This document shows, in pieces, positions 1 through 64,000 of a stretch of 64,000 nt of DNA (the stretch's first letter is position 1; every line of letters begins with the position of its first letter). The translations under genes were made by a program, and so were the position numbers. A model generated the notes under the pieces. The model saw only the letters and a program-made list of their open reading frames with translations, was not told the origin of the DNA and searched no databases. This DNA is from Bryum argenteum (lineage: Eukaryota; Streptophyta; Bryopsida; Bryales; Bryaceae). The stretch is from the NCBI GenBank assembly GCA_037043015.1, contig CM073321.1, positions 29,439,010-29,503,009 of the forward strand, written 5' to 3'.

Positions 1-102
1 AACATGTTTTTGGGCAACAAATTGCCATTTTCCAAAGCATTCATGCATCTAACCCCACTAGGGTCGTTGCACACACAATCTAGCTACTCAAGAGTGTCAC
101 AA

Positions 103-612
103 TCACATCAAAGGAGGATGAAATGGGGCTTCCCTCAATCTGCCGCCACCAGTAAGGTCCCTTCGGTAGAACGACGATTTCTCACTCGTCCTTGCTCCAA
201 TGGGGGCAAGCTTGGTCTTGTTGGAAAGAAAACTCGACAACGCTCCTGGATCTCTAAGGCACGCCCCCCAATTCCTTGCCAATCGTGAGATCTCGTCCTT
301 CAAAGCCGACCCTTCAACTCTGCCGTCACCAGTAAGGGTACTTTGGTAGAATTGCGATTTCTCCCTCGTCCTTGCTCCAATGAGGGCAAGCTTGGTCTTG
401 TTGGAAAGAAAACTCGACAACGCTCCTAGATCTCTAAGGCAAGCCTCCCAGTTCTTCGTCAATCGTGAGATCTCGTTCTTCAAAGTCGACAGCCACTCCC
501 AAATTGAAAACTCCAACCCTTCTATCTTCTCCTCCAACCTACCCACACTCACACCCACATGCAACGAATCCACACATCCTACTTGCAAGTTTTTTTGTGT
601 TAGACCACCCAA
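103..612 (-). pseudogene. gag-like coiled-coil ORF fragment with internal duplication
   Basis: A 169-residue minus-strand reading frame. The N-terminal part looks coiled-coil (RLEEKIEGLE, then KNEISRLTKNWE), and the segment with DEISRL, LRDLGALSSFLSNKTKL and IGARTREK occurs twice because of the 180-bp DNA duplication. The leucine/lysine heptad style is like the N-terminal part of some plant LTR-retrotransposon gag proteins, but no zinc knuckle, protease or reverse transcriptase follows. It could also be an unrelated TE protein. It is probably a fragment, and no function is assigned. Confidence 0.35.
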
Positions 613-956
613 CTCTATTTTGCATAGTTCAACCTAAGAAAACTTTCACACACACACACACCCTCTTCCCCCACACATGGGAGAGAGAGAGACACACACA
701 CTCTCTCCAACCCTAGCCCAACGGTAGGGAGAAAACCAACTCCACTACATCCATCCAACATTTCATCCACCGGTCTTCTAACCCCTTTTCCACTTTCTAA
801 CTTTTTAGAACTAAAACCATTGAGGATTTTGATTCTAACAAGTCCGGATTAGCGAGATAGGACTCCAAGACTTTCTACTATATGCCGAAGTTTGAAACTA
901 AAAGGGTAAAACATAAGAATAAGCATTATATAGCGCGCGTAAATAATCAAAACCTT

Positions 957-1001
957 GCGGGAAGGGTTTTCCCGCCGAGGTGAACCATCTCAAGGGTTCA
1001 C
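957..1001. repeat. Two adjacent short hairpins
   Basis: Stem 1 pairs GCGGGAA (957-963) with TTCCCGC (969-975). Stem 2 pairs GTGAACC (980-986) with GGTTCAC (995-1001). The same two stems occur at 62323-62367 with different loop sequences. It is probably a structural or terminal signal of the repeat that ends here. Confidence 0.5.
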
Positions 1002-1962
1002 ACATGGCCATGTACATCATCATGGGCATGCTTCTATCATGACAGGGTCATGATGGCCCACTGCGCCGGTCTTTGCGAGTGCAATCCTTTCCATGAATCT
1101 GCGCCCATGTTCTCCCCGCATAGTGTCTCACCCGCGCATTTGTTGTCGTCGTCGTCGCAGCGCATCTTTCCGCCTGCTCTCCGCGCTTGTCATCGTCTGC
1201 GCTTGTCATCGTCTCCGCGCTTATCTCGTCTTCGTTCTTTTGTTGCTAGACTCGATACGACGATTTCTCGCCTGCTCTCGCCTTCGCTTGCCCTGCCACA
1301 CACGCGGACAGTTACTTTGCTTACTTTGCCGATACTTTGAGTACTTTGCGTATGTTAAGAACTTGCTCTGTGGTCATCGCCTCCGCGTGCTCTCCTGTAC
1401 TCTGTCTGAATGGACTACTTTTTGGAGGTATATTTAAGTTTTTGAGAGCAACGGAAGTCGAGTTTTTGAGTTTTTGAGGAAGAATTAAGCCAGCAAAAGC
1501 TGCGCAATAGGGTTTCGCAGGTTTGTGAATGCTTTTCATTGAATTTGTAGTTTCGTTTTTGAGCTTTAGTTTTAAATTTGTAGTTTTGCTTTTCTGCTTT
1601 TGTTCAATGAGCAAATGTGTTGCAATATGCTTTAGCTTGCATTGTTTGTTGCGATGTGCTTGTGTGGGCATCAATTTGCATAGTTTGCATCACTGCTTTT
1701 GTATCAGTTTGCTTCATCTTGTGCTTCTCATTCTAATGCAAAGCACTTTACTGAACACATGTTACAATTCGTTTTTCATTTGTGTATTTGTATACATTTT
1801 GAAGAATCCACAAGCATTGTCACTCAGCATTGTTGCCAGGTGATTCATGACCACCTGTTTCCTTGTATTGAGTGAATTGCCAATGCAAATTGCTTGTCGT
1901 TTTGAAATCTATAGCACTATAAGATTTTAGGTTCTAATGTTAGCATATATTAGCAATGAAGG

Positions 1963-2265
1963 TTCTATTATCCCCGCACCATCTATAATTTGCTTCAACC
2001 GGATGGAAGTTTCTCCGAACGGGGATAACTTGCCTCTAATTTTCAGCAATTATCAACAATTATCCCCGACCCGGGGATAATTTGCCTCCGGAGATAATTT
2101 GCTCCATATATCTGAAGTATTCCTTGGTCCAAGGATAATCCGCCACTATTTATCACCATTTATCTCCGGTTCGGGGATAATTCGATCTCTATATCAGCAG
2201 TTATCCCCGTTCCGGAGATAATTTTCCTTGACTTATCAGGAGTTATCCCCGGTCTGAGGATAATC
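1963..2265. repeat. Palindrome array, element A motif (A1)
   Basis: Imperfect 21-bp palindromes, half-site TTATCCCCGG then one central base then the complement, recur about every 42-46 bp. Clear copies are at 2059-2079, 2117-2137, 2160-2180, 2201-2221 and 2243-2263; a decayed copy is at about 2011. The unique sequence between them is poorly conserved. Together with copies near 2479, 2639 and 2953 they lie upstream of, and in the intron of, the A1 gene. Confidence 0.85.
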
Positions 2266-2775
2266 TGCCTCTGTGTTTGAGATTCACAACAACAATTACA
2301 TTTCGACAGAGCCCCTTATCATAGATCAGAGAGATATCCTCTGTACAGAGGAAGTTATCCGAGGAGCGTAGATAATGTGCCATTGATGATGGGCAGTAAC
2401 CACTTGTTGAGGAAAAATTAACCTCGAATTAGTAGAATATGTACTCCAGGTGTGGAGCAAGCCACTTACTTCATACCATTATCTCCAAATCGGGGATAAC
2501 ATGCCCTACACATCAGGAAAATACCATCCCGCCAAACTATCTTTCTACTAAAAAACACATTTTACTCCCCCTCCAAAATACCAATGATGGTTATAGTTTA
2601 GTGAGATTATGTAGTAAAACTCAGCTAAAAAAATGCGTTATCCCCGGGTTGGGGATGAATTGACCTACCGTCCTACAAATTATTCGTATTGTCAAAATAA
2701 ACTAACGATTTATTTCATCTGTTTTACAGAGTGGTATCATCACATCTGGCGCAAAGAAAGAGCACCACTTGGAGC

Positions 2776-3431
2776 ATGAGGGCTAGCCCCAACAAAGTTC
2801 AAACAGTGTCTGAGGAGCGTCGCAAGAGGTTAGTCGAAGACTGTGACGTATCCGAGAGCTCGGATCATCCAAATCATCAGTAAGTCTAACAACCCCAATT
2901 TCTGTAGATGACATTAGACATGATCAAATACTGTCGCTCGTTAGTACATGAATTATCTCCGAGTAGAGGATAATTTGAGTGACCTTCATGCTTACAGCCT
3001 ATCGTCTCTAGATTTGTAAAAGCAAGATGGCAGCCGCAGTCACAGACACGAGCCCTGTGTTCCTGGTCATGGACCTATTCCAAAATCTATTTGGGGACAC
3101 TCCATTCCTCAGAGAAGAAGACATAGAGGCATCCAACCTCTTTCAATACAAGGATGTTGTTGTGAGCTGGATCCTAAAAATCCCAAGGAACACTTTTCTT
3201 ATTATGCATCGTAAGCAAATTAACGACGTCTACATTCCTCCGCATCAAAACGTTCGAGTTGTAGCTTTCGAGCCGCACCGGTCCAAGTTTGTCCTCATTC
3301 ATTGCCACCAACATTTCCATGAAAATGACAAAGACATCTACGAATTCAGAATTATTAAGGAAGTTGGAAGAAACTACGGTCCCCCGTTCGACCCGTATGG
3401 TTTCGTCGAGCATCTCTTGAAGGTTTATTAA
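2776..3431 (+). CDS. Element A N-terminal module protein (A1), two exons, truncated
   Basis: Exon 1 runs from ATG 2776 to 2879, with donor GTAAGT at 2880. Exon 2 starts near 3023 and ends at a TAA at 3429-3431. An upstream acceptor (ttttacag, near 2730) suggests a 5' UTR exon. The product is about 170 residues and contains TDTSPVFLVMDLFQ, FLIMHRKQINDVYIPPHQ and HRSKFVLIHCHQ. I recognise no domain. The matching A2 protein is roughly 80-85% identical by eye but continues into a ParB/methyltransferase-like protein, whereas this one stops soon after EHLLKVY. With no internal stop and good conservation it may be an expressed short form; truncation debris is the alternative. Confidence 0.5.
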
Positions 3432-3883
3432 AAATAGAATTATAACTATAAATACAAAGTAAAAGTATACCAAAAGTATTAAAAAACTATAAAAATCAAA
3501 TAAAAATATGTAATTTGAAAAACAAAAATATGTAAATAAATAATCCAAATTAAAAGTATAAGGGCTTCAGACGCACCGTTCAGGGGCCCCACACGCACCG
3601 CTTGAATAGAATACTAGAGCTAATTTACTAAACACTTATCATAGAATATTTCACTTAAAATAATTCAATTCTAATCTTAAAATACTACTACTAGAATATT
3701 TGAGTACCACACTTACAATACCATATGAAATTCAGAACATAGGCGTTAAATAAAAGTAAGAACATATTTATAAAGTCAAATAAGAAACAAAATAATTTAT
3801 ACACAATTTAGAACTTAGAAAAATTAGAAAACAAAAGTAATTAAAAATAAATAAAAAATAAAAAATGCATGCGCATGATGATG
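3432..3883. other. AT-rich spacer without genes
   Basis: AT-rich DNA between A1 and A2, with A-runs and one short GC patch near 3565-3605 holding two 'cgcaccg' words. I see no coding signal, terminal repeat or tRNA here. The sharp change in base composition at 3431 marks the breakpoint where A1 was cut. Confidence 0.5.
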
Positions 3884-4187
3884 TACATAGGCATGCCCAT
3901 GTACATCATCATGGGCATGCTTCTATCATGACATGGTCATGATGGCCCACTACGCCGCCATTTGCAAGCGCAGTCCTTTCCATCACTCCGCGCCCAGGTT
4001 CTCCCCGTACAGTGTCTTGCCCCTGCGCATTTGTCATCTTCGTCGTCGCAGCGAATCATTCCGCCTGCTCCCCGCGCTTGTCATCATGTCCGCGCTTGTC
4101 ATCCTCTCCGCGCTTGTCATCGTCTCCGCGCTTGTCTCGTCTACATTCCTTTGTCGCTAGACTCGTATTGAGGGATTCTTGCTTGCT

Positions 4188-4192
4188 CTCGC
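4188..4192 (+). repeat. Target-site duplication CTCGC, left
   Basis: CTCGC immediately before the TG start of the solo LTR. The same five bases follow its CA end at 5735-5739. The uninterrupted sequence in A1 (near 1270-1285, 'gctctcgccttcgcttgcc') shows the empty site with a single CTCGC, which confirms the insertion. Confidence 0.85.
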
Positions 4193-5734
4193 TGTCGCGA
4201 CCCTAATTACTGCCAACTTTTTTTTTTTTAGATAGCCTTACTTGGTAGCAGAATTCCGGCTCACTTGGTTGGTAACAACCGGCCACGACTTTGCTAACAC
4301 TTGCATGTGCCCCACATACACAATGTTAGCACCATTCTAAGTCAAGGTGTCCAATCCACCTTGACTCCATAACTCATTGTCCGATACTCACTACCCGGAA
4401 CTCCCACCAACACATGGGTATGCCAACCCGGAACTCCCACCAACACATGGGTATGCCAACCCGGAACTCCCACCAATACATGGGCGTGCCACTTGGTGGC
4501 ACGGGGCGGCCTTCCACACATGTCCAAGCTCCCAAAGGTGACACTAATCACCCCCGGAGCTAACCGCTCTTATCCATTGTCCAACTTCCCACTAGTCCCC
4601 TTCTACTCTTGTTTCTCACTCCATTCGGGACTTTGCCGAAAACCCTCCCGGATTCCGGCACTAGTTTTCCTGGGGACTAGTTTGGAGCGGGACCCTTTCC
4701 AACTCAACGTTGCGGGATGCTCAAGAGCATCCCACAATGCCCAAGGTGTAGGACTGAGGCTTCCTTTGCATGCCTCACCCTTTTGAGCCATTTCCGGTCA
4801 CTCCCGGGAACCGGCACTACTTATTACGGGGACTAACTTGAAGAGGGACACTTCCCAACCCCATGTTTAGAGATGCTCCAAAGCACTCTCCATTTTCCAC
4901 AAGGTGCGGGAGTGAGGCCCCATTCCAAGCCTCACCCCTTGAAGCCACCCCGGCTCCTCAAGGCACCATGTGCAAGTGAGGAGGGAGACCACCCCTCCTC
5001 ATAGTACTCTCTGGAGTCTTCGGTAGGCCCCCCCCTCTTGTGTTGAGGGGCCTTCCGTGACACACTTTTGTTTTGGAAGACCACCCAATTTTGCCTTAGT
5101 CTCAAAAACGGGCCGTAACTTCTCCTCGGGCTAGCTCCTAGCTCAGTAATCCAAATAGGACGTACGAGCCCATTTTTGACATCTACTCTTTGAGTGCATA
5201 TCTATGGATTACCTACTTGCCTCAATTGGAGCTGTCCCAAGGGAGATATGCGCCTCTGAACATTCGGTGTCCTGGGAGGCAACATTCCCGAGTCCCGAAG
5301 TCCTGACCACTTTGAGGAGCCATATCTCCTAGACTTATGCTTTGCTCATTATGAGCCTTAGCATTCTAGAAAGCCCTTGTCATTAGCTTTTCAGAGATAT
5401 GCAACATGCTGCCCTCCACGAAGGTCGACACATGGAGTCCTGAAAGGCAACACTCCCGAGTCCCTGAACGCGCTCCAACTTTGGAGAGCCATACCTCATG
5501 ACTCAGGAGTCCAAATTGCGCGTTCTCTAGACCCATGGGTGCATGCTTGAACAAGGTTTCCAACCATGTAAGGCACACCACCAAGTTCGTCCCATACACG
5601 ACGCAATTGTGTGTTGTTTTCTCGGGACTCTCCTTGGTCACCTCACCTTGTCTCTTGCCAAGCCCGGGGCGTCACTCCTAGGGTCCTCTTGGCTCACCAC
5701 GGTGTTTGGGCATCCTTTGGAAAGGGATGTGACA
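4193..5734. mobile_element. Solo LTR, 1542 bp
   Basis: It starts TGTCGCGACC and ends GATGTGACA, so it has the canonical TG...CA ends, with the 5-bp duplication CTCGC on both sides. No coding capacity is visible. A GC-rich threefold repeat 'cccggaactcccacca..acatggg' of about 37 bp lies at 4395-4485. It sits inside A2 at a position that is intact in A1, so it inserted after the A1/A2 duplication. It is most likely the product of LTR-LTR recombination of a full retrotransposon. Confidence 0.85.
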
Positions 5735-5739
5735 CTCGC
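5735..5739 (+). repeat. Target-site duplication CTCGC, right
   Basis: Right-hand partner of the duplication at 4188-4192. Sequence after it rejoins the A1-like sequence ('cttcgcttgcc..'). Confidence 0.85.
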
Positions 5740-5869
5740 CTTCGCTTGCCATGGCACGCAGGCGGACAGTCACTTTGCTTACCTTGCCGATGCTTCGAGT
5801 ACTTTGCATAAGTTAAAAGCTTGCTCTGTGGTCATCGGCTCTAATATGCTTCCATTTTGCCTCTAATTA

Positions 5870-6300
5870 TCAGCAATTATCCTCGGACCGGGGATAATTT
5901 GCTCCATATATCTGAAGTATTCCTCGGTTGGGGGATAATCCGCCACTATTTATCAGCATTGATCCCTGGTCCGGGGATAATTTATTCTCTATATTAGCAG
6001 TTATCCCCGTCCCCGGATAATTTTCCTCAACTTATCAAGAGTTATCCCCGGTCCAGGGATAATCTGCCTCTGTGTTTGAGATTCACAACAACAATTACAT
6101 TTTGATGGAGCCCCTTATCATAGATCAGAGAGATATCCTCTGTACAGAGTAATTTATCTCCGAAGCGTAGATACTGTGCCATTGATGATGGGCAGTAACC
6201 CCCAGTTGAGGAAAAATAAACTCGAATTAATAGAATATGTACCCTAGGTGTGGAACAAGCCACTTAATTGATACAATTATTCCCGAACCGGGGATAACAT
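5870..6300. repeat. Palindrome array, element A motif (A2)
   Basis: Copies of the TTATCCCCGG half-site palindrome at 5877-5897, 5918-5938, 5969-5990, 6001-6020, 6042-6062 and 6277-6297, with single copies at 6485-6505 and near 6800-6820. The layout is the same as in A1, but each copy has its own substitutions, so the arrays diverged after duplication while most sites stayed recognisable. Confidence 0.85.
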
Positions 6301-6623
6301 GCCCTAAACATCAGGAAAATACTATCCTCCGAAACTATTTTTTACTGAAAAACACATTTTACTCCCCCTTCAGAATTAAGTGAATATACGCTTTATAGTT
6401 TGTGACAATCTAAGTGTCGCGATATAAACCAATGATGGTTACAGTTTAGTGAGATTATGTAGTAAGACCGATTGGAAAAAGTCCATTATCCCCAGGTCGA
6501 GGATAAATCAACCTACGCTCTTACAAATTATTTGTATTGTCGGAATAAACTGACAATTTATTCCATCTGTTATACAGAGTGGTATCATCAAATCTAGCGG
6601 GAACAAAGAGCACCGCTCAGATC

Positions 6624-7300
6624 GTGAGGGCTAGCCCTGACAAAGTTCAAACAATGTTTCAGCAGAGTCGCAAGCGGTTAGTCGAAGACTGTGACGTATC
6701 CGAGAGCTCGGATCATCCAAATTATCAGTAAGTCTAACAACCCCAATTTCCGTAGATGACATTAGTCATGATCAAATATTGTCGCTCATTAGTACATGAA
6801 TTATCTCCGGGTAGAGAATAATTTGAGTGACCCTCATGCTTACAACCTATCGTCTCTGGATTTACAGAACCAAGATGGCAGTCGCAGTCACAGACACGAG
6901 CCCTGTGTTCTTGGTCATGGACCTATTCCAGAATCCATTGGGGGACACTCCATTCCTCAAAGAAGACGACATAGAGGCATCCAACCTCTTTCAATTCAAA
7001 GATTTCGTTGTGAGTTGGACCCTGAAGATTGTGAGGAACACTTTTCTTATTATGCATCGTAAGCAAATGAACGACGTCTACATTCCTCCGCATCAAAACG
7101 TTCGAGTTGTAGCTCTCGAGCCGCACCGGTCCAAGTTTGTCCTCATTTGTTGCCACCAAATTTTCCATGAAAAGGACAAGGACATCTACAAATTTGGAAT
7201 TATTGTGGAAGTTGGAACAAACTGTGGTCCCCAGTTCGACCCGGATGGTTTCGTCGAGCACCTCGAAAGGTACAGCATGGATTCCTTGAATCATCGGTGA
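6624..7300 (+). pseudogene. Element A N-terminal module (A2), two exons
   Basis: Counterpart of the A1 gene. Exon 1 spans about 6624-6727, with GTG where A1 has the start ATG. Donor GTAAGT is at 6728; the acceptor ttacag gives exon 2 from 6868. The protein shares TDTSPVFLVMDLFQN and FLIMHRKQMNDVYIPPHQ with A1. The frame reaches a TGA at 7299-7301, and the next coding stretch is in another frame, so a 1-bp indel or a missed splice lies near 7285-7300. It is probably the amino-terminal part of the long ParB/methyltransferase-like product. Confidence 0.5.
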
Positions 7301-7302
7301 AC

Positions 7303-8235
7303 CTTCATCTTTCTTGGGGCAAGCCTAAGGCGGATGATCTTACGCGGATATTGAACCGATTGTTGACAAATTTGTCAAAACAACCCGCTACATCCAAGAA
7401 GAAGGCTTCTCCAGCCAAACCCAATATGTCAGTTCCGGATCAGAGTCTGCAGACAAATAACCCTGAGTCGTCTGCCTCGGTGCGGTCGACGAGGAAGAGG
7501 AAATTGAACGCACAAGAGCAACCAAAGCCTTAGAGAAAGAGGAGATGCAGAGAATCCGAGGCACCGAGCAACGCCTCGGAGGTTCAGGAAACGAAGGCAG
7601 GCCCATTGGAGAAGAAGAAGAAGGCGAAGAAGGAGAAGAAGGGGAAGGATAAGGACGATGACATCGACTGGGCGAAGATGGCATTAGCCTAGACTGAGTT
7701 CCAGAAGGATTACGATGTTTCCTTCCTCTTCAACAAGAAACCAAAAGCAGTTACATTAGACCAACTGAGCCGCGAGAAGGCATAGTGGACGATTCGGGCG
7801 TTTAAGGAAGAAATCAAGGACAACCTGAAAGTATACCTCACTACGTTAGGAGACATCCGAGCTTGCAGGACTCTTGTCATCACACCTATCAAGGGGAACG
7901 ATGATCTTCTCGTTAGGAAGCCTAGGAGTTGGGACGAGATCAAATCCAAGAGTTTTGCGATCATCGACGGCCACCACTCCGTCGAAGCTGCCCGGGAGCT
8001 AATTAACGAGAAGCTCCCAGAGGATTGACATGTATCCCTTAAGACTTGAGATGCGTACGTTGTCTATGACAAGGACCCGACTCGGCTCACTGCGCACTAC
8101 AACACTACGAATCCCTTTACCTATAGTCAACCGACATGGGGGAACCAGATTCAATCAGGGCGCTCCACCTGGATCAACTGTGGACGTCCTTCAAATAGGT
8201 CAAACGCAAGCATCTATAACCCAAAGAAGTACAAG
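7303..8235 (+). pseudogene. ParB-like domain segment of element A (A2), with in-frame stops
   Basis: A lysine-rich linker (KKKKAKKEKKGKDKDDD) leads to a domain with LGDIRACRTLVITPI and FAIIDGHHSVEAARELI. The latter matches the ParB/sulfiredoxin-fold signature 'i.DG.HR..A'. In-frame stops are TAG 7531-7533, 7690-7692 and 7783-7785, and TGA 8026-8028 and 8047-8049. The 8047 TGA aligns with Trp in the element B copy (FRTWNAYVV). The reading frame is otherwise unbroken for over 700 bases. Known bacterial and phage proteins pair ParB-like domains with DNA methylases; here the methyltransferase-like part follows downstream. The donor GTATTT at 8236 ends the exon. Confidence 0.6.
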
Positions 8236-8635
8236 GTATTTTCGTTGAATGTTTTCATTACTATCCTTGAATTGTAGATATTTTGTTTATGTTGATCGGG
8301 TCATTCCTCGTGTATGGCTAACTCATTACCATATTATCCCCGACCCGGGGATAATTGCCAATTTGTCTTCGAACGTGTATTTAGCCTAGATTATCTAATT
8401 AGTATGTATCTTTGACCCTCGGAGAACTTTCATTTGCTCCTCGACTATGTATGCTTGCGAAGGAAATCAGAATTGGAATTATCTCCGACCCGGGCATAAT
8501 ACAATTCAATTTGCATTCCAGTCTATTTTTCCTTTCGAAGTTATTCCCGGTTCCGGGATAAGTTAGTCTTATGCGTTTGTGTATTCTTTATCATTATCGG
8601 CCGTTGTAATGACTACATCACGAGTTTGCCAATCT
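8236..8635 (+). other. Intron carrying three element A palindromes
   Basis: Starts at donor GT 8236; the acceptor is uncertain, near 8600-8635. Palindromes at 8334-8354 (near perfect), 8479-8499 and 8541-8562. The intron lies between the ParB-like part and the next exon. The element B gene has an intron at the matching place (53832-54144) that holds element B palindromes instead. Confidence 0.6.
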
Positions 8636-9969
8636 CTTGATCATGAGATTGAAGAACATTGACACCAGCAAAGAAGGCAAGAAAATCCAGTGCGCCGCAG
8701 ATCTGAAGCATGAGATCCTCACTATAACGCTGCAGGATGCGTGGTATGAGAAGTTCAAGGAGTTTTTGGAGAAGCATGTCGTTAGAAATGTCATCGACCT
8801 GGACACGGGAGACTACTACTACAAGAACAAGTCTTGGTTCTCCAATTTCAAGCACCACATCACCCGAGAATTCTTCCGAAAGCTTGGGAGGCTAACAAAT
8901 AAGGACATATACGAAATGTCTTGCCTTCTAGTCGATGTGTCCGACGAGCCTGGTCGTTGTCGGTACCCAAGTTGTTGAATTCGACGTGCAAGCACTTTCA
9001 CTATGATCAACAGTCTTCTTCTAAGAGGTACCTTCGCTGAAAGTCCAAGCGTATAGCCTTTCAAGAAATGAAGGTTGTAAGTCTTTGCTTCCGTTCTTCG
9101 AAGAAGATTCTTACAATATTGATGAGGAGAAGTGGAAGCTGTGGAAGCCGGCTCATGGATTTACCTCCGCGTCTTGGAACATGCTGCTTGGTCACATCGA
9201 CAAGGGATTCTACTCGGTCAAGGTGCAGAACCAATGAAAGCTGAAGACAACGAAATATTTGGAGGACAAGTATCTTGGCGTGGAGAAATTCTTCAAGAGG
9301 TTCATTCGCCTCCACAAGAATCTAGTCGGAGAGGTTGAATGGTGTTACCTTCGCTCGGTAAAACTTGCGAAAGAAACAACAATGAGCCCCCAATGAGTAG
9401 TACCATTGGAGAATGGCGTGTGCGGGCTTGGTGTGTTTGACCTTCAGGACACCATATACAGTGCCAGCAAAAGGGAGGACATGAAGATTGCTGTACTTCA
9501 GTACGTCATGAAGGTAGCTTAGGGTCTAAAAGACCCGGCGTACACGGCTCCCCCCATTTGGGTCTAGATAGCCAACGGGCCTTTGAAGTCCCTCATGACT
9601 TTGAGGAATGTGCTCCAACACTATTATCCGGGGCACCACATGGAGGTTTCGCAGTATAAGAAAGCTTCAAAGGAGAAGTTGTTCAACGACACAGCTCCAG
9701 AAAAGTCTGCGAATGACATCTGCCTGATATACCTATTCAGGAAGGGAGATCCCCACGCTGACAACTTCAAGAACACGATCAAACCCGAGTACAAGCCTGC
9801 GTTGGTGCCATACTATTCGGAGGCTGGGTTGTTCGCTGGGACGAAATGAATATCAAAACAAAGAGAACTCAGGATGGAGTTCTACATCGACCTCGTTCAC
9901 AAGTACTGCCAGATTGGGGATTCAACATTAGGAATCTTCGCCGGTTCAAAGTTCATGGTCGCGTCCGTT
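8636..9969 (+). pseudogene. Methyltransferase-like part of the element A protein (A2)
   Basis: Coding signal in several blocks: RLKNIDTSKEGKKIQC (matching B's RFSMIDIVSHQKEL), a middle block with SYNIDEEKWKLWKPAHGFTS, and a C-terminal block with NDICLIYLFRKGDPH, ELRMEFYIDLVHKYC and GDSTLGIFAGSKFMVASVV. The last resembles the C-terminal motif I of amino-DNA methyltransferases (D.F.GSG..), although FAGSK lacks the usual second Gly. TGA stands for Trp-like positions at three places (near 9031, 9236, 9395) and TAG at Gln-like positions (near 9521, 9567). The role is inferred to be N4/N6 DNA-methyltransferase-like; activity is doubtful for this copy. It ends at donor GTAAGT 9970. Confidence 0.5.
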
Positions 9970-10220
9970 GTAAGTGCCTATCATGTTTTATCCTCGGACC
10001 GGGAATAATTCTTCACTGTCCTATTTTGCTTTTATAGCTCTAAGTAAAATAGAGTTGTTTTCATATTCGCATAGTTATCCCCGGTCCGGAGATAACTACC
10101 CATTATCGAGAAATATATCCATGGTTTGCTTGACTTCATTGTCATCTTTATTCATATTATTTCCACCTCAGAGATAATTACTCAAATGCCATTGCTGAGT
10201 ATGTCACTCTCTTCTTCAGA
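9970..10220 (+). other. Intron carrying three element A palindromes
   Basis: Donor GTAAGT at 9970, acceptor cttcttcag ending at 10220. Palindromes at 9988-10009, 10075-10095 and 10159-10179. It directly follows the methyltransferase motif I block, exactly where the element B gene has a palindrome-filled intron (55492-56023). Confidence 0.7.
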
Positions 10221-10455
10221 TCCAAGGGCATCGACATTACAATTTGGTTGACTCCCCTCACCTAGACCAACATGTTGCGACGCTTAAGGAAGCGACAGGG
10301 GTCGACTGGCGCAATTTTATACACCGCAATTGCCCATATGACAGGAGTGCAAAAGAGTCTTCCAAATAGGAGGCGGAGGCCAGGGTTGTCTTGTTAGACA
10401 CTCTCGGACGTCAGACAGACACGACATGTCAGACAGACATTGAGCCTCAGAATGT
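10221..10455 (+). pseudogene. Exon after the methyltransferase-like domain, element A
   Basis: Reading frame with GHRHYNLVDSPHLDQHVATL and GVDWRNFIHRNCPYDRSAK, then a TAG (Gln-like) and TTCQTDIEP. The 'TxQTDI' phrase recurs at 20262-20320 and, with TAA for Gln, in element B near 56090. The exon is cut by insertion D; its last part is repeated in diverged form at 20262-20340. Confidence 0.45.
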
Positions 10456-10617
10456 CTAATAGAATCTACAGAATCTTCTTTTTACCCTTGATTTACCCTG
10501 TCCACGTTGCATCCTACGTGGCTGCCACGTAGCCTGTACAACTCAGCAATAAGATGCGCGACTGCGCCACGTAGGACTGGATCGGTGCTCGCCTCGTCTG
10601 AATCGGCGGTCGACTCG

Positions 10618-11030
10618 ACTGGACCGGCAGTCGACTCGTCAGGACCGGCGGTCGCCTCGTCAGGACCGGCGGTCGCCTGAGCGACCGACGATCGCCCAAT
10701 AGCGACCGACGATCGCCCACGAGCGACCGACGATCGCCCATAAGCGACCGGCGGTCGCCTGAGCGCCCGACGATCGCCCATAAGCGACCGGCGGTCGCCT
10801 GAGCGACCGACGATCGCCCATAAGCGACCAGCGGTCGCCTGAGCGACCGACAATTGCCCATTAGCGACCGACGATCGCCCATGAGCGACCGACGATCGCC
10901 CATAAGCGACCGACGTTCGCCCCTGGGCGACCGCCGATACAGCTACTGGGCAAACGTCGCTCAGTAGGGCGACCGCCGATCCAGGTGATGGGCGAACGTA
11001 GCTCAAAGGGCGACCGGCGGTCTACCCTCT
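10618..11030. repeat. GCGACCG-N-CGGTCGC palindrome cluster
   Basis: About fifteen closely packed copies of 'gcgaccgacgatcgccc'-like words every 21-24 bp on both strands. Perfect versions are GCGACCG-C-CGGTCGC. The open frames that run across it on the minus strand (RRSLMGDRRS-type repeats) are a by-product of the repeat. Confidence 0.85.
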
Positions 11031-11597
11031 AGAAATGAAGGACATGAACTTTGAAGAGCCATAACTTTTTCATTCGGACTCTGTTTGTGACGAAATCACT
11101 TGGGTTGGGTCCCAAATTAAGTCTAGTTTATGTGGTAAAAATTGCAGACCCATACAATTAAGTATAAAAAAATGGCATGCATTTTAGTGGAGGGAGTATT
11201 TGTTTTTTGGGTTTTGAAACATTTGGCATGTTTTACCATTGCAAGCCTATTATGTGACATCAAAAAGGTTTTTGCATGATGTGTTTTAGACAAGTGTGAT
11301 CTTTAGATGCATCCCACAATCTTTGTAGTTGGAAGTATTTCGATCCAGATAATTTTAGTATTGGCTTTGCAATGATATTTCTACGATGAGAAAAGTGAAA
11401 AAGTGGATGATTTTTGAAGAGATAGATCTCCTTCATTCACCGTTAGATTTTGAATTTATTTTTTAGAACGGGTTCCAATTACAGTGCTGTATTGGTGATA
11501 GAAACCTCGATCCATTCGAAGATATATTGAAGATAAGGTATAATTTGAGTGTAAGGGATCTAGGTTTGGACTATATTAATTACTTTGTAAAATATTT
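10925..11597 (+). repeat. Left arm of a 673-bp inverted repeat
   Basis: Near-perfect reverse complement of 11837-12510, with palindrome clusters at the outer ends and a 239-bp loop between. Landmarks are 'agccataactttttcattcgg' near 11060 and 'gaagatatattgaagataagg' near 11518, both mirrored in the right arm. It is likely a fold-back element or a pair of long terminal inverted repeats. Confidence 0.9.
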
Positions 11598-11836
11598 CAC
11601 AATTTATCAGTATTGAATCATTCCTTCCCTCCTTTTCTTCACACACCCCATTTTAACAAATTGAATTAATCTCAAGTATTTAACAGAAACTACTTACCTT
11701 TCTCTTATAGTCCAGAACTTCTAATCATGTTTCATATGAATTACATAGGAAAAAAATAAATACTACTCTCCCTCTCTATTTCCCTATACACCTTCCCTAT
11801 GGCTCAAATAGTAGCCTTGCAATGATAAAAACTGCC
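11598..11836. other. Loop of the long inverted repeat
   Basis: 239 bp between the arms, AT-rich, without an open reading frame or recognisable motif. 'ttgcaatgataaaaactgcc' near its right side weakly resembles a segment of the arms. Confidence 0.6.
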
Positions 11837-12510
11837 AAATATTTTAGAAAGTAATTAATATAGTCCAAAACTAGACCCCTTACACTCAAATTATACCTTA
11901 TCTTCAATATATCTTCGAATGGATCGAGGTTTCTATCACCAATACAGCACTGTAATTGGAACCTGTTCTAAAAAATAAATTCAAAATCTAACGGTAAATG
12001 AAGGAGATCTATCTCTTCAAAAATCATCCACTTTTTCACTTTTTTCATCGTAGAAATATCATTGCAAAGCCAATACTAAAATTATCTGGATCGAAATACT
12101 TCCAACTACAAAGATTGTGGGATGCATCTAAAGATCACACTTATCTAAAACAAATCATGCAAAAACCTTTTTGATGTCACATAATAGGCTTGCAATGGTA
12201 AAACATGCCAAATGTTTCAAAACCCAAAAAACAAATACTCCCTCCACTAAAATGCATGCCATTATTTTATACTTAATTGTATGGGTCTGCAATTTTTACC
12301 ACATAAACTAGACTTAATTTGGGACCCAACCCAAGTGATTTCGTCAAAAACAGAGTCCGAATGAAAAAGTTATGGCTCTTCAAAGTTCATGTCCTTCGTT
12401 TCTAGAGGGTAGACCGCCGGTCGCCCTTTGAGCTACGTTCGCCCATCACCTGGATCGGCGGTCGCCCCTCTGAGCAACGTTCGCCCATCGGCTATATCTG
12501 CGGTTGCCCC
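11837..12510 (-). repeat. Right arm of the 673-bp inverted repeat
   Basis: Reverse complement of 10925-11597 with scattered point differences and one or two 1-bp indels. It ends in the palindrome-rich segment with 'tagaccgccggtcgccc'. A third arm-like copy in the same orientation lies at 14472-15000. Confidence 0.9.
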
Positions 12511-14355
12511 AACACGATTGGTACAAATAGGCGCGCGGACACTTTGTCGTTGCCCATCAGGTAGACCGCCGGTCGCCCTTTCAGCTACGTTCGAACATCA
12601 GCTGGATCGGCTCTTTTTGCAGTCGGGAATTCTCCCACCTGTGTTGCATGCGAGTCCATAAGTGTTCGTATCAGCTCTTAAGAGGATGAGATGAGGATGA
12701 ACATTGGTTGGGGGAGGGGTAAAAGAGCCATGTAGTTTTTAATGTATTAGTTCAAATTAACAAGGAGTAGGCACATGCTAGTAATTTGGGATCATTGGTC
12801 CCATAATTCTCATTTCATGATCTTTGTGTTCATAAAAAATGGACATGAGAGGTCTAAATCTCTAAATTGGAAATAATGAATCGGAGGGAGGATGGGGTGA
12901 CACTTTCTCATCCTCTTGGTAGGCATGACATGATATATATTTTATTATATGGTGTATATCTTAGCAAGTCAGTTTGTGCCTAACTATTTAAAATAATTGA
13001 TAAAATGTGTATTGATTTACAGAGTCTTAGCCTCTTTAATGCATCAAACACTTCAATATCTACAATCTTAGAATTTAATCATGTCAATCAATTTCTAGCA
13101 TTTAGATAAGATACTATCTTTGCAGCAAAACATCATCATATATTCTAACATCACATTCAAGAACAAATTTTAGTTTCTTCTAAGATCAGTAGAGTCTTCA
13201 ATAAATTATAACTTTTCCATATACAATATCCGAGTATATATATGCTAATAGATTATCCTTGCAATTAGTTTACAGCCCCATAACATTATAACATTGGTTA
13301 AAATGATTGGGGGGAGGCATTTGAAAATTTTGGCGAGTTAAGTATTAACGCCTTCTAATACAATTAAGAGAAAGGGGTTCGTGCATATATCCTAGTAACA
13401 AGTGAGGGAAAAAGTTGTTTGTCAAATTAAAGGGTGATATATAACATATGATAGATTTGGCAAAAAATTGAGCGACCACCATATGAAGGTAAATATTATA
13501 AGTCGACAACAATAACCATTTACAAACATTCTAATGAACTAATTACTCATAGTAATATTTAACCCATTATTTGTGAATGACGTGCAAGTATTTGATATCC
13601 CTTGCCCATATTATGATGAATAAATCAAACTTAGATATCATGACAGTCAAGATATTTTCAACACTTGTATTCACTACTAAGACATTATAGGAACTTGAAA
13701 TAAGCGTACCTTTACTCTACTTGTCTTAGGCTCACTTTACATTGTGGACCCTCAAGATTGACCATTTGGCTTTACAATACCTTGATGAAGGGAGAATGAT
13801 CACTAACTTCAAAGTCCCCAAAGTATGCTAATTTATCCATAATGGATAATGATTTTACAGTCTCCTTGATTGTAGTTGAGTGGAAGTAAATGCCTCAACT
13901 CAACTACTATCAAGGAGACCATGAGGCTCAAAAATCATTGATTGGCTAGAGTACAATCATTTAAAAGGAAATGAGGAAAAAGGGGAGGGTAAAGGATAGA
14001 ATGATGAGAATTTTATTTTAAAATTGAGATTAAACTTGTACGGGTCTAAATCCATCTTGCACCAGAAGAGTGTCCAAGGCACTCAAAAATTCATTTTTCA
14101 TTTATCATGCTCCCGAGTCTTGGCCAAAAGCCATGACTATGACAATCATTTTCATTTCATTATGGAAAATGTGAAGAAGCGGAGACTATGAAATTTGAAG
14201 AAGATGGAGGATGAAAAATGAAGGGAGATTTAAGGGAAATCAGGGGGAACGGAAAAGATGCTTGAAGTGGTGAATTTGAAATTTGAATATGAGGGATTGA
14301 GGGATTGCGTAAAAGAGGATCCAAGAGCAAGAGCGGGAGCTCTTGTGCACTCGCC
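12511..14355. other. Non-coding interior of insertion D
   Basis: Apart from motif copies near 12530-12610, this is AT-rich DNA without a recognisable gene. The only clear structure is the hairpin at 13861-13918. Confidence 0.5.
13861..13918. repeat. Long hairpin, 20-bp stem
   Basis: Stem TCTCCTTGATTGTAGTTGAG (13861-13880) pairs with 13899-13918 at 19 of 20 positions, with an 18-base loop. It could be a MITE remnant or a small-RNA precursor; nothing in the sequence decides. Confidence 0.7.
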
Positions 14356-15060
14356 CCTCCAGACTGCCGGTCGCCCCAAACCGTAGTTGCAGCGGACCGG
14401 CGGTCGCCATGCCCGACCCGCGGTCGCCCATGCGGGACCTGCGGTCGCGCATGCGGGACCTGCAATCGCTCATGAACAATCTGTAATTGGAATCTATTCT
14501 AAAATAAAAATTCAAAATCTAACGATGGTTGAAGAAGATCTATCTCTTCAAAAATCATCCAATTTCTCACTCTTTCATCGTAGAAATATCATTGCAAAGC
14601 CAATACTAAAATTATCTGGATCAAAATACTTCCAACTACAAAGATTGTGGGATGCATCTAAAGATCACACTTGTCTAAAACACATCATGCAAAAACCTTT
14701 TTGATGTCACATAATAGGCTTGCAATGGTAAAACATGCCAAATGTTTCAAAACCCAAAAAACAAATACTCCCTCCACTAAAATGCATGCCATTATTTTAT
14801 ACTTAATTGTATGGGTCTGCAATTTTTACCACAAAAACTAGACTTAATTTGGGACCCAACCCAAGTGATTTCGTCTAAAAATAGAGTCCGAATGAAAAAG
14901 TTATGGCTCTTCAAAGTTCATGTCCTTCGTTTCTAGAGAGTAGACTGCCGGTCGCCCTCTAAGCTACGTTCGCCCATCACCTGGATCGGCGGTCGCCCCA
15001 ACAGGAGGGGTACAGATTGGCTCGCGGACACTTTGTCCTTGCCCATAAGGTCGCGTAGAA
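14356..15060 (-). repeat. Third copy of the inverted-repeat arm
   Basis: 14472-15000 is a diverged copy of the right arm (matching 11951-12510), preceded by a short CGGTCGCC cluster (14360-14470) and followed by 'cgcggacactttgtccttgccca', which is also found near 12531. It suggests rearrangement or a second nested copy of the same element. Confidence 0.8.
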
Positions 15061-15067
15061 GCGGTTG

Positions 15068-15072
15068 CCAGG
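15068..15072 (+). repeat. Target-site duplication CCAGG, left
   Basis: CCAGG directly before the TGTCGTAACG start of the insertion. The same five bases follow its TTTGACA end at 19986-19990. Confidence 0.7.
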
Positions 15073-16260
15073 TGTCGTAACGTGCTTTCCTGATTCGTGC
15101 CCGGTTAACCCCTTTTCGTGGTAAAAGAGGTTTCCCAAACAAGAACCCGAGTATTCGTCCACGGAGATCCTGTGAAGTGCAAGAGCAACAAATTCCACCT
15201 GTTAGTCAACCCGGATTCGCACTATCCGGGTATTTTCCGATCACCCCTCGTACCCTGTGTCCTGTCCTGGAAAAGCTACCCGGACAGGAGAAGGGAGGGG
15301 GGTTTTGGTTTTTATGGTTTAGCTTAGCCTCTGTATTCACCTCAGAGGGGTTTTTCCGGATTTAGCTAAGTGGGGGGATTAGACCACTTTTCCCGTTGAT
15401 TAACGTGACCGGAAAGGTCACCGAGTTTCTCTCTCTCCTTACCCTGTTAGGAACTTCCCTTATACCTCCCTCTACGCCCGGACTCTAGACCCGCACGCAT
15501 GTCACAAAGGTTGGTATCCGGTTCTCCTATGGTCCGGTTATCACAACTCGCTATCCGGGTTAGTAGATCCCGGATTACTGAACTGGGGTAGCGCGACTGA
15601 CCCGGAGTTCACCACTATCACCTATACACCAACCTGCCTACCCGGACTTCAGCAATCCAGGGAGACTCAATCGATGACGTTCTCGGGAGTCGGTTAGACG
15701 ACAGGAATCCCTTCCTGGCCGCCGTAATCCTGGACGCTGTGTGGATAGACCGAATCGGTGCCCTAAGCGAGAGGTGCCGTTCGTTGGCCGCACTCCTCTC
15801 CTGTCAGCTTCTCTACTTTCCTAACTACTCTCCGTTCAGAGACGGAACCGTTTTCTCTTGCCCGGACAGCAAGGGCCTTTTGGACTCCGCACTAACCCCG
15901 GCACCGCATGCAAGACAGGAAACAGGAAGGGGTACACAAACTCACACCCACACACACACACACTCATACACAAGGAGAATGGAAGAAAGGGCGTAATTGC
16001 AACTGGATTAGGGTATTACAAAGGCACAAAAAGACCTCGAGGGAGTATCCTTCCCTCGGCTAAGTAGCGGATCCTCCCTGGCATCCCAGAAGAGGACAAA
16101 ATCCCGCGCCAGGGAATCTTTCTAAATCTAACCCTTGTCAGTCTAGCGCCGTCATTCTCCTACTCGCATTAAAAGCACCAAACTCTATCCTAACCTCGGT
16201 CAGAGGCATCTGCAGACAACTACCTCTCCTTGGTCGATACACCCCCTCCCACCTTCCCTG
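15073..16260. other. Left terminal region of the GC-rich insertion
   Basis: Non-coding terminal region, perhaps the 3' LTR of the minus-strand element. 'ccccctccca' at about 16242-16251 is, on the minus strand, a purine-rich tract just before TGTATCGACC, as expected for a polypurine tract plus LTR start. It holds a CA microsatellite at about 15937-15963. Another tRNA-primer-like word, TTGGTATCCGG, is at 15512 on the plus strand. Confidence 0.35.
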
Positions 16261-16569
16261 TTCCAGCCATTACAGAGCCTCGGCAGTCGCCGGAGCGCCG
16301 TCTACCCGCGCCTTCGGATCGGGTTGGGAGGTGATTTCCTCTTCCTCTCCCTCCTCGCCAAGTGCCGGGACAGTTCCCCCACCGTCCACGAGCTCTGTGT
16401 CTCCGGAAGGAACGGGGGCCGAGGTATCCGGAAATACCTCCTTGGTCTCCGGGACCTCCACCAGCTCCTCGGGGACAAGGAGGGTAGTCTCCGAGGTGTG
16501 GGTTCAGCCAGGGGAACCCTCGGGATCAGGAGATCCTGAGAGGGGAATTGTCTCCGGTCCTAGAAGGGG

Positions 16570-18306
16570 CTAGGGTGCCTCTTCCCCCAGTCCGGGTGGA
16601 TGGAGGTCGGTCCTCCCTTCTTCCCATGGTTGGATTGTGGCCTCCGGGGCGAGAGCAGGGCTCTCGTCCATGGGGTCCACTACCCGGTCAGGTGGAATTG
16701 GTGAGGAAGCCCTCACCCTATTGCTGTCCGCCTCTATCCGGGAAGCCCTCTCCTCAGGGTGTATCCCTCCCCTGGCCATCTCTGTCTCTCTCCGGTTATC
16801 CTCGGGAAGGAGTGGCAGGGTACCCGTCCCGGTTGGGACCTCTTCCGGGCTGCGGACGGGTGGAGGGATTGGCTCCTCCATTGCTACGGGGTCGGCGGAC
16901 TCCTCTTCCTCTGCCATGGCAGCCTCAACGGTCTCGGGTACAACCCGGGTAGTAGGGTTCTCGACTACCTCCGGTGGGGGTGCCTCTCCCGGAAAAGCCC
17001 TAGCCATCTCCCCGATGAGGGTTCTCATCTCCTGGAGTGCTCCATCCATCCTCTCCGCGGCTTTCTTCATGTATGCGGCCATCCGGGTTGGGAGGTCCGA
17101 TCCCGATGCCTGGAATTGGGCGTTGAGCAGCTGAGCCTTCAATTGGGCCTCTCCAGGTGCGTACAGAAACCTCCTGAGCCCGAAGAGGTGCTGCCGAGCG
17201 TACCCCTGTTGCTTGAACAGCTCCTCCTCCAACTGCTGGATTTCCCGGGCTTGGCGTAGGATGATGAGGGACCCCTCGTTAATGCTCGCCCGGGCTGCCG
17301 CATTCTCTTGGACCAACTCCCGCACCATGTCGGGGTACCGCTCCACCTGGCCAGTCCGGAGTGCTACCGATATCCCGCACAAGGCCTTATGCATCTGCAG
17401 ATGCTCCTGCGTGCATACGTGCAGGGCATGGGCAATCGGTTGCAGGGGGTGTTCCTCCGTTATCCGGAAGGGGGGCACCGGGAGGCGTGGGTCAATCCCC
17501 GGCCTCCGCGGAGTGAAGTCATCCCACCCGGGTAACCGGGTGGCGTTGGCCGGTGCCGTCTCCCCTTGTACCCGGGTAGCAGGGACAGGAGAGTGCTGTC
17601 CGGTCGCCCCCTCTTCCTCCGAGTCTGAGGACTCCTCCATCACCCTCTTTCCCTTCCTCCGGGCATCTTCCTCCCCGGACGAAGTGGTTCGCTGGACGGC
17701 CGGGATTGCCCTGACAACCGGTTCGAGGGGTTCGGCCCGGACAACTGGGGAAGCAGCAGGCGTCGAGGTAGGGTCCTCCCTGGGCCTGGTGAGCTTCCTC
17801 CGAATCCGGGGTCGAGGACTCTCGGAGGGGAGGTCCGCCCTCCTCTTCTTGGCGTACTTTGGGTCCCCCCACTCGATTCCTGCTGCAGCTGGGGGTGGCA
17901 CGGGATCTCCTACCGGACTATCTGCCAGGAGAAGAACTTCGGCAGGGATGCTCTCAGCCTGCACTTCCCGGGTCAGAGTCTGCGCTTCCGGGGTAGGATC
18001 TCCTCGTGGGGGAGCTCCTTCCGCCTCGGCCTCTCCTGGCTGCGCTGCAGTCTCTACCTCCCGTACTCCTGGCAGAGAGGAAGACTCAGCCTCCACAAAC
18101 CTTAAGACCCGTCCGGATTTCCCCCGGTGTAGGACGGGGAGCTCCTCTCCGTCACTGTCGTTCCCCTGTACTGGCCTAAGAGGCGGTGGGGAGGCAATTA
18201 CGGAGACATGAGGGGTCGTCATAGCTACCAGAGAGCCCTCCTCTAATCCGGGCAGGGTCGGGCCTTGGTGACTCGGTCCGGTTGCAGCTACACTCCGGGT
18301 TGCCAT
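16570..18306 (-). CDS. Pro/Glu-rich TE protein with central coiled coil (gag-like second ORF)
   Basis: A 578-residue open frame without stops. The N-terminal half is low-complexity, rich in Pro, Glu, Ser and Arg, with basic clusters (KYAKKRRADLP, RRKGKRVMEESSDSEEE). The middle (about residues 290-430) is a helical region with LHVCTQEHLQMHKALCGI, then ASINEGSLIILRQAREIQQL and LEEELFKQQGYARQHLFGL, that resembles the coiled-coil C-terminal part of large plant gag-like ORFs. The C-terminal part is again Pro/Glu-rich. No zinc knuckle is seen. It starts 220 bases downstream of the stop of the upstream ORF and in another frame, so it is either a separate ORF or joined by splicing. A long open frame is partly favoured by the high GC content. 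Confidence 0.5.
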   Translation of the reverse strand: MATRSVAATGPSHQGPTLPGLEEGSLVAMTTPHVSVIASPPPLRPVQGNDSDGEELPVLHRGKSGRVLRFVEAESSSLPGVREVETAAQPGEAEAEGAPPRGDPTPEAQTLTREVQAESIPAEVLLLADSPVGDPVPPPAAAGIEWGDPKYAKKRRADLPSESPRPRIRRKLTRPREDPTSTPAASPVVRAEPLEPVVRAIPAVQRTTSSGEEDARRKGKRVMEESSDSEEEGATGQHSPVPATRVQGETAPANATRLPGWDDFTPRRPGIDPRLPVPPFRITEEHPLQPIAHALHVCTQEHLQMHKALCGISVALRTGQVERYPDMVRELVQENAAARASINEGSLIILRQAREIQQLEEELFKQQGYARQHLFGLRRFLYAPGEAQLKAQLLNAQFQASGSDLPTRMAAYMKKAAERMDGALQEMRTLIGEMARAFPGEAPPPEVVENPTTRVVPETVEAAMAEEEESADPVAMEEPIPPPVRSPEEVPTGTGTLPLLPEDNRRETEMARGGIHPEERASRIEADSNRVRASSPIPPDRVVDPMDESPALAPEATIQPWEEGRTDLHPPGLGEEAP

Positions 18307-18525
18307 CCGGTGTGTGGAGGCTGGCCGGGATGGAGTGAGTCCCTCCGGGAGGGGTTGCGGAGCTGCCTCCCTTTGCCGAAGGATGGCCGCTCCTCCTGCA
18401 CCGGGTCCTGGCGCTCCATCATCTCCTGGCTGGGACGCTACCGTCCCTGTCCTCCGCGGTCTCTGCTCTCCTGGGCCCTGCGGTCCTGGTGGTGCAGGGG
18501 GTGGAGGTGGTGGAAGTGCCCCTGC

Positions 18526-19434
18526 TCAGGGGGCAGGCATCCTGGGGAGTAGCTTGGCCGCAGCAGGGATTCCTACCTCGGGGATCTGCTCCCCGGGAAA
18601 CATGTCCCGTCTGCCCTCCATAAGCATTTGGAGGAGCGTGATCTCCCCCGGGTTGAGGCACTCATAGTGTGCATACAGGTGGTACACATACGGTGCCAGG
18701 GGGCAGCCCTTCGCACTGGCGGTCTTCTTCGAAGCCCGGACGATCACCTCCTTGAGGATGTGCCCCCATCCTACTGGCTTCCGGCCCAGATAGGACTCCA
18801 CGATCGCCTTCAGGAGCCTGTTTGAAACAAACTGGGGCTTCTCCGGGTTGAGGATCGGGGCCAGGAATCTCAGCAGACGCCGCTCTCGAGCATTCACACA
18901 ATCTTCCACTCGGTATCCGCCGTGCTCGTGCGCGAGGTTATGGAACATCCCACCGAGGGAGGGATCATTCCTCACCTGGATGTATCCGGTGGAAGAATCC
19001 GGAAAGCCGTACGTCGCCCTCCAGAACGCCTCCTGCCAAAAATGCGGCTTGGCCCGGATAGGGTTGTCGGCGAAAGTCGGTGGATCCTGTCCGGACACGG
19101 CCTCCTCAATGATCCCTGCGTCCTCCACATTCCAGGGTACCCAGTACAATCCCACGCACCCCATCCGCTTCAGGTCCTGTACCAGCTGCGCTCGGGCATC
19201 CACCGCCATTGGGATGCCAGCCTGGATAATTTTACTCCGGATTTGTGAAGCCCGCTCTCCGGCCATGTCTGCGTACTCCTCTTCTCCGGGCCATGGCGTG
19301 CAGGGCGGCCGCGTGGAGCAGGAACGTGCGAGAATGTGGGGAGCGGCAAAGTCGGCACAGCGCACGCAAAACGAGGAAGGGGGGGAGAAGTGCAAAAAGG
19401 AGGGTAACGGCCCCCTCCGCGCCGCTAACGACAA
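18526..19434 (-). CDS. Plant-transposon-protein-like ORF (gag-like first ORF)
   Basis: A 302-residue open frame. From about residue 55 it has a compact domain: ASQIRSKIIQAGIPMAVDAR, GLYWVPWNVEDAGIIEEAV, PHFWQEAFWRATYGF, then VGWGHILKEVIVRASKKT, LAPYVYHLYAHYECLNPGE and TLLQMLMEGRRDMFP. The layout resembles the 'putative plant transposon protein' domain at the front of Athila-like and LARD gag regions. That is a family impression, not an alignment. The first 50 residues are of different style, and the likely initiator is the Met of MAGERASQ, near 19266. Confidence 0.55.
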   Translation of the reverse strand: MSLAARRGPLPSFLHFSPPSSFCVRCADFAAPHILARSCSTRPPCTPWPGEEEYADMAGERASQIRSKIIQAGIPMAVDARAQLVQDLKRMGCVGLYWVPWNVEDAGIIEEAVSGQDPPTFADNPIRAKPHFWQEAFWRATYGFPDSSTGYIQVRNDPSLGGMFHNLAHEHGGYRVEDCVNARERRLLRFLAPILNPEKPQFVSNRLLKAIVESYLGRKPVGWGHILKEVIVRASKKTASAKGCPLAPYVYHLYAHYECLNPGEITLLQMLMEGRRDMFPGEQIPEVGIPAAAKLLPRMPAP

Positions 19435-19985
19435 AAGGGAGTGGGGGAGGTGGCTGTACCTTTTGGCGGCGCCGTATTAATCACGGGCTTGTCAGCCCGG
19501 GACTGTCGGCGGCGCCGCCGGTGGTTCCTTCGCCCGGCCCGTTCTTCTTCTCCGACCCGGCCATCGATACCCGGCCGGGCCATGACCGCCCGGGCTATGG
19601 CCGGTCGGGCCATCATTGCCGGGGTTATGACCGTTCGGGCCTACCCGGTCAGGCCATACCCGATCGGGACAGCCCCTTCCCGGGTAGAGGTCAAGCTGCG
19701 AGGGGTCGGACAAGCCTGATCCGGTTCCTCAGCGAGCGGATCGGCACGGAGAGGCCGGACCCTGTTTTGCAACAAACAACAACAAAAAAACTAGAAAGGG
19801 GTCGCTCCCCTACCCTGCCCATTAGGCTTAAGGAAACTGCCGGGTAGGCTGGTTCCTAGCTAAGCTAACCTTACCCGGTCATTACCCGGGTAGGCCAGTA
19901 TATAGGCTTTTATTTCCTCTAATTAACTATTACTAACTACTAACCGGACTAACTTGGGGCAAAAACGATAAAATGAGGTTTGACA
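19435..19985. other. Right terminal region (5' side) of the GC-rich insertion
   Basis: CCGG- and CGGGT-rich DNA, then a shift to AT-rich sequence at 19890-19985, with a minus-strand TATATA near 19894. No gene. It would be the promoter/LTR side of the element. Frames called here on the plus strand are composition artefacts. Confidence 0.4.
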
Positions 19986-19990
19986 CCAGG

Positions 19991-20130
19991 GCGACCGCTG
20001 GTCTCCATACTGGACCGCCGGTCGCCTACCCGCGGCAGCTAGGGCGATCGGCGATCGCAGCAGGCGACCGACGTTCGCCCCTGTGCAACCGTCAGTCGCC
20101 TAGCGAGGTCGCCCACCCGCGGTCGCGCAC
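19991..20130. repeat. CGGTCGCC palindromes near the right end of insertion D
   Basis: Copies such as 'gaccgccggtcgcc' near 20013 and 'gcgatcggcgatcgc' near 20043, in the same style as the left cluster. They show that D resumes after the GC-rich insertion. Confidence 0.75.
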
Positions 20131-20236
20131 TGTGACGTGTATTTTGATTTTCCACGTCATTATCAACCCTACTCCACGTAGGAAAATAGCTTTTTATCTC
20201 AAGGTAAATCTCAACAAGTTTTTTACTTTGTAATTT

Positions 20237-21165
20237 TTGGTACGGTCGACATTTTCGTCGATCGGACGTCGAACAGACATGTCCAATACGACAAATCAGA
20301 CAGACATTCCAAAAATTGTGTCTAATAAGACAACCCTGGCGGAGGCTAGCCTGCTCACAACCACCAGCTCAGGGGAGAGCAATCCTGCATCTGGGTTTGC
20401 CGCAACACAATCAGACGATCCTTCGCAGTCTCTTGCCGCAGAGATGACATCCAACCTCGCCCATTCAGAGGTTGATGAAGATGTCGACAAAGATGACAAG
20501 GAGGAGGAGGAGAAGGAAGAGGACGAAGAGTTGGTTGAGGACATGGGAGTGGATTATGACAATAGAGGTCAAGGGAACAATCTCGTCGATGAGGACTAAG
20601 CAGATCTCGAGTTTTTTGATCCTAATGTGCCATCTCAGTCCGAGGAGATTCGGGAGGAGGAGTCCTTGCAGCCGGCTCTTGCAGATTAGAATGTCCCTAC
20701 ACCACTTTTGGCTACTGCGCCGCCTGCGGCCACTTTGGGTCCTTTGTCTCCAAAACGTCCCGTAGCTCCATTCCTAGAGGAGCGGGATCCTATTGACGAA
20801 TCTGAGACTCCAACCATCACCACAGGGTCTCTGATGGGTCAAGTTATCTCCGGGTCGGAGATAAATCCTGGGTAGCTGACGGAGGCCGTGTCATCTCCGG
20901 CGGTAGAGATTGGTTCTTCTCGAGGGACAGAGGGCACTTCGGAGGTTAGGCAACCACTCAAGCGGCGGTTGGAGCTTAGTCCATGTGGCGAGGTTGCAGA
21001 TGTTAATGCCGATGGGACATCATCTGCTATGCCAACGTCATCAATGGCAGATGCATTTTCCACTCCTCAGAGCAAAAAATTGAACAAGCGAGGGAACCTA
21101 TCTTCGCGATAGTTGCCCCGGATCACGTGTAGATTGACCTTGGCAGCGACTCCAACGATGACGGA
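20237..21165 (+). pseudogene. Acidic region of element A, after insertion D
   Basis: The reading frame begins with RRTDMSNTTNQTDI, then a Ser/Thr/Ala-rich stretch, a strongly acidic block (DKDDKEEEEKEEDEELVEDMG) and a low-complexity Pro/Ser region. Stops TAA (20597-20599), TAG (20686-20688) and TAG (20872-20874) stand at Gln-like positions without frame change. An element A palindrome at 20843-20863 lies within the frame. Segment C cuts it at about 21173. The counterpart in B is the acidic EGEEEDDDIE block near 56210. Confidence 0.45.
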
Positions 21166-21173
21166 CGTTGCTA

Positions 21174-21212
21174 GTATGCGAGCGTAGAGCGTAGAGCGGA
21201 GAGCGGTGAGCG
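21174..21212 (+). repeat. Left terminal inverted repeat of segment C
   Basis: 39 bp beginning GTATGCGAGCG and made of GAGCG words. It matches the reverse complement of 40015-40053 at 35 of 39 positions. Flanking sequence does not show a clear 8-11 bp target duplication as expected for a MULE; only TA is shared if the first bases are counted as target. Confidence 0.7.
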
Positions 21213-21685
21213 TACATATTCAGAATTGCGAGCGGAATTTTTTTATTATTAGTAATATAATTACTAAAAATAAAAATAAAAATTATAAAAAGAAAATATT
21301 CTTGAGAATATTTGTATATTCCTGACCCATGACCATGGAACTTGGTACCCATTACTGTGGAATTTAGGGTAGTAAAAATTGTAAAATTCAAGATTGATGG
21401 CGATATTCGTTACATTGACGGCAATTTGAAGACTCATATTTTATCCAAGGATAAAGAAAAATTGTTCTACATGTTCAATATTGAATCTTTTTGATAATTT
21501 GAGGCTTTTACATATCAATATATATATGAATACCTTTGTTTCCCGAAGGTTGCATTTAAGTATTATCCCCGACCTGGTAATAAATTTAAGACACCTAAAA
21601 TATCCTTATAGTCTCAAAGTGCTCCTATTGTCTCAACGTAATAAATATTGCCATATTGAGTGGTGAAAATACATATACTACAAAG

Positions 21686-21687
<2 letters not shown>

Positions 21688-21730
<43 letters not shown>

Positions 21731-21826
21731 TAATGATACTCACAAAGAGGTAGATATTTTGTATTACATAACGTATGTAGTGTACGTCAATATATTTATA
21801 TATTTATATATCTATATATCTATATA

Positions 21827-21860
<34 letters not shown>
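21688..21860. repeat. AT microsatellites
   Basis: (AT)n at 21688-21726 and TATATATC/(AT)n at about 21790-21860, just downstream of the MULE transposase end. Confidence 0.9.
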
Positions 21861-21863
<3 letters not shown>

Positions 21864-21884
21864 TAATCATGTAAGTGTGGTGAC

Positions 21885-24800
21885 CTAAGATGTAACATGG
21901 TCTAGAAGTCTGCTCTCAATGATCTTCTTCACCTCGTTGAAACTGAGGGTAGGAGCATGCATAAAGAGGTCCACGTCAACATCTAGATTGCACATCGACA
22001 TCATGATGTAGTACATGTGCTTACAATTTTTATACGGATGTCCTTTTTTCCCTAAGGTGACTAGAGTATCCTTGAACGCTGGGCATGTGCATGCTGGGTT
22101 TGAACTAATTGTGATATGGTAAACTGACTCGGTGGGCGCTGGTTTAGACCGCAACTTAACAATGCATCCAAGAGCGGGTTGAGGTATCATGGTCACCTTC
22201 AGAATGGTTGCTTCCATAGCCCGGGCAGAATAAACGTTCTTCATATACTTTGAGCTAGCACTATGGATGAGACGACGAAGGGTCTTAGAGTTTCGCCTCT
22301 TAGGAAAAACATCAGCATCATCTGGCACTTTAATGCGAGACAAATCCTTTCGCAATGCAGTATTAGAAAACGTGCGGTTGATAGGAAGTTGTTCCTTTTG
22401 AGGGCGTTGAAATCCCGCATTCTCCAAAGCAGCTATCTCAGTACGTGTAAGCTTTGTCCCTATCTTGATAGGCCAAATTGAAGGAATAGGTGGTTTATCT
22501 TGGTTACCAGAGAACTGCTCAACCCACCTTCAACGCTGGCCCTTCACACACCGTTCAATATTGTCAGTACAGAAAAAGATATGTTCTTCCACTTTGTTTT
22601 TTCTAGGAAGACGCCATATCTAGGTTTAGGTTGGAGCTGGGGTAGCCTTCCCATGCTGGACAATGCGGGACTTGCAATTTTTCTTGCTCCCGGCCATAAT
22701 TGCCCAATAAGCTTTGAATGAAGACTCCTTGAGACTAGCAATGTGCCATAGCTTCTCGTTCACTTTATTCTCAAAAACAGCGCTCACACGTGTGATATCG
22801 GTTCCAATGGATGCTAGTGGTTCAAGTGGGCGTTCCTCAACTTCATCTTCCTCGTTGATTGTAATAAGAGTTTGAGCACGAGCTCGAGTAACCCTCCTCC
22901 CTATTTTAGGATGTGAGAAGTTCACAGTGTCCGGCCGATGAGTTTCCTCCTGAGCTCCAATTGGTACGTCTGGCATCCGTGGTTTGGAACCAAATACCTC
23001 AGCTCCCTCTAGATGTGCATCCCGAGTACAATATTTTTCAGCTTCAGGCAACTCCATTATGGCAGTATTGAAGGCCGATGGATCGCCAGTACGATGTGCT
23101 TTTCGTTGGGCTGAGCGTAGTTTAAGTTCTTCTACTGAAGGTCCACCAGCACCATTACCACCATTGTTGAAATGATGGTAAGCTACCACTTGCAGAAATG
23201 CTTGAACATAATCGTCTACCGCCGCAACTTACAAGTCTGTACCTTTGTTTCCCAAAGCTTGTAGCCATTTGTTGTGTACAGTCTCTGCAAGATTACAAGA
23301 TGGCATTTCCGCAATTTCCTCCGGAGTGTATTTTTTCTCCTGTTTAGGGAAATCAAGGAGAAATCAGAGTCAGGAAAAATGGTGATTGGAGAAACCTCTC
23401 GTACAAGAGAGGTTACCTAAAAATAGTTTTATAAAAAAACAATTAGTAGATTTAAGGTGGATTTTTTTTAGAATATTGTACTGACACCTACAGTGACTGC
23501 AGTAGTGCAGTAAATAGTAGAATAAATTATCCACCACATCGGTAAGAGTATTCTTACCAGTTCCATGAATCCCCCCCATTGGCGATATTGGTAATGCCAG
23601 AATCTTAGCCAAAATCCCAATCGTGTTGCGCCTTCTTCAGATGTTGCCCTGATGATGACCACCACGCTTTGATAGCCAAAAACCGCGTCTCAGCCTCCTC
23701 CATTGATGATGCATTCTTATATTGAAAGCATAGATGCTTATGTTGATCCTGCAATTCATGAATGATGTATTGTTTGGTGTGCTTCTCCAAAGATTGGGCC
23801 CAGTGGAAGAAGCACGTTCTCTTACGACCTTCGAGGGGATCAGCGGGATTGCCCGAACCGTATACAATTCTAAGAGCATTCCAATTGGCCTAAGCACTAT
23901 CAGCCATGAATCCTTTAAAGTATGGCTTAGGGATTCCGTGGCAGGACATGACGTGATTAAGGTTTTTCCAAAACACAATCTGAGCTTCTCTGTCCTCAGA
24001 TTGAAAATCACAACAAGCAATGGCGAGTACTTGTTGGAAATCTGAGTCATACACGTGGCATGCCATGGTTGTCCAACCTGCCACTCGTTTGACATGATCA
24101 AACAACATCCACGCATTTTTCAAGGGAGCACCGGGCTGCATTCGTCGGACTAAATCAACCCCGCTACCTGGGCCAACCTCTAACATCTTGAAGATGAAGA
24201 CTTTGTCACCATCATCTCCTTGCCTTGGAAAGTGGTTGCGCTAAACGAAGGCCCAATTACTAAGCCCTCTCAATTTCGTAATGTCGTCCATGATGCCAAA
24301 TCAGCGTAAGTACTTGAACCCGTATATCCTATTTTTCACGCTTGGAGAATTGAGCTTCTTGCAACTGTCAAAGAAAGGTTCTAATTGTTTCAATGGAAGA
24401 TGTGTATTGGGCTCACCCTCTTTGTGAAGGAGGAAATTACCTAATAGGTCCTTGCTAGTCTCCATAACAATCTTAGAAACTGTAGCTTGGGGGTTACGTT
24501 CGACGTGATCTTCTAGAAGTTCGTCTATTGCTCTACGGGTTCCCCTATACTCACCAACCTTGACTGGGTGATGATGAGTCCCAATGTGAACACATGCTCT
24601 CTCTTGGTTTTCACTTCCAAAGATATAGAAAATCTTAGCGCTACATGTTGCAACACAAGCAAGAGGCTCCTTACAGATCCCGCAGACGATGGTGGATGTA
24701 GGAGGAGGTGGGCCACCAACAAGGAAGCTTTCCTTCGAGATCCCTTCGTACTCGACTTCGTTCACACGAGCTGATCGTCCGGATCGTTGTAGAAACGCAC

Positions 24801-25578
24801 AATTTTGATTGTGACACTGAACATGACCAACACAGTTAGAAGATCTGAAAGTCAATCCCATGGTGTTGGAAATATTAGTGGTCATGGTTCTGGTCCAGAT
24901 ATGTCCATCGAATTGTTTGTCCATGCCCTCCATAGATTTTGCTTGTTTATGAGCTGCAGATGGAAGAGCCGATGGTAGAATGAAGAGTATGTCTCCATTG
25001 AATGAAGGAGGCAGAGTATCAACATTCAGAGTTTGGATAGTACTGTAATCTAGTTTCTTGAGCACTGTTTTGCTACCACGCATACTACCTAATTTGCGGA
25101 TGGAAGGAAGAATTTTTTTGGGTTTTGAAGATTGTATAGAGGGGATGGAAGAGGGCGCAGATCGTAAGGAGCTATCAGAAGCAGGTGATAGAGATGATAG
25201 TATTGTAGAAGGTCTACTAGATTGATAGGAAGGCCTTCGCTCATCGTCCTGTGAATCTGACAAATCGATAGTATCACGTACTCCTGGTTCGACCTTGACA
25301 CGAGAAAGTATGGGAGCAATAGTGGAGAGAGTAGACAAACTACGCGGAGTGAGAAGTTGAGTGGATTTGTTCAGAATAGACTCGCTCATGCCATATACGC
25401 GATAATTTCCGACTGGTAGTTTCCATATGCTAGAGTTGTTCTCTAAGAGGATTGGCTTCACAACTAAGGAATACTGAACGTTGTGAGTCACAGAGTCAAC
25501 GACGTCGGTTTCTAACCAAACGGAAGCGGCGTCGAAACCAAATCGAATGCCAAGCCGTTCTGGTGTGATTTCTGCCAC
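21885..25578 (-). pseudogene. MULE transposase with GCM/WRKY-like and SWIM zinc fingers; 8 in-frame stops
   Basis: Reading on the minus strand from ATG 25578: a Ser-rich N-terminus; a GCM/WRKY-like zinc finger at about residues 230-335 (CVGHVQCHNQNC, C..C, YIFGS..., ending HIGTHHHP); the MULE catalytic region (GWTTMACHVYDSDFQ, FMADSA-stop-ANWNALRIVYG, RKRTCFFHWAQSL with the CFFH motif); an intron near 23340-23555; EIAEMPSCNLAETVHNKWLQ; and a SWIM finger (ACTCPAF...NCKHMYYIMM). The frame is unbroken across 3.4 kb except for eight stops: TGA 24303-24301, TAG 24243-24241, TAG 23892-23890, TAA 23607-23605, TAA 23231-23229, TAA 22628-22626, TAG 22622-22620 and TGA 22532-22530. The TAG/TAA sites all fit Gln. 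The usual role is cut-and-paste transposition via terminal inverted repeats. As read it cannot give a full protein without suppression. Confidence 0.85.
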
Positions 25579-26433
25579 ACCATCAGGACTTGGAGGAACG
25601 CATGTAGGGGTTGCAGAGTTACTGGACCTAAATTCTATAACATTCAGAACGGAGGGCTGGGAAGAGGAGGAAGCCAGGAAGCAAGATAGCCAGAGGGGTC
25701 ACTATAATGGACTTAGGGAAAAAGGGTTGAACACGAGATTCAGATCTTTATATTCTTATGAAGTGTTCTGAAACGGTATGAGCTACAGTAGGCCGGCATG
25801 GATATTTTTCATGATATTTACCGCGGTTATTGTAAATTTTGCATAATTTTAAGTTATAAAGCGACTAGATCTTACCGAATTGTGGCCTCGCCAATTGCTG
25901 CTATAATTTGGAGTGAAGTATTTAATTTGCATGCATTGGTCAGACCTGTATTTGGAAACCACATAAATGGTGAGCGGTCGATTATCTAGAAAGGTGGGGG
26001 CGGCCGTCAATGTCAGATTAGTTCCATATAAGTGTATGATTTTGAAAAATAGATTGGCAGTGGATGTCATACATGACAATTTCATATCGTAAGAAATGAA
26101 ATTGTCGGCTATGGGGCGGCTGATATAATTGATTTTATATTTATTCTGCACTTAATATAACAACAGCTGTCAGAATTGATTTAGAATTGTTCAGAGTGTA
26201 ATAGTGGGACCGCTGTCAGTCAGATGCCGTGAGTGGACGAGATCCATAATGTAACCCAACGTGGATGACATTAGACGTAAGTTCGTTTGGAAAATTAGGT
26301 CATGTACTGGCAATTGGAAAAGGTATAAAGGAGGAGAGATTTGAAGAGATAGTCCTCTACAGTCTGTATTGTGTTATCGATAGTTGTTGCGGTAGAACAA
26401 AGTGTGCTCCCGTTGCAATCTGTGACAAGCCGC
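25579..26433. promoter_or_regulatory. Intergenic region between divergent genes
   Basis: 855 bp separating the MULE transposase start (minus) from the small plus-strand gene. It must hold both promoters if these are expressed. I see no TATA box that I would defend and no palindromic motif array here. Confidence 0.4.
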
Positions 26434-27044
26434 ATGGATGTAGATCGAAGTGATAGTGATGGAGCAATGGATCTTGTGAAAAGAAGAAAGAAGAAGAGAG
26501 GAGGGACAAAATTTAGTGCTCCTAAAGCTTTGAAACGAAGTTCATTGCGTAAGAGAGGTGGATCGAGTTCAGCAGGTGACGAGCAAGAGGTTGATGAGTA
26601 TGAGGGATTCGATGATGATGGACCGAATCATTTTAGGCGTACTATGAAGATGAGGTCTCTCAATTTAGACACAGTAGAAGAGATATCTGAAACAACTGTA
26701 GGAGAATACACAAAGGTGTTTGTAGATATGAGCGAAGAGCTTGGTCCAAGAAGGAAATCTACATACCATAGCGAGTCAATGATATATAGAGCGGGTAGTG
26801 AAAGTGTTGCTGTGGAATCGAGCGCAAAGGTATGCGAAAAATTTCTCAGTTTCATATGTTTATCGTGAATTGCTATGTGAAAATACTAAACATCTTAAAT
26901 GGAATGCAGACAGGTGCGGAAAGGCAGGGTGTTGACGATGTACCCAAAGAAGTTACACTTGATGTAGATGCTAAGAGAAACGGCGACGTGTCTCACAATG
27001 CCGAGTGTATTGAATCGAGTAAAGAAGTAGTGATAAGGGCTTAG
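26434..27044 (+). CDS. Small basic/acidic nuclear-type protein, two exons, divergent to the transposase
   Basis: Starts MDVDRSDSDGAMDLV, then a strong basic cluster KRRKKKRGG (nuclear-localisation-like), a Ser/Glu-rich part, and NLDTVEEISETTVGEYTKVF. The likely exon 1 is 26434-26829 (donor GTATGC), the intron ends at an acceptor near 26908 (atgcag), and exon 2 runs to TAG 27042-27044. Together they give about 177 residues. I recognise no domain. Its position, head to head with the transposase, is that of a second transposon gene. Neither exon has premature stops, unlike the transposase. Confidence 0.45.
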
Positions 27045-28019
27045 TCGGTCGGGAAGGAGGTAAAAGTGAAGCCAAAAATACTCGGTATACTGTGTTGACG
27101 TGGGCTAAATTGTGTGTTCCGCCGCTTAAGTTTAATGTTAGATCTAGTTTGTCCTATTAACCCCTAAAGGTCCAAGAAAGCGGAAACCGCTATTTGGAAT
27201 TTCCGCAGGGAGAAAATCCAGCCAACTTTGATCATTATAATCTCACAAATGAAAAAGAATCAACGGTTCAATTTTGGCCAATGAGTGGAAGGCTAAGTTA
27301 AGTTTAAGATCCTACGGTTAGATCTTCCAAATAATGCTTAGATTGAGAGTTTTAAGGCCTGAAGTAGGGGAATGTCTATTTTTATGATTTAAACAATTTC
27401 GCATCAAGAACCTTCGGGGGTTAATGACTAGCACGAGATTGAGATTTTAAAGGCCGTACTAAGTCTGAATCCGTATCGCGCCATTGTGGTGATGCCCGGC
27501 GTTCTATGTCCGCTCGGAGCGCGGAATGTACTGGCTTGGCTGTAGTAGCTCGGCTATACTGGCTCGGCTGTATTGGCTCGGCGCTGAGCTCGGAGCTCTC
27601 AGCTCGAATAGAAGATTCTGTTGTCAATGCGACAAGCACTCGTGGGCATTTAAGAATTGTAATGGATAGATGATGACGAGAATGTTATTCTCAAGGATGA
27701 AAACGTGGACTCACAACCAACAGCTATATAATTCCGAGGTACTGATTTGGGTTTTGTATTTTGCAATCAAATTTCAAGGCAGTGAGGACAGAACGTGAAG
27801 GAGAAGTGGTGAGACTTCATACGGGGGACGAGACGTCAGATGTCGACTTAGAACGAGTAAGCTCCGACTCTCACAACAGCAGGACTACTGGCTTCCTCAC
27901 ATTGCAGGAGAAAGGAGAAAGAATGAAGCAACGATCCACAACGCACGAGCAAGCCAACATCGGAATTGGAGACAAAGTACAACCGCAAGCGGAGGTATGT
28001 TTGTTCTATGCTCCTCTCT
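27045..28019. other. Non-coding region with GGCTCGGCTGTA-type repeats
   Basis: Short tandem words 'ctggctcggctgta' repeat around 27528-27580, followed by 'gctcggcgctgagctcggagctc'-like inverted words. No gene is recognised. A short open frame at 27761-28027 has no recognisable feature. Confidence 0.4.
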
Positions 28020-28420
28020 TGACTTGAGCTCCTGGTAGTTTCATACTGCTGCCTGTCCGAAAACTGTTCTTGATATGTGGTTAATGGTTGTTCCTCCTTC
28101 GATTCATCCTCAAGAGTCATGCATTTGTACCTAATCATCTCGTTTTCCCTCACATTAGTTCCATCAATGGTTGCTCTGGAGTAACTGATTCGAGCGTGAT
28201 AGTCTCCTGTTCTCTCATGGTAGCTTCATGTCGGAGCTCTGTTCTTGATAGGTGGTTGATGACTGTTCCTGCTTCGATATATTCTCCGCAGTCACGGATT
28301 CGTACCTAATCGTCTCTTTGTGATTTGTTCCTCGTGAAATGGTAGTCTGGTAGAGAGGTGTAGTAGTGCAACTTTTATTAGAACATATAGGAACTTCTGA
28401 AGTCGAGTTTTTGGCAAGCA
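28020..28420. repeat. Diverged tandem repeat, unit about 175 bp
   Basis: Two units (from about 28020 and about 28195) share 'gagctc..gttcttgata.gtggtt.atg..tgttcct' and 'tcgtacctaatcgtctc'. A third partial unit lies at about 28860-28960. Non-coding. Confidence 0.6.
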
Positions 28421-29329
28421 CCTAGCAATTGTGGGATCTCAGAAGTTCGAGGGCTTAGTAGGCTGTCTGTACAGTACATTGGCTTTGTTGTTCTGGTTTT
28501 TCTGAATTTGCACGCGACAGACTTCTGAAGCTGTTGTACAATACATTGACGAGGTGGGGAAGCATGTTTTGAATATGTGTCGTGTTCTGAATATGTTTTG
28601 GATGTCTTTTCTTTTCACCTATACAGTATTTCAAACTCACCTAAATGTGGAAACGTCTAGTTTAATTGGTTAAAGGAAGAGCCATATCTTTCCCATATAT
28701 TTCTCATTCATGTGGCCACCTCAACTGAACCTGCATATTAACCATGCATTTGTAACCATGAATTATCCCTTAAAGCATAACTACACTGAAAGTGTATTAT
28801 TGCCAAGTTTTATTATTTTTGTACAAGTTTATTTACACTGAAAGCGTATTATTATTAGGATTCCTACCTAATCGTCTCGTTTACCCGCACGTTAGTTTCA
28901 TGCTGCTACTTGTTTGAGTTCTGTACTTGATTGCCTCCTCCACGGATACATGCACTGGAGTCTTGGGTTCTCGTTTACCCTATCTTTGTCCTGATGATTC
29001 TGCAAGCCACAGCATAATTTCAGCCTAGGAACTGGTTGCAATAATGGACTGCAATAAATCCCACTTTTAGAGAGGAAAAAGGTGAACGCCAAAAGGAGCA
29101 TGCATGGGGGTACTCTAGATAACGGATATTTTGGTCCCGAGGTACTGTTGCGCTTTTGAGACGTACAGTAACCAAATACAGACAAACTTGCCCAACTTGC
29201 CCCAAAGTCTTGCACTGATCGAGCAGAACTCCTTTCTAGAATGGGATCGATTAGTCAAGTGCCAATCCGATTAAGGTATTCAAGTGCCAAGCTTTTCGCT
29301 ACAAATTTATTTCCACCCTGAGTGCCTAT
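28421..29329. other. Non-coding spacer in segment C
   Basis: No gene or motif cluster apart from the partial repeat unit near 28860-28960. A-rich and T-rich stretches alternate. Confidence 0.4.
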
Positions 29330-30235
29330 TCCACCGGAATCTGCTTTCGGCACCGAAAGTGCAAGTAAGCTGCTCTTTGGGATCTTCACTTCGTCCTGAT
29401 GATGTGGGTTTGTGTCCACGGAGGGACTTGGTGTCATTTGAATTGTGATGTGTTTCAGTGTGACGACAGTTTGGGAGGGGAGTAAAATTTTTGAATCTGA
29501 TAAATGAGGGGACTCTACTTTCGGCACTGAAAGTATAAGTAAGCCGTTGGTTAGGATCCTCATTTCGTCCTGATGATGTGGATTTGTCATTGGAATCTAG
29601 ATACATGTATCTGTGACGGCGGTATGGGGGTGTAGTTTTTGAATTTCATCAACGAAGGGAATCTGCTTTCGGCACCGAAAGTGCGAGTAAGCTGCTCCTC
29701 GGGATCTTCATTTCGTCCTGATGATGTGGGTTTGTGTCCACGGAGGGACTCATTGTCATTGGGAATCAGATGCATGTATTTGTATGACAGCAATGGGGGG
29801 TGTAGTTTTCGAATCTGATCAACGAAGAGACTGCTTTCGGCACCGAAAGTTCAAGTATGCTGCTGCTCAGGATCCTCAGTCCGTACTGATGATGTGGGTT
29901 TGTGTCCACGGAGGGACTCGTTGTCATTGGGATTTAGATGCATGTATTTGTATGACAGCAGTGAGGGGTGTAGTTTTTGAATCTGATCAACGGAGAGACT
30001 GCTTTCGGCACCGAAAGTTCAAGTATGCTGCTGCTTAGGATCCTCAGTCCTTTCTGATGATGTGGGTTTGTGTCCACGGAGGGATTTGTTGTTAGTTGAA
30101 TTGTAATGCGTGTATCAGTGTGACGGCGGTTTGGGGGGGGGGGGCTGAAATTTTTGAATGTGACCAACGGAGGGACTCTGCTTTCGGCACCGAAAGTGCA
30201 AGCGGCTGCACTGTGTGATGGCAGTTTTGGCGAAA
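29330..30235. repeat. Tandem repeat (150-180 bp unit) each with a CTTTCGG-CA-CCGAAAG palindrome
   Basis: Six units begin with the 16-bp palindrome at 29344, 29518, 29666, 29834, 30002 and 30181. Each continues with 'aagt.caagta.gctgct' and 'tgatgatgtgggtttgtgtccacggaggga'. All but the 29518 copy are exact, while the rest of the unit varies. Single copies lie at 30680-30695 and 33856-33870. This is the private palindrome of the segment C non-coding region. Confidence 0.85.
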
Positions 30236-30889
30236 GCACTCTAACCTTTGTATGTCGATCGCCACATATACACGCATGACAATTCCAATCGATCATCATG
30301 GTACGTCAATCGCCGCAGATCACACCATCGATCTGGTACAAATTGTGAACGATAGGCTGGCAGATTTCCTACTGAGCGTATTGATCTTGAGAGTGTATCT
30401 TCAATCAGCCCCACAATTCGGGAATTCTGTGAAGTTCAGTGTTTAGCAAAAGGCTCGTCATTCGTAGTATCGTGATTTGATATTTCAGACCAGTTTTGTA
30501 ACTACTATTCTGGTCAGATCTAGTGCTGGATAATCTAGATGTACCTTTTGATTCTTGTGTGCGTGTAAGTTATCGTCACCCTAAAGTGCGTGTAAGTTAT
30601 CGGTAGGAAGAACACGCTTTGGCCTCATGTATTCTAAGCTCAGTCGATGAATCATGTCCACAGCATTGTTGTTTTCTTACTTTCGGCACCGAAAGTGCGA
30701 GTAAGCTGCTCCTCGAGATCCTTACTTGATGTGTCAGATCATCCTCGTCGAGCAAACTTGTCAAGTGGTCGCTGTCGGTTGACGATCGATGGGTTCTTGA
30801 AGCGGACACTGATATGAATGAAGATCGATCGAAAGAGTCTGGGTATCATCTGTACTTAGACTCTAATCAGGACAATAACGTGTACAGAG

Positions 30890-33200
30890 TGTTAAATTAA
30901 GAACACTAGAGGAAAACAGGGTCCTCGGACACTGTTTTTAACGTTGTTTTTAACGTGGTTTAACGTGGTTTAACGCGGACAGAAAAAGTGACGCAAATAA
31001 ATCGAAAATGTCACGGACGTCTTTTGAGTTTAACGTGTAGTGTTAAAAAATGTTAACGGGACAAATGTTATTTATGACGCAGTGTTAAAATGACATTTTT
31101 CCAGTTGGGTAAGTTACCGAGGGTCAGTAACTTGGTAAGTAAATTACTTTCCACGTCAGCTTTTCCCGCGTTTGTACATGCCACGTGGGACAAGTTTTCA
31201 TCATTGTGATGGATGAAATCTGATCTGATGTGGCATTGGAAATCTGACGTGGCATTTGAATTTCGGTGGCTGAGATCGTGACACGTGGCCACATCCTGGA
31301 ATGTGAAAGAAGTTCGGAGTTTGTGTCAAAAGAAACAGGAGATAGTGTCCACATTGACGTTGAGGAACACATGTGTCCTCTGTTTTAACGCGATTTCCAA
31401 AACATCCTTAGACGTTGTTTAATATTGCTAAACACAAATGTCGTTTGTTTTAACGCGTTTTGGATGTGTCTTTAGACGTACGGTGACATTCACGTTATCA
31501 AATTATGTGTGAAAAGAAACACGGCCTAGTGTCAAAGTTGACGCACTTAAACACGAATGTCACGTGTTTTAGCGAGTTTCGAGTAAAGACACAAGATGTA
31601 GGATGACGTTTGCCACGTCATCCATTCGACGCAGTTTGATGGCAGACGTGTGTCAAAAGAAACAAAACATGACACAATATGACAGAAATGAAAACGTTAA
31701 AAGTGACGTTACATGACACATTCGATAACGTAAATGCAACGTCAAACATAACACACTCTGACAGAAACATACACGAAATGGAGTGCAATATAAAGCTGGT
31801 CAGTGCTTTCGCTGTATTAGATGGAAAATTAGCCACTGGTACAAAGTTGCAAGTACTGAGTAGCATAAAGCATAAAGGCTACATATATGTGCTATGTGCT
31901 AGGGTACTCCTTGCGTTACACTACGTCAAAAGTGACGCACTAGCCTTAAACCTGCGTCAATGTGACGCATTCAAGTACTCTATATGATAACGTCTCTAAA
32001 AACAGTGTTTAACACAACCTATGTCACTTTTGACGGGCGCGTCACTTTTGATGCAGAAACCCTAGCCGCCGTAGAGTGACTTTCTGAGTTTTCTCATGCT
32101 CGATTTTTCTTGATCTGCACAACACACATTACCACGGACACGCTGAGTTTAATAAGGCACATCATGCAATCAAACTGTAATGGAGATCATCACGATGCAA
32201 CTCTTGAACAACCTAAGAATTGCAACAAAAGAAGACAAACTTGTAAAACTCCAACACCTCTACAACTCATACTTTAACAATCTAACATGTTACTCTCTAA
32301 AACTGTAGAACTCTAACACAAAATGTGAAGAAAAGAATTTGCAAAGAAAGAAGAAAATCTTGTAAAACTCCAACACCTCTACAACTCATACAGTCATACT
32401 TTAACAATCTAACATGTTAATCTCTAAAACTGTAGAACTCTAACACAAAATGTGTAGAAATGAAAGCAAGAGTGAGATTCTAACTTATATCTTCCCTAAA
32501 AGTACCATGACCTAACTATGGTGGCTAACCCTAGCCGCCTCTATTCATCCACCCCGATAAAAGTCATCCCTCTGGATGGACTAAATTATGTTATTCTAGA
32601 CGTCTTTCTTGACATGCTTGTGTTGATGTGATCATGTCACTAGTGACACGTTCACGTTATACAAGTAACACGACATCAGTAATGACTCGCTGGCGTTAAC
32701 CATGCGTCGATAGAAACGCATGCATGATGACATCTTTAGGATCAATGTTTAACACATCCTATGTCTTTTTAGACACGTGCGTCAATTTTGACGCAAGTCA
32801 AACCCTAACCCTAAAGAACACTTTAAAATGATATATGTTACTTTTAACATTCATGTCACCATTGATACTTTCTAGGATCATTGACCAAGTCAAACCCGAA
32901 CTGCCATGTCACCCTACCATAAATGCACTTGACACGTCAGCTATGTCATTACGTTTCCTTAAACACACGGTGATACAATTGTGCGTCAAAATAAACGCCA
33001 ACGTCACTATTGACATCCACGTGGGACAAACACCAACTTGTCCTAGTCACCCCTATCTTGCACATAAGGCTTCCACATCACCAGGGCATTCCACGTAGAA
33101 TTTATGAATATGTCAAAAGTAACACATTGAACGTCGCCCATGTCACTTTAAACGTCATCAATGTTAAAAGAAACGTGCTGACGTGGATCATGAATATATT
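30890..33200. mobile_element. Insertion E: non-coding element with GCGTCA/TGACGC palindromes
   Basis: Sequence before (30750-30890) resembles sequence after (about 33200-33430: 'gtggtc..tgt.cgttg.cgatcgatgggt.cttgaagc'), so this block looks inserted. It is full of TGACG/CGTCA words in inverted pairs, for example GCGTCAATTTTGACGC at 32779-32794, 31954-31968 and 31924-31937. 'acactgttttta' at 30937 has an inverted partner near 31990-32010, which hints at terminal repeats of a 1.1-kb subunit. No coding region is credible. Ends and target duplication are not resolved. Confidence 0.5.
32220..32470. repeat. Direct tandem duplication, about 120 bp
   Basis: 'cttgtaaaactccaacacct' through 'gaactctaacacaaaatgtg' occurs at about 32240-32330 and again at about 32360-32455 with small differences. 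Confidence 0.75.
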
Positions 33201-34741
33201 TAATCATTTAAATAGAGTGATCAAGTCTACTAATCAGGATTAGCATCGGTTGAGAGTAATCAAGTGGTGAAGAAAACGCTTGATGCTAAACTTGATCAAG
33301 TGGTCATTGTCCGTTGGCGATCGATGGGTACTTGAAGCAGGACACTGATTTGAATGAAGATCGATCGATCGAACGGGTTTCAGCTATATCAAATTGTACT
33401 ACGATCTAATGATTAAATATAGAGTGATTAAGTCTACTCATCAGGATTAGCATCGGTTGAGAGTAATCAAGTGGTGAACTCAAATTTTTATCATGATTGA
33501 TGCATTTGTGACGCAGGACAGTGATTTGGATGCAGACCGAGAGGCAAGGTCTAAGCTTTAGATGTGTCAGATCATCCCTACGACTTCAGAAGTTTGTAGT
33601 TGTCAACATGCTTAGAAACATTAAGAAACATGCTAATTAAGATTAGCATCAATTGAGCGGTTAACCAAAAAATTTGCGATTGAAGCAGGATACTGATCGA
33701 TCGGCAAGGTCTAGGTTTTCAGCACTGTCAGATTGTCTTAATGAGAAGCATGCTAATGAGAATTAGCATCGATCGAGTTGTGAAATCAAAGCATGGTTCG
33801 CGACCAATGGCTTCTTGATCGAAGCAGGACACTGATTCGAACGACAGGGTCTAGGTTTCGGCACCGAAAGTAGATCGAAGCAGGACCCTGATTCGAGAGT
33901 GCAATTTTTTGGGCCGCTGCTTCGACTTCCCTCTTAACCTCTGTTGTAAATGCATGTGTCTGGAAATTGCTTTTTATGAGAGGATTGTTTTGAAGTAACT
34001 AGATAACTTCTGTGGGAGAAATGTTAAAATTTTGTTGATGATTGAGAATCTGGTTTTGGCTCCGAAAATGGCGAGTAAGCGGTTTCAGGATCTCCATTTG
34101 GCTCTTACGCTGGGGATGTATGTGTCATGAAAGAGCGGTCATCATTCAATAAAGGGGTCATTTTGATGAGTGGATTGATGAGATGATAAAATGTTTACTT
34201 GATTAATAATTGCTTATTTCCTGTGGGTTGTTGAGTTTGCAGGATTCATTGGGTGGTGGACCTAAAGATTTCACGGATGTTTCAGACAATGAAAGCGGCG
34301 CCACAAACTTCTTCGATTGTGTCTATTCAGTTGTTGTTAATCGTAGTGTAGTTGTTGGCTTATGTACAATTCCGCTATTGGTAGACGGTTCTCATGTCTG
34401 ACATACTCAATCGGAATTGATTGTCAAAGACCGGGTTGCGCATGCGCTGTATATGCGTGAGCGGCGAGCAAATTTTAGATTGCTTCGTCTAGAGTCTAGA
34501 GTACAATCACTACTAGCTCCACGTCGCTCTCCTAGGCTTGCTGCTAAACTTCCCTAGAGGCTAGAGCTTGAATTGACCAATTATTTCTCTTTTCCATATA
34601 TATGTTTAATTGATATGGACACGGATTCTTTAGAATCTTATTTGAATTGGTTAAATCACATCGTTGATGTCGACGAACATATAACGTCGGAATAAAATAT
34701 TTCTAACAAGTTTGCAAATTTCGTAGATGTGATTAATCGAT
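33201..34741. other. Non-coding region upstream of the segment C modifier gene
   Basis: It contains two copies of 'gagtgat.aagtctact.atcaggattagcatcggttgag' (about 33215 and 33422) and one CTTTCGG-type palindrome (33856-33870). The 34210-34401 frame has no recognisable domain. A 5' exon of the downstream gene may lie here (possible acceptor 'atttcgtag' near 34727). Confidence 0.4.
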
Positions 34742-37700
34742 GTGGCAGCTTTGCATGGTGTCGTTTCGATTACAGTGAACACCGTGAATGAAGGACAAAG
34801 GGTGCTCCCTCCCATTCAAGATACCCAAGAGGCGAATGAGCTCTTTGCCATTTCGCTAGACTCTCCGTCCCCATCCGAGCCTGCCCACGAGAAAGAGTCT
34901 CACAGTGATCCCCCGAGCGACGTAGCCCAGAGTGATGAATGTGACGCCACAATGGCTAATGTCTCCATTCAAACCCCCCAACATATCCTGAATGATAATG
35001 CTGATTTAACCAAGAAAGTCGGTAGCGTGCAAGTCGGGATTGTTGAAATGCCATCACATCTCAAGGATATGGATCTCAAGTGGAGTGCAAACGCCATGCG
35101 AATGCTTCACAAGAGCGACTCCAACGCCATCATTAGCAGGTTTCGGGTAAAACCTGTTGAGAAGTCGAGAATGTTAATTCCATTATGTCTTCTGGTTTGT
35201 TACCCCAAGGTTCGACCCATCATTGACCAAGACGTCCAGAAACTGCAAAATGAGTTCGTCAAAGGCGATCGAGTTCTCTACGTCTCACTCTTCGATAAGA
35301 AGGCCAGAGAGAATTGGTCTCTCCTGAAGATGAGGTTTGGACTAACCCGCTCTGGAAGTATGCCAATGATCAATTTGAAGAGTTCTTGAGTGCGGATCCG
35401 GATCTTCAACATTTCTGCAATAAATACTTCTGGGTCTATAAGAGTAATCACCGTGTCACTGCTTGGATGCGATACATCGAGACGTATCAAAAACTTAATG
35501 CATCTTGGTATATATCCGTTGATTGCATTGTCCTTGATGCACGCGAGGAGAGCAATCTGCTCATCGAGGCAATGAACGATATTAACTGGTAAGTAACCAT
35601 TGATTTTTTCATTTTGAAGCTTTTATACACTTATACTAGGTAACAATCTAATAACCGTTGGATTGTCGTTTACAGGTCAACGGAGCATGACCATGTCGAA
35701 GACAATTTGCCGTCAAAATTGCAACGTATGCGGAAATTCGGAAAGTTAAAGCTCACAGACTTTAAAAATCTAATGACCCCGGAGGACTACAAGATTTGTG
35801 AGTCTGTCAAATCAAAGCGACCAACTTGGTATCCACTCACTATTGACGTCTTCATCAAGTTCCTCTATGCAGTAAGTGATAAACTTCTTCATTCATTTCC
35901 GTTCAATTTTTTTAATCCGGCTGTTAATATGTTTTTCTTTTGAATTGCAGCGAAGATGTGCAAAAACCTCTGATGAAGCCAAAGCCTCCTACAATGACAT
36001 GACTCCCGAGAATGAAAGAACTGGGCCAGGAGTATGGAGTGCAATGGACAAAGCCATCCAAAGGGAGATCAAGAAAATCTGTGGAAAGAACTTCGACAAA
36101 ATGCTCGTCGTCGCTAATCCAGAGTTGGGCAAGGCTTGGGATCGCAAGGTATGAATTCCCTCTAAGATCTTTTAACTTCTTCGGGCATCCGTACTCTCCA
36201 ATGATCACGGACTGCTCAAGTTGAATTTCCATGCGCAGATCAATGCTCATTACAGTGCCACTCTTGAACCGGACATGACAATCGAGCGATTGCACAAGAT
36301 CGCGACTACGAATGTCCACAGCAGTTTCAAAGCTAAATGGCTCAAATGGTGGAACTCCAGTGCGGAAATCCGAGCATCTGTACATTTCCAGAAGAAAACC
36401 CGATGAAGGACAAAGTCCTTGACGTTTGGCTTGGTCGAGCTTTACTATGGGCTCAGGTACTTTAATATTTCTTCTTTTCTGGCCTACCATTCCTTTCAAT
36501 ATTTCTACTTACGCACTTCCTCGTTCTGTATTACAGTTGGAAAAGAGCCTTGAAACAATGTTCGAGAAACTTGTCAAGGATAACAAACTCCACATTGAAT
36601 GGAGTGACGCCATTCTTAAGCCAACCGATTACATTGAGAAATGGAGGTTGCTTTTATGGACAAAGGCTTTTGGGTTCTACCTGGATTCTAATGCCAGTGT
36701 GATGTTCCTCAAAGGTTCCGATATTGCGAAGATCGGCGGCGGCAAGGAAACTACTAAACGTCTACTGTTCCGGTATGTATTTTAATCTAAAATGGTCATT
36801 TAACATTTGTACAAGTATTTCTTGTTTCTAACATTCTATGCTATTCGCCGTTCAGATATTTGAAGCATGAGCTCGTAGCCAAGGGTGGCCTCGCTTCCTG
36901 GTCTATTCGTGAATCATATCAAGATGCGACGCTTGAGAAATCACCTCTCGTATTCTTTTCCAGAGCCCAAAAGCAACGATTCACGATGACAGGTGGATGG
37001 TTCTTTGAGTGTTAGAATAACCACGTCCACAAAGAGCAGAAACATCTCTTTCAAATTGCTGGTCCAAGCGCTACTGGTGTTGAGGTCATGGAGATCGACG
37101 ATGATGACAACTTCTCCATCCTTCCAAGCGCACCACCTGCACCGGCTGTACCAATTGCACCTGATGCAAGACCTAAAGGCAAAGGTGGTAGAAAACGCCG
37201 CAACAATGCACCTCAGCCAGAGCCTGAAGACGACTCAGAACACGATGCGGAGCCGCAATCTGAAGGTTCATCTCCACAAGAGACAGCAGGTCCAGGCAAA
37301 CCATTACTAACACAAGCTTCTGATGAGACATTCGTCAATGCAGTTCATGGTAGAGCGGGAGTCACTCTGGCATTGCAAAAGACAACTGCTAATGCATCGA
37401 GACGTGGACATGGATTGTCTCAAGGTTCTGAAGGCGGGGTATCGACGATGGGCTCACCTTCTCGATCATCCAACGTATATCCCAACTCTGACCCTTCAAC
37501 GCATCGAATCAGACAGTCCAAATATGCGAAGTGCCCTATTCTTGTTCCGAAGCATGTCAACAACAGCTCTTCGTCAACGATTACTGTTACCTTGCCGATG
37601 TATCTCAAGAAAGGGAACATGGGGGACTTGGTACATCGCTCCTTACAATCTGATGCTTGGGACCCCCAAATCCTTGAGGTGGTTGAGCACATCAAGAAGG

Positions 37701-38690
37701 TACTACAGTTCCACAAACCTACATTCATTTGTTCTTATAATGTCTAAAATACGAACGGTACTTTATGAAGCTCACTTCATGTTTTCCTCAGATCGGCAAG
37801 GACAGGTCGTATCCTTGTACACAGATGGAAATGAAACCCAAGCATCCAGGAATCGATTTGATTTTTGTTGATGTTCCTGAGAACTTGCTAGTCATTGGAG
37901 TGTCGCCCAACGAAGTTCCTGCTTGGAATCAACGTGACAAAGACTACTTCGAGCATTTGTTCTGTTTTGCCTCGTACCACTTGACAGACGTCGAGGCAAT
38001 TTTTCTCATGCACCCAAAGGACCGCCGAATCGAGCGTACTCTTGACAACCGAGCGGCCTCGTACGAGTTCCGTGTTGTTCGAGATTGGTGGGGTTACAAT
38101 CCCCTACCTATGGCTTCTACACTCCCTGACCAGTCTAAGCAGGTACTCCAGAAACTAAATTTCATACTCGTTACTTATTTACTCGTGTGAACCGTATCTC
38201 ACCATTGCTTCAAATCTTTTTTGCAGACTCACGTCTTCAACATCAAGGTTTTCGCTCGAAGGAACTTCGTGTTCAAATCCCGTCAATTAGCTCAAGCATA
38301 CGGGGAGGTGAATATAATGCTTGATGAGGAAGACCTCATCTCCAATTTTGTTGACACGGAGACCTTGACTTGTTGCCCCAACGGTACGCCTTGGCGTGGC
38401 TCACGTGAGAAGGACCCATCCTTCATCCACTGCTTCATCGATTGTCTCACTGACGAGGGTGATATTGTCTTTGACTGGAGTGCTAGTACTGGTAATACTC
38501 CTCACAATTCTACCTATCAATGGGGATTTATGAACGTAGTTATTAACATTCGTTTGTTCTTTGTCAGGTGTTTTTGTTATTGCGTGCGCTTGTTCAAACC
38601 GCCACCTAATAGCTCTAGAATCTGACGAAGAAATATTCGACGGTATATTATCAACTTTCAAGAATGCAGATTCGATTGAGGAAGAGTGGT
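34742..38690 (+). pseudogene. ParB-like / DNA N4/N6-methyltransferase-like gene of segment C, multi-exon
   Basis: Exons by eye: to 35592, 35676-35871, 35951-36148, 36239-36457, 36537-36771, 36856-37699 (approximate), 37793-38141, 38227-38489 and 38567-38690, with GTAAGT/GTATGT-type donors and CAG acceptors. Early part: KYFWVYKSNHRVTAWMRYI, a ParB-like 'DG.HR..A' region in which Asp-Gly became Lys-Ser. Middle: Arg/Gly/Pro-rich linker (KGKGGRKRRN). Late part: GIDLIFVDVPENLLVIGV, at the methyltransferase motif IV position (usual DPPY/W), and GDIVFDWSASTG joined to VFVIACACSNRHLIALESD, like motif I with its adjoining acidic strand. It is decayed by 1-bp deletions near 35313 and 36385 and a TAG for Gln at 37014-37016. 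Catalytic motifs are degenerate, so activity is doubtful. Confidence 0.6.
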
Positions 38691-40014
38691 GAATCTGCAC
38701 CACTCGGCGACTACGACTCTGACGTTCCACCTGTCAAGAAGCAGCGAAAGTACATTGGTGCGTTATCTCATTAACTCATTACATCAGTTACATTCTACAT
38801 ATCTGAATATCTTGTAGTGACTTTGTTTCAATATTTAGCCTCGCAGATTTCAAAAGACGATTGAGTCAAACGGCTCCAAGTCCTCCAGCTACTTACGTCC
38901 TACCTTCTTATGCGGAACGCCAAGCTCGCGAGTTTGTTAGAGCTCCATCTCCCATTCTATCAGACACAACGTGAAAGCGCTTCTACAAAGGTGTGCTCAG
39001 GTACATAGACTTTGAGGCTGATCAATGTGATCAGCATTTTAATGGTGCTTCGCCGTCTTCTTAGTATGCGTTTTTTTTATTTCTTACTCTAGTTTACGTA
39101 GCGCCATCTACCTGTAGTTGGCTTTTCTTTGTTATTTTTTAAGCATCTAAGTTATTCTTTATACATCTTATCATTTGTATAAATTTTGTGTTTTTTTGTA
39201 TTTGGTATGTCTTAATTTGGTGTTTCTTCTCGTAGCCCTTTTTATTCACAGTGTAGTGTGCTTGTTTTATGTTTTTGACTTGTTCTCGAGTTCGTAGTAT
39301 TTATATGTACTTACGGCATATTTATTATGTTTTAGTATTTTGCATAACATCTCACATTTGATTTAAATACTTGCCTTCATTACATACTGTTAAGCAAAAT
39401 ATGGTAGTTTAAAAGAGATTGCTATATGTTGTTTTATTGATTCTGAAATTGTACTCTTGTCAGAAAGGTTAATGGAATTGGGGTTATCATTTTCTATCTC
39501 TCTAACTCGAGTTAGCCTCAAACGTTGGCTGATTGCACGCGGGTGCTCAGACAAGGCCATGGGGATTCGAACCCGGACCACCGCGTTACAACGACATATG
39601 TCCAATCAAACCTCTCTTGCATTGTACCAGAAGCATGCTTGAAGTGACGATTATGTCATGCGCAGTTGGGCATATGAACCCGACCGAGTATGCTTTCTTT
39701 AAAACTTCAAGTATGGAATTAATTACACGTGATTGCTCACATGTTGTTGATGACCTCAGCCCTAATTGGGGAGATGTTTGAAGAATTTATGAAAATTTAG
39801 TTTACGATTGTGTGTATTTGATTGATGACGTCAGCACTAATTTAGTGACTATGTTAAGGATACTAAAAAAAATTTAAATATTTCCACGGAATTAGGACCT
39901 GTTATTTTAAGACAAAAATTTAAAACATAATATTTTTAGAATTTTTTTGGTAATAATATGTAGGTGTTTCTAAATCTCTCAAAAACATCCTTGTAAATTT
40001 CTCTAATTTCTCAT
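38691..40014. other. AT-rich 3' flank of the segment C gene
   Basis: T-rich untranslated-like DNA and one possible SINE fragment (39470-39640). I see no further gene before the right inverted repeat. Confidence 0.4.
39470..39640 (-). repeat. Possible tRNA-derived SINE fragment
   Basis: On the minus strand the region holds GGTTCGAATCC (39573-39563), an exact pol III B-box, in the context GGTCCGGGTTCGAATCCCC, as often seen in tRNA-derived SINEs. No convincing A-box or cloverleaf is visible and the T-stem does not pair properly, so a functional tRNA gene is unlikely. Confidence 0.3.
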
Positions 40015-40053
40015 CGCTCACCGCTCTACGCTCTCAGCTCTCCGCTCGCATAC
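40015..40053 (-). repeat. Right terminal inverted repeat of segment C
   Basis: Reverse complement of 21174-21212 with four mismatches. Directly outside it, coding sequence of element A resumes (SPDNDDEVVNL). Confidence 0.7.
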
Positions 40054-40059
40054 GTGTAT

Positions 40060-41400
40060 TCCCCCGACAATGACGATGAGGTGGTGAATCTTATTGCCAC
40101 CCCTGCCTAAGAGATGGATATTGCCACTCCTGCCTCACAGCTAGATACGACGCCATTGACGGATGCGAACGAGGAGATGGTTGCAGGTCCCTCTCCAAAT
40201 CCCTCTGCAGGTTCCGCTGCAGTTCCCTCTGCAGTCCCAGCTACAGTTCCCCCTGCAGTTCCCTCTACAGTCCGAGCTACGGTTTTCCCTGTAGTTCCCG
40301 CTTAAGATCCCGCTCGAGTCTTTGCTGCAGTTCCCATAATTTTTGAACCAGCAGGTACTGTGGAGAATGCGGCTGGGCAAGCTCCTGATCCATTGCAGCC
40401 AGGGAGGAAGGTCGTTTAGCACTAACAAGAGGTGAGCTAGCTCAGAGCAGAACAAAAGAGGGTTGAGGAGGAGAAGAATTGCCAACTGGAGGAATCTAAT
40501 CGCCGATTGGAGGAAAATGAGGGCCTGCTCCAAAAGCAGGCCGAGATGTTTGCATATCTTGTGAGAACTAATGTCCCTCTTCTTGACCACCTTCACGAGA
40601 TTGTCTTGGCGTCAACTCAGCCGGATTTAGAGCCAGATAGGCCAACACCTATGACCGCTGCGGAGGAGCCTATTCCAGTGCAGACTTCTGAGCCACGTGT
40701 TCCATGTGATCCTCTTCTCCAAGATGTGGGAGATATTTATCTCTGACCCGGGGATGTTTCGGCCTCTTATTTGTCCTCCCATCTTGCCTCTCTCGACGTC
40801 GACGTTGCAGCCTCCCCTGCGGAAGCTGCTCAGATTCATCTCTGACCCAGGGATGATTGTAAGTCAACTGCATCCAAGCCTGTCTCATTGCAGCAGTCAA
40901 CGCTTAGGGACCCGGATCTCGAGGAATCACAAGAGGTCATCATTGGTGGTTCCGGGGCTGCATTCGAGGGGTGCCCAACTGATACGAATGAGTCAGTGGG
41001 TGTACTACTTGCTGACACCGAGATTTATCCTCGACTTGGGGATAATCTACCTCCTCCTTCACCGGTTCGTCCGGCTGAAGGTACTAGTACAACTATAGGC
41101 GAGGTTGGCGCCAATGTATTTCCAGAGTCATTGACCGAACCTGGACTCGAGCTCTCCCAGTACGACGCCTTGGTGAATCATCCCCAACCTGGGGATGATA
41201 TTGACATGACGATGCTCAACAAGACCAACGTCCAAGAAGACCAAGCGGTCGTGGATGACAAGCCTGCGGACAACATTGCTTGAACTACAGACGCAAAACC
41301 TCAAGAAGAAAATGTTATTGTTGGCGATGATGAGGAGCGTTTGGATTACTCGGAGAGCCCGTCGTCGAGACAACAGCTAGAGTACACAACAGACGTTGTA
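40060..41400 (+). pseudogene. Pro/Ala-rich and coiled-coil region of element A
   Basis: The frame runs from DNDDEVVNLIATPA through repeated AVPSAVPATVPPAVPS, then a coiled coil (LRAEQKRVEEEKNCQLEES, RRLEENEGLLQKQAEMFAYL), then a Pro/Asp-rich tail. In-frame TAA/TAG stand at Gln-like positions (near 40108, 40303, 40417, 40423, 40435) and TGA twice at Arg codons inside palindrome copies (40743-40745 and near 40843). Palindromes at about 40736, 40838, 41024 and 41178 are part of the frame (for example EIYPRLGDN). The donor GTAAGT at 41399 ends the exon. The element B counterpart is 56320-56880. Confidence 0.5.
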
Positions 41401-41523
41401 AGTGCTTCACCTCATGAATAATATTTTTCACGACTTGCATGAATTTGATTGATCTTTGTTTGGCTGTCTTCAAAAGTTCAATTCTGTTTGTTTGAGTGTG
41501 GCTTATACAACTATTATCTTCTG

Positions 41524-42757
41524 CAGCAGATGGACGAACCCTTCGAAAGTTGACTTGATTGAAGTTGTTCACCATCCTCGTGGCACGTCTAGTGTTGTAG
41601 ATTATTTTCTGACAGATGCAGTCTTTAGGAGTAGGTTATTGACTTTGAATAGCACACATTTACATGTTGTATGTCAAATTTTTGATGTATAATATACACA
41701 CACATTTTTCTCGACCTTTGTTATTGTAATCTGATTTTCTTGTATTTGTTTGTCAGCCCTCTCTTATAGAAACTGTTCCGCGCCCACAGACTGTGAGATC
41801 ACCTATCAATCCCAGCGCTGTGCCCCCAATGGCTCGGATGCAATGCATTCCGTCATTGAGGATTTGTGCGGATCCCACTATCTCTGCATTCAATCAGGTG
41901 TCTTCATTTTGTTGTTTTCTTTGTTTGCCAGGTAGAATCAGTGTCGAACTTCCCATGTCTTTCGCGACCCATGTCTGCAGTTCAGCAGCTGGAGCTAGTT
42001 AAGTGGCTGAATGTTGTCATCGACATCAACGGAATCCTTTGTCAGTGTGTGCATATGCAAACATAGAAGAAGATTTCTGCCATAGCCGATCCTCGCGACC
42101 GGCTCTATGAGTTGGATAATCCAACCAGGATACCTTTCAAGTTGGTGTACTGCCGACCAGGGGTTCGGGGCTTCCTGGAGTCCATGTCCACTCATATTGC
42201 AAGGATTGTGATATGGAGCTCCATGAAGAGGTCCACAGTAGAAGGTGACGTTGACTTTCTCTTCGGTGGACTTCCGAGGCCTTTAAAATCCTCAGGCAGG
42301 AGTCTTGTACCTCAATCGAGGTTAGCGAAGGCGTCTTCGTGGTTTCTCTAACTAACAGTAGCGAGAGGATATTTTTGAAAACCTTTTCCTCCGCAGTTTT
42401 TCCCCTTTCTTGCGGACCGACTATTTTCGACGTGGACAACACTCTCCTCATAGACAAAAGTCTTGAGAAGAGTATTTGCAACCACACAAGCAACTCAATC
42501 TTCCTTGAGCCCTGGTCGAGGTCGATCACGAATGATGATGTCCTGTCAACGTTACTCATACCCTGGCTCTTTGCCCTCTAGGCCAATTGCAGGCCGGACA
42601 ATCTTCGAGCTTATGTGGACTCCAATAGGATAGGTGTCCCGCCCCTTAACGGACATAGCAGCCTCGGAAGGTACATTTTGGATGGGATGAACCGGGCTAC
42701 TAGGAACTTGGGATTAACTTACGAGACGCCAAATTTTCCCCACTTCACCTCTAGATG
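41524..42757 (+). pseudogene. FCP1/NIF-type HAD phosphatase-like domain of element A
   Basis: Exons near 41528-41628, 41758-41898 and 41936 onward, with acceptors ctgcag, tgtcag and tgccag. Core motifs: KWLNVVIDINGILCQ (motif 1, DxDG with the second Asp as Asn), RPGVRGFLESM, IARIVIWSSMKR (motif 2 Ser-Ser), and IFDVDNTLLIDKSLEKSI (motif with DDSP-like KSLEK). In-frame stops are TAG 42064-42066 and TAG 42579-42581, both at Gln positions; a frameshift lies between about 42290 and 42340. The C-terminus GRYILDGMNRATRNLGLTYE is readable. FCP1-family enzymes act on phosphoserine in RNA polymerase II tails; what this TE version acts on is unknown. Confidence 0.6.
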
Positions 42758-43185
42758 ACTTCTGGGCTTTCTTTGTTTTGTAAATTGGACGCTGTCTAAC
42801 AACCTGTACATAGGATCTTGGTAAACAGTCTTGATTTTCATAATAAAGTTGATATGATATTTAAAACATGTTTCATTGTTCACGAATTCTCACATTATCC
42901 TTCTTCTCCTATACATTGTTTATTTGAACCAATTGTATTTTCATGTTATGAGTAGCAAAGTTGTCGATTTGTTTGGTGTTCACATTCATTTCCTGTTGAT
43001 ATTTGTTACGTAGTCGTTGTTCTGCTTCGCAATTGCTCTCAGAATGTCCGGCCCATGGATATTCATGTTGCTTCCTCGTTGCTTCTATATACGTCTGCTT
43101 GCTTTTTTCTCCCCGGACCTTGGATAAATTGTAGTATGCGTTTGATTACAACTCCCTATTTATACTTTGTTGTTGTGGGAAAATC

Positions 43186-44061
43186 TTGATTAGGTCACGG
43201 CGAGCTTACCCGCCCCAGAGTCTAGTGATGACGGTGAGTCATTATACAAAACTTCGAACAATTGTTCTTTGTCACTTTCAAAAAGTTTGGCCATTTCTTG
43301 CGTCAAGGCATTTCGATATGTACACAACCACGGATGCGGCGTCGGTGACAATGGATTTTACAAAAGAAGGTGCGGATGAGGATGTTGTGGATTGCCCTCC
43401 AAGTAGAGGTCTTGTAAGGACCCCCGTATGCTCTCCGTCTCCTCTGAAGCGCATTTGTACATCCCCATCTCGTAGGCAATCTATGTCCCCTACCCTTCCT
43501 TCTAACATAATGCCTCAGAGGCAGCTCTTCTCTCAATTGGAGCGTTCTGATCCACTTCAGCCAGTTTCAACTTTGTCACCTACGGTGGTAGATGCAGCAA
43601 GAATAATGGTATATGCAGCAAGAATGTCGATTCCCGCTCAACCTCAGAATAAAGCCCTCAACAACTGTTTTACATGGACTACACATTCCCTTGGTTGTCT
43701 GCCACATCCTGCTTTGGCAAGAGGGAACCCCTTGCCTTATCCAAGCTCAGTTGGAATGCGCCGCCCTCCCTTAAGGAGAGCATCATGCACCATGCGTCCG
43801 CGTCCTGCCCCTCGCGCGTTGGCCTCACCTCTCCTTTCTCCTCCCTTGCGTTCTCTTGATTCACTCAGCAGGCGTGAGAGAGAAGGTTTTGACACTTGGC
43901 TTGCACGTCGGAGTAAATTCTTAGATACTACTAATTGCATGGCCTCCTCCCGTCGCAATGATCTTATTTGCGGAATCATGCGGCAACAAGAGGAGGACGC
44001 AAAGTTGTTAGAGAAATCTTCCAAGCCTTATGACTTAGAGTCCAAGGAGAAGGGGCTTTGA
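43186..44061 (+). CDS. C-terminal Ser/Pro- and Arg-rich module of element A
   Basis: Open frame ending at TGA 44059-44061. It is Ser/Pro/Arg-rich (PVCSPSPLKRICTSPSRR), with a basic helical end (DSLSRREREGFDTWLARR, NDLICGIMRQQEEDAKLLE). The first part (43186 to about 43308) probably contains an intron (donor gtgagt near 43231), so the listed start is not the true start. It is the last readable part of element A, in the same place as 58609-59328 in element B. A decayed element A palindrome lies upstream near 43108. No domain is recognised. Confidence 0.45.
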   Translation: MIRSRRAYPPQSLVMTVSHYTKLRTIVLCHFQKVWPFLASRHFDMYTTTDAASVTMDFTKEGADEDVVDCPPSRGLVRTPVCSPSPLKRICTSPSRRQSMSPTLPSNIMPQRQLFSQLERSDPLQPVSTLSPTVVDAARIMVYAARMSIPAQPQNKALNNCFTWTTHSLGCLPHPALARGNPLPYPSSVGMRRPPLRRASCTMRPRPAPRALASPLLSPPLRSLDSLSRREREGFDTWLARRSKFLDTTNCMASSRRNDLICGIMRQQEEDAKLLEKSSKPYDLESKEKGL

Positions 44062-46240
44062 TAACATATGTTCATTTTTGATATTGTGAATAAACAGTAC
44101 AAAGGACGTAGCTCCTACGTTATCCTCTCAGCATAGAAAACATTATCCGTATAATTAGTATATATTGTCTCTACTTCACTAAGATATAATTGGTATATCC
44201 CCCTACTTGTAGGCCTACACTTCATATTTGTGTACAAATGTATGTACCTTTTAATATTAAAATATTATTTATATTGTCTTTACTGAATGACATTCTGAAT
44301 TACATATGTACTATGGGTTATGAATGCTCCAGTTTGTTTAGTTCAGTCCAAATAAATGTACTTTATATAATATACTTGGGTTACTATTTTTAGTATTAGT
44401 AAATGGTTAATTTACGATTTACCTTATCCTATTTAGAGTAGTTTAAACATGAGTAGTTTCCATTCCATCCTTTGGTGTATTTGGGATCTTGAACGCTCAA
44501 TTTGAATGTCGTACTAATCTGCAAGTCATAATTATAGTACTTTTCAACAACTATTAGTACAATTTAGTAAATTTTGAGTGTTTGAAAATCTCAAAATGTG
44601 CATTTTGTCTCAATTTAATGAATACACCCTTTCACGGAAATCCTCCTAGTTGTATGCTGGAGGGGACCTACCCTTTCTAAAAACCGCAATTTTATCTTTT
44701 ATGTCGTCTTAGGGCACCTCGGATTCTATCTCCTCATCACTGTCTCAAGCTGTTGTCTTCAAAGGATGCTTGCGTATGGTGAAAACACAGTATAAAACTT
44801 GACTACGATTTGGAGAGTACAAGCCAAACTTGTCTCAGCAGCTGCTTCCTGGCGCTCAATAGAAAGCTCAAAGGATGTTGCTTAAATCCTCCGATGAAAA
44901 TGTTGCCGCCGCAATGAAGTTCCGCTGCCCTAAACCGCACTTTCACTGCGGTACGCTTTCGCACACCATCACAACAATCCGCACATTGAGTGTTTCCTCC
45001 AATAAACAAAAACTATCAAATCAACCTCATTACTCAAATGTCAATCTGAACCCTAAACTAAGAATTGAAGGAAGGATTCCACTAATTTTAGACTAAACCG
45101 GAGACAAAATCGGGCACTACAACGCTAACTTCAACCTTTGCGCATCTTTCCTCCAAACGCATTCACAACAACTCTAAAACCCTAAACGCACTCTTCCGCT
45201 CCAAACAAACGTAATAAAACCACTACCTACCTTTACTTTTTCAGCAGCTCCGCACAATTGTGCTCCAAACGCACACAGTGAGAGTGTTGCATACGATCAA
45301 TTGCTCAACAACAAAAGACTATCCTCCGCACATGCCAACCTTGAGAGTTTCTACATTTAACCCGGTATTCGTTATAATGGGAGAACAATCTCCCAAATTA
45401 ATACATGGAGTACAATCGAGCTGAAATTCACTTAGTTATAGGTGACACCGCAAGTATATGTATTATGAAAATAAGATTTCCATTAAATTGGGAGGTCCAC
45501 TTAAATCAAACAATTATGTAAAACGTAAGTCATAATATGAAGAAAATAAAACAAAGTGATTAAGACCACTTTTGTAAGCACTATGGAAAGCACTTGACGT
45601 AGATTGGCGATACGAGGTTGGGTGATTGGCACTATTTATTTCCTACCTATACACTAACAGCACTAAGTCATGTCTATCACAAGAGTTGCTCAAACGAGTT
45701 CTATCGGTTTCAATCCTGGAACCCGGACCATCAGAGAGTGACTTAACACTTTCACCAACCACCAACAGCTCATGACTTGGTGAATTCTCTCCACACAAAT
45801 GTGCTATTTATACAGATCCCAACACATTTCAAATTGAAGTAATGATGCGAGAATATGAAGATATTTAATAAGAGACAATTTTTAAAGGCCCAATATTAGA
45901 ATTAGCATATAGACTCAATCCATAATTTGAATATATAATAGGGAATGAACAAAAAACACTATTATATGTAATATACTCAAGACTATATATTTGAATACGA
46001 ACTAAAGGGTCTAAGAGTGGTCCATCGGATGCCTAGAACATCCTTGATGTAAAACTACTCTTCTATAGATGTGGCAAGTTCTCCCAAAGAGGCCTTAATA
46101 TTATTGATTTGAATCTCAGGTATTACAATAGTAATATTTTGACCTAAACCGTTCTCCCCCCTAGGTTGCTTTGTTCTTGATTTCCATGCTATGAAAAACT
46201 GAAAATCGCATCCGTACGTTGAGATGAAACGTCGATGCCT
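44062..46240. other. AT-rich region between elements A and B
   Basis: No gene is recognised. 44100-44600 is AT-rich; 44800-45300 has several 'cgcattcacaacaact' and 'ccgcac' words; 45440-46240 is AT-rich again. A B-box-like 'gggttccagga' lies on the minus strand near 45720, possibly another SINE remnant. The end of A and the start of B must lie here, but I could not find terminal repeats. Confidence 0.4.
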
Positions 46241-46249
46241 CTCTCAAAT

Positions 46250-48652
46250 GTTCAACGTAGTTTTTTGTTTACATCCCAATCCGTACAATACTTTTGAACA
46301 TCCCTATCCCGTGATATGGGACGAAATAACTAAATTTCTACGGTATTAGATAAATCTGGGTTTGAATTTGGATCAAACATAGCACGCCCAAGCCAAAATG
46401 GGCGGCCATCTGTGCGGCATGGATGTAGTGCAACAAAATATCCCTTGTAAAGGTCACGTCCAACTCGGAATGACGGAGCTGATCGATCACGCCTTTGACC
46501 AACAAAGTACTCGTCCTCGCCGTACTCTTCACAAAGTGTCCCCTCCAATGTAAACTCATCTTCTACAGCATGTGCAAGACAAGTTGATGGCCAATGTTCC
46601 AAAGCTGAAGATTCCTCAAGAGTTGACGGGATACCATGTTGCGGAGATATTGGTGTATCCATAGGTATACAAAGAGCATCGTATACGTTTTTTATGTCCA
46701 ACCAATACTTCATTACCCTCTAGCAACTACTCGTGAAGGAAAGATTTGAAGTTGGGAACCTCTTGAACGAGGTGAGGAATGAGAGGAAGCGTCTCTAGCT
46801 TCATGAAACATTTTATGAAAAGAGGGATAGTAGGATAATCCTCCTTATGCAAAGCCATGCTCCAACGACCAAATAATGCATCTATGTCATCATGAGTGTG
46901 ACCGACTAGCATAAAATTAACATATACTTCTCGGAATACCTGTTTGGCTACGAGAAGGGACCAAAAATTGAAGACATACCTATTTTTGTTATCACTAACA
47001 GCATTATCCATTTGTACATTTAATACAGGAGGCAATAGCTTAGCTGGAACCAAAATGTCAAGAATTGGGCCAAGTGGATCCATATACATCTTTGAACCAT
47101 GTAGAAGAGCAGCGTACAGAGGATGCGAAGATGGCTCTGTAAAAAGTTGTCTGGAGAAGGATTTCGCCTGAGCCTCCATATCACGTAGCAACTTTGCAAA
47201 TGACCCCACAGTGTAATTTTTATCATTTGAGAAAATATCTAGTCCAAAATGTGCATAGCTGTGATCTACATGTCCATGAGCTAAAATGCTTGTTACTACA
47301 AGAGGCAACTTCATGAGACCATCTAAGTTCTTCACCTTGTGAGATAAGGCAGGAGAGGTTGTCTTTGAGTGGTCCATCTTGTCATGCATGATTGTAAGAA
47401 CCTCATAAGGCATTGTCTTCGACCTAAAACGGTTGAGGTAATACAAGACCCTATGAGCAAACGCCGAGTCCAAGTGCACACTTAGTTTCCTCGACCATAA
47501 AAGTGCAGATTGACCTTCTGGTAAGGTGAGCTTCATCAAGGAGTCTAACTCATCACAATTCAAGCACCGTGCAAAATTGTCCCTTGCTCTCTTGGCGTAG
47601 TACTCATGATAGCTGAGTCGGCGAATTTTGCTAAGGTTTGAAGCTGACACTAGTGGAAGCCCGCAGTCAGCAAGATGTTGACATATAGGCGGAATCTGAT
47701 CTTTCCACTTAAAACTTGAAGGAAGTATCTTCATTACAAGCTTCTCCCCTGATGAAAGGCTATGAGACTTGTGAGGCATGTGGTGTGCATGCCTAGCAAG
47801 TAATGCACCCAAGACAGCAGAAGCTACAACAGTATGAACCCTGGGCTTTCGTTTTCCAGTATTCCCATGGTGTTGGGCTTCAAAACCACTAGCTGCGTTC
47901 AAAGCGTTGCGATAAAAGACGCTAGAACTTACACCCATAGTTTGCATCCACGCTAACGAATATACATCTATACCTTCAAGTGTCACCACATTCCGCCTAC
48001 TAGCGTTTGTATGGAACTGTCGATGAACATCTAGTTTGATGTGATTTTTGAACTACACTTTTGTGTTTTCATACATGCGTGACCTAAGAACCTTTATCTT
48101 CTCTCTAGGATAGTGTTGGACACAGTTTTGGCTACAGCAGGTATTCGATGCGACTTCGTTGATAGATTGTGGAGTCAACACGTTTTGGGCTTTGAGAGAT
48201 GCTTGAGTGGGAGCGTTCCTATTCGAATTGTCATACAATTGAGTGCGTCTACCACGGACCCTACACTGTTCTTTAACCCATCGGTTGTACACATCTTGCA
48301 GGGTATGGTGCAAAAGACTTACAGCGTTCAAAAATACCTATTCAATGGGCCAAGACTTGAAGGAGTAAATCCAATAGTCACGATTGTCCACAGGGACAAA
48401 CAAAGTTGAAACTTGCACCACGATAAGAGAATCACCAAGGAGACTTGAAGTATCAGTAAGGGCACTGGATCGTAAATTTTGAGGTAAACCTTCTGCAATT
48501 TGGAGACCAGCCTTGTTGTGCAACGACACCGTCCTTCCCGACCAAAGCCAAGATGGAACAACCTGAAATTCTGGTATATCCGGGTTCATTGGTGGAACAA
48601 CAGAATTCTCCTCAGCCGAGGAGACGTCCATGCTGCACATGCACAGGAACAT
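46250..48652 (-). pseudogene. DUF7869-type transposase-like gene of element B
   Basis: Minus-strand frame from about 48652 to 46727 with TAG for Gln at 48340-48338, 48055-48053 and 46729-46727, then a 1-bp shift in an A6 run near 46700 and a C-terminal part that reads on through TAG 46332-46330 and a TGA near 46258. Features in order: NTCCSQNCVQHYPREKI (Cys-rich), SSSVFYRNALNAASGF, LTIMHDKMDHSKT, HVDHSYAHFGLDIF, PVLNVQMDNAVSDNKNRY, NFMLVGHTHDDIDALFGRWS, and a BAH/chromo-like end (YFVALHPCRTDGRPFWLGRA). This matches the DUF7869 family that I recall as common in non-seed plants. The spaced Asp residues suggest an RNase H-like transposase, which is my inference. Its start lies about 80 bp from the palindrome array. 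Confidence 0.75.
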
Positions 48653-48727
48653 AAGATATAAGTTTTAAGTTATGCAGACAATCACATAAAAGTCCTATAA
48701 TAGATTAATATCACGTCTCCTTGTACA

Positions 48728-49735
48728 GTTTAGCTGAAGTCGAGCTAACTATTGATTTGTAGAATGTCAGCTCATGTAGTTTGACTTGTATTCATTTAAA
48801 ATGTTTGACGATCTATGTTAATATCATATGACAAAGAACACTTTTGCGGTTGAGAAATTTAGCTTGACTCGAGCTAAACTTCATGACATGGAATCTCACT
48901 AACTTAACCTCCAGTCGAGCTGAATTGTATGTCATCACGTCCAACATAGTAAAGCATGCTAAATGATACAGAATGTTCAATAAATTAGCTGAAGTCGAGC
49001 TAAACTTCAGAGAGTGAAATGTAACGCAATTTAGTTCAAATCGAGCTAAAACGCTTACTAGTATTGAATGACCTGCAGATTAGCTCGACTCCGGGTAAAC
49101 TGATTAGCCAGAAATGAGTTTGACAGTAGCTCGAATCGAGCTAAAACTTGATGTATTGATTATGCTGCAATTTAGCTCGAATCGAGCTAAAATGCTAAGC
49201 CGTGAATGTCCTACATATAGCTCGAGTCAGGATAAACTGATATGCGGGAAATGTCTTCCACTTAGCTCAAATCGAGCTAACTTGTGTCCTACTGAATGTC
49301 CTGCAATTAAGCTCAATTCGAGCTGAATTGCTTTGCGGGAATTGTCCATTCATTTAGCTCGAGTCGAGCTAAACTGCTTAGCTGGAAATGACTTGCCATT
49401 TAGCTTCATTTGAGTTACAATTTTGAGTATCGGATGTCAAGCATATAAGCTCGAGTATAATATGTATAATAGAAAAAGCTCCTCAATTTAGCTCGACTCA
49501 AGCTAAACAACATAGTATTGGATGTCCAGCAGTTTAGCTTGACTCGAGCTTAAAATCATTGTATCAGATGCCTTGCAATTCAGCTCGACTCGAGCTAAAC
49601 TGCTCGAGTGGGGAATTCCTGTAATTTAGCTCGAGTCAAGCAAAACTGCTCGACTCTGAAAGTCCCGCAATTCAGCTCGACTCGAGCTAAATTGCTCAAC
49701 TAAGAAAATCTCACTATTTAGCTCAACTCGAGCTA
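48728..49735. repeat. Palindrome array, element B motif, about 46-bp period
   Basis: About twenty copies of a 21-bp palindrome, half-site TTTAGCTCGA, one central base, complement. From 49029 to 49735 they recur every 41-50 bp (for example 49171, 49217, 49262, 49309, 49354, 49399, 49447, 49488, 49534, 49580, 49623, 49670, 49713). Spacers share only a faint 'ctgctt....ggaatgtcctgcaa' pattern, while the palindrome is well kept. The array sits between the minus-strand transposase and the plus-strand modifier gene. Confidence 0.95.
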
Positions 49736-51538
49736 AATGGCTTTCCTCTTTCGTTCCCGAGAATTACGGCGCATATATTGGATTGATCACACCTCCTGAT
49801 ACTCTGAAAGCAGTAGATTTGCACTCGATAAGGATGCAACCAAAATGAAAGCTTGCATGAACTTACATTGAAAACACACATTGTAAAAGAAAGCAGTAAA
49901 GGCGTCTACGACGCCTCTGGTACAATACTTTGCCTAGTATACGTTGACGACTCCGAAACCGAACTATAAAATTCAAAAAGCACTATTACGCACAATAATA
50001 AAGATACAATTCTTTATGTTGCCATATACCGTGGAGTCATACCTTAAGGCTTGTGTGGAATTCATCTGGATCGCGACCTGGAGCTCGATGGAATCTTAAA
50101 CGCCGACGGAGCCAAAAACCTTGAAGGAGGGACATCACCTTCACATAATGAGGAAAAGGAATCAACACAGCCATGTTCTCAGAGGTCATTCAGATTCGTC
50201 TGATCGTTTCCCGCGCTCCTCCTTATCTCGAGATGTGGCGGGAGATACATATGCGATACATCAGGAAAATCAATGGTGGGATTTCGGGAGGATACTTTCT
50301 TATCCCTATTTTTCTACATAGAAGTGGCATCCGCAAAGTATAGCGGGAATCCACCCTTGATTCGTGCCGACTTCGACGAATTCTGTACATCACCGCTACG
50401 AGCATTTGTCGTCGGCAAGGAATTGATGTGGCAAATGTCCTCTTAAATTGGTAAGGCATACTCAAAAATTGTCAAAGATTAGGTTGTAAAAGGTAATTGT
50501 CGCCCCAAGCGCCATTTCCGTATTGAAATTTCTCAAAAACGGCCGTCAGGAGTTCAAAATTGAAATTTCTCATCAATCGTTGGCCAAAACTCATTGGCCA
50601 AAATAGGCTTCCGATGAAAGCATGCATTTCAAAGTTAGCATGCAATTTTTGACCATGCAATTAAATTTTAGGCATACTCGAATAGTTTATATTTGAAAGA
50701 TAATTATATTCTTTTAAATATTGTATGTTCATTTTTACCGTAGTTAAGAAATAAATGTACGATGTCCTATTAAATGAATAGAGAAATGAGTAGTTTAATT
50801 GTTTTTATGGACATCAATGATTATGTGTATTGCTTAATGAGATTCGATTCAATTCAAAGTTTCACTTAGATGGGTTTTTATGCATGTGGATATGGTTTAT
50901 TTCACATGTCAACTTGAATGGATACTTTGTTTATGATGAGTTGTAATTATCAATCTTCTCAAATTAGGTGTTTTATAAGCGTTTTGTGGCATTTCAAAGT
51001 CCCTCGTAATGAATACATTAAAAATGAGTATCTTTTATAGAGTGCCATGGATTGCATATGATTAGGTACTTTACATAATTCAATGTCAATAATTAAGAGT
51101 TTTCACAAAAACATAACGATATTGAATTCTCAATAATAACAAACTAAAACAACTTGATAAGGAATCTCTACGCAATATCCTCTTAAGAGCATAAAAAAAA
51201 TGTTATAGAATGGATTACTCCAAATAAATATGCTACTTAATATAAGGCTCTCAACTTGCTTTGCAATAAATAACATAAAGCATATATTAAAAGAGCGAAT
51301 TCAATGTATCAAATGTAATTATCCAATATAATATATTATACCGGTAATATTTTGAACATTATGTACGACACTTTGACAAAATGGTTAGCATGAGGCATAA
51401 CAACATGCAATGATAATTAAATTGCATTACGGCTCATCAATACATCCAACCAAAGCGATAGAGAGGACTACTTTCATTCTACTTCGCTCCACTATGAATA
51501 AAACATTAACTTATACCTACATAAGGTACTAGAAACCT

Positions 51539-51625
51539 AAATACTAAACCCTAAACTTCAAACTTTAATCCTAAATCCTAAACCCTAAACCGTAAACACT
51601 AAACCTTGAACCCTCAATCCTTAAC
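51539..51625. repeat. Degenerate telomere-like tract
   Basis: A run of CTAAACC-type words (taaaccctaaac, taaatcctaaaccctaaacc). Degenerate plant-type telomere repeat, interstitial. Confidence 0.6.
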
Positions 51626-52210
51626 TCAAAATGCTAAACATCACCCACAACTTCTACTGCATCACGAACACCCTGCTTTGTATGTTTACTATCACTAACA
51701 ATTTTACACTTTTGTTCATCTTACAAGTACAAGTCTCTATTTTTAATCATATCTGCTAGGTTTTATGCTCCAAGATGAGTAACATTGAGAGAAAGTCTTA
51801 ACTTATCTATCAAATTCAGTGCAAAGAGTGAAAATAGCTTGCTATATTACGTCAAAGCATATACCAAAATATTTGATCAAGTGTAGGTCAGCTCATGTCA
51901 AGAAATTCAAAATATAGGACTTGAAATGAAAGTAATCCTCTCATGTTAAATAGATCCTTACATCAATAAGGGACATGGATGTATTATGGTCACCCTTGAA
52001 TGTGAAATGTGCTCATCTGAATGACTTTAACTTCTGCTAAGCTATTTATTTTTAATGATAGACGTACGTAAATAGTTTTCAGTAATAAATAATAATAACA
52101 ATCTAATCGTAATTATCCATGGAATACCAATGATAACGTTCAAAAATATGAATAAAATTTGCACTATATTCATAATAATGTTAAATAACTTGCTATATAT
52201 TACTATCAAC

Positions 52211-52549
52211 GTTGTCATACCGGGCGGGCAGGCCGCCCGCCTGTCCGCCCGCCTTGTCCGTCCAATTGAGTTGTGGCTCGCCCGATAGGGTCAAACGGCT
52301 GTTGACTTTTAGTTTAGGTAAAAAAACGACGACGTGGCAAGGGTTTAGGTGAAAAGTAAGCCACTTGGCCGCCGCGTACGGGCCGCGTGGAACCCCCTAC
52401 ACGCTTTTTACTGCAAAGTTTGTTACCCACAAAAAATTACACACCCCCTACAATCAAGGTGGGCGGGCACCCCCGTCTGTCCGGGACAACTCGTACGCCC
52501 GTTTTGCCCGCCCGATTACCTCAACACGCCCGATATGACAACCTTGATT
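52211..52549. mobile_element. GC-rich MITE-like element
   Basis: A 340-bp GC island in AT-rich DNA with inverted ends: left GTTGTCATACCGGGCG, right the complement of CGCCCGATATGACAAC (15 of 16 match). The interior repeats GGGCGGGC/GCCCGCCC words near both ends. No coding capacity. A target duplication is not obvious, and the hAT- or other superfamily origin is open. Confidence 0.65.
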
Positions 52550-53399
52550 ACTATACATAATGTATTCCTATAGTAATGTATTATATAGCCATAATTACCA
52601 ATATAGTGAATATTATATTTTTGTAACATATCATTAACTTGTACATATAAATTCTATGTAAAAGTATATTGAGAATACATGGCATTATTTACTAATATGT
52701 AGTCATTACTTATGGACAAAAGTTGGAAACTAAATCCATTATACATGAATCCAAAAGTAATACATTAACATGAACAAACGTTGAAACTAAACCCTTTGCA
52801 CTTGAATCCAAGAGTAATACTTATGTACCTTGCCATTTACAAAAGTTGGAAAATAAACCACGCTTCAAGATTTGAATTCAACAGTGATACTTATGTACAT
52901 TAACATGGACAAATGTTGGAAACTAAACCATTTACACTTTAATTAAAATTTAATACTCATGTAAAGAATATAAAAATGAAAAAGTATTCATGATTTCACA
53001 TAAATATGGTGCTAGGGTAAACATGCCACATGTCTAGGAATATCGAAATCTAAAACCTAAACAATAACCAATATACTTTACTAATTTAACTTAATATACT
53101 AATCTCTAAAAATAAACTTGGTTGAAAATGGTAATAAGAATTGTAATGTAAAGTTCTCATACTTAAAATAGAGTATAAAATATTGCAGATCAACTTAGTT
53201 CCAAAAAAATGACAAAACTAAATAGAAAACTAATATTATTAAACTTAGTACTAAACTTAGCGTGTTTGAATTAGCATTCTATTGTTGCTGAGAAAAAGAT
53301 GATTAATAAAAGTGAATGAATTAAAATTTACATGTTAGAAAATATAATTACGAGTACTAAACTTAGAGAGAAAAATGGTGGAATAAATCAAATTTTGAA

Positions 53400-53831
53400 A
53401 AATGATTGCCATGGCCATAATCATGTCACTGAAGCAAACTCTCTACGTCATGCTCGACTTGAATTAAGCCAAGGAATGAACGGGTTATGGCGGATTGCAA
53501 ATTCTTCATTATTAACGGCCAGCATAGCGTCGCTGCATCGAAGGAGATGATCGAAAGACAGTCAGTCCGTGAGCCAATTCGAAAGGACTTTCGAACTTGG
53601 AACGCCTACGTTGTTTGGACTGAGGATGTCCACAAGCTCCGCAAAATATCGGCTTTTTATAACAGAGTGAATTACTTTACTTAGTTTAAGCTGACGTAGG
53701 CGACGAATATCCTTGCCGCTTGAAAGGTGTGGGAGGAGTTTAGGTGTCAACTACCAAGATGCGAAGCATCTGGAGTGGCAGGAAATCGGATTAAGCCGAA
53801 GAGAGCCGCAAGCCAAACTATCGCGTACGAT
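53400..53831 (+). pseudogene. ParB-like domain segment of element B
   Basis: The frame reads CKFFIINGQHSVAASKEMIE (ParB-like signature), DFRTWNAYVVWTEDVHKLRK and ISAFYNRVNYFT, followed by TAG and TAG at Gln-like positions and TGA at an Arg-like position, then KVWEEFRCQLPRCEASGVAG. It is homologous to 7930-8130 of element A (FAIIDGHHSVEAARELI). The donor GTAAGC at 53832 ends it. The part before 53487 is in poor frame. Confidence 0.6.
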
Positions 53832-54144
53832 GTAAGCGCTCCTCAAACCTCTTCGTCCAAGTTTAGCTCGAATCGAGCTAAACTGCACAATGAATCTCAA
53901 AACCACTACAGACTACTTTAGATCGAGTTGAGCTAAATTGCACAAGCAACACTGTGAATAAGGATCCCCTTGGTTTAGCTCGGTTCAAGCTAAACTGTAG
54001 TGATATTATGTTAGCTTTGTCATTACTCAGTACTTGTTGAGCACCTATGTAATTTAGCTTGATTCGAGCTAAATGTTGGGCTCCATCGAATCTTAATACT
54101 CATAACTGCTACTCAATTATGCCGAAATTCTTTTCGGCTATTAG
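53832..54144 (+). other. Intron carrying four element B palindromes
   Basis: Donor GTAAGC at 53832, acceptor cggctattag ending at 54144. Palindromes near 53861, 53918, 53974 and 54054. It occupies the same place in the gene as the element A intron that begins at 8236. Confidence 0.65.
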
Positions 54145-55491
54145 CACAAGGTTCTCAATGATCGACATTGTCAGCCATCAGAAGGAACTTAACAAGAAGG
54201 GCGGAAAAAAATTGTTTACCCTTACAAACGAGATCAAGATCATCACCGCTCCGCAACACCTCTATAATCTCTAGGAATCGGTGATTACATGCGCCGCCCA
54301 ACGAAGCCTTGTTGACCCCGAGTTCAAAACCGGATCGAAGTTTAAGGACAAAGAGGACTTTATTCCGGACAAAGATACAACTCTTAATTGGGAGTTCTTC
54401 AAGTTCCTTCGCAACCTCTCCGAAAGTGACCACGAGAAGCTCTGCAGACATATCTTGAACGAGTCAGGGCCATCAAGAAACTGTATTACCTGAAGGTTGT
54501 ATAAAAGCAACTAAAGGCACTGCTGGAGGACTGTTACGCTTGGAAGAAATACGTTGAACGATTGAAGCAGAAAGCTATCGCCCAACTCCAGCTTCAGAAG
54601 ACCAATCCTGAATTGGGGTATTTTCAAGGGCAATGTACTTGACGTTCAGGCGTGGGAACAGTTTAAGAAGGAATACTACGTCACAAAAGCGTCGAAACAA
54701 GCACTTCTCGAGTGGGGTGTTCCCAACATTTACCACGCCAACCAGAAGGCGACCATGCACCGGAACAGCAACTGCGAGGACATCTCGCCATACGCGAAAG
54801 AGTTCTTCCGCGTATTCCTTGACGTCCGACAACGATTCCAATCGTCGAGTGGGGTCGTTCATACTCGGTTTTCCAACGGGCGAACCCGATGAAGCTTCAT
54901 GACTGGGGCGAAGATTCATGGGGTACCGATCGCGAAGACCCTAATCTTGGAATTATCGACTTCAGACTCATTCCAAGATCCGCTAGAAAGGCAAAATTCA
55001 TTGTCGAGAAACCGTTCTTCGAGATGTTCATGAACATCTTCGGACAGCAAGATAAGCCTTCTCTCAAGGCTATTCCTCTCTCGCTGTTTATATGTGGGGA
55101 TGAAAAAGACTTTGAGCAAGTTCAACACTTTGCAAAGACCAGTCTCTACTTCAATGGTGTGAATTAAATGTTAATTCAATCCATTTACCAGCCTTCCGTT
55201 AACGAGCGTCTTGGAGGGTTTCCGGCTAAGAGTAAGCAGGCCGTGAAGCCTGTACGACTTCTCTTCCTCAAGCAGTCATCCGTTGTGGTCATGGGGGAAA
55301 TAAAAGCAATTTACTCCGTCCCATCACACATACTGTACCAGAAGCCGCAAAAATACAATGAGGTGGAGTACAACATGTTCTCAAAGGAGCTGAAAATAGA
55401 GTTCTATCTGCACGTCATCAATCTCTTCTGCGGCCCCAATGAATCTGTGTGCCTTATCTGTTCCGAGTCAAAAGCCGTTACTACAAGCACA
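54145..55491 (+). pseudogene. Methyltransferase-like part of the element B protein
   Basis: Begins RFSMIDIVSHQKELNKKG (compare A: RLKNIDTSKEGKK), and has NWEFFKFLRNLSESDHEKL, a helical block, KEYYVTKASKQALLEWGVPN, LHDWGEDSWGTDRED, FFEMFMNIFGQQDKPSLKA, then ILYQKPQKYNEVEYNMFS and LKIEFYLHVINLFCGPNESV followed by CLICSESKAVTTS, matching A's FYIDLVHKYC...IFAGSKFMV. 'KP' followed by a C-terminal glycine-poor motif I is the order of permuted amino-DNA methyltransferases. Several frame changes and stops (TAG 54272-54274, TAA 55165-55167) show decay. ICSESK replaces the Gly-containing motif, so catalysis is unlikely in this copy. Confidence 0.5.
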
Positions 55492-56023
55492 GTAAGATAC
55501 GAGCCAGTTTAGCTCGACTCGAGCTAAATGGTATCATTTCCGTTCTTGTCATGACATAGATTTGTCATATATTCAAGTGCAAGTAGTTTAGCTCGAGTCG
55601 AGCTAAACTATATCATTTCAATTCCTTGAACGCCATTGAATTCTTGCTTAGTCTGCTATCCTAGTAATTCAGTTTAGCTCGACTCGAGCTAAACTATGGC
55701 ATTTCCATTCCTTTGGACCCCATTGATCTCTTGTCCTTGATTGCTTTTCTGAGAATATAATTTAGCTCGACTCGAAGTCTTGAACTAAATTCTGTCAATT
55801 GCATACTTCCGGACACATTCATTTCCTGCTTAGTATATTTCTCTGAGCATGTAGTTTAGCTCGACTCGAGCTAAACTACGAGATATTCTTACTTCTGAAC
55901 TCTTTGATTGTCTTCTTAGTCTGCCTTCCTTAGCGTGTGGTTTAGCTTGAATCAAGCTAAAAGGCTTGGTCTGACTTCTCGCCGTCGTCCCTTAGATGAT
56001 ATTGAGTGAAACTTTTGTTATAG
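55492..56023 (+). other. Intron carrying six element B palindromes
   Basis: Donor GTAAGA at 55492, acceptor ttgttatag ending at 56023. Palindromes near 55507, 55588, 55673, 55761 (with an internal 9-bp insertion), 55854 and 55942, several perfect over 20 or more bases and about 85 bp apart. It follows the motif I-like exon, like 9970-10220 in element A. Confidence 0.75.
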
Positions 56024-56880
56024 CCTACACTGATGACTCTGAAGACATACACCAAGCATTTCAAACCGGTATTATACTTGATCCAAAGATTTCAACATAA
56101 ACGGATATCCAGTTGTTGCTAATTTCCACCCAATCATCGGGAAAGCCCTCTTGAAGGAGAAAGTCAAGGTGGATCCCGTCGATGACAAGAGTATGAAGGT
56201 TGAAGGAGGTGAAGGAGAAGAAGAAGATGATGACATAGAAAGTTGCCTCTAGCGCAGAGGATGGCGAAGGCAGTGCGCGCCAAACTGGATCGGTTGAGTA
56301 AGACGCCTCTCGGCTACGGATGCGGAAGCCTCACTTCGAAGACCTACCACAAGACAGCCCCAACATTCTGCGGACTTCAACGGAATCGCGTAGCGCGTCT
56401 AGGCGTGGCAAGGACTCCGGTAATCTTAAGCGGAAAGGTCCCGCAATCGCCAAGGAATCTCCAAAGTCGAGGTTCTCTGTATCAGCAATGATTTCTTCAC
56501 TCAAGAAAAAACTTAAGGAAGAGCAAGAAGCGATTGCCAGAATGGCAGTAGAATTCCGTCTTCGCAACGCTCAGCGCAATGAGGAGGCAAAGAAGAGACA
56601 CCAGAGTATGGTCGAAATGTTTAATGAGGCCATGAGGGGCCTGAATCCATCTAAACTTCCTTCTGCGTCTGTGCCTTCTGCAATTGCAGTTGCTAGTACT
56701 CAAAGTTTAGGTGCAGGTACTTCTCATGGAGAGCATCGCCCAACTGCCGACACTGCACCTCAAGCCGTAGCTAACGTGGAGATTCACGAGTCAACAGCGC
56801 ATCCGCCTACGTCAATTCCGCAAAATACTGAGTGTGAGGCAGAGGTGGAGGAGAAATCCACAGGTCCCACTTCTACTTAG
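56024..56880 (+). pseudogene. Acidic and coiled-coil region of element B
   Basis: Begins AYTDDSEDIHQAFQTG, with a TAA at a Gln-like place before TDI (compare TxQTDI in A), then an acidic block (EGEEEDDDIE). An open frame 56320-56880 follows: a basic Ser-rich part, a coiled coil (ISSLKKKLKEEQEAIARMAV, RNEEAKKRHQSMVEMFNEAM) and a low-complexity tail, ending TAG 56878-56880. It is equivalent in order and style to 20237-21165 plus 40060-41400 of element A. No enzymatic domain; likely oligomerisation. Confidence 0.5.
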
Positions 56881-56989
56881 ATAATGAGAACATTGTCTAG
56901 TTGTTGAGTTGTAAATACCGGTAGAACACTTGCACAACGTGAATTTTTATACAAATCTCAAACATGTTATTTGTAATTAATACAGGCAA

Positions 56990-57022
56990 TACCACGTTCA
57001 TTTTAGCTCGACTGGAGCTAAA
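56990..57022. repeat. Single element B palindrome between modules
   Basis: TTTTAGCTCGACTGGAGCTA, a single copy with one mismatch, in the spacer between the coiled-coil and HAD modules. Confidence 0.8.
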
Positions 57023-57129
57023 TTACCCATCATCCAGATCACCTTCATGTTCGGTTCACACTCCTTCTCCCTCCTCGACCCTACATTGTGTTGTCTGATT
57101 TCAATGAGCTTGTATTGCATTGAACAGAT

Positions 57130-58263
57130 GTAGAGGGTGATAATCAAGATATTGATACTCCGGTCATGGAAGATGTATTAGTTATTCTTGTTCGCCATGA
57201 TCCGAATCCTCCATAGGACACACCCAATTACACTGAAGCATTGCTTCTCGGCAATGATCCTACATTGGGTGATGTTATAGATTGCACCCAACAGTCGCTA
57301 GGATCAATGGGCCTTTGAGATGATGACGAGATAGGCAATGAGGATATCTAGGTACTTCCATTCAAACCATGTTCATCTATAGAATTCATCGAAAATTTGT
57401 ATCAGAATATGTTATCTTTGGATTTATTTAATCTGTTGCAAAGAAACCTTAGTAATGTTGGCGTGTTGCGACGTGCTTGCTATCTAGGTTCAAAACACAA
57501 GAGTCTCTGATTATTCTAGTGAAGAAATAGGTTTTATACCAAAGGAGTCAAGCAAAGTTTGGTTAAATGTTGTCATCAACCTCAATGGGATCATGTGTTA
57601 TTGTTCCCCTACATGGGAAGCTAAGGGATCCAGAAACCGTGACATCACTGTATACTCGGCCGCGGTGCCAACTAAGGTGGGGAAGAAACTAGTATGGGTT
57701 AGGCTTGGTTGTAAAGACTTCCTTCCGAGTTGGCAGCGTTTGCCACTATCACGTTTTGGAGTTCTACGATGACAACAACGACTAAAGCAATTTGTGATTA
57801 CCACTTTGGTCCAATAAAACCTACTAAGCCCTTACAAATTCTTGGTCAAGAAGACTGTGATAGAGTGCCCGTGCGGAATGTTGGGGGCCAAACTATTTTC
57901 ATGAAGGAATCAGGAACCCAGATAGATATTTTCCTTAAGACCATGTCTGCTCATCTCTTTGATAGCTATGATGGTCTATATATAGAGGCCAATACTCTCT
58001 TCATTGACGTTAGTCCGATTAAGCACATGTTAAATCTTAGTAAGAATGTTCTTTTACTGCCTTCGTGGACTTACAAAGTCAATAGGGCTGAAGAGGACTC
58101 TGTTTTACTAGACGAGATTTTGCCATATCTCATAGAGCTTCATGAGTTCTCAGGATCTCTCAAGAAGTATCGCACATCCCATCTATTTGGGCAACCTATG
58201 CTTTATGATGATAGAGCAACGTGTTCTATATATACTGAAATCCCAAGGGTCATGTCACATTAG
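57130..58263 (+). pseudogene. FCP1-type HAD phosphatase-like domain of element B
   Basis: KVWLNVVINLNGIMCYC is the motif 1 region, but both Asp of DxD are Asn (NLNG), so catalysis as known in HAD phosphatases would be lost. GCKDFL and then FATITFWSSTMTTTTKAI (motif 2, Ser-Ser) follow after a 1-bp shift near 57725. FLKTMSAHLF, IEANTLFIDVSPIKHML (DDSP-like motif) and LPSWTYKVNRAEEDSVLLDE complete the fold, as in element A. The readable frame 57730-58263 ends in TAG. The region 57130-57540 ahead is poorly readable (EDVLVILVRHDPNPP-like). Confidence 0.6.
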
Positions 58264-58608
58264 CAACTTTTTTCTTCTTCTTGTCTATCGAAAAATGTAC
58301 ATGCCTTTTTCTGGGTTCAATTTTATTGTACCCTGATTTTGTTTTTCCTACCTTGAAAATAGCAAGTTCTGTTGTATGTTCAGATCTGAGTGAAGTGTGC
58401 TTAGGAGTCTAATTCTGAATATTGTATGTTCTGAAAGAACTAGACTAACAATTGTTTATTTGTCGATTATCGTTTCAATTATACATAAAAGATTACGCAG
58501 GGGGGTTGTCGTGCTTCATTAGATTTGTTGATCAATGGTGGGGGAGTAGGGCCAACACTCCGGAGTAGAGGTCTATTAATGCAGTGAGCTGCAACGGCTC
58601 AGTCAACC

Positions 58609-59328
58609 ATGGATTTCTTGACCATGGCTGTGGACGATGGAGTGGTAAACAATCCCGTAGCAAGCTGTCAAGTACGTGAATTGGATCAGTCACCTTCGCC
58701 CGCGAGGTCACTTTCAGTAGGTCAAAATTTTAATCCGATTCAGAATAGATGTGGACGCATCAATCGCATCTTGTATGACGGAGAGGCGGACACTGCTCAT
58801 GATTTATCACCAAAGGTTAGTTTTGTTGACCCTTTTGAAGCATTTTTTTTGGATTTTGCTGTAATTAGTGATATTTAAATGGTTATAAGGTACTTCTAAA
58901 GTATGAGGTACAATGCTCTCATAAGGAGAAATTATTTTAGCTCGAGTTGAGCTAACTTTAGTGCCCTTTAAGGCATGAATAGATATGCTACAGGCTTGGT
59001 ATTTCCTTAATTCGCTCTAAGATGGAATCGAATTTATCATGTGCAGGAGGAACCTTCAGAACCTCAGTCTCCTATTGGTTTGTGGACTGATGTAAAGGAA
59101 GCGACGAAGAGTTTGTCCGAAAAGCGCCGCCACTCGCAACCTAAATCGATCATTGAGGATAATCAAAGAAGAAGCTTGCAACGACTGTTGGATAGCCCTA
59201 CGATGCAAGAGAATGATTGCGGATGGACACGTCAGCGTCAACGTGCGTTCATAAAGTCTCATATCATTGCATATGGTAGAACGCCCTATATAGTGATAGC
59301 TAAATTACTGTTGAATACAGTGAATTAA
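58609..59328 (+). CDS. C-terminal module of element B, two exons
   Basis: Exon 1 starts ATGGATTTCTTGACC (58609) and ends near 58816 (donor gttagt); exon 2 starts after tgtgcag at 59045 and ends at TAA 59326-59328. Sequence features: SCQVRELDQSPSPARSLS, ATKSLSEKRRHSQPKS and RRSLQRLLDSPTMQ. It is Ser/Arg-rich like the last module of element A. The intron 58817-59044 carries one element B palindrome (about 58933-58953). No domain is recognised. No premature stops in the two exons. Confidence 0.4.
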
Positions 59329-60680
59329 CTGTGTATTCATTACTCTTTGAGTAATTTATCATATATAAAGTTTAGAAATTTCAATAATATTCTCATACTC
59401 GCCTCTTATTCTTTGGCTCATGTATTGATCAACACTTTTCAACAACACTCAGCACTCAATACGAGTGCTAAACCCACATTTATAGCATGGTTCAACCATA
59501 TTTTGGTACTAATGCCATCCAAATTGTACAACTTTCACGCCAATTGTACAATTTTCAAGCCTCATAAATCCTCGTCAATCTCCCAAAATCCTGCATATTT
59601 CCCAATATAACAAATACGAGGTTATTTGGGACAAAGAGCAAGACCACAAAATTGGGAGATGAGCAGCTTGAGCATTCCGGAAAACAAATCATAAATTGAA
59701 AACTTCAAGAGCTCCAATAAAAACGGAAGCACGAGTGACGTTGTACAGAATAATAGGAGCGCATCTACTTTTGTCACAATCCTAGGAAAAAGCACGCACT
59801 TTGCGCAAAAGCACAGAAATTGAAGACTTTCTGTGACACCAACTTCCTCATGCAAGGTAATTGGGCACACATGGGCCAAGGGGTGATGTGTTACTAGTTC
59901 CTTCCAAGCAATGGAATTCTCCAAATTCTCATGCAAACATGCGATGCTCCTTCAAATCTCAACAAAAGGTCCAAACACACAAGTAACCTCAATCCTCCCT
60001 ATAAATTGCAATTCCATGAGTGACTCAAGTTCCAAAACCCATCAAAATTGAGCCTAGGGAGCTACAATTGCATCCCTTGAGCCACTAGGGCTTTGGGCTC
60101 AATTATGGGGTCAAATAGGACCTAAACTCAAGCAAAAGCCCCCAAAATACATCAAACTATACTACTACAGCACACTTTCTAAGCTCACAAAAATGGTAGA
60201 TTCCATTGTAAACCCCCATTTCTTGGTTCCAAGGCAATCAAAACCCATACACATGCTCATAACTCATTTCTACAATGCAAGATACACTTAAATGAGATAC
60301 TAGGGTTTCCTAGGAAAAAATTGGGCAGCGCTTCCGCGCTTGACCCAATACTTCCAAATTAAGCCCTAAATTCAGCAAATGAACAAAACTTTGAACAACA
60401 AGAACCTAGTGAAATTCGGGCAGCGCTTCCGCGCTATTCCCTTCACGTAGGCCAAATTCAACACTCCCAAAACCACCACAGCAGTGCGATTACACAAACC
60501 CACACCACTAAGCAATTTACTAGTCAAGTCAAATCTTCAATTTAAGCAAATACACAAAACATTCACTCATTCATACAAAACCCCACTATCTAAGCATCAC
60601 AATCACCACACATACAATTGCAATTCCTTTTTGTTGGCAATGTAAATTACCATTTTTACTAATTGAGTTATCTAGCACTT
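59329..60680. other. Non-coding region 3' of element B
   Basis: AT-rich, no gene recognised. The phrase 'gcagcgcttccgcgct' occurs twice (60325-60340 and about 60420-60435), about 95 bp apart. The flow of 'tcaaaattgagcctaggga' and 'cccttgagccactagggct' looks like plant retroelement LTR or UTR sequence. Confidence 0.35.
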
Positions 60681-61800
60681 TAGAAGTTACTGAAGAGTCC
60701 AACAAGATGAGGAAAAGAGCAAGAATTGAAGGACCAGAGAAAGGAGGACTCCCTCTCACGGATCAGAGCAATGCTGCAAGGAATGGCGGCCAACGTCAAC
60801 ACTGGCCTGAAGACCGGTCCCGATGTCGGCGTCGATGCTGTCCGACACATTGATGCCATCCAGCGTCTGCCGTGTCTGCCGTGGAGGCCGGAGTAGAATC
60901 GGCCCTCCTCACTCGTCGTTGATTGGCCCTCGTGGTCACCTTGCCGGTGCTGGTTGCTGTGAATCACGTGCTCCTGGCCGATCCAATCGGCTGGTCTTCC
61001 GGCAGGCTGATCGCCGATCTTATCGAAGCTACCGTTGTGAATGTCTGCTCGGTGTTAACCTCCGTCGCTGCGGCTTCCGACTCCTTGCCTCCTCGTTGTT
61101 GTCATGATCGCGATGCTGCTCCTGCCCGGGCCCTGGCGAGGCTCACCGAGGTGCTGCCGGCGAGCAGCTCTCCTGGGCCGTCAATCTTCGGCGCCGCTGG
61201 CCGATGCCGGCTTCGACATTGGTGCAGCTTCTGACAGCTCGGTGTCGTTGGAAATGGACGTCCGCCTGCCGAGTTGGCTTCGCCGGTTCGATATTCCTTG
61301 GCGCGGCAATCACGCGCCTGCTGCCGTGTAAACCCCGCCCCCGATCTGCTTGAACCTCCGAGTTTGTCGCAGCTCGCTGGTGTCGGTTGATCTGCCGGTT
61401 GTGTCGTCCCTTCCGTCGTGCCGCCTCACTGGAGCTTCCCTGCTAAACTACCGACGGCAGCCGGATCTACCGAGCTGGGATTCATGGCCGGCCCTTCGTT
61501 GCGGAGCTGTCCGCCCACCTCCGACTCCAGCAAGTTCGTCTCCTTTCTCGTCGGCTGTCGGTTCCCCTGACGTGATGCTGGCCACTTCGGGTGACGCTGC
61601 CTCGGCGTTGGTTCCGCAACCTCGCAGCCAGATCTACTGGCCACACCTCCGACTGAATCTGAGTTGCACCAGGGAACCTCCAATCCAGCAGCCACACCCT
61701 CCTAACCAATGCACACTCCCACCAAAAGAACACAACCTAATTTCGTGGAATTTTTTCCACTACTTGAACACAACTAGGGTTTCTTCACCCCAACACTAGC
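60681..61800. other. GC-rich island without recognised gene
   Basis: A sharp rise in GC content with several overlapping open frames on both strands (60823-61107, 60923-61234, 61350-61799 plus; 61426-61695 minus). None has a recognisable domain, and overlapping frames of this kind are expected from composition alone. It could be a captured host-gene fragment inside a retroelement. Confidence 0.35.
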
Positions 61801-61940
61801 TAGAACTCATGAATTCGCGACAACAACCCAGATCTCACAAAAAATCGCTTCACAAAACACACACACAAAAACTAGCCTAACGGCCCCTCCTCTCACTCTC
61901 CCCTCTCTGGCTGATCCAGGGAGGTTGAAGCAAAAAGCTT

Positions 61941-62003
61941 CATCCGTCCAGTTGGGCAGATTTCATCCGTCCAGTTGGGCAGATTTCATCCGTCCAGTTG
62001 GAC
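61941..62003. repeat. 23-bp direct repeat, nearly three copies
   Basis: CATCCGTCCAGTTGGGCAGA followed by TTT occurs three times in tandem, the last copy incomplete and ending in GGACGG. Confidence 0.9.
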
Positions 62004-62322
62004 GGACTTCTATCCCTAGTTTTTTCCTAAACAATTAGGCAAGACAAAGGCACCAAACTTCACATTAGGGGTTTTGTAGAGGGTAAGGGCAAAATGGGGC
62101 AACCCGACCCCTACTTAGGAATACGTAATCGCTAAAACATCCTAAAAACTCGCCATTTAATATATTGGCGTTCATCAAAAATACCAATTTGGTATAAATT
62201 AGAGCAAGAACGGCCGCTTGTGCCAAAACCCCCTTTGAGACCACGGGTATTCCGTGAATCCACAAAATGAGCTAAAAAGTCTAATTAAACCATGGAAACC
62301 TGACAATTACGCGCTAAACCTT

Positions 62323-62367
62323 GCGGGGAATGTATTCCCGCTAGAGTGAACCGTTTCGCGGGTTCAC
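62323..62367. repeat. Two adjacent short hairpins, second copy
   Basis: GCGGGGAA pairs with TTCCCGC (62323-62341) and GTGAACC (62346-62352) with GGTTCAC (62361-62367). Same stems as 957-1001, different loops. Confidence 0.55.
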
Positions 62368-62759
62368 ACTTTCCGCCAAGCTGACCCCGCCAAACTAGCC
62401 GCCGCCCGTTGCTTTTAATGCAGCCTACCACGTTGCTAAGTGTCCAAATTCCATATGTCCAACAAAAAACCGTGAGGTTGCTAAGTAAGTGCAAATCCAT
62501 GTATTTTTTGTAGAAAATATACCCAACATACTTGTTGATTTTGTACGCGATTTAGTGTACATGTACCCCTTCATAATGTTGTATGGCTTTTGATATGAAT
62601 TCGGGGATTTTGATATGGATCAAATGATATAATAAATTTGAATTTCAATTCTGAACTGATATGTACTCTATTTTGTAAATTATTCTTTCTCACTATGAAA
62701 TCATGTGGCTGCTCCAATCGGCAATCGCCCGATACAGCATTTAATCTCATGGGGTAGGT

Positions 62760-62875
62760 GTTGGAATTTAGGGTTTGAGGTTTTAAGTTTAGGCTTTAGA
62801 TTTTAGGAATTTGGATTTTGGGTTTTGGGTTTTGGATTTAGGGTTTAAAGCTTAGGGTGTAATGGCCTACAACCG
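62760..62875. repeat. Degenerate telomere-like tract
   Basis: TTTAGGG-related words in a row (tttagggtttgaggttttaag, ggttttgggttttggattta). Degenerate interstitial plant telomere-type sequence. Confidence 0.55.
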
Positions 62876-63249
62876 ATATTTGTTATATTGTTTAAATTAC
62901 TTCATCCAAATGTTGAATATCAAACTTGGTTCCATTGTGTATTGATATGATACTATATATGCATTTATATTTGTACTGGTTTTTCTTTGTAACTCTTTTA
63001 TGTAAGCATTTAATAGGTTTAATGCAATATAATTTTGAATGTTTTGGCCTACACCCATTCACATTTGAGCAAATTATATTTAAATCTGATTAAACCCATG
63101 AAGGTTTATTCATGTTTTATAAAGTTTGTCCAAAATTTGTTTATTTGACAAGCTTTTAAATAGTTATTATTGTATTGGAAACAACCATGATTTAAAAATC
63201 TGTCCATATTTAGTTAAGTCTGTGACTATCCCAATGCAAGAAATTTAAT

Positions 63250-63645
63250 ATCTATGGCATTGATACTATTGAGGGTTTCATTAGTTTTTGCTTTGTGAAA
63301 CATGGAGCATGTTTTACTATTCCAAGCCCTTGTCTTAAATCAAGAAATTCTTTCTCATGAAATTCATTTTCCAGAAGTCAAATCCTAGAAATGATTGGTA
63401 GTTGGAAGATTTTTGATACAAACATTTGTATTATTTTAGGGGGGTAGTTTATTTTCTCTTGTTTGATGTTGTCTTTTGGAATGGCTACGCCTTAGAGTTT
63501 ACTTTTAGTGGTAGAAACCTTAGCAAGCTTGAAGGTATTTTGAAGATACGACATGAATTTGGGTGCAAAAGGTCTAGTTTTGGACTAATTTTTCTTTGTA
63601 ATCTTTTTAGCAGTTTCCACCATTGCAAGGCTAATATTTGAGTTA
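63250..63645. repeat. Diverged relative of the insertion D inverted-repeat arm
   Basis: Follows the order of the left arm (about 11200-11605): 'gaaacatggagcatgttttac', 'gtagttggaag', 'gtagaaacctt..gcttgaag', 'ttgaagata', 'aaggtctagttttggact'. It is clearly related but much older, and lacks the CGGTCGCC clusters. Confidence 0.6.
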
Positions 63646-64000
63646 AGAATTTTTTGATAATATTTATTTGAGCAAAGGTGCTATTGAGATGAAAGTGAAT
63701 ATCTTTCTAGTCACTAATATTTTGATTGCCATTGACTAGTTGGTACGATTTCTACTCTTGATAGAAAACATTGAAATCTTGTCATTTGTTTTTAGTACTA
63801 ATACGACACAATATCTCGATCTATGAGGCCTCATGACATAAAATATAGTTCACGAGACCTACAACAAGTCTATTACAACTTTGCACACTAGAGATCTTAG
63901 TACCTCATATTCATATTCATCTTATGACATTTCTTTTGAAGATGTGTTTTTTAGCTAAAACTAGACTAAAACATTTGAGAGTTAAGATTTAAAGAGCTTG
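63646..64000. other. AT-rich end of window
   Basis: No gene, repeat or motif recognised. Confidence 0.4.

What the first reader, a model, noticed from the sequence alone, without database searches (positions are those of the whole stretch)
1963..59328. Two elements share one cargo but each has its own palindrome, in matching introns
Seen: A and B both encode ParB-like, methyltransferase-like, coiled-coil, FCP1/HAD-like and Ser/Arg-rich modules in the same order. A carries about 30 copies of a palindrome with half-site TTATCCCCGG; B carries about 30 with half-site TTTAGCTCGA. Both are 10-1-10. The copies lie upstream and in introns, and two introns at matching gene positions (8236 and 9970 in A; 53832 and 55492 in B) hold the respective palindromes. 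Known: Arabidopsis VANDAL elements use VANC proteins that bind short motifs spread through their own non-coding DNA to counter silencing. Inference: here an element-encoded ParB/methyltransferase-like protein recognises the private palindrome, to mark, protect or regulate its own DNA, and protein and motif change together.
Basis: partly seen in the sequence, partly recalled or inferred. Interest (0 to 1): 0.92.

Follow-up and report, generated by a model that had tools for sequence, protein, structure and literature searches.

The report
Jumping genes with private palindrome tags
Two worn copies of a large jumping gene, probably from a plant, each carry dozens of copies of their own short mirror-image DNA tag, and across the genome the tag changes in step with the element's own genes, as if each lineage uses a private address to recognise itself.

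Summary
The palindromes are real, far beyond chance, and track the element's lineage. Window A and B are decayed copies of two clades of one family of large DNA transposons. B copies measure about 19-20 kb between ~25-bp terminal inverted repeats (AACCTCGTATTCGTTATAATGGGAG), with 4-bp target duplications in 9 of 10 pairs tested and in window B. They carry a DUF7869 gene (candidate transposase) divergent from a gene with a (D/N)GQH motif, followed by an NIF/FCP1-like phosphatase and a Ser/Arg-rich part. Palindromes lie in both promoters and in introns; none of the 33 read in one B copy falls in an identified exon. Two further clades, C and D, have their own 10-1-10 palindromes in the same intron. 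All keep a frame, TT.....CG(R)-N-(Y)CG.....AA, with a private core. In 296 B sites the centre base is free while the arms are 95-100% kept, as for a dimer's DNA site. Most likely an element-encoded protein binds the tag to activate or un-silence its own lineage, as VANC does in Arabidopsis VANDALs; binding and function are untested. 'ParB-like' rests on one motif; 'methyltransferase' finds no support. Known logic, apparently unrelated element, new kind of site.

The parts
45359..59623 (+). Element B: internally deleted copy of a TIR DNA transposon (14.3 kb here; 19.5 kb in the copy C5:9755693-9775223)
   Evidence: Both ends found by comparison with the C5 copy; both ends listed among the genome's TIRs at C1:29484368 and C1:29498632
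45359..45383 (+). Left TIR of B (AACCCGGTATTCGTTATAATGGGAG)
59599..59623 (-). Right TIR of B (AACCTCGTATTTGTTATATTGGGAA on the minus strand)
45355..45358 (.). 4-bp target duplication ATTT, left
59624..59627 (.). 4-bp target duplication ATTT, right
46688..48661 (-). DUF7869 gene of B, candidate transposase (83% identical to the C2 copy over 658 residues)
   Evidence: Pfam PF25273 E 5.8e-35; tblastn
48729..49737 (.). Array of 19 B palindromes, about 46-bp spacing, 5' of the DUF7869 gene
   Evidence: the C2 copy (L115) has 8 B sites in the same place
53425..53831 (+). B: remains of exon 1 of the (D/N)GQH-motif gene; 5' part and its promoter array missing (limits approximate)
53832..54124 (+). B intron 1 (limits approximate) with 4 palindromes (53862, 53917, 53974, 54053)
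   Evidence: limits by comparison with the C5 copy
54125..55491 (+). B exon 2 of the (D/N)GQH gene (broken frame; limits approximate)
55492..55995 (+). B intron 2 (limits approximate) with 6 palindromes (55508, 55587, 55673, 55761, 55855, 55941)
55996..56877 (+).
   Evidence: homologous to the C5 copy; only a sub-threshold Pfam match (ADIP, E 0.022); no coiled-coil predictor run
57002..57022 (.). Single B palindrome between two coding blocks
57567..58257 (+). B NIF/FCP1-like phosphatase part
   Evidence: homology to L066 ORFs, one of which matches NIF PF03031 E 7.4e-6; the window's own fragments gave no match
58936..58956 (.). Single B palindrome between two coding blocks
1968..2973 (.). A: first upstream array (9 palindromes)
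5877..6821 (.). A: second, duplicated upstream array (7 palindromes)
6878..8235 (+). A: first exon parts of the (D/N)GQH gene (N-terminal part also at 3021-3416; limits approximate)
8236..8612 (+). A intron 1 (limits approximate) with 3 palindromes (8334, 8479, 8541)
8613..9969 (+). A exon 2 of the (D/N)GQH gene (limits approximate)
9970..10213 (+). A intron 2 (limits approximate) with 2 palindromes (9988, 10075)
20844..21583 (+). A element, middle piece, with 2 palindromes
40737..44049 (+). A element, 3' piece: 4 palindromes, NIF/FCP1-like part (41733-42755), Ser/Arg-rich part (43234-44049)
   Evidence: the homologous Ac ORF matches NIF E 7.4e-7
44607..44631 (-). Right TIR of A (AAGGGTGTATTCATTAAATTGAGAC on the minus strand)
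   Evidence: sequence; compared by eye with the A TIR

Best explanation
A and B are decayed members of one family of large TIR DNA transposons with 4-bp target duplications. Each lineage has filled its promoters and introns with a private 10-1-10 palindrome. A protein made by the element (first candidate: the (D/N)GQH-motif gene product) binds the palindrome as a symmetric dimer, marks the copies of its own lineage, and activates or un-silences them. Protein and tag change together, so lineages stop recognising each other. SHOWN: transposon structure, gene content, palindrome arrays, placement, one tag per clade in the loci fetched, constraint on two genes, dyad conservation. INFERRED: binding by an element protein, which protein, dimer, activation or anti-silencing, DUF7869 as transposase.
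For: Ends: TIRs with 4-bp duplications in 9 of 10 B pairs, 0 of 90 crossed pairs, plus window B (ATTT) and the C5 copy (TATG); 97 TIRs at up to 3 mismatches, control 0. One element: 101 of 150 DUF7869 hits lie within 25 kb of a listed (D/N)GQH hit (random mean 28, largest 43 of 200 draws), 90 of these 101 upstream on the opposite strand. Tag follows clade: 29 of 30 A-like loci hold A sites and 0 of 30 B sites; 30 of 30 B-like loci hold B sites and 0 of 30 A sites; clades C and D have their own palindromes in the same intron, 875 and 127 exact copies, controls 0; tree with 5 label changes, least possible 4. Site anatomy: centre base A85 G58 T92 C61 in 296 B sites, arms 95-100%, outer symmetric pairs G 88%/C 91% and A 76%/T 71%. 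Placement: 33 of 33 sites in the 18 kb read of the C5 copy lie outside identified exons (23 upstream, 3 and 5 in introns 1 and 2, 2 between coding blocks). Constraint: dN/dS 0.05-0.39 in seven pairs of the (D/N)GQH domain (six with dS at most 0.44, one with dS 1.7), 0.13 and 0.27 in two DUF7869 pairs. Tag outlasts neutral change: two A subclades share the tag though one pair across them has 54% protein identity and saturated synonymous sites. Same layout as VANC targets (PMC5735166 passages).
Against: No binding, methylation or expression data. No recognised DNA-binding domain in the candidate protein; folds failed. All genes of the element travel together, so the tree cannot say which protein follows the tag. 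The 60 A-like and B-like loci were fetched as best matches to two queries, so many are near copies. Clade D rests on one labelled row; L069, its neighbour, has only a decayed site (by eye), and the A-like locus L021 has none. B and C tags differ in only 2 of 10 half-site bases. In the nearest-neighbour check 7 of 69 A sites and 2 of 50 D sites lay nearest to a B-type hit, and 43 of 50 C and 42 of 100 B sites had no listed hit within 15 kb (hit lists incomplete).
Confidence: 0.55

Rival explanations
1. The palindromes are binding sites for the transposase or a helper, needed for movement itself (like TNPA sites in En/Spm, recalled), not for gene control.
For: A roughly 265-bp non-autonomous family with related TIRs keeps one palindrome, TTTAACTCGATTGGAGTTAAA or close, in 10 of 15 stretches read; several of these copies are clustered on C10 and may not be independent.
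Against: Sites sit in promoters and introns; in the C5 copy the nearest good site is 0.7 kb from the right end and only a degenerate one (4 mismatches by eye) lies near the left end.
Confidence: 0.2
2. The sites recruit a host transcription factor or insulator and work as enhancers; different lineages adopted different host factors.
For: Placement in promoters and introns; dyad form is common for host factor sites (recalled).
Against: A shared frame (TT, CG) with a core that changes with the element clade is more simply read as one diverging protein family.
Confidence: 0.12
3. The sites act in RNA (intronic hairpins, splicing, small RNA).
For: Many copies lie in introns.
Against: They are also dense in promoters; in B the bases next to the centre are 99-100% kept while the centre is free, but in an RNA hairpin all three would be loop.
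Confidence: 0.05
4. Neutral tandem duplication spread one palindrome by chance in each lineage.
For: Regular spacings of 38-46 bp show that tandem duplication does occur.
Against: Free centre with kept arms, symmetric outer positions, and the same tag in A subclades with saturated synonymous sites.
Confidence: 0.05

Closest known systems
VANC / VANDAL anti-silencing system of Arabidopsis (PMC5735166 passages seen; PMC10398659 abstract and outline seen)
   Same: Short motif, private to a lineage, repeated in introns and upstream of the element's own genes; expands by tandem repeats; motif and protein change together.
   Different: VANC21 motif is 9 bases, arrayed in one orientation, in Mutator-type elements (element type recalled); here a 21-bp palindrome, a TIR element with 4-bp duplications, no VANC-type protein found by Pfam, and no test of silencing.
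Sola DNA transposons (PMC10741241 passages)
   Same: 4-bp target duplications; some over 15 kb; reported from the moss Physcomitrella patens.
   Different: Not compared: no Sola transposase sequence was at hand; our candidate carries DUF7869.
Lanisha (PMC12730594 passages; the Repbase report not held; a link to moss sex chromosomes is recalled)
   Same: Belongs to an EnSpm-like group that makes 2-5 bp duplications; recalled as described from a moss.
   Different: [quoted passage not shown] termini are AA..TT, not the CA..TG that most of that group have.
Bacterial ParB-parS
   Same: A (D/N)GQH motif like that of ParB/DGQHR domains (recalled) beside clustered palindromes.
   Different: No profile or fold support; arrays in promoters and introns, not a partition site.

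Membership tests
VANDAL/VANC | lineage-private motif arrays in introns and upstream of own genes | tested here: met
   compare PMC5735166 passages
VANDAL/VANC | motif and protein co-diverge | tested here: met
   in the loci fetched
VANDAL/VANC | Mutator-type element (recalled) with longer target duplications (MULE 7-12 bp in PMC10741241 passage) | tested here: not met
   4-bp duplications and ~25-bp TIRs
VANDAL/VANC | VANC-type protein (domain recalled as DUF1985) | tested here: not met
   no Pfam match of weight in 82 aligned (D/N)GQH-gene members (best E 0.0018, Tmemb_cc2, 2 of 82); no DUF1985 either
VANDAL/VANC | protein removes silencing marks from bound copies | not testable with these tools
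   needs methylation and expression data
Sola | 4-bp target duplication | tested here: met
   feature from PMC10741241
Sola | Sola-type DDD transposase | not tested
   no Sola sequence at hand; DUF7869 has invariant D427/D430, D552 and D592/D594 in 8 rows
Lanisha/CMCT | C(2)C and H(3-4)H between second D and last E | tested here: inconclusive
   not seen after D552, but the catalytic residues are only guessed; feature from PMC12730594
Ginger | 5'-TG..CA-3' ends, TIR 40-270 bp | tested here: not met
   ends AACC..GGTT, ~25 bp; feature from PMC10741241
ParB-like domain | sequence profile or fold match | tested here: inconclusive
   motif only; no profile match; models of low confidence
DNA methyltransferase | profile match | tested here: not met

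The most novel reading that the evidence does not exclude
A self-address code that arose independently of VANC in another transposon type: one protein family reads dyads with a constant frame (TT.....CGR-N-YCG.....AA) and a private core, each lineage fills its promoters and introns with its own core, and the binder may load and spread like ParB to keep silencing off. At least four codes coexist in one genome.
Probability: 0.3. Interest if true: 0.9.

Novelty: new variant of a known kind. Interest (0 to 1): 0.8.

Why it matters
VANC in Arabidopsis is the one worked case that came up in our searches of transposon-encoded proteins that recognise private motifs of their own lineage. A second, unrelated case would show that such self-recognition codes are a general way for transposons to escape silencing with little harm to the host, and the coexisting tag-protein pairs are a ready-made set for learning how protein and DNA site change together. 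It also gives DUF7869 a likely job.

Tried and rejected
Telomere-like ends: (CCCTAAA)/(TTTAGGG)-like runs at 51.5 and 62.8 kb first looked like element ends; the C5 copy has no such run and true ends lie elsewhere. A 267-bp inverted pair around the C5 copy is a separate repeat. The Merlin-like transposase beside the A copy on C3 lies outside its right TIR, so it is not part of it. A-type ends: of 10 pairs fetched only one (C3:6055480-6076554) had two true ends, with duplication ACAA; in the other nine one of the two hits lay in sequence conserved beyond it, so it is not an end. A duplications thus rest on one copy; the copy on C7 gave no right end. Structure: two jobs failed in confidence, so no fold search was run. 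Relatives in viral contigs: none for either protein. No other eukaryote genome could be searched. In one search, of 14 pairs one (L118/L120) is a frame slip of my own crop and was dropped, and four have saturated dS and give no ratio; the other nine are reported.

Papers: in ten searches no paper holds the word DUF7869, and none in the listings shown names such palindromes in its title or abstract start. Only open-licence papers are held and lists were cut, so this is weak.
Full report
OBSERVATION. The two palindromes exist as described: 27 A sites and 31 B sites at up to 5 mismatches in the window, half-sites far above shuffled expectation, and 1901 A (up to 2 mismatches; control 1) and 5878 exact B copies (control 0) in the 258.8-Mb genome. 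B sites: 19 at 48729-49737, 4 in intron 1, 6 in intron 2, one each at 57002 and 58936. A sites: 9 and 7 in two duplicated upstream blocks, 3 in intron 1, 2 in intron 2, and 6 in pieces further on.

WHAT THE ELEMENTS ARE. Comparison with a longer copy on contig C5 gave both ends of B. The window copy spans 45359-59623 between ~25-bp inverted repeats and an ATTT duplication; the C5 copy spans 9755693-9775223 with TATG. Ten further end pairs, 19-20 kb apart by their coordinates, were fetched: 9 of 10 show an exact 4-bp duplication (the tenth shares 2 bases), 0 of 90 crossed pairs. Some other pairs are 28-32 kb apart, probably with insertions. The genome holds 97 such ends at up to 3 mismatches, control 0. 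The A clade has related ends (AAGGGGATATTCGTTATTTTGAGAC); one of ten A pairs had two true ends, with ACAA. So these are, by structure, TIR DNA transposons.

GENES. On the minus strand: a gene with Pfam DUF7869 (E 5.8e-35 in the window; a 679-residue frame in L115) with invariant acidic residues D427/D430, D552, D592/D594 in 8 rows; I take it as the transposase, by inference. The A and B copies on C3 and C5 match in protein in two parts of the (D/N)GQH gene, in the phosphatase part and weakly (E 6.7e-4) in the Ser/Arg-rich part, in the same order. Of 150 DUF7869 hits, 101 have a listed (D/N)GQH hit within 25 kb (random mean 28.0, largest 43 in 200 draws); in 90 of 101 it is the divergent arrangement. 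All three hit lists were capped at about 150, so these are lower bounds. dN/dS is 0.05-0.39 in seven pairs of the (D/N)GQH domain and 0.13 and 0.27 in two pairs of DUF7869.

WHERE THE SITES LIE. In the 18 kb read of the C5 copy 23 sites are upstream of the (D/N)GQH gene, 3 in intron 1, 5 in intron 2 and 2 between later coding blocks; none falls in an identified exon. A copy on C2 holds 8 B sites 5' of the DUF7869 frame, as the window does. Intron 1 sits at one protein position in A and B and carries the palindrome in clades C and D too.

ONE TAG PER CLADE. Of 30 A-like loci, 29 hold A sites and none B sites; of 30 B-like loci all hold B sites and none A sites (L005 and L035 are the window's own copies). 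Nine distant loci gave three more A loci, four loci of a clade C with TTCAACTCGA-N-TCGAGTTGAA or close, one of clade D with TTATCGTCGGGTCGACGATAA, and one D-like locus (L069) with only a decayed site, seen by eye. Exact copies in the genome: C 875, D 127 (centre three bases open), controls 0. On the tree, B and C are each one group with strong support, and A is one group that also holds the site-less L021; 5 label changes for 5 labels, least possible 4. The rows are not all independent: the window, C3 and C5 copies appear twice, and many loci are near copies. A looser neighbour test agrees in the main: A sites 54 nearest A, 7 nearest B, 8 none of 69; B 58 B, 42 none of 100; C 7 C, 43 none of 50; D 38 D, 2 B, 10 none of 50 (hit lists incomplete and sorted into types by me).

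WHAT READS THEM. In 296 B sites the centre base is evenly spread while the arms are 95-100% kept, and symmetric weaker positions continue outward (the arms were part of the site definition, the centre and outer positions were not). Two A subclades share the tag, though a pair across them is 54% identical in protein with saturated synonymous sites. All tags share TT at the outside and CG near the centre, with a private core: A TTATCCCCGG, D TTATCGTCGG, B TTTAGCTCGA, C TTCAACTCGA. This is what a family of dimeric DNA-binding proteins with changing specificity would leave. The window copies are worn: 7 of 31 B sites and 0 of 27 A sites are exact. A roughly 265-bp non-autonomous family keeps one tag in 10 of 15 stretches read.

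MECHANISM. By analogy with VANC, whose motif repeats lie in introns and upstream and change with the protein (PMC5735166 passages), I propose that an element protein binds its tag and activates or un-silences copies of its own lineage. Neither binding nor effect is shown. The candidate has no recognised fold, so the name ParB is a motif resemblance only, and methyltransferase finds no support.

PLACE AMONG KNOWN THINGS. Four-base duplications fit Sola, which a review reports from a moss (PMC10741241 passages); Lanisha (PMC12730594 passages) is another candidate, which I recall as described from a moss. Neither could be tested. The element may therefore be known under some name; the tag system was not seen in the paper listings.

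I lowered the observation verdict to partly confirmed (module names), corrected the count of saturated pairs to four, and limited several statements to what was read.

Noticed in passing
genome contig C1 (44.1 Mb): 232 of 300 listed (D/N)GQH hits lie on C1, which is 17% of the genome; a good part carry stops. It may be a sex chromosome or another non-recombining region.
   Followed up: no
L068:6322-7236: Open 305-residue Merlin/IS1595-type transposase frame (PF12762, E 2e-22) just outside the right end of an A copy.
   Followed up: partly
L100-L114: Small non-autonomous family of about 265 bp with TIRs of the same kind; several copies clustered on C10:1.12-1.25 Mb.
   Followed up: partly
window 51527-51625 and 62767-62858: Degenerate plant-type telomere-like repeats inside the window in opposite orientation.
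   Followed up: partly
window 27157-27424; L078/L065 and L066: A 267-bp dispersed repeat, once in the window and as an inverted pair (90% identical) around the C5 copy.
   Followed up: no
window 10925-12509 and 14481-14998: 681-bp inverted arms, 96% alike, and a third copy, with GC-rich 21-bp tandem repeats beside them, inside the A element's interruption.
   Followed up: no
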